A stretch of DNA of 64,000 nt from Branchiostoma floridae. Taxonomy: Eukaryota; Chordata; Leptocardii; Amphioxiformes; Branchiostomatidae. Location of the stretch: NCBI RefSeq assembly GCF_000003815.2, contig NC_049986.1:23672039-23736038 (forward strand). The letters run 5' to 3'. Below are positions 1-64,000 of the stretch, piece after piece (within the stretch, counting starts at the first letter, position 1; each line of letters opens with the position of its first letter). The notes beneath the pieces were generated by a model. It was given only the letters and a program-made list of their open reading frames with translations. It ran no database searches and was not told where the DNA came from. The position numbers were made by a program, and so were the translations under genes.

Positions 1-678
1 GGGGCCACTTACAATTGTGTAGCACTACTGTTTCGTTTAATAGAATAAAAGTTTGCGTTGACAGTAAAAAAGGACCTCAGCTTTGTACAGAAGAAAGGTA
101 TGTCTCTGATGTTTGTGAAGAGGAGTGGAAAGTGGTTAGTTACACCGTATGCTGATCAACTATTCCCTTACTAAAATGAAAGGTCTAGCAAAGTTTAAAA
201 AAGACTGGTAGGTATTCACGTTCGGGTACTGTTGACCCACTCCTGTCCTTACATACTCGGATGCGTTGCTTGTAAAAAAGTGATCGGGTCGTTAGAATAT
301 TCCAGAAGGGTAACAAGTCGGAAAGTTCAAATTGGCAAAGGTCATGGGTTGGATAATGACTATCCTTCTGTTTCCTATTCCCGCCCAGATACCAGCTGAT
401 GCTGCAGTGCTGGAAGTTTAACGAGAAGACCAGGCCGGACGCCACGACTGTCAGACAGCAGCTGGAGGCGGATCCCAATGTGAGATTTTTTTGCTAAGGC
501 ATATGTATGATGGTTCGCGATATCGCTTGATGCCAGCCATAATTTTCCTATGTTTTTACGAAACCAATCATTGTTGTTATAAATCGTACTCTTTATTTAT
601 TTTCTCTTTTTTCATCAGGGCTTCTTCTACTTCAACGCACCTGTCGCAGCGATTGGGGCTCTGATCTCACCTGTGTGA
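1..678 (+). CDS. RTK copy A, 3' end only (C-terminal kinase lobe and tail)
   Basis: Two exons are clear. 389-479 follows an AG and ends at GT; it encodes the kinase C-lobe end ([20 protein letters not shown] onward, including the conserved RPD arginine). 619-678 encodes GFFYFNAPVAAIGALISPV and a TGA stop. Both match copy B exons 15528-15618 and 15756-15815 nearly residue for residue, with the same phases (1-nt start, then phase 0). Further upstream, an exon end at position 97 before GT reads GPQLCTEE plus a split Arg codon, equivalent to copy B 15084-15224. The DNA before it does not resemble the rest of that exon, so the exon is diverged or damaged there. The signal peptide, ectodomain and N-lobe lie outside the window. 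Product: a membrane receptor tyrosine kinase paralogous to copy B. I cannot tell whether it is intact. Confidence 0.85.
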
Positions 679-1379
679 GAGCTGTATGAAGTTGAGGACA
701 AAGTTTTCCGTCTAAATAAGTCCCCAAAGTACTGAGTGGAAACAACTTTATATGGCTTCCGTCTGTCACTAATAATGCTGGCAAGGGTAAACACTTTATT
801 TATATTGGCCCTGCAGCACTTTCTATGGTTATAAAAACAGTTCTGTATGAGAACTAAGGGTTCGACATGTCTGACCAAGGACTGAAATAGTTGTAACTTT
901 GGACAAGGTACTGTGCAATAGTTTTATTGCTAATACTGTGTTATTTAATATACATGTACTACTTATACGTTGAATGATGTTTGCACAATTTTCATTAAAA
1001 TTTTCGAGGTGTAATTTATGCACTATTTTTTGTTCATCTTGGTAATGATATGTTCATGTTGGTGATTATTTTCTAAAAGTCGCATTACCTAACCCTAACA
1101 GAAGTAGCAGCGATGTTTTACAAATCAGATGTGTCCTGGGAGGGTGCCGAAGAGTTAACGATGCAAAATTCTTGTCCACCTATATATGATCTTGAATCAT
1201 GTTCTTTTAATGCATCACTGTTCTGAACCCCGACGGCCTGACCGGACTTCCCTTATTCAGAAAGCTCAGGACGCCAGACGGTTACTTTTACCTCCTTGTT
1301 CTCACACATTCCATGCCAGTAACGTGCCAACAATGCGACTTCGATTACCCCCATTCAGACCCTTCTGTTGAGACAAGCT
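679..1379. other. 3' UTR of RTK copy A and spacer
   Basis: No coding exon is recognised. ATTAAA at 994-999 is a possible polyA signal for copy A. The rest is AT-rich sequence without a feature I can name. Confidence 0.3.
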
Positions 1380-1760
1380 GGCGGCATCGCGAGAACCCCC
1401 ATGTAAACTCTCATGCATATGTGGCCAGATCAAGTACAGCGATGCCCCCCCCCCCTCATACACAACAACAGGCGCCCATGTTGACATAGTAGGTGGCGTA
1501 TTGGATTACCCCATACAAAGCCTCATGTACACCCTGTGACGTCACGAGAACACCTGTAGGGATTCCCCTATGGTTCTCCCCGCCATTTCCTGGTGCTATT
1601 TTTGTCGTGAAAGCTTCTTAGTTACCATGGAGACATTCGTGTTACTACGGATACGTTCTTGTTGCCATGGAGACGTTCTTTTTTCTTGGATGCATCTGTG
1701 TAACCATGGATACGTCTGAGTTACTATGGATTTGTTTTGTTTGTTTGAACCGTCTGAGCT
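1380..1760 (+). promoter_or_regulatory. Upstream block shared by RTK copies B and C
   Basis: This block matches 59110-59480 over most of its length, for example a shared run around 'gtattggattaccccataca', a TGACGTCA palindrome and then an array of GTTACCATGGAGAC-like 14-mers about every 20 bp (near 1621, 1641, 1661, 1701, 1720). Both copies lie about 2 kb upstream of the start codon of an RTK paralog. TGACGTCA (1537-1544) is the CREB/ATF consensus; the 14-mers resemble RFX X-boxes (first half GTTACC or GTTGCC, weaker second half). A regulatory role is inferred only from conservation and position. Confidence 0.5.
1537..1544. promoter_or_regulatory. CRE palindrome TGACGTCA
   Basis: Perfect CREB/ATF consensus within the duplicated RTK upstream block. 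It is conserved at 59273-59280 in the copy C block although flanking bases differ. Confidence 0.45.
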
Positions 1761-1814
1761 ATCATGAAGGATTTATCGATTGAGCCAGGGAACTTTGTGG
1801 GATCGTGTGGAGTG

Positions 1815-2035
1815 TTTTGCCAGAGCTCATGGGTTAGAATTCTGTCATGCTACCGATCTTGTGCTCTTGGCAAAGCACTTTCCTCACTCTGTCCAATCAT
1901 AAAATGGGTTGGGCAGGGAAAAGGCTGTGGGAGGAGAGGGTTGGGCTTCGCTTACCAATACCGACACTGTCCTAGCCCCAGTGGATAAAAACCCACTGCC
2001 CCTAGGACTTTAAAAAGACTACCTTTACTCACCTA
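1815..2035 (+). repeat. SINE-like fragment
   Basis: It contains 'cttggcaaagcactttcct' followed by a purine-rich stretch and 'ccactgcccctaggacttt'. A similar 'cttgggaaaggcactttcc' motif is in the tRNA-headed SINE at 39109-39440. The corresponding interval upstream of copy C lacks it, consistent with an insertion after the duplication. Confidence 0.4.
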
Positions 2036-2458
2036 CCATACACGTACCAGGGACCTTTTATATGGTATGAATCCATGGAAGACATTATTAAAAGATTTCA
2101 AAAGCGTTGAGAGTCATTTTGATTAGTAAATGCCTGATTAACAAAGGTCTTCATTCACAACTAGGGAGTGCTTCTAAACTATTTTGGTAAGAAAGACAGT
2201 TGCTATTCAGGTATACGATCCAGCTATGTAGCTCTAGTGCAATAATCTTTGAAACATTTTGTCAGGGAAAATATCAACTTAGCTCGTAGAGCCGATGGAT
2301 TTAGTTATGTTTTCACAAAACAGTAAATATATGTAGACATTGTCAGGGGCGACATACGGCCAAATTTGCCTTGTCAGGGGGAAACACATATGCCCCCCGG
2401 ACAGGCTGGCACTATAATCAAAGAGCCTGCAGTTAATCATTAACCCAAGTTCAAACCT

Positions 2459-2525
2459 GAAGAAACAGACTGAAGTACCCCAAATCTGAATTCTTTATTT
2501 CCTGCTGGCGATTAACGGTGAACAG
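2459..2525 (+). other. Candidate noncoding first exon of RTK copy B
   Basis: The sequence ending GAACAG before GTGGGT is conserved upstream of copy C (ending 59966). The shared stretch, including GAAGTACC and TTCCTG, stops at a donor-like GT. I infer a 5' UTR exon; its start is not defined. Confidence 0.35.
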
Positions 2526-2758
2526 GTGGGTCTGTGCGTCTGTGTTCGCAGATTTCTCTCGTCTGATGTTGTATTATCTACATTGTTTAAGGCTCGCTCT
2601 GCAGCCAGGTATAATTATACTATATGGGTAGCGCTATCGTGTAGAGTAATGTGTTTTCTTGGTATAAATGTAAGTGGCGGTTGCCGTATCAAAAATACCA
2701 CTGTAGGGAGTGGAATTGGTATTAAACTGCAGAACCGCTTACTGTTCTTCATTCTTTT

Positions 2759-3000
2759 CATGCATATGTATAACGCTAGTTCACCTTTATCCGCGGGGTA
2801 ACCTTTATCCGTTGTATATAAAATCGGAGTATTTAGGGATATCAAGTCGATGACAGAGGTTTTAATTTGAAATATGCTCAGACTAGTGCAGTTTGAAACT
2901 ATCGTCCGTCGACTTGATATCCCTATATACCAGGTTTTTGAAAGCAACGAATATAGGTTACCCTGCGGATAAAGGTGAACTAGCGTTATATGTATGCATG
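2759..3000. mobile_element. Foldback MITE
   Basis: The arms 2759-2803 and about 2957-3000 are inverted copies (left arm includes 'aacgctagttcacctttatc', right arm its complement). The inner sequence around 'gggatatcaagtcgatgac' / 'gtcgacttgatatccct' is also palindromic. No transposase is present. Confidence 0.7.
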
Positions 3001-3016
3001 TACGAGTACGTAAATG

Positions 3017-3230
3017 TGTGTGTGTCTATCTGTGATTGTGTGTGTGCGTGTGTGTGTCTGTGTGTGTATGCGTGTGTGTGCTTGTGCGTGTGTGTGTCTG
3101 TGTGTGTATGCGTGTGCGTGCGTGTGTGTGTGTATGTATGTGTGTGTGTGTGCGCGCGAATCTTTATTTGTCTGAATGTGTATGACTGTGTATTTGCGAC
3201 ACTGTGTACATGTGTATGTGTGTGTTTGCC
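3017..3230. repeat. (TG)n microsatellite
   Basis: Long TG-rich low-complexity tract; the Cys/Val open frame across it is an artefact of the repeat. Confidence 0.9.
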
Positions 3231-3653
3231 GTCCTGTATATTTTTGGGGTGTTAGTGTAAAATTCTGAAGACATTGCTGTTGTGTGTTTTCCCATACGGA
3301 TAATTAGCGATTTAACCATAGTCTCGCAGAAGAAGACTATACCTTATCTAAGAGCGCTTAGGAGAATAACCTACGCAGATGATCCTTCCTGGTGTACTTC
3401 CCTATAGTTTCCTTACACATTAACAACATTGGCTCATGTAAGGCCAGTAAATTGCAGCGCGCGGTTTTCCTTTGTCTGCAGACCGCTTCAAACAAACATT
3501 GTAATATTAACTCACGGCTTGTGTACATACGGTGATTCCCCTCGCGTGTACCATAGAGGGTACGTATCCGTATAAACCAACAAGTCTGAAACGTGCCCAA
3601 TTGTTGGTTCTGCATTTGTTCTGGTATCATTCGGAGTAACACACCAGCTTTTG

Positions 3654-3765
3654 TACATGTATGGATGGTATAAACGCCCTTCGGCGAAACATCTTAGTTT
3701 TTTTAAAAATCTGTATAGCCGGTATAACCACCCTTCGGCGTAACAGACCAGCTTCTGTGTCTATA
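3654..3765 (+). repeat. Solo copies of the GGTATAACC hairpin repeat
   Basis: Two units resembling 'ggtataaccgcccttcggcg' lie here. The same unit is tandemly repeated at 45743-46140 and found singly at 7019-7116 and 56862-56934. Confidence 0.6.
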
Positions 3766-3921
3766 TCGTATGAATTGTGATATACTTGTACTTAAATACA
3801 CAATTCAGCCTAAATGGCTGCGATATTTTACAGAATAGAATAAATCATTCTCATTCTCATGTGCAGCTACCTGGCCAGGACACCCCTCCTGTTCTCGGTA
3901 CGTATTTAAACTGTTCCCGAC

Positions 3922-3997
3922 ATGACCATGAACCTGACCGTCCCTGTCGCCATCCTTGTCCAGCTCTGCCTGAACATCATCTACCCAGTACAAACTG
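3922..3997 (+). CDS. RTK copy B exon 1: signal peptide
   Basis: ATG with 25 codons plus 1 nt before GTGAGT. The hydrophobic core [13 protein letters not shown] is typical of a secretory signal. A second in-frame ATG follows two codons later. Copy C has the equivalent exon at 61198-61294 with the same end phase but a longer, different leader. Confidence 0.8.
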
Positions 3998-6900
3998 GTG
4001 AGTCAAGTATAAGTCAACAGATGATAGCATGAAAGAACCCACCACACGTGTCGATAATAGCAGTGATCCTCTCTGTGTCATATGTTGACAACCCTCACAG
4101 TCTTATGGCCGCACATGGGACACGTACTACAGTATTGATGTTACTATGAACGGGTCTACAGATGTTAGCATTAAAGAACCCAACACACTTGTCAAAAGTA
4201 GCAGTGATCCTTTCTGTGTCATTGGTTGACAATCATCCCAGTCCTATGGACGCACATGGGTACTCTCCAAGTAGAGGTTGGTGGAAAAAAAGCGTGACAT
4301 TTTCCTTTCATTCGTTTTTTTTTCGATCGGCCTTCCCACCAACGTTGGTGAGAAGGAACACACCGCATCTAAACACAAATTTAGAGCACGTAAATAATCA
4401 CTTAAAAAACGGACGAATGAAAAAGGTCACGATTTTCCCCACCAACCTTGTTTGGAGAGTAGCATATAAGCACGTACATGTACTGCCGTATTGAGGTAAC
4501 ACGATCTCTGACTACAGACAGAAGTTACAGACCCTTGTGGTTTAGCTCCGCCAATTGTAAGGTGCTCGCAATTCAGCCCCTAGCTGTGAGGACAGGGTAG
4601 TAGGATAGCGAGAATCTGCCCAGCTAAAACTGGATTTTGGGTAAACCGTCAAACTATAACGTTGAAGAAATGTCCCTTATAGGCTAAGGATATATACTCC
4701 TTCAGGCAGAAGGTATTTCCTCCTTTAGGCAGAGGATATTTCGTCCTTTAGGCAGAGGATATTCCGTCCTTTAGGCAGAGGATATTCCGTCCTTTAGACA
4801 CAGGATATTCCGTCCTTTAGACACAGGATATTCCGTCCTTTAGACACAGGATATTCCGTTTTTTTTAGGCAGAGGATATTTCCTCCTTTAAGCAGAGGAT
4901 ATTTCCTCCTTCAGACTGATCTTCCTTCAGGCTATTTAAACGACATACTTTCACAGTAAGGATGTTTCCTTCTTCACCCGCCTTTATAGGCAGATGCATG
5001 ATTTTTCCTCCCTCAGGGTATACTCTCTTTTAGACTGAGGATATATCCTCTTTTGATGCAAATGATGTACGTGTTGTCAACTTGTTCAAAATGAAATACA
5101 TTGCGGGAGACCAGTAAACATGATCAGTCCGCTACGAAGTGCTACGAATCATATATTCATACTTCTTGACATTAGCCTATTCTGGATGCACACATCATCT
5201 GAACGGAAAACGTGGCCAAATATGGAGCGTAACGGATGTGACGTCAGACCTCTGTGAGTGGGACATCAGTGCTGATCCAGACTGGATAATACTGGTAAAT
5301 ATGTGTCTACTAATTAATTTATTGTTGTTGTTTTTTGTTGTTGTTGTCGACTTTTAATGACGATGGCGTTCTGGCTTTCTGAATTTTCCCTCTCTTTACC
5401 AGGATCTTTCTGAGGCTGAAAAGCTAATGAAGCAGATTTATATCTATAAACACTAACTTACAATTAGTGCAAATGATATACAGATAACGTGTCTATACTC
5501 ATCAATACTAGATCAATTTCGACACCTCCGGATTCCGGCGAGGCTCGGACAGCTGTTCCTCTGACGTTCTGACGTTTCATGACGGAGCCTCTCCAGGCAG
5601 CAGGGTCACGGACACGTTCTGCGGAGATGAGACTGGTACGTTTTACATGCGTCGTTTTTTATCTACTGCGGTAATTTTTGCCTACATGTTGGGTAAAATG
5701 CATCTTATGTGTCTTAAATACGGTTTCCCATAAATGTTATCCATCAATGAGATCCGACCAACAACCTGTCAGTGAGTAAAGCCAACATGATGCAAAGTCT
5801 TCGCCCCCCCCCCCCCCCCCCAAAAAAATATAGGGTGCGTCCACTGTTTAAAGTGCATAAGTACAATTTGGTTGCGGATGACTTGCAAGTGAACAAAATA
5901 AAATACATGAGGTGATTGAAAACATGTAAATATTCTAATTCTAACTACAAAGTTTAACTGATTGTATGTACATATAGAAAATCGAATACGATTAACGATT
6001 GTAAACCTACATTACTATTGCGAGTCTGACTTCTTCTTTAAAAACAGTTGAAAATAAAATGTCCCACATCTTCTAAGATAGATTGATTCGGTGATCTTAA
6101 GAAAGTGTGTCTTTTGTGTGTCTTTTTACAATGAAAAGTTACGTATGATTTCGGACAATCTTTGGAATAGTGTGTTTCTTTCAGCACCGAATCGGGGACA
6201 TTCACAGCTGAAATGCGTTTTATTTTCCACTGTATTCGTCGTGCACTGCTTACATCACACGGTACATGCACAATTCACATATACTATATAAACTTCCGGT
6301 GCAATGGCCTAGTGGGGAGAGTGTTCGCCTTGTATTCGGTAGGTCGGGAGTTCGATCCCCGGCCGAGTCATACCAAAGACTTAAAAAATGGTACATGCTG
6401 CTTTCTCTGCTTAGCACTCAGCATTCGGGAAAGAGTATGGAAGTTGAACACACACTACTACCAGTGGACTAGCCCCCTGCTGTAGTGATTGCGTTGTGTG
6501 GCCCAAGGGCTAATGAAACGGAGATGGGCGCCTCCCTATGCGCTATCAGGCGCGGGAAGGACTTTAACTTAACTTTATATAAACTTATTTCTGATAGTCG
6601 TAGAAGAACCTTGCTACAACGAGTGAAAGAAATTCTAGCCAGGATCTAGAGTTAGCTGTTACTAGTTTTAGACTAGAGTAGACACTTGTGATATTGTATT
6701 TTACACTGTTTGAATCTTTTATGTTACCTGCAATTAGCCCACGGGCAAGAATTTGCAATAAACTTGAATTATTATAACTAAAAATGATTTTTAAAATTCT
6801 GCCCCCCCCCCAAAAAAAAACAGCTGACGCAGGCCGTCTGCACCTGTCCACCGCCAGTACGGGGAGTCAGATGTTCGTTGTGTACACCCGTGGGGCCGGG

Positions 6901-9900
6901 GTTCAGCAGGGAAAGGACTTCAATATTACATTTACCACGAGATACAACCGTGAGTATGACGCTCCTCAATGCCTCAACAAATTCAACTAAATTAAAAAAG
7001 GAAACATTTCTGTATCTATATAGCCAGTATAACCACCGTTCGGCGTAACACATCAGCTTCACAGGCACGCGGCGCGGCAGCAGCTGGTTATATTACACCA
7101 AACGACCCATCACACCTAACACCTTGCAAGCAGATGCATAATATTTCCTTCACATGGCATAGCTGAACAACCTACTGCTCTATTTATTTTCTCTCAAACG
7201 CATTCATAGAACATGCCGCACCCACCTGTAGAACCAATAACAAAGCTGCATCTGCTTGGGCCGTCTTACACGCGGAAGTTCTGCATCTGTTCCTGCGCCA
7301 GTAGACGAGAGGGTGGAGGAGGAGGGATTGCACACCCCTTCTTCACCTTATAAAGTCATGTGCAGGTCAGGCAAACAGGTTGCCAAACCCACCAGCAAGT
7401 GCCTGTTTGACTGCTCATCTGTCGAGATCGTCAGGAGAATTCATAGTGCATATGATAATTATCAAAGAAATTTATCGGTATCGCTGAAGGTAAATTTGTT
7501 AAGTCTTATCTACTTGAGCATAAAATGTTTCTCTCCCATTTCTGCAGGGCATGCCTCTTTCCCATTTCCGCCGGTCTTCAATGAAGAAACTTTCTTCCCA
7601 CAATCGGAGTCAGTTTTTAACCACACCACAATCAAGGTAATTGAACAGGAATACAAGATAACTTGAAATCGCTTTCCTGGCCAATGCCTTGGTAACTTAT
7701 CCACTACCTTCCCCGTGAAGTGTATATTAATTACATACAGCTTATAATAGTATAAACACCGTCACAAGTTTATAACTGCAGCAAAGCCACCAAAGAATAG
7801 CATTTTTTTTTAGATTAAAGAATGCAGCTGAGCAATTAACCAAGTTTGGGTCAGCTAAATTAGTTTATGGTCTTTTTAATTTGCTAAAAGTCAGAGCGCA
7901 CTTCACAATTTTAATGTAAATATAGATGCAACTGGTAAGGCCATGTTATTTCGATTACACATTGATGACATCTACGCTCGTATCAATTTTTGTCCAAGGA
8001 AAACAATGAGACCATACTGAAAATCGTACAAAGCAGATACAAAATGATTATACATGTCTTAATTTGCAATCATAGTAAACGGATACCTATGTCCTACAAT
8101 GCGAAAGACAATTCCAAAATCAAAGAAGAAGATGTGGAAGAAGAAACATGAAGAATCTGTTGTGCAGAATACCATGCTCGGTGTGCTCTGTCATTTGTTC
8201 AACGTTTCAGGCCACTTAGATCGTTTTTTTGCCATATTTTTTTGCCATATATATTTCTGTTTTTTGTACGGTGGCATTAGTTTACTGGTTCCTAGTGGAT
8301 ATGATCCATATAATCTAATCAGAATGAAGTTATCCATGCTTGGTGAGCCACTGCATGATGACCTCATGACGCGTTTTTACTTCGCCCGTTAGGATTTCGT
8401 GCAAATTGAGTATGGCTACACTGCCGGCGTATTAGATCCAAGTCTTTTACCATACGGCTACACAACCTACAGCAAAAACAGTGGTAAGCACATTAACGTT
8501 ATTCATAGACATTATGTGTTACCTTGTGATTATCTTGACACTTCTCTGTATCCACACTAGTTTACTATTTTTTTCATTCGTACACGTCCGGGTGTAGCGT
8601 TCAGCAATTGAATTCCATTCATCGCCCGATGTATCTGTAAATGAATAGCACAGTAAATTGAAGGTAAATGTGTGTGCATTTGTGAGTGTGTGATTGTGTA
8701 TGTGTGCGTGTGCGTCAGTGAGGTTGTGTGTTTAGCTCGCTCTCTCGCACTCTCGCTCTCTCGCTCTCCCCCCCCCCCCCCCTCTTTCGCTACCTCTCTC
8801 TCTCTCCCCCCTCTCTCTCCCTCTCTTTCGGTGTGTGCAACTGTGTGTTTGGCTGTTTGAGTGCGATGCATTGTTACATCGTCAGTGCTGCTTTGGCGTA
8901 TGGGACGGAGACGGTGTCAAACCTACGTGAGTATACTAAGGGCGTTAATTCTTCCACTATATCGTCATGCAGATATCCTGGAGCTGTACGTCAACTTTCC
9001 AGACATCATAATACAGGACTCCGACATAGGCTCATTCACCTTCAGCTGTACCAAGGACTTCGATGGGTCTCCTGTACCTGACGGCGATGCGCGCATAATC
9101 GTACCTGGTGACAGGTCAGCTGCTTATTAGTTGTTTCTTCTAAAGCACTTCTTTATGTTATCAGTTAGTAGTCTGTGGCAACATTCTGGGTTTGCTTTAC
9201 ATCGTACACCGTGTTACTTCAAATTTTGCATATGCTTAAATCTACATATATTGTTACGTTATTATACTATATAACTAGTTGTCTTATACTTAGTTTGCCT
9301 TACATGTACCCGTTCACAAATGTTGTGCAATAAACTTTGACTTGACTTGACTCCAGGAGAAAGAAAGTGACATGTACACTTAAATTAAGAGTGACGTAAA
9401 TCATCATCTCATCGTGCTGGTGTCACCTACGATACATGTTAAATTAGTAACATAAAGTACAAGGACTCAAGACTACATGCATTTAGTACCAAAACGACTG
9501 GTGAATTATCGACCACATGTATGCTCATTCTTCTGTGCATCCGTACAGTGGTTGGTCTCCGGATGACTGGCCATGGATCCCGTTTGAAAATTATGATCAA
9601 CTGAATTTTGCAAGAACAGAAGGAGTTATGAAATACACGTTTCGGGATGTAAAGGTAAGTAAACTGCGTTCGCGCTTCGGATCAATAGCATAGAATGACT
9701 TGTTCCAAATTCATGAAACAATAGATTACTCTATTACAAGTACTCTTAATTTGTCCATTTGCACCGGCACCAAGGATATGTATGGTATAATGTTATTGGG
9801 CACATCAAGATTGACAAAAACACGAACTACGCAAGGAATACACGCACATATTCCCTCCCCTCACAAAACATACAAACCGCACATACCGATTCATACAAAG

Positions 9901-9985
9901 AGAGAGACATAGACATACAGACACACGCACACGAACATGTATTCACACGCAAACCCACACACTCACACCCATACAAAACACAAAC

Positions 9986-10034
<49 letters not shown>

Positions 10035-13000
10035 CGCGTAGACTCTACCAGGCTTCGTGGATCGGTGGTCTAATTGTAGAAATTGGACAGATAGAATCTA
10101 TAGTACGCTAGGGGAGTTAGCCGGCCAGAAGAGTACGTTTCCTCGTGGTGAGGATAATGATTCTACCGATCCACGGAGCCTGGTAGAGGCTAACACGCGC
10201 GCGCGTAGACAACGAAAAGCTTGTACATTAACTTGTAATCTTATTTACAGGTGGGAGAGGAGAAGGCTGACCAGAACACCTTGCGATGTCGCGTATTCTT
10301 TGGAGATCTGATGATAAAACTCACAGTAACAGGTAGGAGTTGTGCTGGCGAGATATCATCTGGCTTCACGTGTGTGGGCTCCATCAGACATTAGCGGTAG
10401 AATTTGGTCCAATGTTGTCATTTAGACCCAGGTATAGCATGGGTTACCGAAAACTTCTGAAACGGGATGATAAGATACCAAGACATTCTCTGTTGTTCTC
10501 CAGCCTGCCCCATGGGGCGGTTCGGCCGGTTCTGTGCGGAGCGCTGCCAGTGTTATAACGGAGCCTCATGCCACAGCTTCAACGGGGCGTGCAGGTGCGC
10601 CCCTGGCTGGAGCGGAAGGAACTGCAACATAGGTGGGTATGGCATTGAAAACTGGAAAAACGAGTCCGCAAAAGTTTCATCACTTCGTTGCACACATTAC
10701 GTTTAACTTTGTTTTATCATCCTACCCAATAGTGAGTTTAACACTAATGTTTCTTTTTTTGACAGTATACCCAGAAATACGCATCAGCCCGTCAACAAGA
10801 GAACTGACAGACTTGCGGTACGGGCAGGAACTGCAGCTCACCTGCACGGCCTACAACCTTGACGTCACTAACATCACGTGGTCCTTTCATGGTGACGTTT
10901 CTGGTGACCTACTGAATGTAACAACCTCCAACAAGTGAGCTTTTCTTCCGGGTATTTTCTGGCTTATCTTTTTTCACATTATGGAACTAAAACATTATAG
11001 TGATATGGACTTAAATTCATCAATGGATGACACACTTTACCCATTATGAATGTCACGTGTTCGTACCATCTTCTGGCAGAAATAATTGTGGAAATATGCC
11101 AGCTATTGTTCCTTGTAGTGACTTTTGAATGAAAAGTGGAACTACTTGTTGTAGAAATAATTTTAAGTAAACAAATGCTTTTACACTGTGATCACTGAAC
11201 GGCTTTAATTAACCGACCACATACCTTGCTCTTCCTGAATGTAAAAATCTCACATCTTTTCTTTCCTCCGTTTACAGCTCTTCTGTTCTACACATCAACT
11301 CCCTGCTGCCTGAGCACGAGGGTAACGTGACATGCCTGGGTCGTACGGGCACTGGAGTAAAAAACGACACGGTTGAGATACGAATAGGTATAACGTTTGA
11401 CATTGATATTGATAACTGTAATTGTTACGCGTTTTGTAAGTTTGTACAATAATTGCAGGACTAGCAATATGATAATCAGCAGGTCTGAACATGAAGGCAG
11501 GAATACAATCACTCACTGATCCACTCGTTCACTCATTTCCTCAATCAACCAATCAATCAATCAGTCAGTCAGTCAGTCAGTCAGTCAGTCAGTCAATCAA
11601 TCAATCAATCTATTTCACTCAGACATTGTGTTGAATTGTTCCAGTTTGCGAGGACAACTATTACGGTGAGGTTTGTGACCAGGTGTGCAACTGTACCGAG
11701 GAGGAGACATGCGACAGGCACAAGGGCTGCGTCTGTCAGGGAGAGGGGTGTCCGGGTGAGGAAATTTCGGAGACCTTTCTTAACATTTAGGCTAAGATTA
11801 TAGAAATGCCTTTTTTCTCTTCTTTGTACAGAAGCTGAAAGTTCAATGTGTGAGGATATTCAACCTGTTTCTTTGTACGGTTGAGAGGGACCATGAAAAA
11901 TGGCTTAAACACTTTGTCGGAGCATGCAAGGATCTTAGTCTGATCTCTCACTCAAGCTCTTGGATGAAACAAGTTGCTGGATTAACACCATGTTCCCTGC
12001 ATTGATTTGTTGTCATGCCGAGATACATTTGAAGATTATTGCCAAAAGTGCCAATGCTTGCGTTTTTCGGAACCAGTTACAGATTCCCTCCTCCTGGCCA
12101 TGAGCCTGTCAGCAGCCGGGTTGGTTCTCCTCCTGCTCGGAGCCATTTTCCTGCTCCACAGGCACAACAACAGGCTGCGGGTCGGCAACATCGACGATCC
12201 GGAAGCCTTCCGCCTCGAGCAGAATTTAAAGGTACATTTTTGATGTTTGAGTAAGACCAAAGGTCTATATAACCAGATTAGGGCTGAGATAACGCCGTAT
12301 CATCTAAAATCAACGCCAGTCTGTCGTCCTGGCCAGTCAATGTACTTGTTATGGTCTCCTTGCCAACACATTATAATAAAGGGTTAATGCCCCGGACCGA
12401 GGTGTATAGTGTGAGATANNNNNNNNNNNNNNNNNNNNNNNNNNNNNNNNNNNNNNNNNNNNNNNNNNNNNNNNNNNNNNNNNNNNNNNNNNNNNNNNNN
12501 NNNNNNNNNNNNNNNNNNNNNNNNNNNNNNNNNNNNNNNNNNNNNNNNNNNNNNNNNNNNNNNNNNNNNNNNNNNNNNNNNNNNNNNNNNNNNNNNNNNN
12601 NNNNNNNNNNNNNNNNNNNNNNNNNNNNNNNNNNNNNNNNNNNNNNNNNNNNNNNNNNNNNNNNNNNNNNNNNNNNNNNNNNNNNNNNNNNNNNNNNNNN
12701 NNNNNNNNNNNNNNNNNNNNNNNNNNNNNNNNNNNNNNNNNNNNNNNNNNNNNNNNNNNNNNNNNNNNNNNNNNNNNNNNNNNNNNNNNNNNNNNNNNNN
12801 NNNNNNNNNNNNNNNNNNNNNNNNNNNNNNNNNNNNNNNNNNNNNNNNNNNNNNNNNNNNNNNNNNNNNNNNNNNNNNNNNNNNNNNNNNNNNNNNNNNN
12901 NNNNNNNNNNNNNNNNNNNNNNNNNNNNNNNNNNNNNNNNNNNNNNNNNNNNNNNNNNNNNNNNNNNNNNNNNNNNNNNNNNNNNNNNNNNNNNNNNNNN

Positions 13001-15815
13001 NNNNNNNNNNNNNNNNNNNGGACAGCTTCTGGGAGAGGGCGCTTTTGGACATGTTGTCAAGGCAACGCTGACGCATCCTGAAGAAGATGCTGTGGTGGTA
13101 GCTGTCAAAAAATTGAAAGGTAAATCATCAGCTATCGCTAGTCAAGAATATCAGATAAAAAAAAATTCCTACAATGTATACGTAGTCGCTTTTACTGTTA
13201 GTGCAATGATCTTTTAGACTCAATTCTATCAAATGAAAGAGAGAGTTGGAAATTCTGCGTCAAAATCCACTTTATCAGTTTAACATTTTTTTTAATTTAA
13301 ATGTCCAGACGATGACGACACCCAGACCAGAAAGGCCCTTCTGAGGGAAACCTGCATCATGTTGTTGTGTGGTAACCATGACAACGTCATCGGGCTGAAA
13401 GGCATCTGTTTTAGAGACGGTCAGTACCAAGTCTTTGGTCAATGAATATTTCTTTTCTGTTCTGCATTCCTGTTTGATCTATACAAAACACTGGTATCTT
13501 AGATGTGTAGATGTTACAAAGGAGCCGTACAAGCAAGAGTACGTCTTTAGTACATGGCAGGCACACAGAAGAGTCCGTCAACATCTATCTTGTTCATGTG
13601 CACATTCCCCGCCTGCTATGCTTTAAAAGCTTTGCTAATTAGTACTTTACTTCTCGACTGCGTTCATCGACTGTGATGATGATTCTAGTGACCTCTATAA
13701 CCTGCCTTGATAAAAGGCCAGAGTGACATTGAGCATGTATCTCTGATAAAGGCATTTTAACAAACAACTAAAAAATAGTTACAAAATGACGGAAGACATG
13801 ACGGAACAGCTTTGTTACAGTTGGTCCTGCTCTATTTCCCTGCAGGTCCGCTCCAACTAGTGCTGGAATATGCCGAACACGGGAGTCTCCTGCACCTGCT
13901 GTGGACGTTACGTGCGGAGTCCAAACTCAACAGGTCCGTTCTGGTCAACAAACGGCACATCTTCGAGAACATGATGGTGGAAGTGTGCTGCGGCCTGGAG
14001 CATCTGGCAAGCAGGAGGGTGAGGAAATTTATAGATCTAATCTGCCATCTCCTTTCTCTAACATTCGACTAAAGATATTCATAATGGTTCAGCCAACTAG
14101 GCTTTTACAGCTATTTAAAACCATTCTACAATGCTACTGAGTCCCCGCTCTTGGTAAGGAAGGATGCTAAGATACTACAGAGTACTTTTCAATGCCAATC
14201 TAACAAATCCGTGGTGAATACTTCAACTTTGGATTTACTCCTTAAGTTAAACCTTTTTCATCAGCCATCGGAAGACGTTGATTCCTAAATTTGTTGACGA
14301 AATAATGATATAACTACGAATTCGTGATCCTTTCCAGCTGGTTCACCGAGACATCGCGGCCCGGAACATCCTGATCTGTGGGAAGGGAACCGCCAAGATC
14401 GCGGACTTCGGGCTGGCCCGGGACATGTACGCTGTGGGGTACCATCGGCAGGACGGGGTAGGTCAGACTCACGACACTAGCTTACAGAAAACTCATTTGA
14501 ATGACTGTGGACAGTGAGTCTAAACAGATGAAAATTAGATTAGAGTAGCGGTTTCTGTTCATCTGCAGATCCTGCAACGTTGTAAAAGATGGATGAAATG
14601 TTAGGATGAAAACTAAAACAGTATAACGCTATATACGGCTCGTTCAGGCGAATGGAATGCATGTTTCTTCCAAAATTTGTATCTTTTAGCCTCATCAATG
14701 CAAAAAAATAGCATTCCTTGCCTCATCAGTAGTCATAAACGTATTTGTGTTCCTCCAGGGTAATGACCTCCTGCCGCTGAAGTGGATGGCTCCGGAGGGC
14801 CTGAAGAACGAGGCTAGGTTCACCCACAAGAGTGACGTGTAGGTGTATATATGTTAGTACAGAGTATGTATCTGGTTGCAAAACAACAGTGACGCTAATT
14901 TGACCTGCCAATGTTGATATTGTTTTTGCCAATTCTCTGTGTACAAAATGTATGAATCAACCTTCGCGATACTATTTCGTTCTGGTCGTACGTTGTGAGC
15001 CGACATGAGATTTGCTGGTGGTGCAAGGTTCTTGTAGAACACATATCCGACGATATTCGGTGACATGGGTTTTTATTTTTCAGCTGGTCCTTTGGGGTTC
15101 TGTTGTGGGAAGTTGCGCAGCTGGGCCGCACGCCGTACCCTGGGATGGAGGGGGCAGACAGAATATATGATGCTCTGCAAAACCACTTCAGACTCCCCAG
15201 GCCTCAGCTATGTACAGAAGAACGGTAAGTCTGTGTTGAAAGAAACGAAGTCCCTACAAGAGTGAAATCTCATTTGTTTTGGCAGCTAGAAAGAGAAAGT
15301 ATGCATCGTTTTGTCGACTTTATGACCAAAAGTCAGGTTCGGTCCAAAAGTCATACTTTTGAAACGGTTGACTTAATCGGGACCACATGCAGTAAGTCGT
15401 CTCCACCTCTTTCGATCTCCGGTGGTCTTCTTTGCCTCGTGCCATGAGGTGTTGGTGTGCCCTAGGTTCTAAAATCCATGCCGCTTGATGAACAATGAGA
15501 TTCTTTTTGTCTCCTGTTCCCTCCTAGATATCAGCTGATGCTGCAGTGCTGGAAGTTTAACGAGAAGACCAGGCCGGACGCCACGACTGTCAGACAGCAG
15601 CTGGAGGCAGATCCCAATGTGAGTGAATCTCAGTCTACTAGCATGTGGAACAACAACTTATCGCGATGTCAATCATAGTTTAACTAGACGATGACATGTT
15701 ATCAGTTATTGTGACATTTTATATATAATGTTCTTGGTTCATTTTCTTTCTACAGGGCTTCTTCTACTTCCACACCCCTGTGGCAGCAGTAGAGGCACCG
15801 GTCACGCCCGTATAA
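3922..15815 (+). CDS. Receptor tyrosine kinase copy B (CUB-Ig-EGF-Ig-EGF-TM-kinase)
   Basis: Single-pass membrane tyrosine kinase. Exons: 3922-3997, 5176-5294, 5512-5635, 6824-6949, 7548-7636, 8393-8483, 8973-9114, 9549-9654, 10251-10332, 10504-10632, 10766-10934, 11278-11387, 11645-11755, 12083-12231, [gap], 13020-13119 (5' end hidden), 13309-13419, 13846-14018, 14338-14457, 14759-14838, 15084-15224, 15528-15618, 15756-15815. Every junction is AG/GT and phase-compatible. The part before the gap is 541 residues; the visible kinase part is about 291. The start ATG heads a hydrophobic signal peptide ([20 protein letters not shown]). The kinase has all catalytic motifs, so it should be active. 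The ligand is unknown. The domain set fits no vertebrate RTK class; EGF plus Ig recalls Tie, but there is no FN3 and there is a CUB. Kinase similarity alone does not let me assign a class. Confidence 0.93.
4683..4925. repeat. 24-bp minisatellite in intron 1 of RTK copy B
   Basis: About ten tandem units resembling 'ggatattccgtcctttaggc', with variants. The sequence is pyrimidine-rich on + and not coding. Confidence 0.85.
5176..6949 (+). CDS. RTK copy B exons 2-4: CUB domain (residues about 26-148)
   Basis: Exons 5176-5294, 5512-5635 and 6824-6949 read as a CUB domain: a first Cys in [39 protein letters not shown] and the closing strand HVVYTRGAG-like FVVYTRGAG, then [11 protein letters not shown] domains are extracellular beta-sandwich binding modules. 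Copy C has the same three exons with the same lengths (119, 124, 126 nt). The acceptor of exon 4 lies after C10 and A9 homopolymers, which copy C lacks. Confidence 0.9.
6295..6576 (+). repeat. tRNA-derived SINE
   Basis: The head has A-box-like 'ggcctagtgggg' and B-box-like 'gagttcgatcccc'. The body is 'accaaagacttaaaaaatgg' and the 3' tail is 'ggactttaacttaacttt'. A second full copy lies at 34683-34960. It is too degenerate, and followed by a repetitive body, to be a functional tRNA gene. Confidence 0.8.
6690..6780 (+). repeat. Retroelement 3' tail fragment
   Basis: It contains 'gcaattagcccacgggcaag' followed by 'aatttgcaataaac'. The same tail occurs at 55410-55447, which suggests a dispersed retroposon end. 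Confidence 0.45.
7019..7116 (+). repeat. Hairpin repeat with 3' terminal module
   Basis: One 'ggtataaccaccgttcggcg' unit is followed by 'cggcgcggcagcagctggtt' and 'atattacacc'. It matches the last unit and tail of the array at 45743-46197, so unit plus tail is one mobile module. Confidence 0.6.
7548..8483 (+). CDS. RTK copy B exons 5-6: linker (residues about 149-208)
   Basis: Exons 7548-7636 and 8393-8483. Copy C has homologues at 63323-63396 and 63499-63604, sharing FNEETF, VFNHTT, DFV and YGYTTYSK. No known domain is recognised. Conservation between paralogs and the N-glycosylation sequon NHT argue for an extracellular segment. Copy B exon 5 is 15 nt longer than copy C's, in frame. Confidence 0.8.
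8660..8830. repeat. (TG)n and (CT)n low-complexity tract
   Basis: TG-rich then CT/C-rich simple sequence in an intron of RTK copy B. Confidence 0.9.
8973..10332 (+). CDS. RTK copy B exons 7-9: first Ig-like domain (residues about 209-318)
   Basis: Exons 8973-9114, 9549-9654 and 10251-10332. Two Cys are spaced as in an Ig fold: FTFSCTKDF and [12 protein letters not shown], closing with MIKLTVT. Between them is a Trp/Pro-rich loop ([11 protein letters not shown]). The assignment as Ig-like rests on the Cys pattern and the terminal strand and is weaker than for the second Ig domain. Confidence 0.75.
9980..10035. repeat. (CA)n microsatellite
   Basis: About 25 CA units in an intron. Confidence 0.95.
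10040..10195. mobile_element. Short foldback MITE
   Basis: 'ctctaccaggcttcgtggat' near 10043 is the inverted, slightly mismatched copy of 'atccacggagcctggtagag' near 10170. This makes a stem about 150 bp end to end. Confidence 0.65.
10504..10632 (+). CDS. RTK copy B exon 10: EGF-like domain 1 (residues about 319-361)
   Basis: This exon encodes a compact Cys-rich module: [31 protein letters not shown]. The C-x-C-x5-G-W-x-G-x2-C ending is the EGF/laminin-EGF signature seen in Tie receptors and MEGF proteins. Its phase (2-nt start, 1-nt end) lets it be skipped or shuffled as a module. Confidence 0.92.
   Translation, partial: PAPWGGSAGSVRSAASVITEPHATASTGRAGAPLAGAEGTAT
10766..11387 (+). CDS. RTK copy B exons 11-12: second Ig domain (residues about 362-454)
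   Basis: Exons 10766-10934 and 11278-11387. The canonical Ig pattern is visible: [29 protein letters not shown] with the E-x-G-x-x-x-C motif. Several N-glycosylation sequons are present (NIT, NVT, NDT). Confidence 0.9.
11555..11612. repeat. (CAGT)n / (CAAT)n microsatellite
   Basis: Tetranucleotide runs directly before exon 13 of RTK copy B. Confidence 0.9.
11645..11755 (+). CDS. RTK copy B exon 13: EGF-like domain 2 (residues about 455-491)
   Basis: A Cys-rich exon: [29 protein letters not shown]. It is shorter than domain 1 and lacks the GWSG turn, so it is a divergent EGF-like module directly before the membrane. Confidence 0.8.
12083..12231 (+). CDS. RTK copy B exon 14: transmembrane segment (residues about 492-541)
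   Basis: [20 protein letters not shown] then IFLL, followed by basic HRHNNRLR. This is one membrane helix with a stop-transfer signal, then the start of the juxtamembrane region. Confidence 0.92.
12419..13019. other. Assembly gap (601 N)
   Basis: A run of N. By family logic it should hide the rest of the juxtamembrane coding sequence and the 5' end of the glycine-loop exon of RTK copy B. Its true length may differ from 601. Confidence 0.99.
13020..15815 (+). CDS. RTK copy B kinase exons
   Basis: Motifs in order: glycine loop [14 protein letters not shown] (ATP-binding Lys); LLRET in helix C (Glu); hinge [10 protein letters not shown]; catalytic loop [11 protein letters not shown]; activation loop with Tyr in [30 protein letters not shown]; and the C-lobe RPD Arg. 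No catalytic residue is missing. The activation loop lacks a YY pair; the two Tyr are in Y-x3-Y spacing. The C-tail is very short ([19 protein letters not shown]), without a clear tyrosine docking motif apart from FFYF. Confidence 0.95.
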
Positions 15816-16600
15816 GCTTACAACAGTAATGTTGCGGACACTTCGATATGAGACCACGGCTCTAAAGGTCACTCCGGTATGATACCACAGCTCTAAAGGC
15901 CCGGGTCACCCCGGTATGACACCACAATGGACGTCAGCAAAAATTTATGTATATAAGTCATCAGTCCTACCGAGTAATCTAGCTCTAACTGTTATCCAAA
16001 ATATTGTAGGGACGTGTGGTCATGCTCTGGCTACAGTGTAATTGTCATTTCGTACAAAATATTGCTGACTTAGCTTTATCATGTTGTTTTGACACCAACA
16101 CCGGATGTTGCGAATGTAACAGTGGTGTTCAAGGACTGCTAAACCCAAGACGCCTAACGGCTTAAGCCTTTTGGCCGAACGGTTTGCACGTTCGATTTGT
16201 AATCTCGACAGTGCTTTCGGGTTCGATCCCGGGTGGCGGCATATTGATTATTTCTGTTCTACTCGCCCCTCTGGTTGATTCACGAATATGCTGAACCTAA
16301 TATTAGAAACTCTTGGACGGACTATGTACGTGATGTTCGAGTGATAATCGTGGAACATTGATGTACGTGGTTATCCATTTTACGTGATTCGAAATTAAAA
16401 ACTTATTAATGGTTATATTGTACAGATGTATATAAATGTAGAAATACAACAAATGATAACTATCTAATATTATTCTTACTGTCCAGTTACCTGGTCACAT
16501 TTAATGCAGAAACATCATTTTTCTTTAGAATCGTTTGAACTGTAAATCTTAAAACATCATCATGTAAACCCGACTGCAATGTTTATGTGAATAAACGTCA
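15816..16600 (+). other. 3' UTR of RTK copy B with SINE and polyA signal
   Basis: No coding sequence. AATAAA at 16590-16595, followed by a GT-rich stretch, is the likely polyA signal; another AATAAA lies at 16826-16831. The interval contains the tRNA-headed SINE at 16151-16283. Confidence 0.55.
16151..16283 (+). repeat. tRNA-derived SINE ('ggcttaagcc' head)
   Basis: The head 'acggcttaagccttttggcc' carries a B box 'ggttcgatccc' and the tail 'ttctgttctactcgcccctc'. A sister copy is at 27351-27493. The same tail follows a different head at 25797-25962 and 41924-42085. Confidence 0.8.
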
Positions 16601-16904
16601 GTGGGTAATGAAATAATGTGTAACTTGTTGCTCGTAGTCCATTGATCAGCATTTTCTCTATACACGTGGCCACCCCTCTAACGTTATATAGATTTATATA
16701 GTGGCCACTTGTCTAGAGGGCTCTATATGGCCCTTGAGTGAGCGCTAGTCATGTTTGTACATAAGAGTGTTCATCACTGGAACAAATAATACAAAGTGGT
16801 TACATCATCAATTTCAATGATTCGAAATAAAGAACATATCACGGTACAACGGATAAGGGCGCTTATTATTTAGTCCCAGGCAATATCATCTGTTTGGGGT
16901 GAAT

Positions 16905-17092
16905 ACTGTAAGTAAATGCGCGGGGATTTAATTTCGCGGTAGCGGGAAAATGGAACTTTCATGGTGGTTCGCGGTAGCAGCGCTGACTGTAGCCACATAA
17001 TGTAATTGGTAAATGTTCGCGGTGGTTTTAAGTTCGCGGTGAAGTGGCCACGAAAAAAAACATAAAACCACCGCGAACAATTTTGCAGTAGG
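16905..17092. mobile_element. MITE of the 'ttcgcgg' family, copy 1
   Basis: Ends 'tactgtaagtaaatgcgcgg' and 'ccaccgcgaacaattttgca' + 'gta' are inverted, with internal 'gcggtggttttaagttcgcg'. A second copy is at 20567-20785. Confidence 0.7.
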
Positions 17093-18407
17093 CCCTTTTT
17101 CACGAGTATTGCGCAATCTCGCACCAAAACGAGGCTTGGATTACGCAAGAAGTTGAAGATCTGGGATGATGGCGGCGCACGGTTGCGATCACATGACTGA
17201 TTGTGCCCTGGTCTCTTGCACCGCTGCCTCCTCTATGCAAAGGAGAGACAGCACATGCTGCTAGAAGTTGGACAGCATACACGAGACATACAACACAGCA
17301 GAGGGCAGCAGAGACACGGATGTCAGCACGTCAGCCGGAATGATAGAAGACGTTTCAGAGGGAATCAGCAACAAACAGATGTAACGTTAAAACGGGCCAT
17401 GGCCAGCTCCTGATCCAGTGATACATAATTTGAGAGTACGTAGTACGTACAGATTCGGCGTGCTCTCATGGAAACCGTTCCTACAGCAATAATCTCAAGC
17501 ACAAGGCACCAAGAGAGACAATTGACTCAAACAACGAACCGAACGTCACAGTGATCTTCTGCATGTTGGAATATGTAACTCAATTTGCCCCTCCCCCTCC
17601 CCCAAGTTTTCGACCTCTAGGCTTGGATTTAACTGCAATTTCTGCACCGATACAGCTGTGGAGCATGCAGCACAGGTATCAAAGAGGATGCAGCAGAAAC
17701 AATTGCAACGTTAAACAGACGCATTTGTGCTTGTCACGACTTATTTTACTTCCCGGTCGATTGCAAATTTAGGCGGTGCCGTAAGTCGTGTTTCCGCATG
17801 GAGCGTAAACTAAGGCCCCACTGCAAACAGCCTTTGCGCGTTCTGCCACCAACAGGACTTTTCAGACTTACGACGATGTGGACTATGTGTAACATCTCTA
17901 TTTAGCTGCCTTAGTTACGTCATCTGGCTGCATGAAGGCCGAATCACCGTTTCTCCCTGCAGGCCGCGGCCCGTCATTCGCCGCCATTTCTGCCCGAGTT
18001 TCGCTAGTTTTGCCCGAGGTGTTCGAAATCGAACAGGGGGCGGGGCTTACGGTGTTCGACAGGAAAGGTCCATTGACTCAAACAACGAACCGTTGTGTTT
18101 ACGTGACTGTGACTCATGCAGCAGATGTAAAATATTAATGAGGACCATGCACGCTAGTTGATGTTGGAAAATTAGCGTCTCAGCTCATCCCCCATGATCA
18201 AGCACTTCGTAAAATATGGAAATTACGTAGAGACGTCAAGAACTTCAAGGTAATCTCGCTTATTTGACGTTAATTGTTTTGGGTGCACATGACGTTACTG
18301 TGGGTGGAGGGGCGGCTCCGACCGAATCACTGTATTCGAACTGATGTTGGAACGCCTGTTCGAACGAGCGATCTATAGAACCCATGAACTGAAGTCACCA
18401 CAAAAAG
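17093..18407. other. CpG-rich spacer, candidate promoter region of the TRPM2-like gene
   Basis: No coding exon is recognised. Short CpG-dense stretches occur near 17160-17180 and 17960-18060. Together with its position upstream of the channel gene this suggests promoter DNA, but no core element is diagnostic. Confidence 0.25.
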
Positions 18408-18832
18408 ATGGCACCCACGGCTAGGTAAGTTCAGTTTCAGTCACTGATCTGTGAAATTTGTTTCGACACCGTAAACCAGATTTTATGATCACCTGGTGTA
18501 TTCCGTCGTATATCTCAAGAGTGTAAATTACTCCGTCCTGGTTTAAGTGCAAGTTAGCGGCCTTCGTACTTTCTTGTGGCTTATTTTGGATTTGGAACTT
18601 AAATTTTAACGTTTCGTTCAACTGTTGCTTGTGACAAGCAAATCGCGCGATTCCTTGGACCTTCTTCAGGAGTGTTGATTCTGAGCACGTGACTTCAGGG
18701 ACTCGTGACTCGATTAATAAATTGTAATTGCCTGGTAAGCGATATCGGCCCCCGTCTCTGTTGTGTTGGTTGGTGTGAGCGTAGATGGCAATCCTTCCCC
18801 CTTTACTTTTCTTGTGGTTTAGGTGTTATGTA

Positions 18833-19909
18833 CAGTCAAGCCCCGGTCACAAAGCGCGTACGATTCCTTGCGATTCCTTCCGATGCGCAGGGTAAGCGCA
18901 GTGCGTCGTAAGTCAGGGGAGAATCGGAAGCAATGGTTTAAGTATATAAAGCCGTGGTCACAAAGCGCGTAGTGCATCGTACGATGAGGTCATAAGAGCG
19001 TGCCTGCGTCAATCGCAGTGGATCATAGTAAATCGGGGAGCGTCGTATGGCGAAAAATAGAGCTGAAATGGATTTTGAACATGTTCAAAATTTCGCTATC
19101 GTCGTAAGATTTTATTTGCCCCCATAGCAGAGTTCATTACGGCAATTTTTGTCTACTGATGAGGTTATAGATTTATGATTTTTTAGCATGTTGTGATGGT
19201 TTCAGTTTTCCCTGATATTGTCGATATTGACGAAAAGGGGAAATATATCAGTCGCAACTGCCACAGTCGCAACCAGAGAACAGCGAGCCACGCACAGGTG
19301 ATGCAGACAATTGTTTGATCGCTTCATGCACGTGCGTTTATAATTAGATCAAATCTCAGCTCTCGTCGGTCTTGCGTCAGTTTACCATAATCGTAATAAC
19401 CATGGGGACAACTCGAACGTAAAGGCAGGCTCTATGAGTCGGAAATATATATGATATAATGCTTATCATTTGATTTTTGTATGATGGCATCTTTTTGTTG
19501 ATAGCATATCATGATCATGACGATCTTCGAAAGAGCCTGACACGTAGAGCCGGCAAGCAGACCGAGATAACCATACCAGTACTCACGCTTGATTTGAAAT
19601 TTTGCTTGTAATACTCTTGTTGTCATGGTCTTTTTTAATTTATTTTTACAGTTAAAGATATTATAGGAAGGTATTTAACAGCTATGTCCCATTTTGTTGG
19701 TTAAAGAAGCACAAAAGCGGTCAGACGGCTGTACAGAAGAGACACAAGTGAAAAATCTTGCGACGCTGGAAAAATTTTGAACACCATCCGATGCGTTGCG
19801 ATGGCTTGCGATGCTTACGATTTTCTTGCGATGTACTGCGCTCATCGTACGATATGCGGAATAGTCCATCGCAACGAATCGTACGCGCTTTGTGACCGGG
19901 GCTTCACTG
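18833..19909. mobile_element. Tc1/mariner-like non-autonomous element, 1077 bp
   Basis: Terminal inverted repeats begin CAGTCAAGCCCCGGTCAC on the left and, reverse-complemented, CAGTGAAGCCCCGGTCAC on the right; the repeat continues through 'aaagcgcgtacgattc'. The element is flanked by TA on both sides. CAGT ends plus a TA target duplication are the Tc1/mariner hallmark. A partial internal TIR copy sits near 18951. No transposase frame is seen. Confidence 0.8.
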
Positions 19910-19969
19910 TACTGTAAGTTCATCAGCAACTGAGAATTATGCAGAAATGTGTGAAAAAAATGCACTGAT

Positions 19970-20371
19970 TAGGGCTGTGTACCTAAACAAATTTCAGGTA
20001 CAGGTACACGGGTTTAGGTACAGGTACGGACCTGCACCTGTACCTAAAAAAGTTTAACCAAGTACATGTAAGTTAAACATGTAGCTAACTGTCTTTTTTA
20101 GTGATAAATTGTCATCTTTGTATGGGCAGTTACATATTTGAATCTCAAAACAATTTCTTTGCAAGTTTTCTTAAGTTTCAATTGCAAATTTTTTTACCAT
20201 TGTCATTGTTGATTCGGAATTTACTTGTCCAGCAGTCTTAAAAAGTAGTGTTTAATAGTGATTTAGTTTGTTTAGGTACAGGTACAGGTACACAGATGTT
20301 TAGGTCCGGACCTGTACCTAAACAGTTTTTTAAGTACGGTACAGGTACGGGTATTTAGGTACACAGCCCTA
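19970..20371. mobile_element. hAT-like MITE, 402 bp, with 8-bp TSD
   Basis: Ends are TAGGGCTGTGTACCTAAA and its inverse. GCACTGAT is present immediately outside both ends (19962-19969 and 20372-20379). A TAGGG terminus with an 8-bp duplication is characteristic of hAT elements. The interior is rich in 'aggtacaggtac' repeats. Confidence 0.85.
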
Positions 20372-20566
20372 GCACTGATGCTCTCCTACAAATGTCACTG
20401 AAGTTTGAAGACTCTAAACTTTCCAGATCTAATAATAATGAAAGAACGAATTCAGACACATTTAGTGAAATGACCACTGGGCCGTTGAACTTCCATTGGA
20501 GATAATACAGTCGTAAAGTAGCTGCAGCAGCTACAGAACTGGGGTAATACATTAGCACTCAGTAAG

Positions 20567-20785
20567 TACTGTAAATGCATTTAAGTTCGCGGGGATTTAA
20601 TTTCGCGGTAGGGAGGAAAAGGACTTTTCGCGATAGTTTTAATTCGCAGGAGCACCTGGTGATGCACTGTAGTCTCTTAATGCCATGGAAAAATGTTTGC
20701 GGTGGTTTTAAGTTTGCGGTGAAGCGGCCGCCACGAACGCGAAAACCGCAAACATTAAACCACCATGAAAATTTCAGTAATCTAC
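20567..20785. mobile_element. MITE of the 'ttcgcgg' family, copy 2
   Basis: Related to 16905-17092: 'ttcgcggggatttaatttcg' at the left, and a right part with 'gtggttttaagtttgcggtg' and 'aaaccgcaaacattaaacca'. It ends just before the first TRPM2-like coding exon. Confidence 0.65.
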
Positions 20786-20804
20786 TTTGTTGTTCCTTTT
20801 TCAG

Positions 20805-20847
20805 CAGAATGACCTGACCCCTGACCTGTGACCTACAAGGAGCTGAC
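20805..20847 (+). promoter_or_regulatory. 5' UTR segment with four TGACCY half-sites
   Basis: After an acceptor-like TTTTTCAG, TGACCT (20810-20815), TGACCC (20815-20820), TGACCT (20822-20827) and TGACCT (20829-20834) occur. The last two form a perfect direct repeat spaced by 1 (DR1) on the - strand, the RXR-heterodimer type. This lies in the probable leader directly before the ATG. Function is speculative. Confidence 0.35.
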
Positions 20848-23800
20848 ATGTCTTCTGACGAGGACGACGACAGGGGGTTAAAGGTCAGCGAGGGGGTCGC
20901 AGAGGAACGCCTCCAAGTGCCCCTCTCCTGGTATAAGCGTAGAACACTCCTCTTCAGGCAGAAGAAAAGAATTCCCCTCTTGGTAAGGAATCCCCAGCTG
21001 CAGAACTTTCTTACCACATGTAATGTATCACTATTTATGTCTCACAGTAGAGATCACGATCCAGTAGAATCGCCGATTCTCCTAGGAGAGATCGCAATCG
21101 GAATTTGTCCTAGGAGAGATCCTGATCGCAATCTGTACTGGCGATTCTACTAATACAGAGTGCGATCGGGATCTCTCGCACTATATACATACTGATGTGT
21201 GGATCACAAAACCAGCCTACCGCTGCCTGTAATGCAGGAGTATTGTACAGTTCTGCAATTCTTAAAGAAATGAAATGAAGTCAAAGCAAGAGACTTGTGA
21301 AGGTAGTATCTTATTGAACTTGGGGCATTCAGGTGCGTCTGTCCTTCGATAACGCAGATGTATCTTCACGGAACCTAGATGTGCCACCACGGAAACTAGA
21401 GGTGCAACAAGCAAACCCCAATGTGCTGATTGCAAGCACGACATGTTAAAAAATAATGCAAGTGGCAGGAATTGCCCCCACAGTGCCGCCACGATGCCAT
21501 CTGTCTAACGAACAAAGTTATCATGGATATAAAGTTATCATGGATATTCTAACACATAATCTCCCTTCCCCAGTGCTGTGGGCATGACAGCGATGACAGC
21601 GAGGTCGATGACCTCCACCTGGAGCTGGCCAGAAGCGACCTGGGGTCAGCAACCTCGCTACTATACCAGCTCCCCCAGGGGTCCTACATGGAGGGGGTTC
21701 TACCACTGCGATACGGGGAGGAGGTAATAATTTATTATTTAATTTATTTAATATTTGTTACAGACAACCAAGGTCGCCCAACTTATTGCTATTACAAAGG
21801 GCTGGCCTTGGAAAATATAAGTACATAAAATTTACAAAGTACATGTATAATACAAGGTTTATACATACTGTTATTGACTGTTTGATAAACATTTTGTGGC
21901 ATTGTAAGTACAGTACTGCCTCTATTAGTTTTTACACAGAGAATGGGTCCCCATGCAAGCGAGTCATCCAGGTTTTCCTCTCTTCTGTTGTTTCAGAGTC
22001 GGCCATATTTGTTGCTGAACAAGGTCAACTGCCCCTCCATGGAGGTCATCAGCGAGCACCTCCATCGGACATGGCAGATCGAGAGGCCAAAGGTCATCCT
22101 GTCGCTGTACTGCGAGCCCGAACACTTCAGCCTCTGGAAGCGGAGAAAGATCTACGACGCCCTTCAGACTGGGCTCATCAAGGTCAGATCCATGCACATC
22201 ATTTCTCTTCATCAAGATTTCTAACAATTTAGGAACACTTTTAATTTGTGATGATGAGTCACAACTAGGGGTGGGTACCGGTACAGGAAATTTAGGTAAA
22301 GGTACAGTCCAGGTCCAGAGGATCAGGTCCAGGTCTGGACCTGAACCTGGACCTGCTTGTCTGTGAAATCTCACGCTTCAATTTACAAAGACATCTGTTT
22401 GACAGAGTAATAAATTTCCAACTTCTATTGGCATTTTAAAAATGATTATCCTATCTTCATGTAAACAATACTAATGTCTAATGTTTATAGTCAACATCAA
22501 CACTTAATAGAATAACTTCCAAATTTTCGGTGTCTGCGCAGTACACCTTGATCATGAAATGGCCTTAGGTCTCGCAAGAGACTGAGGCCTAAGATTTATC
22601 ATAAAATAATAATGGTCACCTGGTGCACTGAGCAGAAACTGAAAATTTGGAGGTACTTGGTGGGTCATCGAAACAACAACAGTTGTGATATTTCGATGTT
22701 GGTTAGACATCCAGGTAATAAGATATGCCAAAAAGCAGTTACTCAAGCAACTGGATATAGTTTTGGAAAAGTCAGACGTTTCGGATAGAATCCACCATCT
22801 TTCGTCAGTGACACTGAAGTGACCTGGAAGAAACAGGTCTTTTATACTCTAACTATGAATGAAGACAATTTCAGTTGTCCAATAGGAAACGTTCTAAGAC
22901 AATTCAGACTGAAGACAATTTGGATTCCAAAGTGGACAAAGGTGAGGCAAAGTTGTGATATTGTAGATTTTTTTCTAAGTCTTGATAAGACTTGGATTGA
23001 CAACAGAATCTACCATATCCACCCCCAGCTTGCCTCCACCACCAACATGTGGCTCATCACCAACGGAGCGAACCTCGGCGTGGGGAAACTGGTCGGGGAC
23101 GCCATGAAGCGGGAGAAAGCGCGTAGGGAGTACATGATGTCAAAGGAAGATGACGACCAACCAATGCTGAGGGCGGTGGGGATCTCTCCCTTCTGTGCTG
23201 TGGCTCACATGATGCCCAGATGGGTCAGTACATGTCGTAGCCTTACACTACGTTACAGGCTTTAAGCTAGTACTACATTGTAGTGGTACTGAGTCAGACA
23301 TACAGTAACTGTAGATTTAATGCTAGAGTTGTCTTCAGGCTTTAAGTGAAGGAAGAGGAAGACCAGCCCAAGCTTTATTATTATGGATAGACTAAACTTT
23401 ATGTATCCAACCCGTGCTGAGGGCGGTGGGGATCTCTCCCTTCTGTGCTGTGACTCACATGATGCCCAGATGGGTCAGTAGTACATCTATTAGTTTCATT
23501 AGAAAAAATGAATGTCAGTAGCTACATTAAGTGGCTTTATTTATACGATAGTACATGACATTATTTCTAGTCAACTAGGAACTCATTTTGGAAGATTCAT
23601 TTCCACGTGTCCACCTGAAATCATATTTGACAAAATTTGTACTTATTCTGATCTAAAATGCCAGGCAGAAGCCATTTTTGTCTAGGTTCCACCATTTTCC
23701 GAGGAAACAAAGCATTTTCATGTGAGATTTTCTAAACTTACATTCACTGTATGGATGATTGACTAATTGATAAATGTTTACTCAATAAATATTCTATAAA

Positions 23801-26800
23801 GTAATACTTCAATCTAAATCGTTATGGATGAAAAATTGTTCAATTCACAGCGTGCAAAATACCCACTTGCACACTTGCACATTGCAACTACTTTCTGCTT
23901 GGTGCAGCTTACTTCTAAGAAGCTCCATCTTAAGATTGGAATTCCGTTTTTCCCATTTTGAAATGTGCTAATATTTTCAATATAAAAGCACTTGGTGCAA
24001 AGTCTTTACATATGATTGACAAGTATGATGCACAGTTGTGAAATATGATAATAACTTTCATGAATATTCATTTTGAAAATTTTCTTCCTGCAGGAATTCC
24101 TGCAGGGATTCCTGCAGGAAGCGTTTTTCCTGCAGGAATTCCTGCAGGAAGCGTTTTTCCTGCAGGAATGCTGCAGGCAATCCTGCAGAAATTCCTGCAG
24201 GAGAAAGGTAAATTCCTGCAGGAAGAATGTTTCCTGCAGGAATTTCTGCAGAAATGGCCTTATAATTCATATCTAAATCAATGACACTAAGATAGGAGTG
24301 CTACACACCGGCAAAAAAGTATGCAACAAACGTTTTAGTAGTAGTTTCTCCTATTCATGCAACTTTTTCAACATATACATTTACATTTTGTACTACAGTT
24401 AAATGTAGAGTATAATCACACCCCGCGCAACATTTCTACCCCCAGTTCAACCTGTATGACCTCACAAGCGCCATGTTCTTGTTGACTGTCGACGCATCAA
24501 AAGCCAGCCAATTTCTCAACAGTTATCATATATAATATCAATGTCACTAAATCCTTCAAAATTATGAGGTAGTCTGGCAACATTTTGGAAGCACGACGTG
24601 TGCCCGACTCGGGGTGGTCGTGGTCGCAAGTTTGAGTTTAATCCGATTAAATGTGAACGCATTTTTTTAATCCAACAGAGAGCTTTAATCGGATTCCTCA
24701 TTTAACTCACTTGTATTTTTTCATTTGAATGGGGTCCAAGTTGCCCATGACATGTTCAACAGTTGTGCCGACAGAGCCATTACGGCTGTTCACACATGGG
24801 TGTTTTCATCAAATGAAAACTGCTCTATTCGAATGCTCCTTCCATGCATGCAATGATATCTTGTAAATGCAGTACCAAGTTGAACGTGGCAAAGAATGAA
24901 AGCTCCTTGGTCAGCAACTTGAGATTTGTTTGATCTGGTTGGTCATATTTTGACCATCATAAGATTAACACTTGAATTTTTGTTCCAGAGAATATTTCAT
25001 AAAGTTTAAAATTGGGCCTAAGAAAGCCAGGGGCTTGCTTCCTCTTGTTGAAAATTCAAGTAAGTATGCGCTATTGTAATGCGGGTTCAAAGTAAGGTCA
25101 GCTATTGTTCTATAGATATGCAAAGGATGCTGGTGTCCAATTATCAATTATCAAAGGACTAATTATTCCCCAGGTCCAAACATCCTGGCTACCTGTAGTG
25201 CTGAGGACCTAAGGCCTTCAGAAAGAATCCTGGAACTTGGGGGTACACTATTACAAGAAATTACAGACTGAAGAATTACAGAATTTCAGAAACCTAAGTT
25301 CACTTTTACACTAATCTATTTAAATATGAAATGGTTAAACCTAAAGGGTAAATCAAGGTTGTCTTTGTCAATTTCAAGGTAAACTATGAATAATTTTTCT
25401 TGAAGTTTTGTGAAAATTTGATGGTAATTGTGGACTCCACTTATAATAAGGTAATAAATAGACTGCTCAAACCAAGGAGGTTTAATATAGGCATCATGGA
25501 ATGAAGTCAGCACCTCTATGCCTAATTTCCAATCCAGCTGTGCCTTGCTCAATTTGCCCTTCAAGCTGCGTTACATTAAACAACTGCTCGCTATCAGACC
25601 CCCTTCTGTCAGTAATGACCATGGTAAAATCAGACCCGAGTGCTCGAAAATAAAAGCTGGACTGCTTCTAGTTGGGGGGGCTACTTTCAAAGTTGGTCAT
25701 TTGGTCGTTTGATACCACTGTTGCACAGTGACTATGACTGCTTCCCAAAAAACCTGGTGCAGGATGAAGACCCAAAAAAAGTTTGCTTTTGCCCAACTAG
25801 TGTAACAGTGGGTTCAAGTAGTTCCTACCGTCCTTGCTAAGGAGCTCTGAGCTTTTGTGGCGACAGCGGTAGCGTACTGGATTTGTGATCCGGCTGCTGG
25901 TTTGAAGCCTGGGAGTTGGGATGTTGTTTTTTCTGTTCTACTCGCCCCTCTGGTTGTTTCACTGGTTGCCACACCAGATATCGAACCCTTTCTTGAGTGA
26001 CAGATAAAGCTCCTTGGTTAATAACAAAGGACACAAAATATGCCAGGAAAGGAATATACACCTGTAAGCTTGTACGGGCTAGACGAGTTCGGCTTTTTTT
26101 TCGCCCCCCCCCCCCAAAAAAAATCGCCAAGCTTCCCAGAAAGGCCGGTGAAGGAGCCGAACTCGTCTAGCCCGTACAAGCTTTCCGGTGTATATTCCTT
26201 TCCCGGCATATATTCCTTTCCCGCAATATTCCCGATTAAAAATCGCGAATCGACCCCCCCCCCCCCCCGAAAAAAAAAAAAAACGCCAAGCTTCCCAGAG
26301 AGGCCGGTGAAGGAGGCTACTAGCCTGACTAAAATCGCGCTCCTAGCGGCCGGCCCTATAGTATTGCTGCTGCCCTAGGAGGGGTCATTAACCCCAGCCA
26401 GCGCTAGATTGTGTAAACACAGGCTACTCAGCCTAAGGTGCATGCAAAAATGACTTTCAAGCCCTGTGATGCAAAAAAAAACAAGACAGTTTTAAACAGT
26501 TTGTATTTTGCCTTATGATGCAAACTGGTACCAAGGCTAAAACCAGTTCAGTTCAGAAAAAGGGATGCATGGTAATGTGACCTTTCCCACTGACACAGAA
26601 GAGGGTCTGCATGGGGGGTTCTTGGTAACGCTTAACGGTGAATTCAGGAGGCCCGGTAATGCTTAACGGTAAATTCAGAAGGTCCGGTAACGCTTAACGG
26701 TAAATTCAGGAGGGGTTACAAAGCATGACAGTAAACATTGACGTTCGTTCCTCTTTGTACGGCGCTAAACTAGGTTACCTCGATGGTTGAAAATATCAGA

Positions 26801-29800
26801 CTAATGGCATTGTGAGAAGGAAAAGGTTCCCAGAGCCCGGAGGAATGACAGGGACAATGTCTGCTGTGTCTATGACGTTTGCTTCCCTGGGTCAGTGCTC
26901 CCACCAGAGGCGGCAACAGCAAGTTTCTTGTAGGCTGGGGGGGACTATTGCTGACAAAATTTTCAGCACATGGAGCGCCGAAGGCGCAACGCATCGTATG
27001 GGGGTAGGGGGTATGCTCCCTGGGAAATTTTTTAAAATCATGGCCCTCTGAAATGCTATTTCCTGCATTTTCCGGCAAATTTTGCTGACAGAATAATGAA
27101 ATTTTCATCAAAATTACACATGGTTGTAGCAATTGACCTCCGGCCTCCGACATATTTTTACCATTTCAAGCTCGGACGGCACGAGAAATTGCCAGACAAG
27201 TCCGGGGAAATTTAAAAGTCTGGACCGTCTGAAACGCCATTTACTGCATTTTGAAAGACAAATTTTGCTGGCCAACGAAGGTAAATCAAATGACATTTTA
27301 TTAAAGAGAAAATTTTTTGGGCCAACGCCCCTGAAACATGTTTTCGCCAGGTCGTCTAACGGCTTAAGCCTTTATGGCCGAACGGTTTGCACGTTCGATT
27401 TGTCATCCGGCTGCCCGGGTTTGGCGCGGGTTCGAATCCCGGGAGTCGGGGTGTTGTTTCTTTCTGTTCTTACTCGCCCCTCTGGTTGTTTCATGAGCAC
27501 CAAAGCCACAAGCCGTTGCAAGGGAGGTCTGGAGAAACCTCATTTTCTGCATTCGATGAGAAAATTTTGCCGGAAACTATGCTAAGTTGGACACTGAAAT
27601 CTGTTTGAGTGAAAAGGTTTTTTGGGAGGGGGAGGGGCGACGCTTCCGCAACATATTTTTACCCGAAGCGGCCGGGAGGCTCGGAGAAATTTTGAAATCT
27701 GGACCCTTTGAAACACCATTTCCTGCATTTTCAGGGGCTCTATCTGGCATTTGACTTCGTGGGTATAACTTGTTACGAAGAATTTCTTGGTAATGCTTAA
27801 CGGTGAATTCGGGATAACAAGTAACGATTAACGTGGAATTAAAACGACCAATACGCTTCACGAAGAATATACCGATAACGCTTAACGGTGAATTAGAGTG
27901 GGTCGGTAACGATTAACGGTAAATTAAAATGGCTCGTAACACTTAACGGAAAAAGGCATGCAGGCCCTCACAGAAGTGCAACGTCCTTCACAACCTTACA
28001 CTTCTGAAACACAAGAGAAAAATTTGTGCCTGGCTCCCAGGATTTTAACCTGGGCCCGCCAGCTCATGAACCCAACACATTTACCACTCAAGCTAAAAGT
28101 TGACAGAACAGACTAATTAGACTAGTCAGTTGGTGTCCTCCGAACCCTACTGTGTCATTTGCACTGTGCTTCTTTGTCTATCATGATCAGAATCTCCAAG
28201 CGGATCTTGCAGGCTGACAATACTATCTTATGCAACCGTAAGAAGCTACATTCTTTCATGGCCTTTCAAGTGCCTTCAAACACATCCTGTTTCAAAAAAA
28301 TTTTTGATTCAGAAACATGGCCTAAATATAAGATTATTATCTAAAAACTTTTATTTTCCTGGGTGACGCCACAAAGTATGACGTCACATACCTGGATGTA
28401 ACCTGGATCCAAGCTTCAATGGTATATAATATTATATTATATTATGTAAAGTGAGAGGTTGGCTAAAGTGCAATGCAGAGCACTACCTAATTTACCATTT
28501 TTCTGAATTCTAAGATTTCCATTAGTTGGCAGTTCAAAACAAAAGTGTTGAGCCAGATCAAGGAGGTTGAAAGAGGGCCAGATCAAGTTGGTGAGATCAA
28601 GGAGCTTTTATTACTCCTTAATTTGCCGATCTGGTTTAACCATTCGAATCCTGTAATCTATCCCAGAAGTGAATTTTCAGGTTTCTGCAATTTTGAAGTT
28701 CTTCTAGTTCTAATCTGGCTCAAAAGCAGTTCAGTATAGAAATATCTCAGCAAGAAGCAACCTCCTTGATCTCAGGGAGGTGTTCTGAATCTTTCCATCC
28801 AGTGCTTTGGGACAGTCCCTGTGGGACTTGCTAATTCAACTTGCTAATTGGGAAGCATGCCTTAACAATAACTGACCTCCTTTGAACCTGCATAACAATG
28901 TGCATAATTACCAAAAAGAGGAAAGTGAGTGCCTTATATACAGGCCCATGTAATAGGATTTGGAAACTACAAATAATCTCTGGAACAAACTTTTGCCTGT
29001 TGTTTCTATATAATGAATCAATGACCTTAATTGTACATTTGTGCTCAAACAAGCTAAGTACAGATTGTAGCGCTAGTGATAATGTACAATTTTGATTAAA
29101 AAAAAGGTATCTTGTCACCTCTACAAATACTAATACATTCCAGTATTTACAAGTTCAACTTCTTCTCACCTCTTAAAACAGTTATAAATATAAGTACAGA
29201 TGGAATCAATAATGTATGGTTGATCTAATTGCATGAGAAATATGAATTTTTTTCCGTGGTATTCAAGTATTGGAAATAGGGAACATATCTTGTATATTTT
29301 CAAAGAGGACGTTTCTTTTGTTGTTGTATAAAGTACAGTAAACAATAAAGTGACACTCATCCTCTATCTTATTCAAGTTACAGTATTGGCAAATTCTTTG
29401 TTCCAGAGGAATGCGGTTATGTCAGCCTTCTGGCTTATAATGAATCATACTGGTAAACAGCTTCATAGCGGGCTTCAAGTTTATTAATAGTCAAAAAGAT
29501 AATGGTTCTTTGGACCAGATAAAGCCCAGGTTATCAATAAGTTTGGTTATCAAAAAGTTTGTTGTTATTTTGTGGGCCTTTCTGCTTTTCAACGCCTGGC
29601 TCTATAGTACAAAAATTGCTTGTATTTGCAAGATACTCCAGGACCCCAAATTTTACATATCAATACCCTCCGTGTTGGCAAACTTTCCTGGTTGATTTTG
29701 AAGAGTAGAAGGCCTGTGGTATAATATTTTGATGTGATACTGATAGCCATTCTGGAATGGTAGCTTTATTCTGGCTATCAGTATCAGCCTTCAAACCCAT

Positions 29801-32800
29801 CATCAGGAACTTTTTGTCTGAAACCAAGATAAAAGCCCCCTGCTTAAACAAGAGACCTAAGGTAGCCAAGACAAGAGTAAAAGATTACCAATTGAAAGGC
29901 AAATAGTAAAAAATTATATCTATTCCAAGGTTGCTGTAAAACCTAGGTTAGGTCAGTGAGATCAGAGAATTCTAAACTCCTTGGTGATCTACAAGGTAGT
30001 TAAGCCTCTTTGGGTAAACTTTAGTCTTCTATGCAGTGTTAAATACTGACCTGTTCTATACACCAGTGGAGGCACTGAATAAGGCAGCTACCATTCACTT
30101 CAGTCTCTAATTACCTGTCATTATAAATCAATACACGCATTGTTGTTGCTGGCTTTAAACACCTTCATGTAGGTGCAAAGGAGATTATATAATGACTTCT
30201 CTAAAGATAGGTGAGAAAGGGGAGGGGAGGTGATAATATCACACTCTTGTGATAAAAAGGCCTTTGTCCCAATCTCAAGGATTTTAGAGCATGTAAAGAG
30301 TTCCAGATGAGGACAGGGTGTTGTTCTGATTGATCAATGTTCTGTGATCTGATCTGATCTGGTGACGGTTGATTATTATTTTCTATTGGGCACTTAGAAC
30401 TTCATTAAACACAGCTGTCCAGTAGGTATCAAAAACCTAATAAATAAGATTCATTTAGCACCAGTGTTTAATGAATTTCTAGGTGTCCACGCACCCGGCT
30501 CGGGACACTTCTAATATTGTGTTACAGTGTCATAACTAACATAAAATATGACTGGTGAATGCCACCTGGCTATATGCTAATAAAGGATCAATGTTTTACC
30601 CTGAGGGGTGCATCATGAGATAAAGCCGCCAGTGGTTGGTTTCTATAACCCAAACACCAGCTATCAGCATGGCAAACAAGGCGGTTCATGTCATCTACTT
30701 TTCCACCAACTGAATGTATCATTTGATTTACTACAGTTTAGAATTCAGTAAATAGTTACTGGAAGTTCCGAAAATAATTTCATCAGGTTGGCACTGATAA
30801 TAGGATAAAGGTTTTTACACAACATGTAACTAAAAGTACTGTACTTTCATTGTACAGTACTTTTCTTATGGACTCCAATGATTATCCTATTAGGGCACCC
30901 TACCCTTACAGTACATGTGCAATTTACAATAATTGAATTTATACTTTTAAGGGAAGCTTAGGCCTGTCATGAAATTTATGAATTTTGTGTTTATGTTCCT
31001 GACTTGCACCTACATGTACAATCAAATTGGCTTAGATACTAATAAACCCTAAGTGGTGATGTTAAAGAATTAAAGAAAAAAATGAAAGAAGTAACCATGC
31101 CCAAGCTTCTGTACTTCTGAAAAATATGAGTAGCCACTGAAGGAAATGCATTTTCTTGAAGTGAAGTTCATTCATAGGTCAGTTATTTCTAATGCCAGGC
31201 ATCTCCAGCAACAGTCAATAAAACTAGGAAAACAAAACAATAAAAAATGCCTCCATTATATATCTGTTTTATATACATAGTTAAAGTCAAGTCTGAAACA
31301 TCTAATGAAATCTAATGCATTGTTTAACAGTTTCAAAACAAAATTAAATGCATAAAGAATGCTTCCTGTCATTGTCAAGGCCATTCCTGCAGAAATTCCT
31401 GCAGGAAACATTCTTCCTGCAGGAATTTACCTTTCTCCTGCAGGAATTTCTGCAGGAGTGCCTGCAGCATTCCTGCAGGAAAAACGCTTCCTGCAGGAAT
31501 TCCTGCAGGAAAAACGCTTCCTGCAGGAATTCCTGCAGGAAGAAAATTTTCAAAATGAATATTCATGAAAGTTATTATCATATTTCACAACTGTACATCA
31601 TACTTGTCAATCATATGTAAAGACTTTGCACCAAGTGCTTTTATATTGAAAATATTAGCACATTTCAAAATGGGAAAAACGGAATTCCAATCTTAAGATG
31701 GAGCTTCTTTTCTAAACTCAGGTTGCACAGGGTGCAACTTAGATTTTGAGCCTCAGAACTCGATTTCGTTGTCAAGTTACTTGGAAAAAATGAATGGACC
31801 AAGGCAGCTCTATTTCATATCAGCCAAACATGTATGTATTGTACCTTTTTTTTCAGAAATTAGTGAATTGTAGGCGGTGCAACTTGAAATTCAGTTGTGC
31901 AACCTAGTTTTTGCCCCAGGTTGCACACTGTGCACACTGTGCAACCTGGCTCAGAAAAGTATTTTGTACACTGATTCATTTTTCTTGCCACAGCGCACCA
32001 TCCAAGATGGGTTGCAAGATCAGTGGGAGCTGAACCCGGACCATACGCACTTTATCGTGGTGGACGACGGGACTGACGACAACTGGAACGCAGAACACGA
32101 GCTGAGACTGCAGCTGCAGCACCACTACAGTTCACCGCGGCGGGCCTCCAGCTACTGTGGTATGTTCTGTAACAGTGTCCTGTTAAAGGGATATATTGTA
32201 CAAGTTTGGCGCCAAACTTTAAAATCTCTAATCAGATTGACATTTGTAACTTATTTGCGTAATTAAAAAAAAACATTTCTAGCGCTGATTAACAACGCCA
32301 AAGTAAGGCGGGACCAAATTCACTTACTTCCGGGTAGCCCGCCGGCCGTAGATTTCTGAATTGACCATTGCGGTCACAGATCTTTGGAGCTTAGTGGGGA
32401 CTTTCAACAAAATTCAGTAACGATTTGAGCGAACCACCGAACACATTCTACAGCCCTCCGTGGTTCGTCGGAGAGTTGAATAAAATGGCAGACAGCTCAA
32501 GCGGTGGAGGGAAGTGCACATAATTCAAGTTGTCCTCATGGCACATCAAACTCGTATCCATACGATGCGAATATTGCTGTGCAGTGTAATATATTATCCA
32601 ACTCATTGTGTAGAAATATGACCGAATACAATGACGTAAATTTTTACATTATATCCCTTTAAATAAAAATGGAAAGAGGAAAACCATCAGTCAGTTTACA
32701 GTGCTTCTGTGTGCTTCAACTCTTTGACAAAGTTATGGAATTTTTGTCTTCCATGTCCAGTTCTTCCCAGCAAGAAGGCGAACCCCGTAGTGTGTGTGTT

Positions 32801-34344
32801 GGTGCAGGGAGGCCCGGCCAGTATACAGTATGTACAGGGGTGTGTACAACAGGAGACTCCTGTACTCCTACTGAAGGGGAGTGGCAAGGCTGCCGATCTG
32901 CTGGCCTTTGCTTACGAGGAGATCAAAGAAAGGTGGGTACAGTAAGTTCTGAAGCACAGGTACAGGGGTTCGAATCCTGCCCAGTATACGTACAGTGGTG
33001 TGTGCAACAAGAGACTCCTGTACTCCTACTGAAGGGAAGCGGCAAGGCTGCCGATCTGCTGGCCTTTGCTTACGAGGAGATCAAAGAAAGGTGGGTACAG
33101 TAGTTCTGCTTCTGGTTTATCTGTTAAGGGGTTCAAATCCTGGTTTGTGTAGTCAACAGTACGTACAGGGGTGTGTGCAACAGGAGACTGCTGTACTCCT
33201 ACTGAAGGGAAGTGGCAAGGCAGCTGATCTGCTGGCCTTCGCTTACGAGGAGATCAAAGAAAGGTAAGTACTGAGTAAGTTCTGAAACAGAGCTTCCGGG
33301 GTTTGATTCCTGCCCAGTATACAGTACGTACAGGGATGTGTGCAGCAAGAGACTCCTGTACTTCTACTGAAGGGAAGCGGCAAGGCAGCCGATCTGCTAG
33401 CCTTCGCTTATGAGGAGATCAAAGAAAGGTGGGTACAGTAGTTCTGCTTCTGGTTTATCTGGTAAGGGGTTCAAGTCCCGCCCAGTAATTACAGTACATA
33501 CAGGGGTGTGTACAACAAGAGACTCCGGTACTGCTACTGAAGGGAAGTGGCAAGGCTGCCGATCTGCTGGCCTTAATGCTTACGAGGAGATCAAAGAAAA
33601 GTGGGTACAGACAGTTCTGAAACAAGATTCAGGGGTTCGAATCCTGCCAAGTATATACATGTAGTACGCACACAGGAGTGTGTACAACAGGAGACCCTTG
33701 CTTATCAGTCAGTCAGTCAGTCATAGTCATACGGTGTATTATAGCACCGTTGGGGTTATACCGCCCCTTACGGGGTGGCACACCCTTTCTTCTAGCTGAA
33801 TACAAGACGGGGATGCGCCATGTCTCCCGTACGATTGAATGATGTAATTCACCATGTGGCTGATACGGTATGGAGGTTTGCCAGACCTCCATCCGGGTGA
33901 TTTGAAATGATTAACCCTTGCTTCAAAGAAAGGTGGGTACAGTAAGTTCTGAAACACAGGTTTGGGGGTTTTGAATCCTGCCCAGTATATACATGTATAC
34001 AGTTACAGTAAAGGGGTATATGTTACAATACGCACAGGGGTATACAGTATATATGAAACGTTGGTACAGTAATTACAGTTTTCATGATTAAAATCCTCCC
34101 CAGGAAGACTAAATGCAGTACTTAAGAGTAAACCTGAGTCTGAGATGCTTCTAAAACATTTCTAATATAAAGTTTAACTTCTCTTTGTCTTGAACATTAC
34201 TACAGGCCTCCCCAGGATGACTGGATACAGTACCTAAGGGCAGAGCTGTCCAGGAGGATCTTTAAGACGTTCCCCAAGTTGTCTCAGGAGGAGGTTCAGG
34301 AGCTGAAGGAGTTGATCATCAACTGTGTCAATGACGCCATCAAG
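20848..34344 (+). CDS. TRPM2: TRPM2-like exons 1-7: N-terminal TRPM homology (SLOG) region
   Basis: Residues 1-381. Recognisable TRPM motifs: [17 protein letters not shown] (usually PxLLISVxGGxxNF), [28 protein letters not shown] (usually TGGxxxGVxxxVGEA), [38 protein letters not shown] (usually VxEGSGRxADxxA). In vertebrate TRPM2 this region contributes a nucleotide-binding SLOG fold. The otherwise conserved TGG is TNG here. Exon 5 lies 8.8 kb from exon 4; that intron carries a 7.8-kb inverted-arm segment. Confidence 0.9.
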
Positions 34345-37062
34345 GTCAGAAAAATTATATTCAAAACTAATCATTTTGTTGGTTCTCGGATTTAAAAAAG
34401 TTTTTAAAAAAGGTGCTTAACTTGAAAAAGCATTGATAACAAAGCCAGAGGACCATGTTTCATGCCTTGGTTCACTCAGGTTCTTGGAGTGAATACATGT
34501 ACAGTGGCATATTCAAGTGTTACGTGGCCGTTGCTTTTATGATTTGATTTGATTTGATTTATTCGGCTGTATAGTGAGCCAGGGATACCCAACTAGCCAG
34601 AGGCTATTATCAGGAGCTAGCCCTGGTAACTGTACAATATACAATGACATTCAACATTTACTTTTGTCGATACATGAAACAACCGGTGCAATGGCCAAGT
34701 GGGTAGAGTGTTCGCCTTGCATTCGGTAGGTCGTGAGTTCTATCCCCGGCCGAGTCATACCAAAGACTAGAAAAATGGTACATGCTGCTTTCTCTGCTTA
34801 GCACTCAGCACTAATGAGGAAGAGAATGGAAGTTAAACACACATCACTACCAGCGGACCAGCCCCCTGCTGTAGTGGCTTGCACATGTGTGGCCCAAGAG
34901 CTTCAAAGTGGAGATGGGCACCACCCTACGTGTCTGTAGATGCATGGGCAAACTTTAACTTTTTTTTTTATACATGAGGTTTGTTTCAATTGAGCTTTTA
35001 TGATGACTCTGCTTGCTGTATTTTGTCTTTTTGAAAAATTCGAGAGCCAACAAATCAGATTGGTGTGGCCTTATATATATATTGGCATGCATGTCTCTTA
35101 AAGGGTTCTACTAGAGTTGGGGCCCCATGTGTGTCTGGTGGTAGACTGTCCCTATGTTGATGTTGAGTCCCTGTTAGGTTAAAGGGGCATTCCACATGGG
35201 AGTGTTATTTTCCGATAGATATTAATTTCAGGAAGTAATAAATGTAATACATACTATGCTACTTCACATTATACGATAAAGTACCCAGTTGCTCCACGTG
35301 CCTCAAGAGCATTCAGTCTTCTACTAAACTCCCCAAGTACCCGCTAATTGAATTAATCCTATGGCTAAATACAATGCAAAACGTTTAGGTAAGGTTACAA
35401 AACTAATTTCAGAATCGCTAAGAAATCTTGTCCTGTCATGTGTTCTTTGCTATGTTATGAGCAATTTGCCTTCTCGGTGTGCTTAGCGATCCTCATTTAT
35501 TCCGAAAATATGCACGATAAACAAAGTGTCGAATGCGTATAGGGAATGCATGGGTAGGGTCTGCATGGGTTTAGTGAGTGCCATATTGTTTTACAAAACA
35601 CACATTGCGCAATTCATCCCAAGGTGAATTCCACAAAATTCAGCTGATTATGTATTCATTGACACATTATCTATTGGAAAACAAGACTCCCTTCTGGAGT
35701 GGAATGCCCCTTTAAGGCTCTTCTGAAGGTCTCTTGCTGATGTAGATCCTGTGACAGTCCCTTGGAGGGTCAGAATTTGATGAAGTCTTGGATTGGTTAT
35801 GCTTTGTAAAACAAAGTACCTGTGCATGGAATTTTTTTGAATTTTTTAAAAATGTCTTCACTGATTTATCATCAGGAGGACCAGGTTTTTCTCAGCATCC
35901 TGGAAGTGCAAGGTTTCCATGACGACCTGGAGAACCTGGACCACTACATCCTGACTGCCATCTGGAAAGGTGTGGTGAATGATCAATCTATACTATAGAT
36001 TAAGAATCAGTGATCATATTGAAGTTGAAATTGAAAGTACAAATTGAAGTGGGAACTTCAAGATACAATTGCAACCAGACTCCTCCGAATAATAGTCGTA
36101 ACTCAACAACGTAACAAAACAAATCTTTCTTTTGTTTCTGCCCTCAGCCCAGGCGGACGTGTCTGATGACATCGTCGTGCAGAGTGACCTCCAGCTGACC
36201 TTGCAGTGGAACAGACCTGACCTGGCGCTGTCCGAGATCTTCCAGTCTCCGTATTTCCCAGACAACATCAAGGTCAACTTTTTATTACACTGTATATGTA
36301 ACTATACAGTACATGTTTCCTTACTCTAACAGAGTCTATACTGGAATAAAGATCCCCTGCCAGTATCAAGGTGAACTTTGTAATTGATTTTCATGTAGTT
36401 AGCAATCTAGCCTGTGTTTACACAAGCTCTCGCTGGCTGGGGTTAATGACCCCCTCCTAGGGCAGCGGCAATTGTAGGGCAGGCCGCTAGGGGCGCGATT
36501 TTAGTACTTATCAATCCTACAGACAGAAAGTCATGTAAGAGTACACTATTTAGTCACCAAGGCAAACAAGTTACAATATTGCAGCTGAAAAAGATTATTA
36601 TGTGGAAAATTCTGTCCTGAAGACTATGATAGTCTTCAGGACAGAATTTTCCACATATATGTACATCTTTAAGTTACACGAACAAGTAACATCAGTTAAA
36701 TGTGACTAATTGTAAAAATTGGTGGTGATAAAGAGAATTTTAAGGTACAGAAATTTCAAAACTTTGAGATACAAGTTTGATAAGAAGAAAGAAAAGTGAA
36801 GGTGGCTATTGCTGGAACACAAGTACAGTGACTTTTGTAGAGTGAACTGCAGATTAAGAATGAATTTTGAATTTTGCAGCTTTGGTTAGTTCTAAATCAA
36901 TATAAAACACGAATTATACATTTCTCAGATCCCACCACGCCTGTTTGAGAAGGCTCTTCTGAAGAAAGACCGGGAGGAGTTTGTGGAGCTGTTTCTGTCT
37001 CAGGGCTTCGACCCGGGGGACTTCCTGACTAGGAGCAGGTACAGGAGGCTGTTCGAGGTACG

Positions 37063-37099
<37 letters not shown>

Positions 37100-40000
37100 G
37101 CGTGCGTGCGTGCTTGAGTGTGTGTCTGTGTGTGCGTGAGTTTGTGTGTGTGTGTGTGTTTGTCCATGAGTGTGTGTGCGTGTGTGTGTCTGTGCGTGCA
37201 TGAGTGTGTGTCTGTGTGTGCGTGAGTGTGTGCATGTGTGTGCGTGCGTGCGTGCGTGTTGAGCTGTTCCTGTCTTAGAGCTTCGACCAAGGGGACTTTC
37301 TCACTAGGAGCAGGTACAGGAGACTGAGACATATACATGAGTCTGCATGTAACAGGACATGTGTGTGTGTGTGTGTGTTTGTGTGTGTGTGTATGTGTGC
37401 GCGCGTACATGTGTGTGTGTGTGCGCACATGCGTGTGTGTGTGAGTGTGTGTGTGTGTCTGTGTGCGTGAGTGTGTGTGTGCGCGTACATGTGTGTGTGT
37501 GCGCATGCGTGCGCGCGCGTGTGTGTGTGTGAGTGTGTTAGTGTGTGTGTCCAAGTCAGCGTTTACTTCAATCTCTGACAGAAACTTTCCCATCTTGACA
37601 GAACGCAGACGACAGAGAGTTCATTAAGGGAGTATTTGGAGCCATGGGGTACAACCTGCCTGTAAGTCACAGCACGTCGTTTTACAGTCAAACGTCTAAC
37701 ATACAAAAGTCATGTAAGTCCTTAATGCCGACTGGGCTCATTCCTGAGCTTAGATCTCTACCACTGTGACAGTAGTCCCTCGGTAAGACAGCTGGAGCCG
37801 AATAGTTCCATTGTTTGTTTGTTTTTATTCAGCCTGTCACCTACATTGTAGATCTGTCAAATTGATGTTACTTTTTTATTATATCATCTTTCATAGCCTA
37901 GATAGTACATTTAGGTAGTACTTCTCACCTATGTTTACTTCAGAGTCTGCTACCTGTCCTAAATATTCAAATCTTTTGGTGGTGACGTCAGTTGTTATAA
38001 ATGAGAAAATTGATGTGTTATGTCTTGGTCAAAAAAAGATTAGAAAGAGTCTCCACTGTTTATAGTACAAATGTACATGTAACTGTAATTGGTCTTGAAA
38101 ATTCGTAAACATGTATTAATTTAAAACTACATGTATTGTAGCATGTTTGATCTGACTGTTTTTCATTTGATCAGACTGTTATTTCACTGTAACTTATATA
38201 TAATATAGTTCCCAAAACTGGGGATTGTTGGTTTGATTGCACTTTTAATTTGTTACTTTTTTTATTTGAAATTCAGTTTGTCTAATGTCTTGATGCTAGG
38301 ATTTTGGGCTCCTTCCCGACAACTTCCTGACAACACTTAAGAAGGTGATCTGTCAGATTGCAGAGGTCAATGTCTACTTCTTCTGTTATGAGGACCCGAC
38401 CAAGGAGCAACCCAACATGGAGAGGGCAGTGCTTAGCAGCTTCCAGAAGAGAACTAAGGTGGGTGAACAAAGAAAAATTGTCATCAGTTTGAATTTATGT
38501 ATGATAGGATGGGTGTTTGGTCTGATACTACTAGAAAGAATGCAGCACAGAAAGAGTATTGCCATTGTTATTCAGCTTCCTGAACAAAAATACAGAGAGC
38601 TGCGCTCACGAGTCTCAGCAGCTTCCAGAAGAGAACTAAGGACTGGGTGAACAAAGAAAAATTGTCATCAGTTTTAATTTATGTATGATAGGATGGGTGT
38701 TTGGTCTGATACTACTAGAAAGAATGCAGCACAGAAAGAGTAGTTCCATTGTTATTCAGCTTCCTGAACAAAAAAACAGAGAGCTGCGCTCACGAGTCTC
38801 AGCAGCTTCCAGAAGAGAACTAAGGTGGGTGAACAAAGAAAAATTGTCATCAGTTTTAATTTATGTATGATAGGTGTTTGGTCTGATACTTCTAGAAAGA
38901 ATGCAGCACAGAAAGAGTTAAGTGCCATTGTTATTCTGATCAGCTTCCTGAACAAAAATACAGAGAGCTGCGCTCACGAGTCTCCGCAGCTTCCAGAAGA
39001 GAACTAAAGTGGGTGGACGTGGACAAATGACATCTGCCTGAGCTTTCGTGATAGTGGATGGATGCTAAATACCTTTGCCATGAAGGTTTTTGGTAGCATT
39101 TGTAGTGGGATCGCATGGCGCAGTGGTAGCGTGTTTGGCTGAGCACCGAGAGGTCTCAAGTTCAAACCCTGCCGTGCCGCCGTTCTTGTGCCCTTGGGAA
39201 AGGCACTTTCCTGACACTTCACTCAGGTGAAAATGAGTACCTTGCTTCGGCTAGGGCTGTCCCTCTGAAAGGACATTTCACGGAGGTCCCTTGTTTGGAG
39301 CGATCCACACTCCATGCACGTTAACGAAAAAGGTTTTACAAAAAAGAGTAGGGGCATGCCCCTGTGAGTGTACGATGGTGCAAACCTTACAGTTGATATA
39401 AGGCTTGTTGAAGTTAGTAGCCTCAAAAGAAAGAAGAAGAAGTACTGGGTAATGTACATGTATGTTTGCATGTAATATACTACATGGATGAATAGCATAA
39501 TTTGAGAAGGCCTAGATGGATGCTATTGTTATTTGGTATGGGTCGTGAGACCTTGGATTTTTTTATTTTGAATCCCCTTATGGCTTGTCATGATAAATGC
39601 AGTGGAATTTTTGGTTTTACAATTTCAAGACAACCAACTACATACCTCTCAGCATGCACTAACAAAGAAATATCTTAGCTTACCACATTTCCATAAACTT
39701 GGCAAATTTTGATAATCTTAAATGCCTTTCTTCTTACTAACAGGTGATGATGGACCTGTTGCTATGGGCGATCCTGGTAAACAAGCAGCGGTTGGTGCGG
39801 ATCATCTGGGAGCAGGCAGAGGACCCGATACCGCTGGCACTCTACATCCGCCGGGTCTACATGTCACTTACAAAGTTTGTGGAGGACACCACTCTACGGA
39901 AGGAGATGGAGACACTGGTCGTGTATGTAGTTTAATAATAATCTTTCTTTATTATAAGTAACTTTCAAGAGTTATCTATCACTCACCAAGTACATTGTAC

Positions 40001-43000
40001 ATTGTATGACTGTGGAAAATGCAACACTACATATTATATTAAGGAGATGTAAGCCCTGGATAAGTGTATGAACATGTACTTGTACTTCTCTTTTATCATC
40101 TTTGTCAGAACACTCTCATTGCGCTAGGGCTGTGTTACGCTATGCTACCTGGAATTTAATCCCTTGGTTACTTAGTATCTGAAAACCAATAAATTAAATT
40201 GGTGTGGCCTCTATAAACCTCATTCACAATATGTGTGAAAATTTGATCCCTCCCCCAACAGTGAGTATGAAGACCTGGCAGTCGGTGTCTTAGACACGGG
40301 GTACAAGGAGTCGACCAACAAAGCCACGGACATCTTAAACGAGACGATCCCGGACTTGAAGGTCAAGACTGCGATAGAGGTGGCGTACGACAGCAAGTGT
40401 AAGAAGTTCATTGCGCACCCTTGCTGCAGAAAGTGGGTGAAGAGGACCTACATGGGAGGTATCTCTGTGAAGAAGACCATGGCCAACTTTCTGCCTGGCT
40501 GGCTCAAGGTAAGATTAGTCTCCGTTGCAGTCTTCGAACGGGGCTGTTTTTTTATGGTGGGGGGGGGGTCGTTGCTTCGCAATTTTCAACGTTAGCTAGG
40601 TTCTCTTGAGGCGGGAAAGGGAGTTTGCCGAGGAAGGGAGTTTGCTATGGAAGGGAATTTGCCGTGAGTTTGCCGTGACTGGGTCAAACTTGCTTTCAAG
40701 GCAAACTCCCTTCCACAGGACTAGCAACTTTAACTTAAACTTACATTGTATCAAAGTTATATGCTTTGTATTAACTGTGTTCCAGATCTTGCTGAGTGCT
40801 TTCCTGATCTTCCCCATGTTCTTCTTCATCGACTTCCGGTTCCTGCGGCTGAACGCTGAGGAGCAGGGCAGGTGGGAAGTTCTGCGGCCGAGAAGCCAGC
40901 AGAGCGGGATGCTGAACAGTGTGCGCTCCCAGAACCTGGTATGCTGCTATTTCTCATTGATTTCTCAGGGATCGAACCCAAAATTGGAGCTGTGCACCCA
41001 AATTTTCTTAGGTTTATGTATTAGATATCAAAGTATACTATTGTACATCTGATTCATATTCTTGACATCCAAGTGTTAGAAAGATAATAAAAATGTCAGT
41101 CATGGTACTTGTTTAAGAATTTGATAGCTTGTAACTTAGTTTTATTATTTGGTGATTACTTAGATTTAAGTGGTGCACTCAAAAATTTTTTGGTGCACCC
41201 AATTTTTTAAGCTGAATGCACCAGTGCATCTAATCCCAAAAATGAATTTCGAGCCCTGCTTTTTGTTCAGGGCTCAAAATACTTTTTTCTGCATACCTGT
41301 ACTCTGGTGCAGGTAACATTGAAAATTACCTGCACCACACAAATTTTACCTGCACCACTCTGATGAATTTAGGAAGTACGGATCATACTTAAATTGTTCA
41401 GGAACCATTGCTATATTTTCCTTTTATACTTTATACTTAGATAGTAACATTGAATCTGAGGGATCGCCCTAGGCGAGCTATATATAATGTAGGTACTCAT
41501 TTTCACCTGAGTGAAGTGAGGAAAGTTGAACGTGTAAACTGCTTTCTGTCAACTATCATCATGATGTTGTGAAAAAACTAAACTTAACCAACACCAAGTT
41601 TGATTGGGACTTACGTCAAATTTTTAGCTGACTCCTTCAGCCTTTTAGGTTTTTCACAATCATATGTCATTTACCAAGTAAACAGATGAAATTTTATGCT
41701 AATATCATCATGATGGTTGGGAAATGTTGGTAAATTGTACATTTTGTCCCCAGACGTATGTTGAGCGCCAGATGGAGGAAGGCTCGGGGTACCACTGCAA
41801 CTGTACCCTCAACACCTGCATGCTGAACTTCTTCCGCCGAATCAAGGCGCTGTGGACGGCCCCCATCACCAAGTACTGGGCTCACGTGGTAGGTTAATTA
41901 GCTGGGGTTCCATGTGGTAAGTAGTGAAACAACCAGAGGGGAGAGTAGAACAGAAAGAAACATTACATTGCCGCCACCCGGGATTGAACCCGGGTCAGCA
42001 GATTACAAATCAAGTACGCTACCGCTGTCGCCACAAAAGCTCAGAGCTCCTTGGCAAGGACGGTAGGCGCTACTTGAACCCATTGTGAGTCATTTCTCTG
42101 CATGTCTGCCTGGGAATCTCGACATCTCTAACAACTGGCTCGTCCAAGTTTTGAACATGGGCGCTGGTAAGTCTTGAGCAAATTAAGGGAATTTCAGCAC
42201 TCATTGAAACAGGTTAGAACTGTCTGCTGTTGTCATCGAACAAGTGCTCGAAAACTCATTACTTAATTTTCTCATTCACTGTCAGGTTTCTTTTGTAATC
42301 TTTTTCAGATGAAACTGCCAAAATTCAACACAATCATAACTTTTCATGGATTGTTTCATTGATTTTTTTCTCTTATTCTTGTAAGTTGCATTTTATGATC
42401 TTTCTGTTCCTGCTGTCCCTGTCCGGACTGCTGCCATTATAATAAGATTAACCACGAGGGATGTTGATTGCTTTTGTTTCTGTGTGCCCCCCTCCCCAGC
42501 TGTGTTACATGATTTTCCTGTTCCTGCTGTCCCTGTCCAGACTACTACCAGTATAAAACTTACACCACGAGGGGTGTTGATTATTTTTTTGTTTATCTCC
42601 CCAGCTGTGTTACATGATTTTCCTGTTCCTGCTGTCCCTGTCTGGCCTGCTGCCGGGCTGTGGAAACATCCTGCTGGACGTGGCCATCAGCCTGTGGATG
42701 ACAACATCCATCGTGGAGCTCATCCGGACCATATACAGGGACATTGAAGTAAGACTATGTACTAACATCCTTAATGTCATACCTGTGACGCAAAAACGTT
42801 CGTTACGGGTTTTCCAGACTGGGCCATAACTTCCGTATCGCACAGGTTCAAAAGGCGTATCACACAGGCTAAGACAGAATCCTTCAAGTAAATCGAACCA
42901 TTTCGAGCGGGCTGATTGTGGCACAGTTGGCAATTCGAATACCTGATTCGGACGTTGGAACATTGCTGTTGTAACACTTTTTTTGTTCGAGGGCACCAAA

Positions 43001-46000
43001 TTTGTTCAACTTCTGGCGCATTTCGCATCAAAACATGGGTTTTCTCAGGTGGGTATGACATAAATAAAATACAACACGGTGTATTCCGCATCACCCTCTG
43101 TCCCAGCCCTCCTGTGGGTTGGATCACCCTTCGGCCTTTGGCCGTTGTGCGACCCGACCCGCGGTCGGGCTGATACCTTAGTGACCTTGGGTGATACAGA
43201 ATACACCGTGTTGTATTTTATATGTATCATTAACGTACATTAACGAAAGTAGATACATTGAATGGAAAATTTAAGATGCACTTATTAAATCATGGTCATT
43301 TAGGTCTCTGGATGACGACATCCATCGTCGAGCTGATCCGAACCATATACAGGGAAGATACATTGTAAGATCCTGTATCACGACAGACACTTTGAAAAGA
43401 AGGTTTAAATTTACCTAAAATAAAAAAAATAAAGAAGGAGCCCAATGTATTATTATGGCCTTTTTTCACATTCTATTTTCGAATTCAGACTTTCTGTTTC
43501 ATCCTCGTGAAATGAATGTTGATAAAAAAAAAAGTACCATTTTCCTCTGCAGATGTTCCGTAGGCACAACTTCTGGGGCTACACAGAGACCATCCTGATC
43601 TTCCTGTTCTGGGCGGCACACTTCGTCGTGAAGGTACCTACATATTAAGCTTTGTCTTATATCTTGTTCTGTGTTACATCAAAGCTTTGTTGTCATATTG
43701 CTAATAATCATAATGTATGCCCCCAACGTAATTTAATTTGTATTTTCAATGCTTGAATGTGTTCCCTATTTGATTTATTAGATATTTTACAGTGTACTGT
43801 ACGGTAGATGATAATCATATTTTGTGTTTTAAAAATTACCAAAATAATTGAGTTTCTCCAGTACCATACGTGAGGGTTCATGCACACAGTGCTTGATTTA
43901 TTATCAAGGTGGAGTACTTATAGTCACTGACGCGCATCCTCACACTTGTTTTGGTATTTCATTGTTCAAAAATAAAATAACTGACAGCATGGAGAGGGAG
44001 GGCTGTGCAGGTATAGAAATTCGGCTGTTAGCTGTGATGCACACTGTGTGTCATTTATACCCCATTCAGTCATTAATTCACTCGTTCAGGTGTTGTCGGG
44101 GACGCGAGTTGGGGCTGGTTCACCCGAAGGACGCCAAGCTTCTGCTGGCCATCATGCTGTTCTTTCTTCTTCCCGCGGCTGCTGTACGTGTTCGCTCCGA
44201 ACAGTCTCTCACTGGGACCCAGGCTGGTCATGCTCAGGAAGATGGTAAGGACAGTGTCTGTGTGTACGTGTTCACTCCCAACAGTGTCTGTGTGTACGTG
44301 TTCGCACCCAACAGTGTCTGTGTGTACGTGTTCGCTCCCAACAGTGTCTGTGTGTACGTGTTCGCTCCCAACAGTGTCTGTGTACGTGTTCGCACCCAAC
44401 AGTGTCTGTGTGTACGTGTTCGCACCCAACAGTGTCTGTGTGTACGTGTTCGCTCCCAACAGTGTCTGTGTGTATGTGTTCGCTCCCAACAGTGTTTGTG
44501 TGTGCGTGTTCGCACCCAACAGTGTCTGTGTGTACGTGTTCGCTCCCAACAGTGTCTGTGTGTACGTGTTCGCTCCCAACAGTGTCTGTGTGTACGTGTT
44601 CGCTCCCAACAGTGTCTGTGTGTACGTGTTCGCTCCCAACAGTGTCTGTGTGTATGTGTTCGCTCCCAACAGTGTCTGTGTGTGCGTGTTCGCACCCAAC
44701 AGTGTCTGTGTGAGTAAAACTTGCATCTGACTGTACTCAATTCCTAACACTTTGTGTACCATGGCCCAGACATTGCTAAAGAATTATCCGAAAATGGTTT
44801 GGCCCTTTTATGTTTTTTCTTGTCCTTTTTTTTCCAGATCCGGAGAGACCTGGCAGTATTTTTCCAGCTGCTTGTGGTGTTCATGTGCATCCATGGCATA
44901 GTATCTCAGATCCTCCTGCAGCCCTGGCACCAGCTGGACAGCAGTGTAGTGGAGATGGTGATCTGGAGACCCTGGCTACATGTCTGGCTAACCCCATACG
45001 ATTACTTGGAAGGTATATACTAGATCTTTGGAGCCTTTGTACATTGTTGTAGAAAATGCAAGGTGTATTCTGTATCCCCCAAGGTACCAGTTTGACTCAC
45101 TAGGTAGGTTCGCTACTTGGAAGGTGAAAACTTATTTTGGTGTGTACTTTTCGGGAGACCCTGGCTACATGTCTGGCTTACCCCCTACGACTACTTGGAA
45201 GGTGGGAATTTTTTATAATATACTGTTCTTGGACATAAGAGTTTTCTTTTACACAACCAGTTTTTTCTCACCTGCTGACGTTTCGATGTCTTTCGGACAT
45301 CTTCCTCAGAGCTTCTAATTTGAGTGAGTGTTCTGTTTCTCGCCGCTTTATGCTAAGGTGGTGCTTTTACCAGGAGGTTTGGGATAGTGTTCTTGCCGCA
45401 AAAGCGCCACCTACATTCCAGGCTACATATAGTGTTGAGAAACAGAATTCCAATTAGCTCTGAGGAAGATGTCTGACAGACATCGAAACATCAGCTGGTC
45501 AGAAAAACTGGTTGTGTAAAAGAAAACCCAAAAATGTCTTATCATCTACCAACCTGATGAAATTATTTTCCGAAATGAACTGTTCTTCAGTGAAAACAAG
45601 ACTCACTAGAATTGTTGGCCGTGACTATCATACTGTCTTCTTCATCTTTCTGTTCCAAGTGCTGTTAGACAATATGTGAATTTTCCTCACGTGTGAGACC
45701 AGCACTGGTTTACGTGCGTACAGCAATACAATACAGACAAGGTGTATCTGTATCTATATATAGCTGGTATAACCGCTGTTCGGCGTAACACACCAGCTTC
45801 TGTATCTGTATCTATATATAGCTGGTATAACCGCTGTTCGGCGTAACACACCAGCTTCTGTATCTGTATCTATATAGACGGTATAACCGCCCTTCGGCGT
45901 AACACCAGCTTCTGTATCTGTATCTATATAGCTGGTATAACCGCCGTTCGGTGTAACACACCGTCTTCTGTATCTGTATCTATATAGACGGTATAACCGC

Positions 46001-49000
46001 CCTTCGGCGTAACACACCAGCTTCTGTATCTGTATCTATATAGCCGGTATAACCGCCATTCGGCGTAACACACCAGCTTCTGTATCTGTATCTATATAGC
46101 TGGTATAACTGCTGTTTGGCGTAACACACCAGCTTTGCAGGCATGTGGCGCGGCAGCAGCTGGTTATATTACACCGAACGACCCGCCACACCTAACTTTT
46201 GCACAGGTGTTGGCTGGCAAAGAAAAAAGAACCATTAATGAATGATTGTGTCAAATGTTTCTCCAGGTAACTGTGAGGGCCTGGTTGTAGTGCCACCCCC
46301 GGACCAACCTCCCAGTTGGTACGCCCCCAACGTTACCATGCCGACCTGCCCCGTGGAAACCTCGGATGCATGCGAGGGACACTGGTTCCTCTACATGTCT
46401 CTCAACTTCTACCTCATCTGTGTGAGGTTCGGCCTCCTCACCGTGCTCTTCGCTATGTTCAAGTGAGTCCCCGTCATCCTTTTGTTGTCCTAGAAACAAG
46501 GAAATAAGATGTTGTGACCGAAATGTTCAAAATCTAGTCTTTAAAGAGGATTGCACTTTTTTTTTATTTCGGTTACAAGCAAATGTCTAGTAAGCTACAT
46601 GACTTGTGTAAGCAAAGTACATTTGGGAGGGGCATGATTGTACAAATTTTTATGTCGTACCTGTGATGCGAAAACGTTCGATACTTTTCGTATCACATTA
46701 GGGTTTTAAGTTGTATCACACAGGCTCCCTTCGAGTAAATCAACCCATTTCAAACGGACCGAGTGCGGCACAGTTGACAATTCGAATACCTGATTCGGAC
46801 GTTGGAACATTGCTGTTGTAACACTTTTTTTGTTCGAAGGCACCAAATTTTTTCAACTTCTGGCGCATTTTGCATCAAAACATTGGGATTGGGTTTTCTC
46901 AGGTGGGTATGACATATTTAGATAAAGTACAACACGGTGTATTCCACATCACCCTCTGACTGTCCCAGCCCTCTCGCGAGTCGATCTGGTACCTCGCGAT
47001 CGGGTGATACGGAATACACCGTGTTTTATTCGACTATATATGAATCAGACACAATTGACATTGATTTTTTTTGATTGATAGAATCTGATTGTTCTTTAGG
47101 CCATACCAATTTAATCGCTAGGTTCTCAGATGCTGGCATTCAGAAATTCAGTAACAGGACAACATGTTGCTTAAGCCTGCATTCAATGGATCAATTTTCC
47201 TTGCTTGTATCTGTACTTGCAGTGACACATACCAGAGAGTACGCGGGGAGTCGCGAGAAATCTGGATGTACCAGCGCTACAAGCTCATCATCGACCTGGA
47301 CCGGCGGGACAGCCTGCCTCCTCCACTGGTCATCTTCCACTACATCTACATGCTGGGCCGCTACTTGTGCTGGTGCTGGAAGTGCAGAATTGTCACTAAG
47401 GTGGGGCTTTGTGTGTTTGTTTGTTGAGTGAGGGAGGGAGGGAATCAGTGAGTGAGAGGTGAAGGAATAAAGCTTGCTGCCGCCCCTGGTCGTGTTCCAC
47501 TTTATCTACATTCTGGGCCGCTACTTATGCTGGTACTGAAAGTGCCGCATTGTCACTAAGGCTGGTTTTTGTTTGTTGAGGGAGGGAGGGAATGAGTGAG
47601 TGAGAGGTGAAGGAATGAAGCCTGCCTTCACCACTGGTCGTGTTCCACTTTGTCTACATGCTCGGCCGCTACAATTTGTGCTAAGGTTTTTGTTTGTTTG
47701 TTGAGTGAGAGAGGGAATGAGTGAATGAGTGAGTGAATGGAGAAGGAATGAAGCCTGCCTCCGCCGCGCAGTTTGTGTTCCACTACATCTACATGCTGGG
47801 CCGCTACTTGTGCTGGTGCTGGAAGTGCAGGGTAGTCACTAAGGTGGGGCTTTGTGTGTTTGTTTAGTGATTGAGTGAGTGCGGGAATGAGTGAGTGAGT
47901 GGTGAAGGAATAAAGCTTGCTGCCGCCCCTGGTCGTCTTTCACTACGTCTACATCCTGGGCCGCTACTTGTGCTGGTGCTGGAAGTGCAGAATTGTCACT
48001 AAGGTGAATTTTTGTTTCTTTCTTTGATGGTGATTGAGGGAATGAATGAGTGAGTGAGTGAGTGAGTGAGTGAGTGAGTGAGTGAGTGAGTGAGTGAGTG
48101 AGTGTTGAAAGAATGAAGCTTGCCGCCACCACTGGTTGTCTTTCACTACATCTACATGCTGGGTCGCTACTTGTGCTGGTGTTGGAAGTGCAGGGTTGTC
48201 ACTAAGGTGGAGGTTTCTTTCTTTCTTTGATGGGTGATTGAGGGAATGAGTGAGTGAAGTGTGTGTTAAAAGAATGAAGCCTGCCTTCACCACTGGTCTT
48301 GTTCCACTACGTCTACATGCTGGGCCGCTACATGATTGTGCTAAGGTTGGTTTTTGTTTGCTTGTTGACTGAGAGAGGGAATGAGTGAGTGAGTGGAGAA
48401 GGAATGAAGCTTGCCTCCGCCGCGCAGGTTGTGTTCCATTATGTCTTCCTGCTCGACCGCTGCATTCGCTGGTGCTGGAAGTGCCACATTGTTACTAAGG
48501 AGAGGTTTTGTGTGTTTGTTGAGTGATTGAGTGAGTGAGTGAGTGGTGAAGGAAAGCTTGCTGCCATCCCTGGTCGTGTTCCACTTTGTCTACAAGCTGG
48601 ATCGCTACATGTGCTGGTGCGGGAAATGCCAAGTTTCCACTATGGTGAGTGTTTGTGTGTTTGTTTGTTTGCTAGTTTGCTTTTGTTTGGATAAGAGGAA
48701 GAAGAAACACTGAGAAAAAACAATAAACTGTACTATCCCCTCAGATCAAAGTGGCGTATGGAGAGAAGACCTACTCCAGCCAGGACATGGTGGATGGGGG
48801 GCTGGATGTTCCAGATGGAGAGGAACTTGATGAAGACAGGTTCAGCTTCTGGAAGTCCTGTGCTCACAGCTTCAACTCTAGCCAAAGGAAACAGGCAGCC
48901 CAGGAGGATAAACAAATGACACAGAATGATGTGTGAGTTTCAGTTAGGCGTAAGGGTTAGGGAGAACGAGAGAGTTACAGACAGTGTTCAGCTGCGCTCA

Positions 49001-52000
49001 CAGCTTCAACTCAAGTCACTCAGGAAACAGGTAGCTCAGGAGAGCAGACTGTCACAGACTGAAGTGTGAGTATTGGTTAGGGGTAAGGGTTAATGAGAAT
49101 GTTAGAGTTATACGTTTGGGAGAGGGTTCAGTTTCTGGAAGTCCTACGCTCACAGCTTCAACTACAGCCAGAGGAAACAGGCAGCTCAAGAGGATAAAAA
49201 GATGTCACAGATCGAATGATGTGAAAGTATTGGTTTAAGGGTAGGGGCTCCGAGGGTAAGAGTTCAAGGAGAGTGCCTACAGTTGGGAGAGGGTTTAGTT
49301 TAGGGAAGTCCAGTGCAGCTCAGGAGAGCAAACTGATGACACAAACTGAAGTGTGAGTTTGGGTTGTGGTTAGGATTTGTGTTGGGGCATTATTAAGTTT
49401 CAGATTCTGGAAGTAATAGGGGAAAGGTTGACTGTGTGTGACATGACAAGAAAATCAAGCGAGGCAGACTGAAGTAAGTGTCAGTTGCATTCAAGTGGAA
49501 TTTTTTTGTTTGGGCGTCCAAATCATTCCTGTATGTACTTTATGTTGCAAACCATCAGGAACTGGACTGGTTGTGAGCTTGTTTTAAGCAATGTCATAAC
49601 TGAAAGTTGGCCTCTTGAGCACTCTCATCCACTATAATTCTCTATTTCCAGAAATATATCATGTGAGTACAGCTGGTTATCAATGCCAAGTTGATTAGAA
49701 GGATGTATTGGTAACTCATTACTTTGGAGAGAATGTCATCCTCAATATCAAGATTGCCCTTTAAAGATCTCCTTTTTTTCCCCCAGCTATGAGCAGGTGA
49801 GCGATGACCTGTCCCGCCTGGACGTCCGGGTGAGGAGGAGGCACGACCGGCTCCACGATCGCGTCGTCAAGGTGGAGAAAATGATGCAGGAGAGCATGCT
49901 GACTCTGGAGACCATCAAACACCTGCTCCTGACAAAAGGTGGGTCACCATGGTTACTGTTGCCATGGGAACTGTTGCTATGGAAACTGTTGCTATGTAAG
50001 GTCGAAGGATGATGCAGGAGAGCATGCTGACTCTGGAGACCATCAAACACCTGCTGCTGACGAAAGGTGGGTCACCATGGTTACTGTTGCCATGGAAACT
50101 GTTGCTATGGAAACTATTGCTATGTAAGGTTGAAAGATGATGCAGGAGAGCATGCTCACCCTGGAGACCATTAAACACCTGCTCCTGACGAAAGGTGGGT
50201 CACCATGGTTACTGTTGCCATGGGAACTGTTGCCATGGAAACTTGCTATGGAAACTGTTGCTATGTAAGGATGGAAGATGATGCAGGAGAGCATGCTGAC
50301 CCTGGAGACCATCAAACACCTGCTCCTGACAAAAGGTGGGTCACCATGGTAACTGTTGCCATGGGAACTGTTGCTATGTAAGGTTGAAAGATGATGCAGG
50401 GCAGCTTGCTCACCCTGGAGACTTCTCAAACACCCCGAAAGGTTGGTCACCATGGTTACAACAGCTATGGGAACTGTTGCTATGTAAGGTTGAAAGGCGA
50501 TGCATGGGAGCTTGCTCATCCTGGAGACTTATCAAACACCAGCTGCTCATGAAGAAAAGTGGGTCACCATGGTTACAGTTGCCATAGAAACGTTTGCATT
50601 TGACCGCAGTATAATTGCAAGAATCACATGTACTATACATCAATATTACACGAAGTTAAAGCCTTGCATAACTATGATGGTGAAGTGTTAATGTTGGTGT
50701 TCAAGTCAGATGGGACACTCACAGCGGGTCAGCAATATGGTATGAAGTTACCAGATGACTGTAGATGGAGAAGGGAACGTTTTCGTGTCAGACTATGACG
50801 TACAATTTACAAATGTGTACAATATATTGGGGATGGACAGTTCCCGTTCAAGTTCGGAGGTAAGGGAAGTGGTGAAGGTCAGCTGTAGCTCCCCATGGCA
50901 TCCACACAGAGCAGGAGACATTGTGGGAGACAGTGGAAACAGCTGTGTGGAGCTGTTTGACCAGACAGGCAGATTCCTCAATCATGTCACTACTGACATT
51001 GTGGCACCACCAGCTGTTGCTATGACAGAACAGGCAAAAATCAATCTGCAAGCAGATGTCATCCATAGATTTAAGTCAGTGTGGCCTCATGTGGAAAAAA
51101 TCTCAACTCTAACATATTTGCATTTGCCAATAATTCAGCTTTCCTGATGAGTAAAGTGTGTGTGTTACAGAGTATGTCTCCACCATGCAGACTGCAGCAG
51201 CCAGACAGTCTCTGTACTTCAGTCTGACTGACAAAGTTTTGTACCTGAACATGTCACCAGTCTTCCTGCTTTAAATGTGTATAAATAATCTTTATTGTAT
51301 GTTACACTTACAGAGAGTAGAGAAGTTGAAGGTGTCTCCACCACACAGACCGGAGCGATCCTCCACATCGCAGCCCGACAGTCTCCCTACTTCGGCACCA
51401 AGAAGAAACGTTTCCCCGTGTTCGACAAGTACGTTCCCTGGAAGGTCCTGTTCGTGGAGTACGACCCTCCCCGCTACACCGCTCCCATGGAGTACTTCTC
51501 CGAGTGGTTCCGCCAGTTCGCTGACGAGGTCGATCCAAGGTTGGTTGACAATTCTCCCACAAAGCTCTCTCTGAGTTTAATATTAGTCAAAACTTACTAG
51601 GGAAAACACCCAGCAAAAGAGGAGATACCTCTGTGAAAATTCAAGCGTCTCAGACGGCGAAACGCCGTTTGCGACAACCGTCCAAGGCGTCTTAAATTAT
51701 TGGGACGCTTTGGACGGTTACGGCGGCGGACGGCATGGGACGGGCTTTTGAACGCCCGACGAAACGTCCAAGACGGTCCGAACGGCATAACAAACGCTTG
51801 GACGCGTCTAGATTGGCACTTAAGACGCGTCCGGTCGGACGTTCGGGACGTCCGAGACGGCGTCTGAAAGCGGGCAGCCGGACGCTCCCGCGCTCCGTCG
51901 GGCGGGCCCCCCGCTGGGAACAGACGTCTCTGCGGACGGACCAGACGCCGATTGCGACGGACGTAAATGACGTAATCCAGGCTGCTGGGACGGATCGGAC

Positions 52001-55000
52001 GCCGGTTGCGACGGGCATAAACGGCGTAATCCAGGCCGCTGGTACGGGCGGTAGCCTCCACCACGCCTTCCCACGGGGGGTACAGATCGTAAAATTCGAC
52101 AGAAAATAGAATGAAAGGCCAAGAGGCTGTCATCGCTATATTATTAAAGGTTAATATCTGGGCCAAACTCCTAGTAAAATATTTTTTCTTCAAGACACAG
52201 TTTTAGTTAGTCAGGCAGTACGGTAGAAACTCATAACGGGCCGGTGCATTTAATTTGGAACGTGCGTAGACGGCTGCCCGGACGCCGTTTCTGACGCCGT
52301 CCGGTCACGGCTATAATTTTATGGCCTGTTGGGACAACTTTGCCACATACCAAACAAACAAATATTCAGCCAGGCAGTGAATTGTAGAAGACCACCCACC
52401 ACCGGGCCGTCAGGTTTAGCTAAAATCAAACACAACTTGAACAAATTTCTTCGTAAATTGTTTACACGTACTCCGCGGCGTTTAATCAACTTTGCTACAT
52501 GTACGAAATTCAATCCGGCCTTCAATCGTGTCCGCGGCTTTTTGTGCCGCCGTGCCGACACGTTACATCAGAATGGACGAGCCCACATAACATCAAGGGT
52601 AAATACAGGACGTTTGAAATTTTCTATCGTAAATTTCAATTGCACCAGTATTTGCTAAAGACTGGATATATAAATGTGAAATAACGTTAAATTTTCTACA
52701 AAGATCATAAGTCATTTTTTTTATTTCGAGGTAGCGAAATAAAGTCTTCCGTTTCATAAGTTCCTAACCCCAAGTAGTTGGAAGAGCCGACTAAGATTTT
52801 GATTGGCACCGGCAAAATCGGTAGGTGCTATCTCATTATCTGTTGTCTAAATCTACATTTTAACAGCATTATCATTCTTAATAGAAACAACAGATATTTT
52901 TTACAAGTATTCTACAACGTGTTCATAATTCTTTTTATTTTGTGGCATCAAAACAAGATCCTAAATTTTATCATTTCTTCGCGTATGTGGGGAGGGCACC
53001 CGTAACAACAAGTCGTCGGTAAACTTTGCAACAGATGAATGTACAAAAAATTAGAATAAAATGCGAAGTATTCACTTACCGGCGCCTGCAAAGTATCGAC
53101 AATCAGCTAACGGAAGAACCGCTGCTTCTTTTGACGTCTGTCACATCTGTGATTTCTGCTGTCCAAGGTTTGCTGCTTCGAGTAAGTAGTATAATTTTTC
53201 CCCCTTGTCGGCGCACGACAAATAATTTGTGTACATTCTTTTTAGTATAAATAACGGATACAGTCATCGCCGTAAACCCAACCTCAGCACAATGTCGTAC
53301 AAACATCAGCTGCTACGTCTAGACGTGAAGTCCTTGGTCCAAAAGTGCGCAAAATTTAACAAACGGACATGAAATCCACAGAAATAGTCACCTTCTGAAC
53401 ATAAGTCCTGCAACCGCCGGAGTGTTCAACGGTCTGAAATTCGAATTCACCCGCTGAAATTAGCGCATGTGCAGAAGTTAAAACGTCATGTTTCCCGTGG
53501 GGATCATAAGAAAAGACGCAGCCGTCTGCCGGCGTCGGGTGACTAAGTATTTTATAGCCCCATCAGTGGCCGTCTCCGACGGCAATGGAAGGTCTTTCAG
53601 CCGTTCGGGCGTTCACCATAAAAACTGACAGAACGGCACGGACGCTCACGATGTGTCCGCGGCCGTTTCGGACGGCAATGAACGCGTCCAGAACGTCTGA
53701 AACGCGCTCGGACGCCATTGGACGCTTGTAGACGCCGTCCGGGCAGTTTCGGACGCTTGAATTTTCACAGAGGTATCTCCTGTGTGTATCTTCCCTTTTT
53801 TCCCTAATGTCAGAGGCCCATTCCTCCTCTCCTACTGCCTTTTACCTCCCAAATTTTTCTCCCCAGGACGATTCGAGACCTTGTCCGAAGACACCCTACA
53901 GTTCCTGTCCCTGGCCACTTCATCGTCCAGTATACATCCTCTTCCTTTCAGTCTATTGATCAAATAGTGGTGTCGACCCCTGACCCCAACATGTCAATCA
54001 TTGCCGTCTCCTCGGCAGTTGGACATCATTTGAAGAACAATTCATTACGCATTTTTACACTTGGGTAGAGCAAGGCAAGTCAATTTTTTGTTAAGTGCCT
54101 TTCCTTAAGGACACTGGATACGACGACGACGATACGACGACGACAGTGGATACTACTACTACCAAGCTGCCCACCCATTCGTCACTTTAATCTTGATAAC
54201 ATGATATTACTCTAACTACATTTTCCAGCGAATAGATAAATAAATACTTATTAGATTAATATTTTTCAGCACTCAGCAGCCACCCCCCGTGTGGAACGAT
54301 GTTGTTGGGTACAAGATGCAGATCTGGCACGAGGGGGAGGGGGGCGAGAGGGAACAGCTGGAGGAGGTCATGGAGGTCGATCGAAGGTCGTGGATCGAAG
54401 ACAAGGACAAAGGAGTCAGCATCAGATACAACATCATGGCAGAGGATGTACCACAGTAAGTTTGCCTGGTACCATCCAGAAAGTAGTTTGCTCTAGTGTT
54501 CATTATAATTTTATACTATATACAGTCGCTTCTTGCTCTGACATTCAATATACGCGGTATCATTTTGGATTCCGGACCAAAGCAACTTTGAACTTTTCTA
54601 AAACATCTCAAGATTTAACACAAAACCTCACGAATTTTGGTATAAATCTGTAATCTGTTGACTACCAGTTCTCACAATACTTTTAGCAGTCGATCTGTAA
54701 CAGGCTACAAGCATTTGTTCAAAGTGCTCTGCTGAGTCCAGTAAAACTGCTCGCTGTTGTCCATGTTTATGAAGTTGATCTGCCTGCTGTTCCCTTTTCA
54801 GGAACCCGATGGGCAGGACCGGGCTGAGAGGCAAGGGGGCGCTCTTTAGATGGGGCCCCAACCACAGCATGCTGGCCATCTGCACAAGGTAGGTGTAACC
54901 TGTTTAGATGGGGCCCCAACCACAGCATACTGGCCATCTGCACAAGGTAGGTGTAACCTGTTTAGATGGGCCCCAACCACAGCATACTGGCTATCTGCAC

Positions 55001-58000
55001 AAGGTGACTCCATGCATAATATCATTGGGAGTGCACGTGATAGGCATATGTAGTCCAGTGGTTAATGAGGAAGGTTCCACTTTAGGCACCCCAGAAATAT
55101 GGCTAGTGTAAACTATCTAAACTTAGCACAAAAAGTTTGGAATATTAACTTTGGCTGATCATATTTCCGTTGCTCATTTCACAAATTTATAATCATAATT
55201 ATAAGGAGTTTGATACCATATGAAAGGAAATCACACACGCTTTCTTTTGATATATAACACATTAAAATTGATGCAGAAAGAACGGAAATATGGTCAGCCA
55301 AAGTTGATACGTTGTATTCCAAACTTTTTGTGCCGAGTTTAGCTTCATTCTCTTACTGACTGTGCCATACTGTTAATACAATCATGTATACCTCTTTAAA
55401 TCTTTACTGCAATTAGCCCTCGGGCATGAATTTGCAATAAACATTATTGTTAACATGGGTACAGGGCAGGGCTGAGACACTGTAGACTAGAGTATCAAAT
55501 ACTTACTGTCTCTTTGACACACTTATAAGATTTAGAAACAACAGACTTTTACTTGCAAATGTAGTTTGCTGGCACATAAAGATGGAATCCTTCTGCTATG
55601 CCCGTAAACAGGAAAAATAGAATTTAGTAATGAGCCTGCTAGGGAAACCAGGCTCACAAACCAGAGTCACACTTTGCAGTAACCGCAGCTGCAGTGAATT
55701 TGCTTGGCTTCAATGAAAAATACTCACTGTCTCTTTGACACACTTATAACATTTAGAAACAACAGACTTTTACTTGCAAATGTAGTTTGCTGGCACATAA
55801 AGATAAAATACTTCTGCTTCCTCTAAACAGGAAGAATAGAATTTGATGTAATGAGCCTGCTTGGGAAACCAGGCTCACAAACCAGAGTCATACTTTGCAG
55901 TAATTCCAGCTGCAGTGAATTTGCTTGGCTTCAATGACTTCAATGATTAAACTCTGATGTTGAAGTACAGTAGAAGCCACTTAATTGCACGGCCTATTTG
56001 CCAGTGAATTTTGTGCAATTATCCAGCTGGTGCAATTATGCGTGAAGTTATCAACCTGGACCGCACTCGTTTGGGATTTGGGATTCCATGCAGTTAACAG
56101 AAGTGTTAATCTGTTGTGCAATTAACTGGCTTCTACTGTATATAACAATGGTACGTCACATTTCCTCCCACCAGATGGAAGCACGCGGTGGACCCAGCTA
56201 CTGGAGATGAGCAGGAGGAGTACCTGCTGGTGGAGGGGAAGAGAGTTCTGGAGTTCCTGTCCTACAAGGAGCCAGACTTCGAGGAGTGGGCCATACCTGG
56301 GGTGAGTGGGCCATACCTGGGGTGAGTGGGCCATACCTGGGGTGAGTGGGCCATACCTGGGGTGAGTGGTCATACCTCAAAACTGAAAATCTGACAAATG
56401 CACTTGGCGAAAGGTCCGTAATTGATTTGATCGATGAATTCATTGATTAATGCACCCAGACTGGAACTCAGTGTAACAGCATGCAGGATTTGGCAGTATA
56501 CGGTGTGCTGCACTAAAACTGTGGTAGTGGATCGATTGATCATTGGTTAATATTGATTATAGTTGATTGATTGATTGATTGATTTGTCCAGGCTATGATA
56601 ACTTCATTGATTGATTGATTGATTGATGTGTCTAGGCTATGACAGCAGGGTTGGAGAGTAAGTACAGCGTGCTGCATCGAGCCTTCTGCACAAAGGCTCT
56701 TGGGAAACAGCCGGCAGTGGTGGACAGGCACATGGACGAGAGCAAGGTCAAACAGGTGAGGCTCAAGGTCACATTAACTCACACTTACAGTTTCCTGCAA
56801 TGTAATGTTATACATTGTAGGCCACAATAATTTAATTCTTTTGTTCTTATTACATTGTCTAGATATTATCTGTATCTATCTGTATCTAATAGTATATAGC
56901 CGGTATAACGGCCCTTCGGCATAACACACCAGCTATTGAAGAGATTTGACTGACAAACATAATCATTGATTGATTGAGCTGTTGTACAAAAGAAAATTGT
57001 ACAGAATTGATGTAGATCTTTTAGCTTTATGTCTTACTTATCTTATTATAGGTAATATGAGTATTTTATATGAGTATATGAGTCTTTTTTATATAAAAAT
57101 GTAAAAAGCAAAGTACTTCCAAGAAGAAAATGTGCTCATGCAATTGTATCAGTCTGGAAATATTTGCAGTGGTTTTATTAGGAAATCCACAGTTTTTCTT
57201 CGAGCCTCTACATAAATAAATCCTAATAGTGCAAATGTGTGTTTTTGTACTACAGAATTGCTTCTAAGAGACAAAAAAATGGCTTTCCCCTTCTAGAAGT
57301 CCCTGGGGGGAACATTATTGAACTTTCATGTATTAATTTTTTTTTTTCAACATATTTTTATTTATTGAAAATGACAACAAATCATTACTCTGGGTCAGCC
57401 TAGGCAGGCTATGTAAGCTGATGACGGCTGACCCACAAAGATACGACAAACAAACAAATCTAAATTACACATATGTACAGAATAGGCCACATAGGCTACA
57501 TAAGCTATGAGGAGCAGATGGAAGGTGCTGTAAATATGAGTTTGTAGCGAAGTTATGACCTGGAGAACCATTAAGGAGGACTCCGGTTGAGAGAGACTGG
57601 CCGACAAGGTGGAGCACTGTATTAATGTTGTTTTACAGTTGTTTGAAGCCTACACAGCGGATGAGAGAGACTGCCCTTCGTCTGAGCGGGATGACTCCAT
57701 CGAGACCTTCTCGGCCGCCATGATCTACCGGGGTTACGTGGACGACCCCCGGAACACGGACAGTGCCTGGGTCGAGACGGAGGCGTGGCACTTCCACTAC
57801 GAGAGCGGAGAAAGTTTCCTGGAGGAGGAGATGGTCACGGTAAGTTCACATTTTTTTTTCTATCCAACTTGTACCCCTTAAATATTGGCACCCTGTTTTG
57901 AGATCTACATTGCATTGTACATGAAAAAAGAAAAAGATAACTTATATAAGTGGTCTGATGGTATCAAATAGGGACAACAGACTCTTGTTACTGACTTCTT

Positions 58001-58575
58001 AGACACCTGCCTTGTTTCACCTGTATTTCTCACCTGCACTGTTTCACCTGTATTTCTCACCTGCACTGTTTCACCTGTATTTCTCACCTGCCTTGTTTCA
58101 CCTGTATCTCTGACCTGCCTTGTTTCACCTGTATTTCTCACCTGACTTGTTTCACCTGTATTTCTCACCTGCCTTGTAACACCTGTATTTCTCACCTGCA
58201 CTGTTTCACCTGTATTTCTCACCTGCCTTTTTTCACCTGTATTTCTCACCTGCCTTTTTTCACCTGTATTTATCACCTGCCTTGTCTCACCCGTATCTCT
58301 CACCTGCCTTGTCTTACCTGTATTTCTCACCTGTCTTGTAACAACTGTATTTCTCACCTGCCTTGTCTCACCTGTATATTTCACCTGCCTAGTAACACCT
58401 GTATTTCTTACCTGTCATTCTCCACCTGTATATTTCTCACCTGCCTTGTCTCACCTGTACATCTCACCTGCAGGCTGGCAGCAGGTGGCAGGAAGTGTCC
58501 CGACATGTGAAGCTGTTTGCCAGCCACGCCTCAGTCATCCAGGAGGCAGCAGCAAGACTCAACGCCTACTTCTGA
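20848..58575 (+). CDS. TRPM2: TRPM2-like cation channel with C-terminal NUDT9-H domain
   Basis: Coding exons: 20848-20982, 21574-21723, 21997-22182, 23029-23223, 31994-32159, 32761-32932, 34206-34344, 35876-35969, 36148-36272, 36929-37057, 37602-37661, 38300-38458, 39744-39922, 40262-40508, 40786-40938, 41754-41888, 42605-42748, 43553-43633, about 44070-44244, 44838-45012, 46267-46462, 47223-47400, 48745-48932, 49787-49938, 51314-51539, 54270-54455, 54802-54888, 56175-56301, 56636-56755, 57639-57839, 58474-58575. All junctions are AG/GT and phases chain, except for one apparent frameshift in the 44 kb exon. About 1,586 residues, against about 1,500 in human TRPM2. Order: TRPM homology (SLOG) region, ankyrin-like helical repeats, S1-S6, TRP helix, coiled coil, NUDT9-H. 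TRPM2 is a tetrameric plasma-membrane cation channel gated by ADP-ribose and Ca2+. Key gating residues are altered here (see findings), so it is probably a divergent paralog. Start chosen: first in-frame ATG after the leader acceptor, acidic [10 protein letters not shown]. Confidence 0.93.
22250..22370. repeat. GGTCCAGGTC palindromic dispersed repeat
   Basis: 'ggggtgggtaccggtacagg' is followed by 'caggtctggacctgaacctg'. It matches 61343-61428 in intron 1 of RTK copy C. Likely one end of a MITE; the partner end was not found. Confidence 0.45.
23395..23480 (+). repeat. Copy of the 3' end of TRPM2-like exon 4
   Basis: About 66 bp ('gtgctgagggcggtggggat' through 'gatgcccagatgggtcagta') repeats the exon 4 end and its donor with one visible mismatch. 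Upstream similarity ('gaagaggaagaccagccca') is weaker. There is no acceptor directly before it. Confidence 0.85.
24070..24256. repeat. CCTGCAGG palindrome-rich satellite (left arm)
   Basis: About twelve 'ttcctgcaggaa' palindromic units, many in 27-bp periods with 'gcgttt' spacers. Open frames across it (QEFLQ-type peptides) are repeat artefacts. Confidence 0.9.
25797..25962 (+). repeat. tRNA-derived SINE ('cgacagcggtagcg' head)
   Basis: The upstream module 'gttcctaccgtccttgctaa', head 'ttgtggcgacagcggtagcg' and tail 'ctgttctactcgcccctctg' are present. Its inverse copy is at 41924-42085, where the B box is better kept. Confidence 0.75.
26043..26208. mobile_element. Foldback MITE with C/A homopolymer loop
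   Basis: The arm 'cgggctagacgagttcggc' (before the C-run near 26105) is mirrored by 'gccgaactcgtctagcccg' (about 26156-26174). The outer arms 'ggaatatacacctg' and 'ccggtgtatattcc' also pair. A partial duplicate of the loop flank ('gccaagcttcccagag') follows at 26283. Confidence 0.8.
26320..26420 (-). repeat. Dispersed repeat, inverse of 36405-36515
   Basis: Shares 'ggggtcattaaccccagcca' with the complement of the 36.4-kb copy, and the flanking 'tgtgtaaacacaggct'. Identity unknown. Confidence 0.6.
26610..26720. repeat. 'gcttaacggtgaattc' tandem repeats, cluster 1
   Basis: Three degenerate units of about 35 bp with core 'gcttaacggtaaattcag'. The same core recurs at 27790-27945. Confidence 0.75.
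27351..27493 (+). repeat. tRNA-derived SINE ('ggcttaagcc' head)
   Basis: Head 'acggcttaagcctttatggc', B box 'gggttcgaatcccgg' and tail 'ttactcgcccctctggttg'. Sister of 16151-16283. Confidence 0.8.
27790..27945. repeat. 'gcttaacggtgaattc' tandem repeats, cluster 2
   Basis: Four or five degenerate units with the same core as 26610-26720, about 1.1 kb away. The pair may be ends of one element. Confidence 0.65.
28000..31376. other. Intron 4 interior, no feature recognised
   Basis: AT-rich sequence with no exon fitting the flanking phase. A tRNA-like inverse head may lie at about 28030-28090 ('gattttaacctgggcccgcc'), too degenerate to call. Confidence 0.3.
32187..32658. mobile_element. piggyBac-like MITE with TTAA target duplication (472 bp)
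   Basis: TTAA at 32183-32186, then AGGGATATATTGTA; the other end reads TACATTATATCCCT followed by TTAA at 32659-32662. TTAA duplications are diagnostic of piggyBac-type transposition. It sits 27 bp downstream of the exon 5 donor. Confidence 0.75.
32980..33960 (+). repeat. Tandem copies of the 3' part of TRPM2-like exon 6 with its donor
   Basis: After the real exon 6 (32761-32932) a unit of about 155-170 bp repeats. Copies of 'cagtatacgtacaggggtgt' ... 'gagatcaaagaaag' + GTGGGTAC end near 33091, 33264, 33429 and 33602, with a fifth, split copy ending near 33930. Each unit keeps a GT after AAAG. Spacer DNA carries 'ggggttcgaatcctgccca'. Identity is high; the coding frame is kept in several copies. 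Confidence 0.9.
34683..34960 (+). repeat. tRNA-derived SINE
   Basis: Full copy of the family at 6295-6576: 'ccggtgcaatggccaagtgg', 'gtgagttctatccccggccg', body, and the tail 'gcaaactttaacttt'. Confidence 0.85.
35183..35711. mobile_element. piggyBac-like MITE with TTAA target duplication (529 bp)
   Basis: Ends AGGGGCATTCCACATGGGAG and the inverse CTGGAGTGGAATGCCCCT, flanked by TTAA at 35179-35182 and 35712-35715. No open frame of note. Confidence 0.8.
35876..40508 (+). CDS. TRPM2: TRPM2-like exons 8-14: cytosolic helical repeats before S1
   Basis: Residues 382-712. Family landmarks: [23 protein letters not shown] (usually LKLAVAWNRVDIARSEIF), [36 protein letters not shown] (usually DLLIWAIxxNRxELAxIIW), [33 protein letters not shown]. 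All phases chain (94, 125, 129, 60, 159, 179, 247 nt). TRPM channels use this helical region for subunit assembly. Confidence 0.92.
36405..36515 (+). repeat. Dispersed repeat (copy of 26320-26420 inverse)
   Basis: 'ggctggggttaatgaccccc' with flanking 'tagcctgtgtttacacaa'. Family unknown. Confidence 0.6.
36599..36657. repeat. Perfect 28-bp inverted repeat with 3-bp spacer
   Basis: Arms 36599-36626 and 36630-36657 are exact complements around TGA. It lies in intron 9. It could extrude as a cruciform or give a hairpin transcript; no family partner is seen in the window. Confidence 0.95.
37065..37550. repeat. (TG)n tracts around a degenerate copy of exon 10's 3' end
   Basis: Two long TG/CG-rich tracts flank 37261-37330, which repeats exon 10 ('gaccaaggggactttctcac', 'aggagcaggtacaggaga') with a stop (TAG in 'gtcttagagc') and no donor. 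Thr/His- or Cys/Val-rich frames across it are artefacts. Confidence 0.9.
38459..39012 (+). repeat. Tandem copies of TRPM2-like exon 12 3' end plus intron
   Basis: A unit of about 180 bp ('cagcttccagaagagaacta' + AGG, then 'caaagaaaaattgtcatcag') repeats with copies ending near 38640, 38825 and 39008. The second copy has a GTGGGTGAAC donor context, as in the real exon 12. Confidence 0.9.
39109..39440 (+). repeat. tRNA-derived SINE ('catggcgcagtggtagcg' head)
   Basis: The cloverleaf-like head 'catggcgcagtggtagcgtg' ... 'aagttcaaaccctgccgtgc' is followed by 'cttgggaaaggcactttcct' and a body ending 'gaagaagaag'. A different head family from the other SINEs here. Confidence 0.75.
40786..47400 (+). 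CDS. TRPM2: TRPM2-like exons 15-22: pre-S1, S1-S6, pore and TRP helix
   Basis: Residues 713-1124. S1 region from [14 protein letters not shown] and [18 protein letters not shown]2 [18 protein letters not shown]3 [20 protein letters not shown]4 [11 protein letters not shown] and [21 protein letters not shown]5 [19 protein letters not shown]; pore helix and filter [17 protein letters not shown]; turret [11 protein letters not shown] with Cys; S6 [21 protein letters not shown] helix [15 protein letters not shown]. Exon 19 needs a +1 correction in a 'ttctttcttcttccc' tract to join the S4 halves in frame; its acceptor (AG at 44068-44069) was chosen by phase, and AG at 44088-44089 is an alternative. 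Confidence 0.88.
41924..42085 (-). repeat. tRNA-derived SINE, minus strand
   Basis: Inverse of 25797-25962, with B box (as read on -) 'gggttcaatcccgggtggcg' and tail 'ttctgttctactctcccctc'. Confidence 0.8.
42385..42604 (+). repeat. Two upstream copies of the exon 17 acceptor region
   Basis: A unit of about 104 bp. Copies near 42395-42440 and 42493-42556 repeat the start of exon 17 ('gattttcctgttcctgctgt' 'ccctgtcc') before the real exon at 42605. The second keeps CCCCAG plus CTGTGTTACATG; both end in in-frame stop-like TATAA contexts. Confidence 0.85.
42776..43219. mobile_element. Composite palindromic MITE, copy 1
   Basis: A left module bounded by TGTCATACC and GGTATGACA is followed by a module with 'acaacacggtgtattccgca' / 'cagaatacaccgtgttgta' ends. 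The same pair in the same order is at 46652-47030. Confidence 0.75.
43303..43368 (+). repeat. Copy of the 3' part of TRPM2-like exon 17
   Basis: 'tggatgacgacatccatcgt' and 'gaaccatatacaggga' repeat the exon 17 end with several substitutions. Confidence 0.8.
44245..44720 (+). repeat. Minisatellite derived from the S4 exon
   Basis: About fifteen units of roughly 30 bp, 'gtgtacgtgttcgctcccaa' + 'cagtgtctgt'. The unit equals the exon 19 coding stretch 'ctgtacgtgttcgctccgaa' + 'cagtctct' with few changes. It begins right after the exon 19 donor. It stays open in several frames on both strands, which produces long artefactual ORFs. Confidence 0.95.
45154..45202 (+). repeat. Copy of the pore-exon 3' end with donor
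   Basis: 'gagaccctggctacatgtct' ... 'gactacttggaag' + GTGGGA repeats the exon 20 end ([15 protein letters not shown], same amino acids) about 190 bp downstream. Confidence 0.9.
45230..45545. mobile_element. MITE with 'aactggttgtgtaaaaga' ends
   Basis: 'cttttacacaaccagttttt' and 'tttcgatgtctttcggacat' near 45250-45305 are mirrored by 'aaaaactggttgtgtaaaag' near 45520 and 'gacagacatcgaaacatcag' near 45475. Confidence 0.7.
45743..46197 (+). repeat. Seven tandem copies of the GGTATAACC hairpin repeat plus tail module
   Basis: A 51-57-bp unit 'gctggtataaccgccgttcg' 'gcgtaacacaccagc' 'ttctgtatctgtatctatat'. Each unit holds CGCC-GTTC-GGCG and an outer GCTGGT/ACCAGC pair. The array ends with 'ggcgcggcagcagctggtta', as in 7019-7116. 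Confidence 0.9.
46652..47030. mobile_element. Composite palindromic MITE, copy 2
   Basis: Same two modules as 42776-43219 with about 10-15% difference by eye, for example 'attcgaatacctgattcgga' class sequence shared exactly. Confidence 0.75.
47401..48660 (+). repeat. Tandem array of exon 22 3' ends (eight further copies)
   Basis: Copies of 'ctacatctacatgctgggcc' ... 'tggaagtgcag' + 'attgtcactaag' begin near 47489, 47633, 47772, 47930, 48131, 48293, 48428 and 48570, separated by (GAGT)n-rich spacers. Several keep GT after AAG (for example 47843/47844 and 48003/48004); others have lost it or carry stops. Confidence 0.92.
47772..47843 (+). CDS. TRPM2: Candidate in-frame duplicated cassette exon
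   Basis: Preceded by CGCAG and followed by GTGGGG. 72 nt = 24 codons, starting and ending in phase 0, exactly as required between exons 22 and 23. It reads [20 protein letters not shown] then VVTK, which would repeat the TRP-helix-distal segment of exon 22. The polypyrimidine tract is weak ('gcctgcctccgccgcgcag'). Could be a splice-competent copy or a chance survivor. Confidence 0.3.
48745..49938 (+). CDS. TRPM2: TRPM2-like exons 23-24: post-TRP linker and coiled coil
   Basis: Residues 1125-1238. Exon 23 is acidic, ending [20 protein letters not shown]; exon 24 has the heptad-like [20 protein letters not shown] followed by [10 protein letters not shown], equivalent to the TRPM coiled coil that assembles tetramers. 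Confidence 0.88.
48933..49360 (+). repeat. Copies of exon 23 3' end
   Basis: Three degenerate copies ('cagcttcaactcaagtcact', 'aggaaacaggcagctcaaga', 'gatgacacaaactgaagtgt') with donor-like GTGAG after 'gtcacagactgaagt'. Confidence 0.85.
49939..50580 (+). repeat. Array of exon 24 3' ends with GTTGCCATGG motifs
   Basis: Five further copies of 'atgatgcaggagagcatgct' ... 'ctcctgacgaaag' + GTGGGT in a unit of about 125-140 bp. Intronic parts contain repeated GTCACCATGGTTAC, GTTGCCATGGAAAC and GTTGCTATGGAAAC. Confidence 0.93.
50670..51130 (+). pseudogene. Degenerate NHL-repeat (TRIM/TRIM71-like) gene fragment
   Basis: In intron 24, pieces in shifting frames read as NHL repeats: [19 protein letters not shown], then [20 protein letters not shown], then [18 protein letters not shown] in another frame with a stop, then [20 protein letters not shown] in a third. 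This ordered set (VTVDGEGN-IxVSDxxNxxVxVF, DGxFxFKFGxxGxGxGQL, SGNSCVxVFDxxGxF) is typical of amphioxus-rich NHL/TRIM families. Two or more frameshifts and lack of splice sites indicate a pseudogene insertion. Confidence 0.7.
51165..51245 (+). repeat. Possible degenerate copy of exon 25 start
   Basis: 'gtatgtctccaccatgcaga' and 'gcagccagacagtctctgta' + 'cttc' resemble exon 25 'gtgtctccaccacacagacc' and 'gcagcccgacagtctcccta' with a deletion between. Confidence 0.5.
51314..58575 (+). CDS. TRPM2: TRPM2-like exons 25-31: NUDT9-H domain
   Basis: Residues about 1238-1586. Landmarks shared with NUDT9/TRPM2: [20 protein letters not shown] then [83 protein letters not shown]. In vertebrates this domain binds ADP-ribose; in invertebrate TRPM2 it also hydrolyses it. 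The Nudix box at the exon 28/29 junction is degenerate (RAFCTK in place of REFGEE), so hydrolysis is not expected. TGA stop at 58573-58575. Confidence 0.95.
51621..53780. mobile_element. 2.16-kb element with 29-bp perfect TIRs
   Basis: Ends begin GGAGATACCTCTGTGAAAAT and are exact inverses over 29 bp (51621-51649 / 53752-53780). Subterminal 'ggacgcc/ggcgtcc'-type repeats (51650-52110, 52260-52310, 53515-53750) are strongly palindromic and GC-rich. No transposase is recognised; open frames of 100-198 codons on both strands over the repeat show no known domain. Superfamily not assigned. Confidence 0.85.
54889..55010 (+). repeat. Two further copies of exon 27 3' end
   Basis: 'agatggggccccaaccacag' ... 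'ctggccatctgcacaag' + GTAGGTGTAACCTGTTT repeats with 57-58-bp period. The first downstream copy keeps the whole donor; the second has GTGACT. Confidence 0.95.
55115..55345. mobile_element. Foldback MITE
   Basis: 'aaacttagcacaaaaagttt' + 'ggaatattaactttggctga' on the left pairs with 'tcagccaaagttgatacgtt' + 'gtattccaaactttttgtgc' on the right. Confidence 0.75.
55410..55450 (+). repeat. Retroelement 3' tail fragment
   Basis: 'gcaattagccctcgggcatg' + 'aatttgcaataaac', as at 6690-6780. Confidence 0.45.
55493..55938 (+). repeat. Tandem duplication of a 222-bp intronic unit
   Basis: Two adjacent copies ('cttactgtctctttgacaca' ... 'gaatttgcttggcttcaatg') with a few substitutions. No exon is involved. 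Confidence 0.95.
55968..56138. mobile_element. Tc1/mariner-like MITE (171 bp)
   Basis: Ends CAGTAGAAGCCACTTAATTG and, inverse, CAGTAGAAGCCAGTTAATTG, flanked by TA on both sides. It ends 36 bp before exon 28. Confidence 0.8.
56302..56370 (+). repeat. 20-bp repeat of the exon 28 donor
   Basis: GAGTGGGCCATACCTGGGGT occurs four times head to tail, including the exon end, then degenerates. It gives four identical donors at 20-bp steps. Only the first is productive: readthrough meets TGA after seven codons. Confidence 0.95.
56540..56630. repeat. (GATT)n microsatellite and decoy acceptor
   Basis: GATT runs precede exon 29. 'gtccaggctatgata' at 56586-56600 copies the acceptor and first codons of exon 29 ('tctaggctatgaca'). 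Confidence 0.8.
56862..56934 (+). repeat. Solo copy of the GGTATAACC hairpin repeat
   Basis: 'gccggtataacggcccttcg' + 'gcataacacaccagc' preceded by 'ctgtatctatctgtatcta'. Confidence 0.7.
58015..58472 (+). repeat. 26-bp minisatellite that runs into the last exon's acceptor
   Basis: About sixteen units of 'cacctgtatttctcacctgc' + 'cttgtt'. The final unit becomes 'catctcacctgcag', the acceptor of exon 31. Confidence 0.95.
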
Positions 58576-58775
58576 GGAGGGTCTTCCATGGTGCCTCTTA
58601 CATGTATCCATGCAAACAGCAAGGATTCTTACAGTTTACACAGTATGGAGTATTTCAAGATGCATACTTCTTAGTTTTTGTATCACACGACTTCTGACGA
58701 CACAAGGCAGAGTTTAATGGTTGGTTATTATGCCTGGGCTCTCCTTTGTATCGTACTGTTACAATTCAATAAAAA
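58576..58775 (+). terminator. 3' UTR and polyA signal of the TRPM2-like gene
   Basis: AATAAA at 58768-58773, 193 bases after the stop, followed by a T/G-rich stretch. Confidence 0.6.
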
Positions 58776-59109
58776 CAAGCCTTTGAAGACCTCGTACCTC
58801 CATTAGATACATTTTGTTGTATTTGAGCTCAAAGTTTGTAAATTTATTATGTTTCAATCCATACATGGATTAAAATAACTTAATTTCTTCTCCCTTTTAT
58901 CCTTCTTCTTCTCCATTTTCAGGCCAAATGAGCTGAAACTCTGCATGAGCTAGCGATAGCAAATACTCCCATGCTTTTTTCTTCACTTGAAAAAATTCTT
59001 TTATGTATGTCTTGGAAACTACTTATAATTAGTTTTTGTTCATTTGTGGACCAACTATGTATAGTTGAACGGTTTGGGCCCCTGTGCCCTACAACGTACT
59101 AATAGCTAT

Positions 59110-59480
59110 AGATGGCATCACGAAAAACCCCAAGTAAACTCTCACGTGGACATATCAGGGAACACTATCACACCCCTCCCTCACACACACACACACACCT
59201 ATGGCGCTCACACTGACATAGAAGGCGGCGTATTGGATTACCCCATACAAAGCATAATGCATACATAGCCAGTGACGTCACGAGAGCACGGTCTAGGGAT
59301 TCCCCTATCGACCACCCTGGCACTTAATGGTGCTGTTTTCGTCACGAAAGCTTCTCTGTAACCATGGAGACATCTATGTTGCCATGGAGAAGTCTGTGTT
59401 ACCATGAAGACATCTGTGTGTTACCACGGAGACGCTTGTCTTACCATGGAAACGTTTATGTTACCATTGATGCATCAGGG
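59110..59480 (+). promoter_or_regulatory. Upstream block of RTK copy C (paralog of 1380-1760)
   Basis: Shares 'gtattggattaccccataca', the TGACGTCA palindrome (59273-59280) and the 20-bp-phased GTTACCATGGAGAC-like array (59358, 59378, 59398, 59420, 59440, 59460) with the copy B block. It begins about 340 bp after the channel gene's polyA signal. Confidence 0.5.
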
Positions 59481-61197
59481 TACTTTCGCGTGGTGCATGG
59501 CTCATGCATGAAATGATCTAGTCTTGAAAAGAATTTGGAGTCATCCGTATGTGATGTAGTCGGGTTGGGAAATTACTGTGTGGCAAAGATGTGTATTCAC
59601 AAGAAGGTGTCACACTTGATTATGAAAGAAGATCTTTGTTATACATTTGGATCCATGCGATCCGGTTACATACTATTGTTGTAAGCACTAAGAACTATAT
59701 ATAGTGTGTCGGGAAAACCCTGCCTTTATGGGCACGGGGTCTCAGTTCGCCTCGGAGTGTCTCGCCTGTAAACGCGTTAGAGATATAGATCTGGACATCG
59801 CCTTGGACATCACACACAGCACTGTTTACCTCTGAAGGGAGAAATGTACCCCTGGTCAGATTAGTTGTTACAGCACCGCATGCAACTGTAAATCACAGAC
59901 CGTAAAGAAACGGAAGTACCTCAAGCCAGACTTCGCTACTTCCTGTTGGAGCCGCACGAGGAACAGGTGGGTAACATGGTTTTGGTCTATCTGTGTTCGC
60001 TGTAACAATGTTTCTTGTGTTATATTATGCGTTGTTTAAGGCCCTATTCTAGCTACATGGGGAGTTTTATCTTTCTTTTTTTTTTCGTGCAAAGCACATT
60101 GCTTTCTTGGTAAAAATGTAAGAATCTGTAAGACTTACATGTGGTATTGATGATAGCGTACACGGTTTTGGTTCAAGCAGTGAGGCGAAAGGGTTCTTGC
60201 GTTAAACTTCAGAATAGCTGAATGTATCCCAATATCCCTTGAGACACCGACGGCATACGCGGAAAACAAGCCCCTTACATTGTACTCTGGACATTAACAT
60301 TTGCTAAGTTGTAACGTTAAGTTTATGTGTACTGTTTATATTCTATTTATGAGTATTGTAGTCTCATTTGTCGTCTAGTGCCTTAGCGCAGAGTCATATA
60401 CTATATTGACAGACTGACAGTAAAAAAATATCTGGATATCCGAAAAAAATTTCATCAGGTTTGTAGAACATTAGATGTTGTAGTTTTCTTTTTGCACAAC
60501 CAGTAAGCAGGTGAGAGACATTACTGGTTGTGTAAAGGAAAATATCCATAGCCTGTGTAACTTTTCATTAATACACATGTACGCATGTATGTATGTATGT
60601 GACTGTGTATGACTGTAATTTTGTGAGTGTGAGTGTACCTTTGTGCGTGTGACCGTCTTTGTGTGATTGTGTGTGTGCGTGTTTATTTGGGAGTGTGTGT
60701 TGTTTTGCACATATGAATGTGGAGAGAGGACTTCACTGATTTTTTTTTCTAGAAGGTTAATCGTTAGGTTTTTACAACTCAAGTTTTCCCTATATAGAAG
60801 AAATATCTCGTCTTTGAAGAAATATATATATCATCTTAAATCACACATAAAAACCAATTGCAAACTACGCCGACGACTCAATATACTTCCCTTTTCTTCC
60901 CTATAGAAGGTACATTTGCATACCAAAGGAGTACTGGCTCAGGTAGGGTAACCCGATATGGGTTGCACACATACAGAGTAGGGCTGGCTTTTGTGTTCAG
61001 GTCGCTTCAAACAAACATTGTAACACTATCTCTCGGCCGGTGTACGTACAGGGGGTTCCCCTATAATGTACCTCCTGCACTTGTTTTTTACCCATTGCTT
61101 ACTGTATTATTATCATTTACAAGTATATTTTTGTGCAGATAAGCCAACCAACGAACGAACAAACGCCTGACCACTGCACATCTGACTACAGGTGAAG
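59481..61197 (+). other. Spacer and 5' UTR region of RTK copy C
   Basis: No coding exon before 61198. GAACAG|GTGGGT at 59961-59967 matches the inferred noncoding exon end of copy B. 60998-61080 ('gcttcaaacaaacattgtaa') matches 3467-3546 of copy B's leader intron. A small inverted repeat with 'ccagtaagcaggtgagagac' / 'attactggttgtgtaaag' lies near 60490. Confidence 0.4.
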
Positions 61198-63604
61198 ATG
61201 CCGCTCCTGTACTCTGTACGAGTTTCGGCTGTTCTGAAGATGTCCGTAAACTTCCGTGTCGTCGCGATTCTCCTGGTCTGTCTGGCACAAACGGGTGAGT
61301 ACTCATGAGCAGGAAACGGCGAAGATTCTCATAGTTTGTACTCGGGGTGGGTAACGGTACACAAAATTCAGTTCCGGTTCAGGTCCAAAGGATCAGGTCC
61401 AGGTCCGGACCTGAACCTGGACCTGATTCAGTATGACTTGACATACCAATGGTCCATTTCACTACAAAGAAATCTGTTTGGTGGAATATTAGACTTACAC
61501 TTGCGTTTTAAAATCCTACAACGCTACCTGCACCTGTCCGATTGACTGTAAAACTTGGTAGAAATTACTATAAATTCTACTTTATTTCACTCTAGTTATT
61601 TTCTTCCACATGCAAGCGCCAAAACGATAAACTTACTTACGATAAAATAATCTGTAAATGATCTAATCGGTCCAACATCTGGTTCGCCTAATTTTTCAGG
61701 TCCGGTTTTCTGGACCGGTCCAATAACACCGTGTAAATGCAAAGTTGTTGTTTTTTTTAATTCAAATGCCCTAATCTATATCTACCATGTCGTTAAGTAG
61801 TGCCTTGCCACGGTTTATATATCAATACAATATCATTACTGATATAACATTATACACCTTAGCATATTCCGGATGTACACATTATCTGACCGGAAAACGA
61901 GGCCAAATATGGAGCGTAACGGATGTGACGTCATACCATTGTGAGTGGGACATCAATGCTGATGCAGGCAGTATCATACAGGTAAACTCCTTCTTTTGCT
62001 GTTTTTGTTCGTTTTTGGATGACATGAACAGTAATATAACTGTTACTTTCTGGATTTCTGGCAAAGGCTTTTTAATACTGTATCAAAACATTGTGTCGAA
62101 ATGACATAATATTTCAACACTCGTTGGTAGCAACAAAATATGCAAAACAGATAAATCATACAGAGGAAGGTACAGATAGTTGAGCCAAGTTACTGTCGCC
62201 AAAACCTTATAAGATGATAACAACATTAAAGTAATGACAATATTACAGAATATTCATGGCACTTAACTCATCATCACAGTCCTTTTCGTCCTGACGAACG
62301 CTCTTATCTACTAGTAGCTATAACATTAACCCCATGCATGTCAACACCATTGTTTGTTTCAGATCAATTTCGACACCTCCGGATTCCGGCGAGGCTCAGA
62401 CAACTGCACCTCTGACGTTCTGACGTTTTATGACGGAGACTCTTCAGGCAGCAGAGTCACGGACACGTTCTGTGGAGACCAGATGGGTAAGTTTTACAGG
62501 CGTCGTTTTCGTCCTATTGTGGTGTTTTTCCACTACATTCATCCAATATGTTTAAAATTAGTGTCAAAAGAATATATGTGCCCAAGAAATATATATTTTT
62601 TTCCAAAGTACGTTTTTTTTTATTACACTTGGCTCTATTTATCGGATCCTGGCTACCATGCTTACAAGCAAGAAAGTACAACCAGCTGAAGTAAGTCTAA
62701 CCAAGGAGGCTAACGAACATGTGGGATGCCCCCTCCCCCCAAGCCAACTATGTAATAAACTAGTTCAAGGATTGAGCTGCGCATGCGCAGTGTTATGAAT
62801 TGCCGTTAATATATCAAAGTAGAAGGCCCCTGGAAATACAGCATTCAGCTTTGACAGATCACCCTCAATAAATCACGCCGCACATGCGTACTTCAAACCA
62901 TGAACTAGCTTATAAATAAAACTTCCAACAGCAATTTTTTCTCAAAATTCTACCCCAACAGCTGACGCAGGCCGTCTGCACCTGTCCACCGCCAGTACGG
63001 GGAGTCAGATGCACGTTGTGTACAGCCGTGGTGCCGGGGATCAGCAGGGAACTGACTTCAATATCACCTTTACCACGAGACGTTATGGTGAGTACAAGTT
63101 TTATACTACGCTTATAATGTGCACAAAACTTGTGTGAATAAATGAATACTTCATCGATATGATATAAACAAATGCAATATAATTGCAACAGTGAGCTATT
63201 AGCAGAGCTATTCATTGCCGGCGACGAACATTCAGAAAACCATGCCATTAGCTAAAAATAAATTCCAATTTTCCAGTCTTAGCTAGAATGATTTGTCTTT
63301 GCCCCTTTTCTTGTTTCTGCAGAAGAAGTACCATACTTCAATGAAGAAACTTTCCTCCCACAAACGGAGCCAGTTTTTAACCACACCACAGCCGAGGTAA
63401 CAGAACAGGAATGAAAAATCTGTGATGTTGGACAACTTTTGAACTTTTCTATAATAACCAGTTCTGACCTCATGACGCACCTTTATTTTGCTTTTTAGGA
63501 TTTCGTGAAACTTGACATTTGGTACGATTTTATCAACGGAAGAGGTAAACATGCAGATCAGTTGGATTATCCATACGGCTACACAACCTACAGCAAAGTA
63601 GGCA
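61198..63604 (+). CDS. RTK copy C, 5' part (signal peptide, CUB, linker); continues beyond window
   Basis: Exons 61198-61294, 61863-61981, 62363-62486, 62962-63087, 63323-63396, 63499-63604; all junctions AG/GT with the same phases as copy B. Residues: signal peptide with core FRVVAILLVCLAQTG; CUB with YSGCTHYLTG, YHCEWDI, FDTSGF, CTSDVLTFYDG, FCGDQ, MHVVYSRGAG; linker EEVPYFNEETFLPQTEPVFN and YGYTTYSK. By homology with copy B it should continue with Ig, EGF, Ig, EGF, TM and kinase, but that lies outside the window. The start ATG follows an acceptor at 61190-61191; a later in-frame ATG (KMSVNF) directly before the hydrophobic core is an alternative. Confidence 0.9.
61343..61428. repeat. GGTCCAGGTC palindromic dispersed repeat
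   Basis: 'caggtccggacctgaacctg' and flanks match 22250-22370. Confidence 0.5.
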
Positions 63605-63779
63605 GTAAGTACATTATACATAGATATTAATGATGTGTGTTACTTTGTTATTTTATAGACACCTCTTCTCGCTTCTTGGCTTCACTGCATTTTACTACTG
63701 TTACAGTATTCTTTTCATTTGTGAACGTCAATGTGTAGCGTTCAGTAACTTAGTAGCCATTCGAGCACATCTGTTTTTA

Positions 63780-64000
63780 TGTGTGTTTGTATGTGTGCTT
63801 ATGTGTGTGCGCGCGTGTGTGTGTGTTTGTGAAATATGTGAGAGTGTGTGTGTTTGTGTGTTTATGTGTGTTTGTGTGTGTGTTTGTTTTACGCGTATGT
63901 GTGTTTTTTTGTGTGTGAATGTGTGAAAGTGTGTGTATTTATAAGTCTGTTGTGTGTGTGTGTGTGTGTGTGTGTGTTTGTTTTTATGTGTGTGTTTACG
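63780..64000. repeat. (TG)n microsatellite at window end
   Basis: TG-rich low complexity in an intron of RTK copy C; runs off the window. Confidence 0.9.

Follow-up and report, generated by a model that had tools for sequence, protein, structure and literature searches.

Mirage-type tandem repeats at exon edges in an inverted pair of TRPM-family genes of Branchiostoma floridae

The tandem repeats that straddle exon/intron boundaries in a TRPM-family gene of Branchiostoma floridae and in its inverted paralog (herein copy A and copy B) are of a kind already known, the amphioxus mirage minisatellites; what is new is their density and a paralog pair that shows their turnover. Junction arrays occur at 13 of the 60 junctions of copy A and at 14 of the 58 of copy B. 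The identification as mirage-type, proposed in an earlier reading of the DNA letters (herein the sequence-only reading), is upheld: the unit spans a boundary in 13 of the 22 arrays of copy A and 14 of the 22 of copy B, far more than at the other exons that we sampled. With reservations, the data still favor a modest bias of the arrays toward exon edges, donor and acceptor alike, and real edge targeting is not secure. Two array-rich genes offer a way to approach the origin of minisatellites and the question of whether exon edges differ from other sequence in this respect.

The two TRPM-family genes

The window is a 64,000-nucleotide stretch of contig NC_049986.1 (assembly GCF_000003815.2, positions 23,672,039 to 23,736,038), and copy A occupies positions 20848-58575 of it on the + strand. 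The gene model, built from sequence, has 31 exons with GT/AG at all junctions, its numbering agrees with that of the sequence-only reading, and translated pieces of seven of its N-terminal exons match TRPM chains in the PDB. A TRPM-beta-like clade with amphioxus members appears in the available part of a recent phylogeny (PMC13143021). A protein search of the genome located copy B on the same chromosome, inverted and ~270 kb from the start of copy A, with an open frame of 1631 codons plus stop whose protein carries SLOG-in-TRPM and TRPM2-like Pfam domains. Exons 2-17 and 20-31 of copy A are confirmed by copy B; in copy B, the exon mapping required manual placement of the outer ends of E1, E5, E16 and E18, and E1 has diverged.

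The pair has been under constraint. Over 1498 aligned codons, with E18-E19 left out, the two copies share 91% identity, with dN ~0.04, dS 0.32-0.36 and dN/dS 0.12-0.14. These values give no support to the suggestion of the sequence-only reading that the locus is under weak constraint, and they speak against a pseudogene; a recent relaxation of copy A alone is possible because its exon 19 is frame-shifted. That exon (44070-44244) is shifted relative to copy B, apparently twice in an alignment read by eye, and is the sole such exon of copy A, all the others being in frame in the gene model. The shift could reflect either an assembly error or damage to copy A. Exons 24 (49787-49938) and 27 (54802-54888) are 100% identical between the copies, whereas 24 of the 31 exons lie at 84-95.3%, and recent gene conversion between A and B is a possible explanation for the two.

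Intron 18 (window 43634-44089) is present in copy A and missing from copy B, in which E18 and E19 form a single exon (gene coordinates 27017-27259); in a relative on C16, a predicted exon starts, by eye, a few codons from the intron 18 position. No local duplication was called inside intron 18 of copy A that would make it the product of a tandem duplication. Within intron 24 of copy A lies an open stretch (50746-51144) whose letters presumably resemble NHL/TRIM.

Junction arrays in copies A and B

Arrays were called by self-comparison, as direct copies at most 700 bp apart with a score of at least 40, and low-complexity matches were dropped; Tandem Repeats Finder returns 61 rows in the window. 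Copy A contains 22 local arrays, comprising 12 donor-type, one acceptor-type (E17) and nine intronic (table 1). The left end of the 12 donor-type arrays lies 18-132 bp within the exon, from where they extend across the donor. The sequence-only reading had listed arrays at the donors of E4, 6, 10, 12, 17, 19, 20, 22, 23, 24, 27 and 28, and all 12 do have an array reaching into the exon, as does the E17 acceptor; however, those at E4, E10, the E17 donor and E20 consist of one extra copy 189-614 bp away and are no minisatellites. Its further statement that each unit holds the end of the exon plus the splice site stands in part. A stricter rule asked that a single arm hold 12 bases of exon and 3 of intron; it retained 10 of the 30 donors of copy A and one of its 30 acceptors. 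The similarity at E17 and E20 ends at the donor, short of three intron bases, and the E19 unit lacks the E19 donor. The array that it placed at the E31 acceptor stops at the acceptor and contains zero exon sequence, and at the E29 acceptor a copy is visible by eye amid GATT repeats but is uncalled in copy A as low-complexity, with an array called in copy B.

Table 1. Tandem arrays and duplications of copy A, in window coordinates
Feature	Position	Strand	Description
E4 donor duplication	23157..23480	+	one extra copy at +250, 96-98% identical, plus 25-bp fragment; none found in B
E6 donor array	32810..33997	+	unit ~165 bp, 5 copies; 5 in B
E10 donor	36982..37548	+	one extra copy (~89%) at ~+275 amid TG repeats; also in B
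E12 donor array	38432..39018	+	184-bp unit, 4 copies; exon copy and 22-bp trace in B
E17 acceptor array	42395..42654	+	unit ~110 bp, copies upstream of used acceptor; also in B
E17 donor	42692..43355	+	one partial extra copy at ~+614; none found in B
E19 array	44113..44759	+	30-bp unit, ~15 copies directly after donor; exon 19 and intron 19 sequence without donor; none found in B
E20 donor	44962..45203	+	one extra copy at +189; none found in B
Intronic 56-bp array	45743..46135	+	no junction
E22 donor array	47311..48667	+	lags from 160 bp, 7 copies reaching donor, 8 intronic pieces in sensitive search; 2 copies in B
E23 donor array	48839..49377	+	unit ~134 bp, 4 copies; none found in B
E24 donor array	49869..50597	+	106-141-bp units, 6 copies; 8 in B
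E27 donor array	54842..55005	+	58-bp unit, 3 copies; none found in B
Intronic 221-bp duplication	55497..55937	+	no junction
E28 donor array	56284..56377	+	20-bp unit, ~4.8 copies; identical 18-bp exon reach in B
27-bp unit adjoining E31 acceptor	58003..58472	+	17 copies, without exon sequence

Six of the nine intronic arrays of copy A sit in a 7.8-kb stretch of intron 4 (23917-31709) that is probably a mobile element; it has 190-nt inverted ends that are 99% complementary and contain TTCCTGCAGGAA minisatellites, and intron 4 of copy B measures 391 bp. In the 30-bp unit at E19 (44183-44280), the exon is seemingly fused to the intron at a common ACAGT with the intervening donor dropped, which may possibly record a microhomology step in the birth of the array.

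Copy B likewise holds 22 arrays, of which six are donor-type (E5, 6, 10, 22, 24, 28), eight acceptor-type (E7, 16, 17, 18, 25, 26, 29, 30) and eight intronic; all 14 of its junction arrays pass the stricter rule (11 in copy A). To sort arrays as common or private, every intron was searched at high sensitivity for copies of its own exon edge. Those found in both copies belong to the donors of E6, E10, E12 (a 22-bp trace in B), E22 and E24 and to the acceptors of E7, E17 and E25; the E28 donor array, which falls below the length limit of that search, is also common by its identical 18-bp exon reach. This brings the arrays in both copies to six donor and three acceptor, the others being private. 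Private to copy A are the donors of E4, 17, 19, 20, 23 and 27, with zero acceptors, and private to copy B are the donor of E5 and the acceptors of E16, 18, 26 and 30.

The common arrays were probably inherited from before the A/B split. The view of the sequence-only reading that the arrays are independent events thus holds in part, and does not extend to these nine. Nineteen junctions carry more than one copy in at least one of the two genes, and at 18 of them, all except E6, the copy numbers of A and B are unequal; the E7 acceptor, for example, has two copies in A and seven in B (for E22 and E24, see table 1). Units of A and B are interleaved in unit trees of E6, E24 and E22 with mixed support, which hints at partial inheritance of the arrays. 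Most simply, some arrays would be older than the A/B duplication and others younger, with the proviso that gain in one copy and loss from the other look alike.

Excess at exon edges and its explanations

Arrays of the observed lengths were placed at random, after exclusion of any placement that fell inside one exon, covered one entirely or extended across more than one, because selection would remove arrays that wreck exons; among the arrays called in A or B, none contains a whole exon or lies wholly within one. Against this expectation, 13 of the 22 arrays of copy A lie at a junction versus 5.3 expected (P = 0.0017), 14 of copy B versus 4.2 (reached in 0 of 3000 runs), and 27 of 44 in both copies versus 9.4 (0 of 4000 simulations), a 2.9-fold excess. 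Leaving out the intron-4 element does not abolish the excess (27 of 38 versus 10.2). For arrays near exons only, the figures are 27 of 33 versus 18.7 within 150 bp (1.4-fold, P = 0.002), 27 of 35 versus 15.8 within 300 bp and 27 of 36 versus 13.8 within 500 bp. Masking of exons, which corrects for visibility because an exon copy under selection keeps a junction array recognizable longer, leaves 13 of 37 arrays with at least two edge copies versus 21% expected (1.6-fold, P = 0.038). Repeats cover a large part of copy A throughout its length, and a rotation test on covered bases there gave 8-10 of 30 donors versus ~6 (P 0.04-0.20 in four settings) and one acceptor versus six, and is insensitive because the arrays are long and mostly intronic; array edges are the better statistic. 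Over these tests, the excess amounts to 1.4- to 2.9-fold, of which some part may be mutational.

As a control, 200 kb was taken from other parts of the genome, in four 50-kb blocks set at round coordinates. They contain 32 arrays, about one-third the density of copy A (22 in 38.5 kb) and copy B (22 in 45.5 kb). Ab initio prediction yielded 45 exons in these blocks at a score that gives seven on reversed DNA, and 40 after five within one minisatellite had been dropped; copies A and B had supplied its training set, which biases the predictor toward exons resembling theirs. The 40 exons have one donor array and zero acceptor arrays, and 1 of the 32 control arrays is at a predicted exon edge, in blocks where exons are sparse. 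Thirteen other predicted exons in the window have zero junction arrays at either edge, which agrees with the statement of the sequence-only reading that there are none at its RTK copy B, the RTK label being that reading's own. In total, arrays touch 27 of 118 exon edges of A and B (25 by the rule used for the controls) versus 1 of 106 control edges from 53 predicted exons (P = 2e-7 for 27).

We consider it probable that these mirage-type minisatellites of a repeat-rich gene pair were formed by ordinary tandem duplication, filtered by selection against exon-wrecking arrays and, where they sit at one exon edge, hidden by splicing, with a modest true edge excess on both sides. Slippage, unequal exchange or gap repair would produce the duplications, part of them before the A/B split and part of them later. 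Arrays inside an exon or spanning a whole exon would be purged by selection, and those with one exon edge would survive because the outermost copy is still joined to the rest of the exon, exon definition consigning the surplus copies to the intron. Through their conserved exon copy, junction arrays would also stay recognizable longer than purely intronic ones, and a modest excess of births at exon edges probably exists on both exon sides, not at donors alone.

That there is no targeting at all, and that random minisatellites, purifying selection and the better visibility of arrays with a conserved exon copy suffice, is a tenable but rather unlikely alternative. The fall of the excess to 1.6-fold (P = 0.038) with exons masked speaks for it, as does the evolution of the extra copies, which is as if neutral; however, the excess is just as large when only the strongest arrays are counted (12 of 20 at junctions in A and B versus 4.2) and it persists near exons, as in the 300-bp comparison.

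The two inverted, 91%-identical paralogs with common and private arrays amount to a natural experiment that sets transcription against chromosome-direction effects. Private arrays are divided six donor to zero acceptor in copy A and one to four in the inverted copy B (P = 0.015), such that 10 of 11 lie on one chromosomal side of their exon (P = 0.012), a pattern of small numbers that was noticed post hoc. It is absent among the common arrays, and the C16 gene has two arrays of each type. In a skew test for chromosome direction, intronic AT skew flips sign with gene orientation and GC skew is near zero, giving no support for a replication effect. We regard as improbable the reading in which tandem duplication truly has hot spots at exon edges and the edge is chosen by chromosomal direction, such as the direction of the replication fork, and not by transcription or splicing.

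Still less probable is the proposal of the sequence-only reading, a mechanism that targets 5' splice sites through transcription- or splicing-coupled duplication. Copy A alone, with 12 donor arrays and one acceptor array (P = 0.003), would favor it, but copy B has six donor-type and eight acceptor-type arrays; the donor preference is therefore confined to copy A, and neither exon edge is spared. With the copies combined, donor-type arrays outnumber acceptor-type by 18 to 9 (P = 0.12), or 13 to 8 as distinct junctions (P = 0.38). The difference between A and B (P = 0.013) is unexpected for a mechanism bound to the transcript, and the even division in the C16 gene is likewise against it. A genome-wide count is in its favor: the donor word AAGGTGAGT forms 62 pairs 30-60 bp apart versus 22 for the reversed word, with single sites numbering 4578 and 4187; the 62 pairs fall in 18 places by a hand count made for the donor word only. 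We reject donor targeting because it is not seen in copy B, and the A/B comparison removes what had chiefly supported an attraction of these repeats to donors per se.

The extra splice sites themselves are for the most part intact: of 46 extra donors, GT persists in 42 and 33 equal the used site in strength, and AG persists in 17 of 17 extra acceptors, as would be expected if selection kept them as functional decoys or spare sites. This explanation is very unlikely, and selection on the sites was dropped as a candidate, since the high GT retention disappeared with alignments that had to extend beyond the junction. Among 29 extra donor copies aligned well past it, GT is retained at 93% (54 of 58 letters), compared with 94% for the last three exon letters, 89% for exon positions -19 to -3 and 84% for +3 to +6, so that there is no clear GT excess over the 84-94% around it; the equivalent acceptor copies number only six, with AG at 12 of 12 letters. 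The extra sites seem to be bystanders that decay neutrally.

Judged from the reading frame only, splicing uses the first donor of a donor array and the last acceptor of an acceptor array, since the remainder of the exon is attached to this outermost copy alone; exon definition may be what selects it. The intron after E24 of copy B contains seven extra donors and the frame of the gene is still open, which illustrates the number of strong decoy splice sites that a single intron can tolerate. Normal mRNA is predicted despite the extra sites, to which the open frame of copy B and the matching exons of copy A would conform.

An assembly artefact, although repeats are a known source of assembly errors and a globin mirage was aberrantly assembled in the draft genome according to its authors (PMC3087553, in the available text), is hardly credible because the copies differ from the exon by up to ~25% (74-100% identity) and several arrays recur in the paralog with equal or near-equal exon reach, the private ones lying between exons that align.

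Known mirages, TRPM relatives and other loci

The available text of the globin study describes mirages on either exon side in amphioxus BflGb6 and BflGb9, with splicing apparently undisturbed, haplotypes of differing length and a proposal of intron gain, and it cites papers on Adh3, retinol dehydrogenase and presenilin for similar structures (PMC3087553); that of the PGBD5 study describes them at 5' and 3' splice sites and cites Adh and troponin C (PMC3902484). The arrays of the TRPM pair resemble these in having tandem units across the exon/intron boundary, on either exon side, with splice signals duplicated (PMC3087553, PMC3902484), the E19 unit being an exception, and unit sizes are similar (10-160 bp in the globin and Adh3 mirages as given there; 20 to ~200 bp here) (PMC3087553). 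Globin and Adh3 data in the same texts suggest undisturbed splicing (PMC3087553, PMC3902484). Where the published mirages, as far as the available accounts go, involve one or two junctions per gene, the TRPM genes have them at 13 of 60 junctions (A) and 14 of 58 (B), in a paralog pair that separates common from private arrays. In a limited literature search that most journals lay outside, no gene-wide or genome-wide study of mirages was found, and this argues only weakly that there is none.

Intron gain by tandem genomic duplication is similar in that a local duplication copies splice signals; in the available description, however, the duplication lies within an exon and the AGGT copies make a new intron (PMC3443670), whereas here an existing junction is spanned, and no new intron made by duplication was seen at the arrays of A or B. 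Intronic VNTRs that modulate splicing, such as TERT VNTR6-1, share with the TRPM arrays the setting of a tandem repeat in an intron of a conserved gene; the partial accounts at hand do not mention an exon-edge origin for their units, whereas the units here copy an exon edge.

A third, diverged TRPM gene on C16 has 17 predicted exons, after five of 22 predictions that were repeat copies had been dropped. Of five arrays in the tested stretch, four are at junctions (two donor, two acceptor) versus 1.6 expected (P = 0.036, with one exon end and one array start set by hand), and one more array is located past the final exon. A relative on C11, as far as it was retrieved, has zero arrays at four predicted exons, three of seven predictions having been dropped as lying inside a minisatellite and flagged at both edges. 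A myosin-head search gave no obvious adjacent duplicate partial matches, at low sensitivity.

In the control block at C1:12.00-12.05 Mb, a large minisatellite on the minus strand (42039-45184), whose units read VLAPVALGSPQQLF in the printed frame, was the source of the five false exons. Tandem arrays that bear a donor, with coding-like units before it, occur at C9:8154653-8158565, C13:19385804-19386510 and C6:20337385-20337750, and at least three of the listed AAGGTGAGT units look like coding sequence running into a donor.
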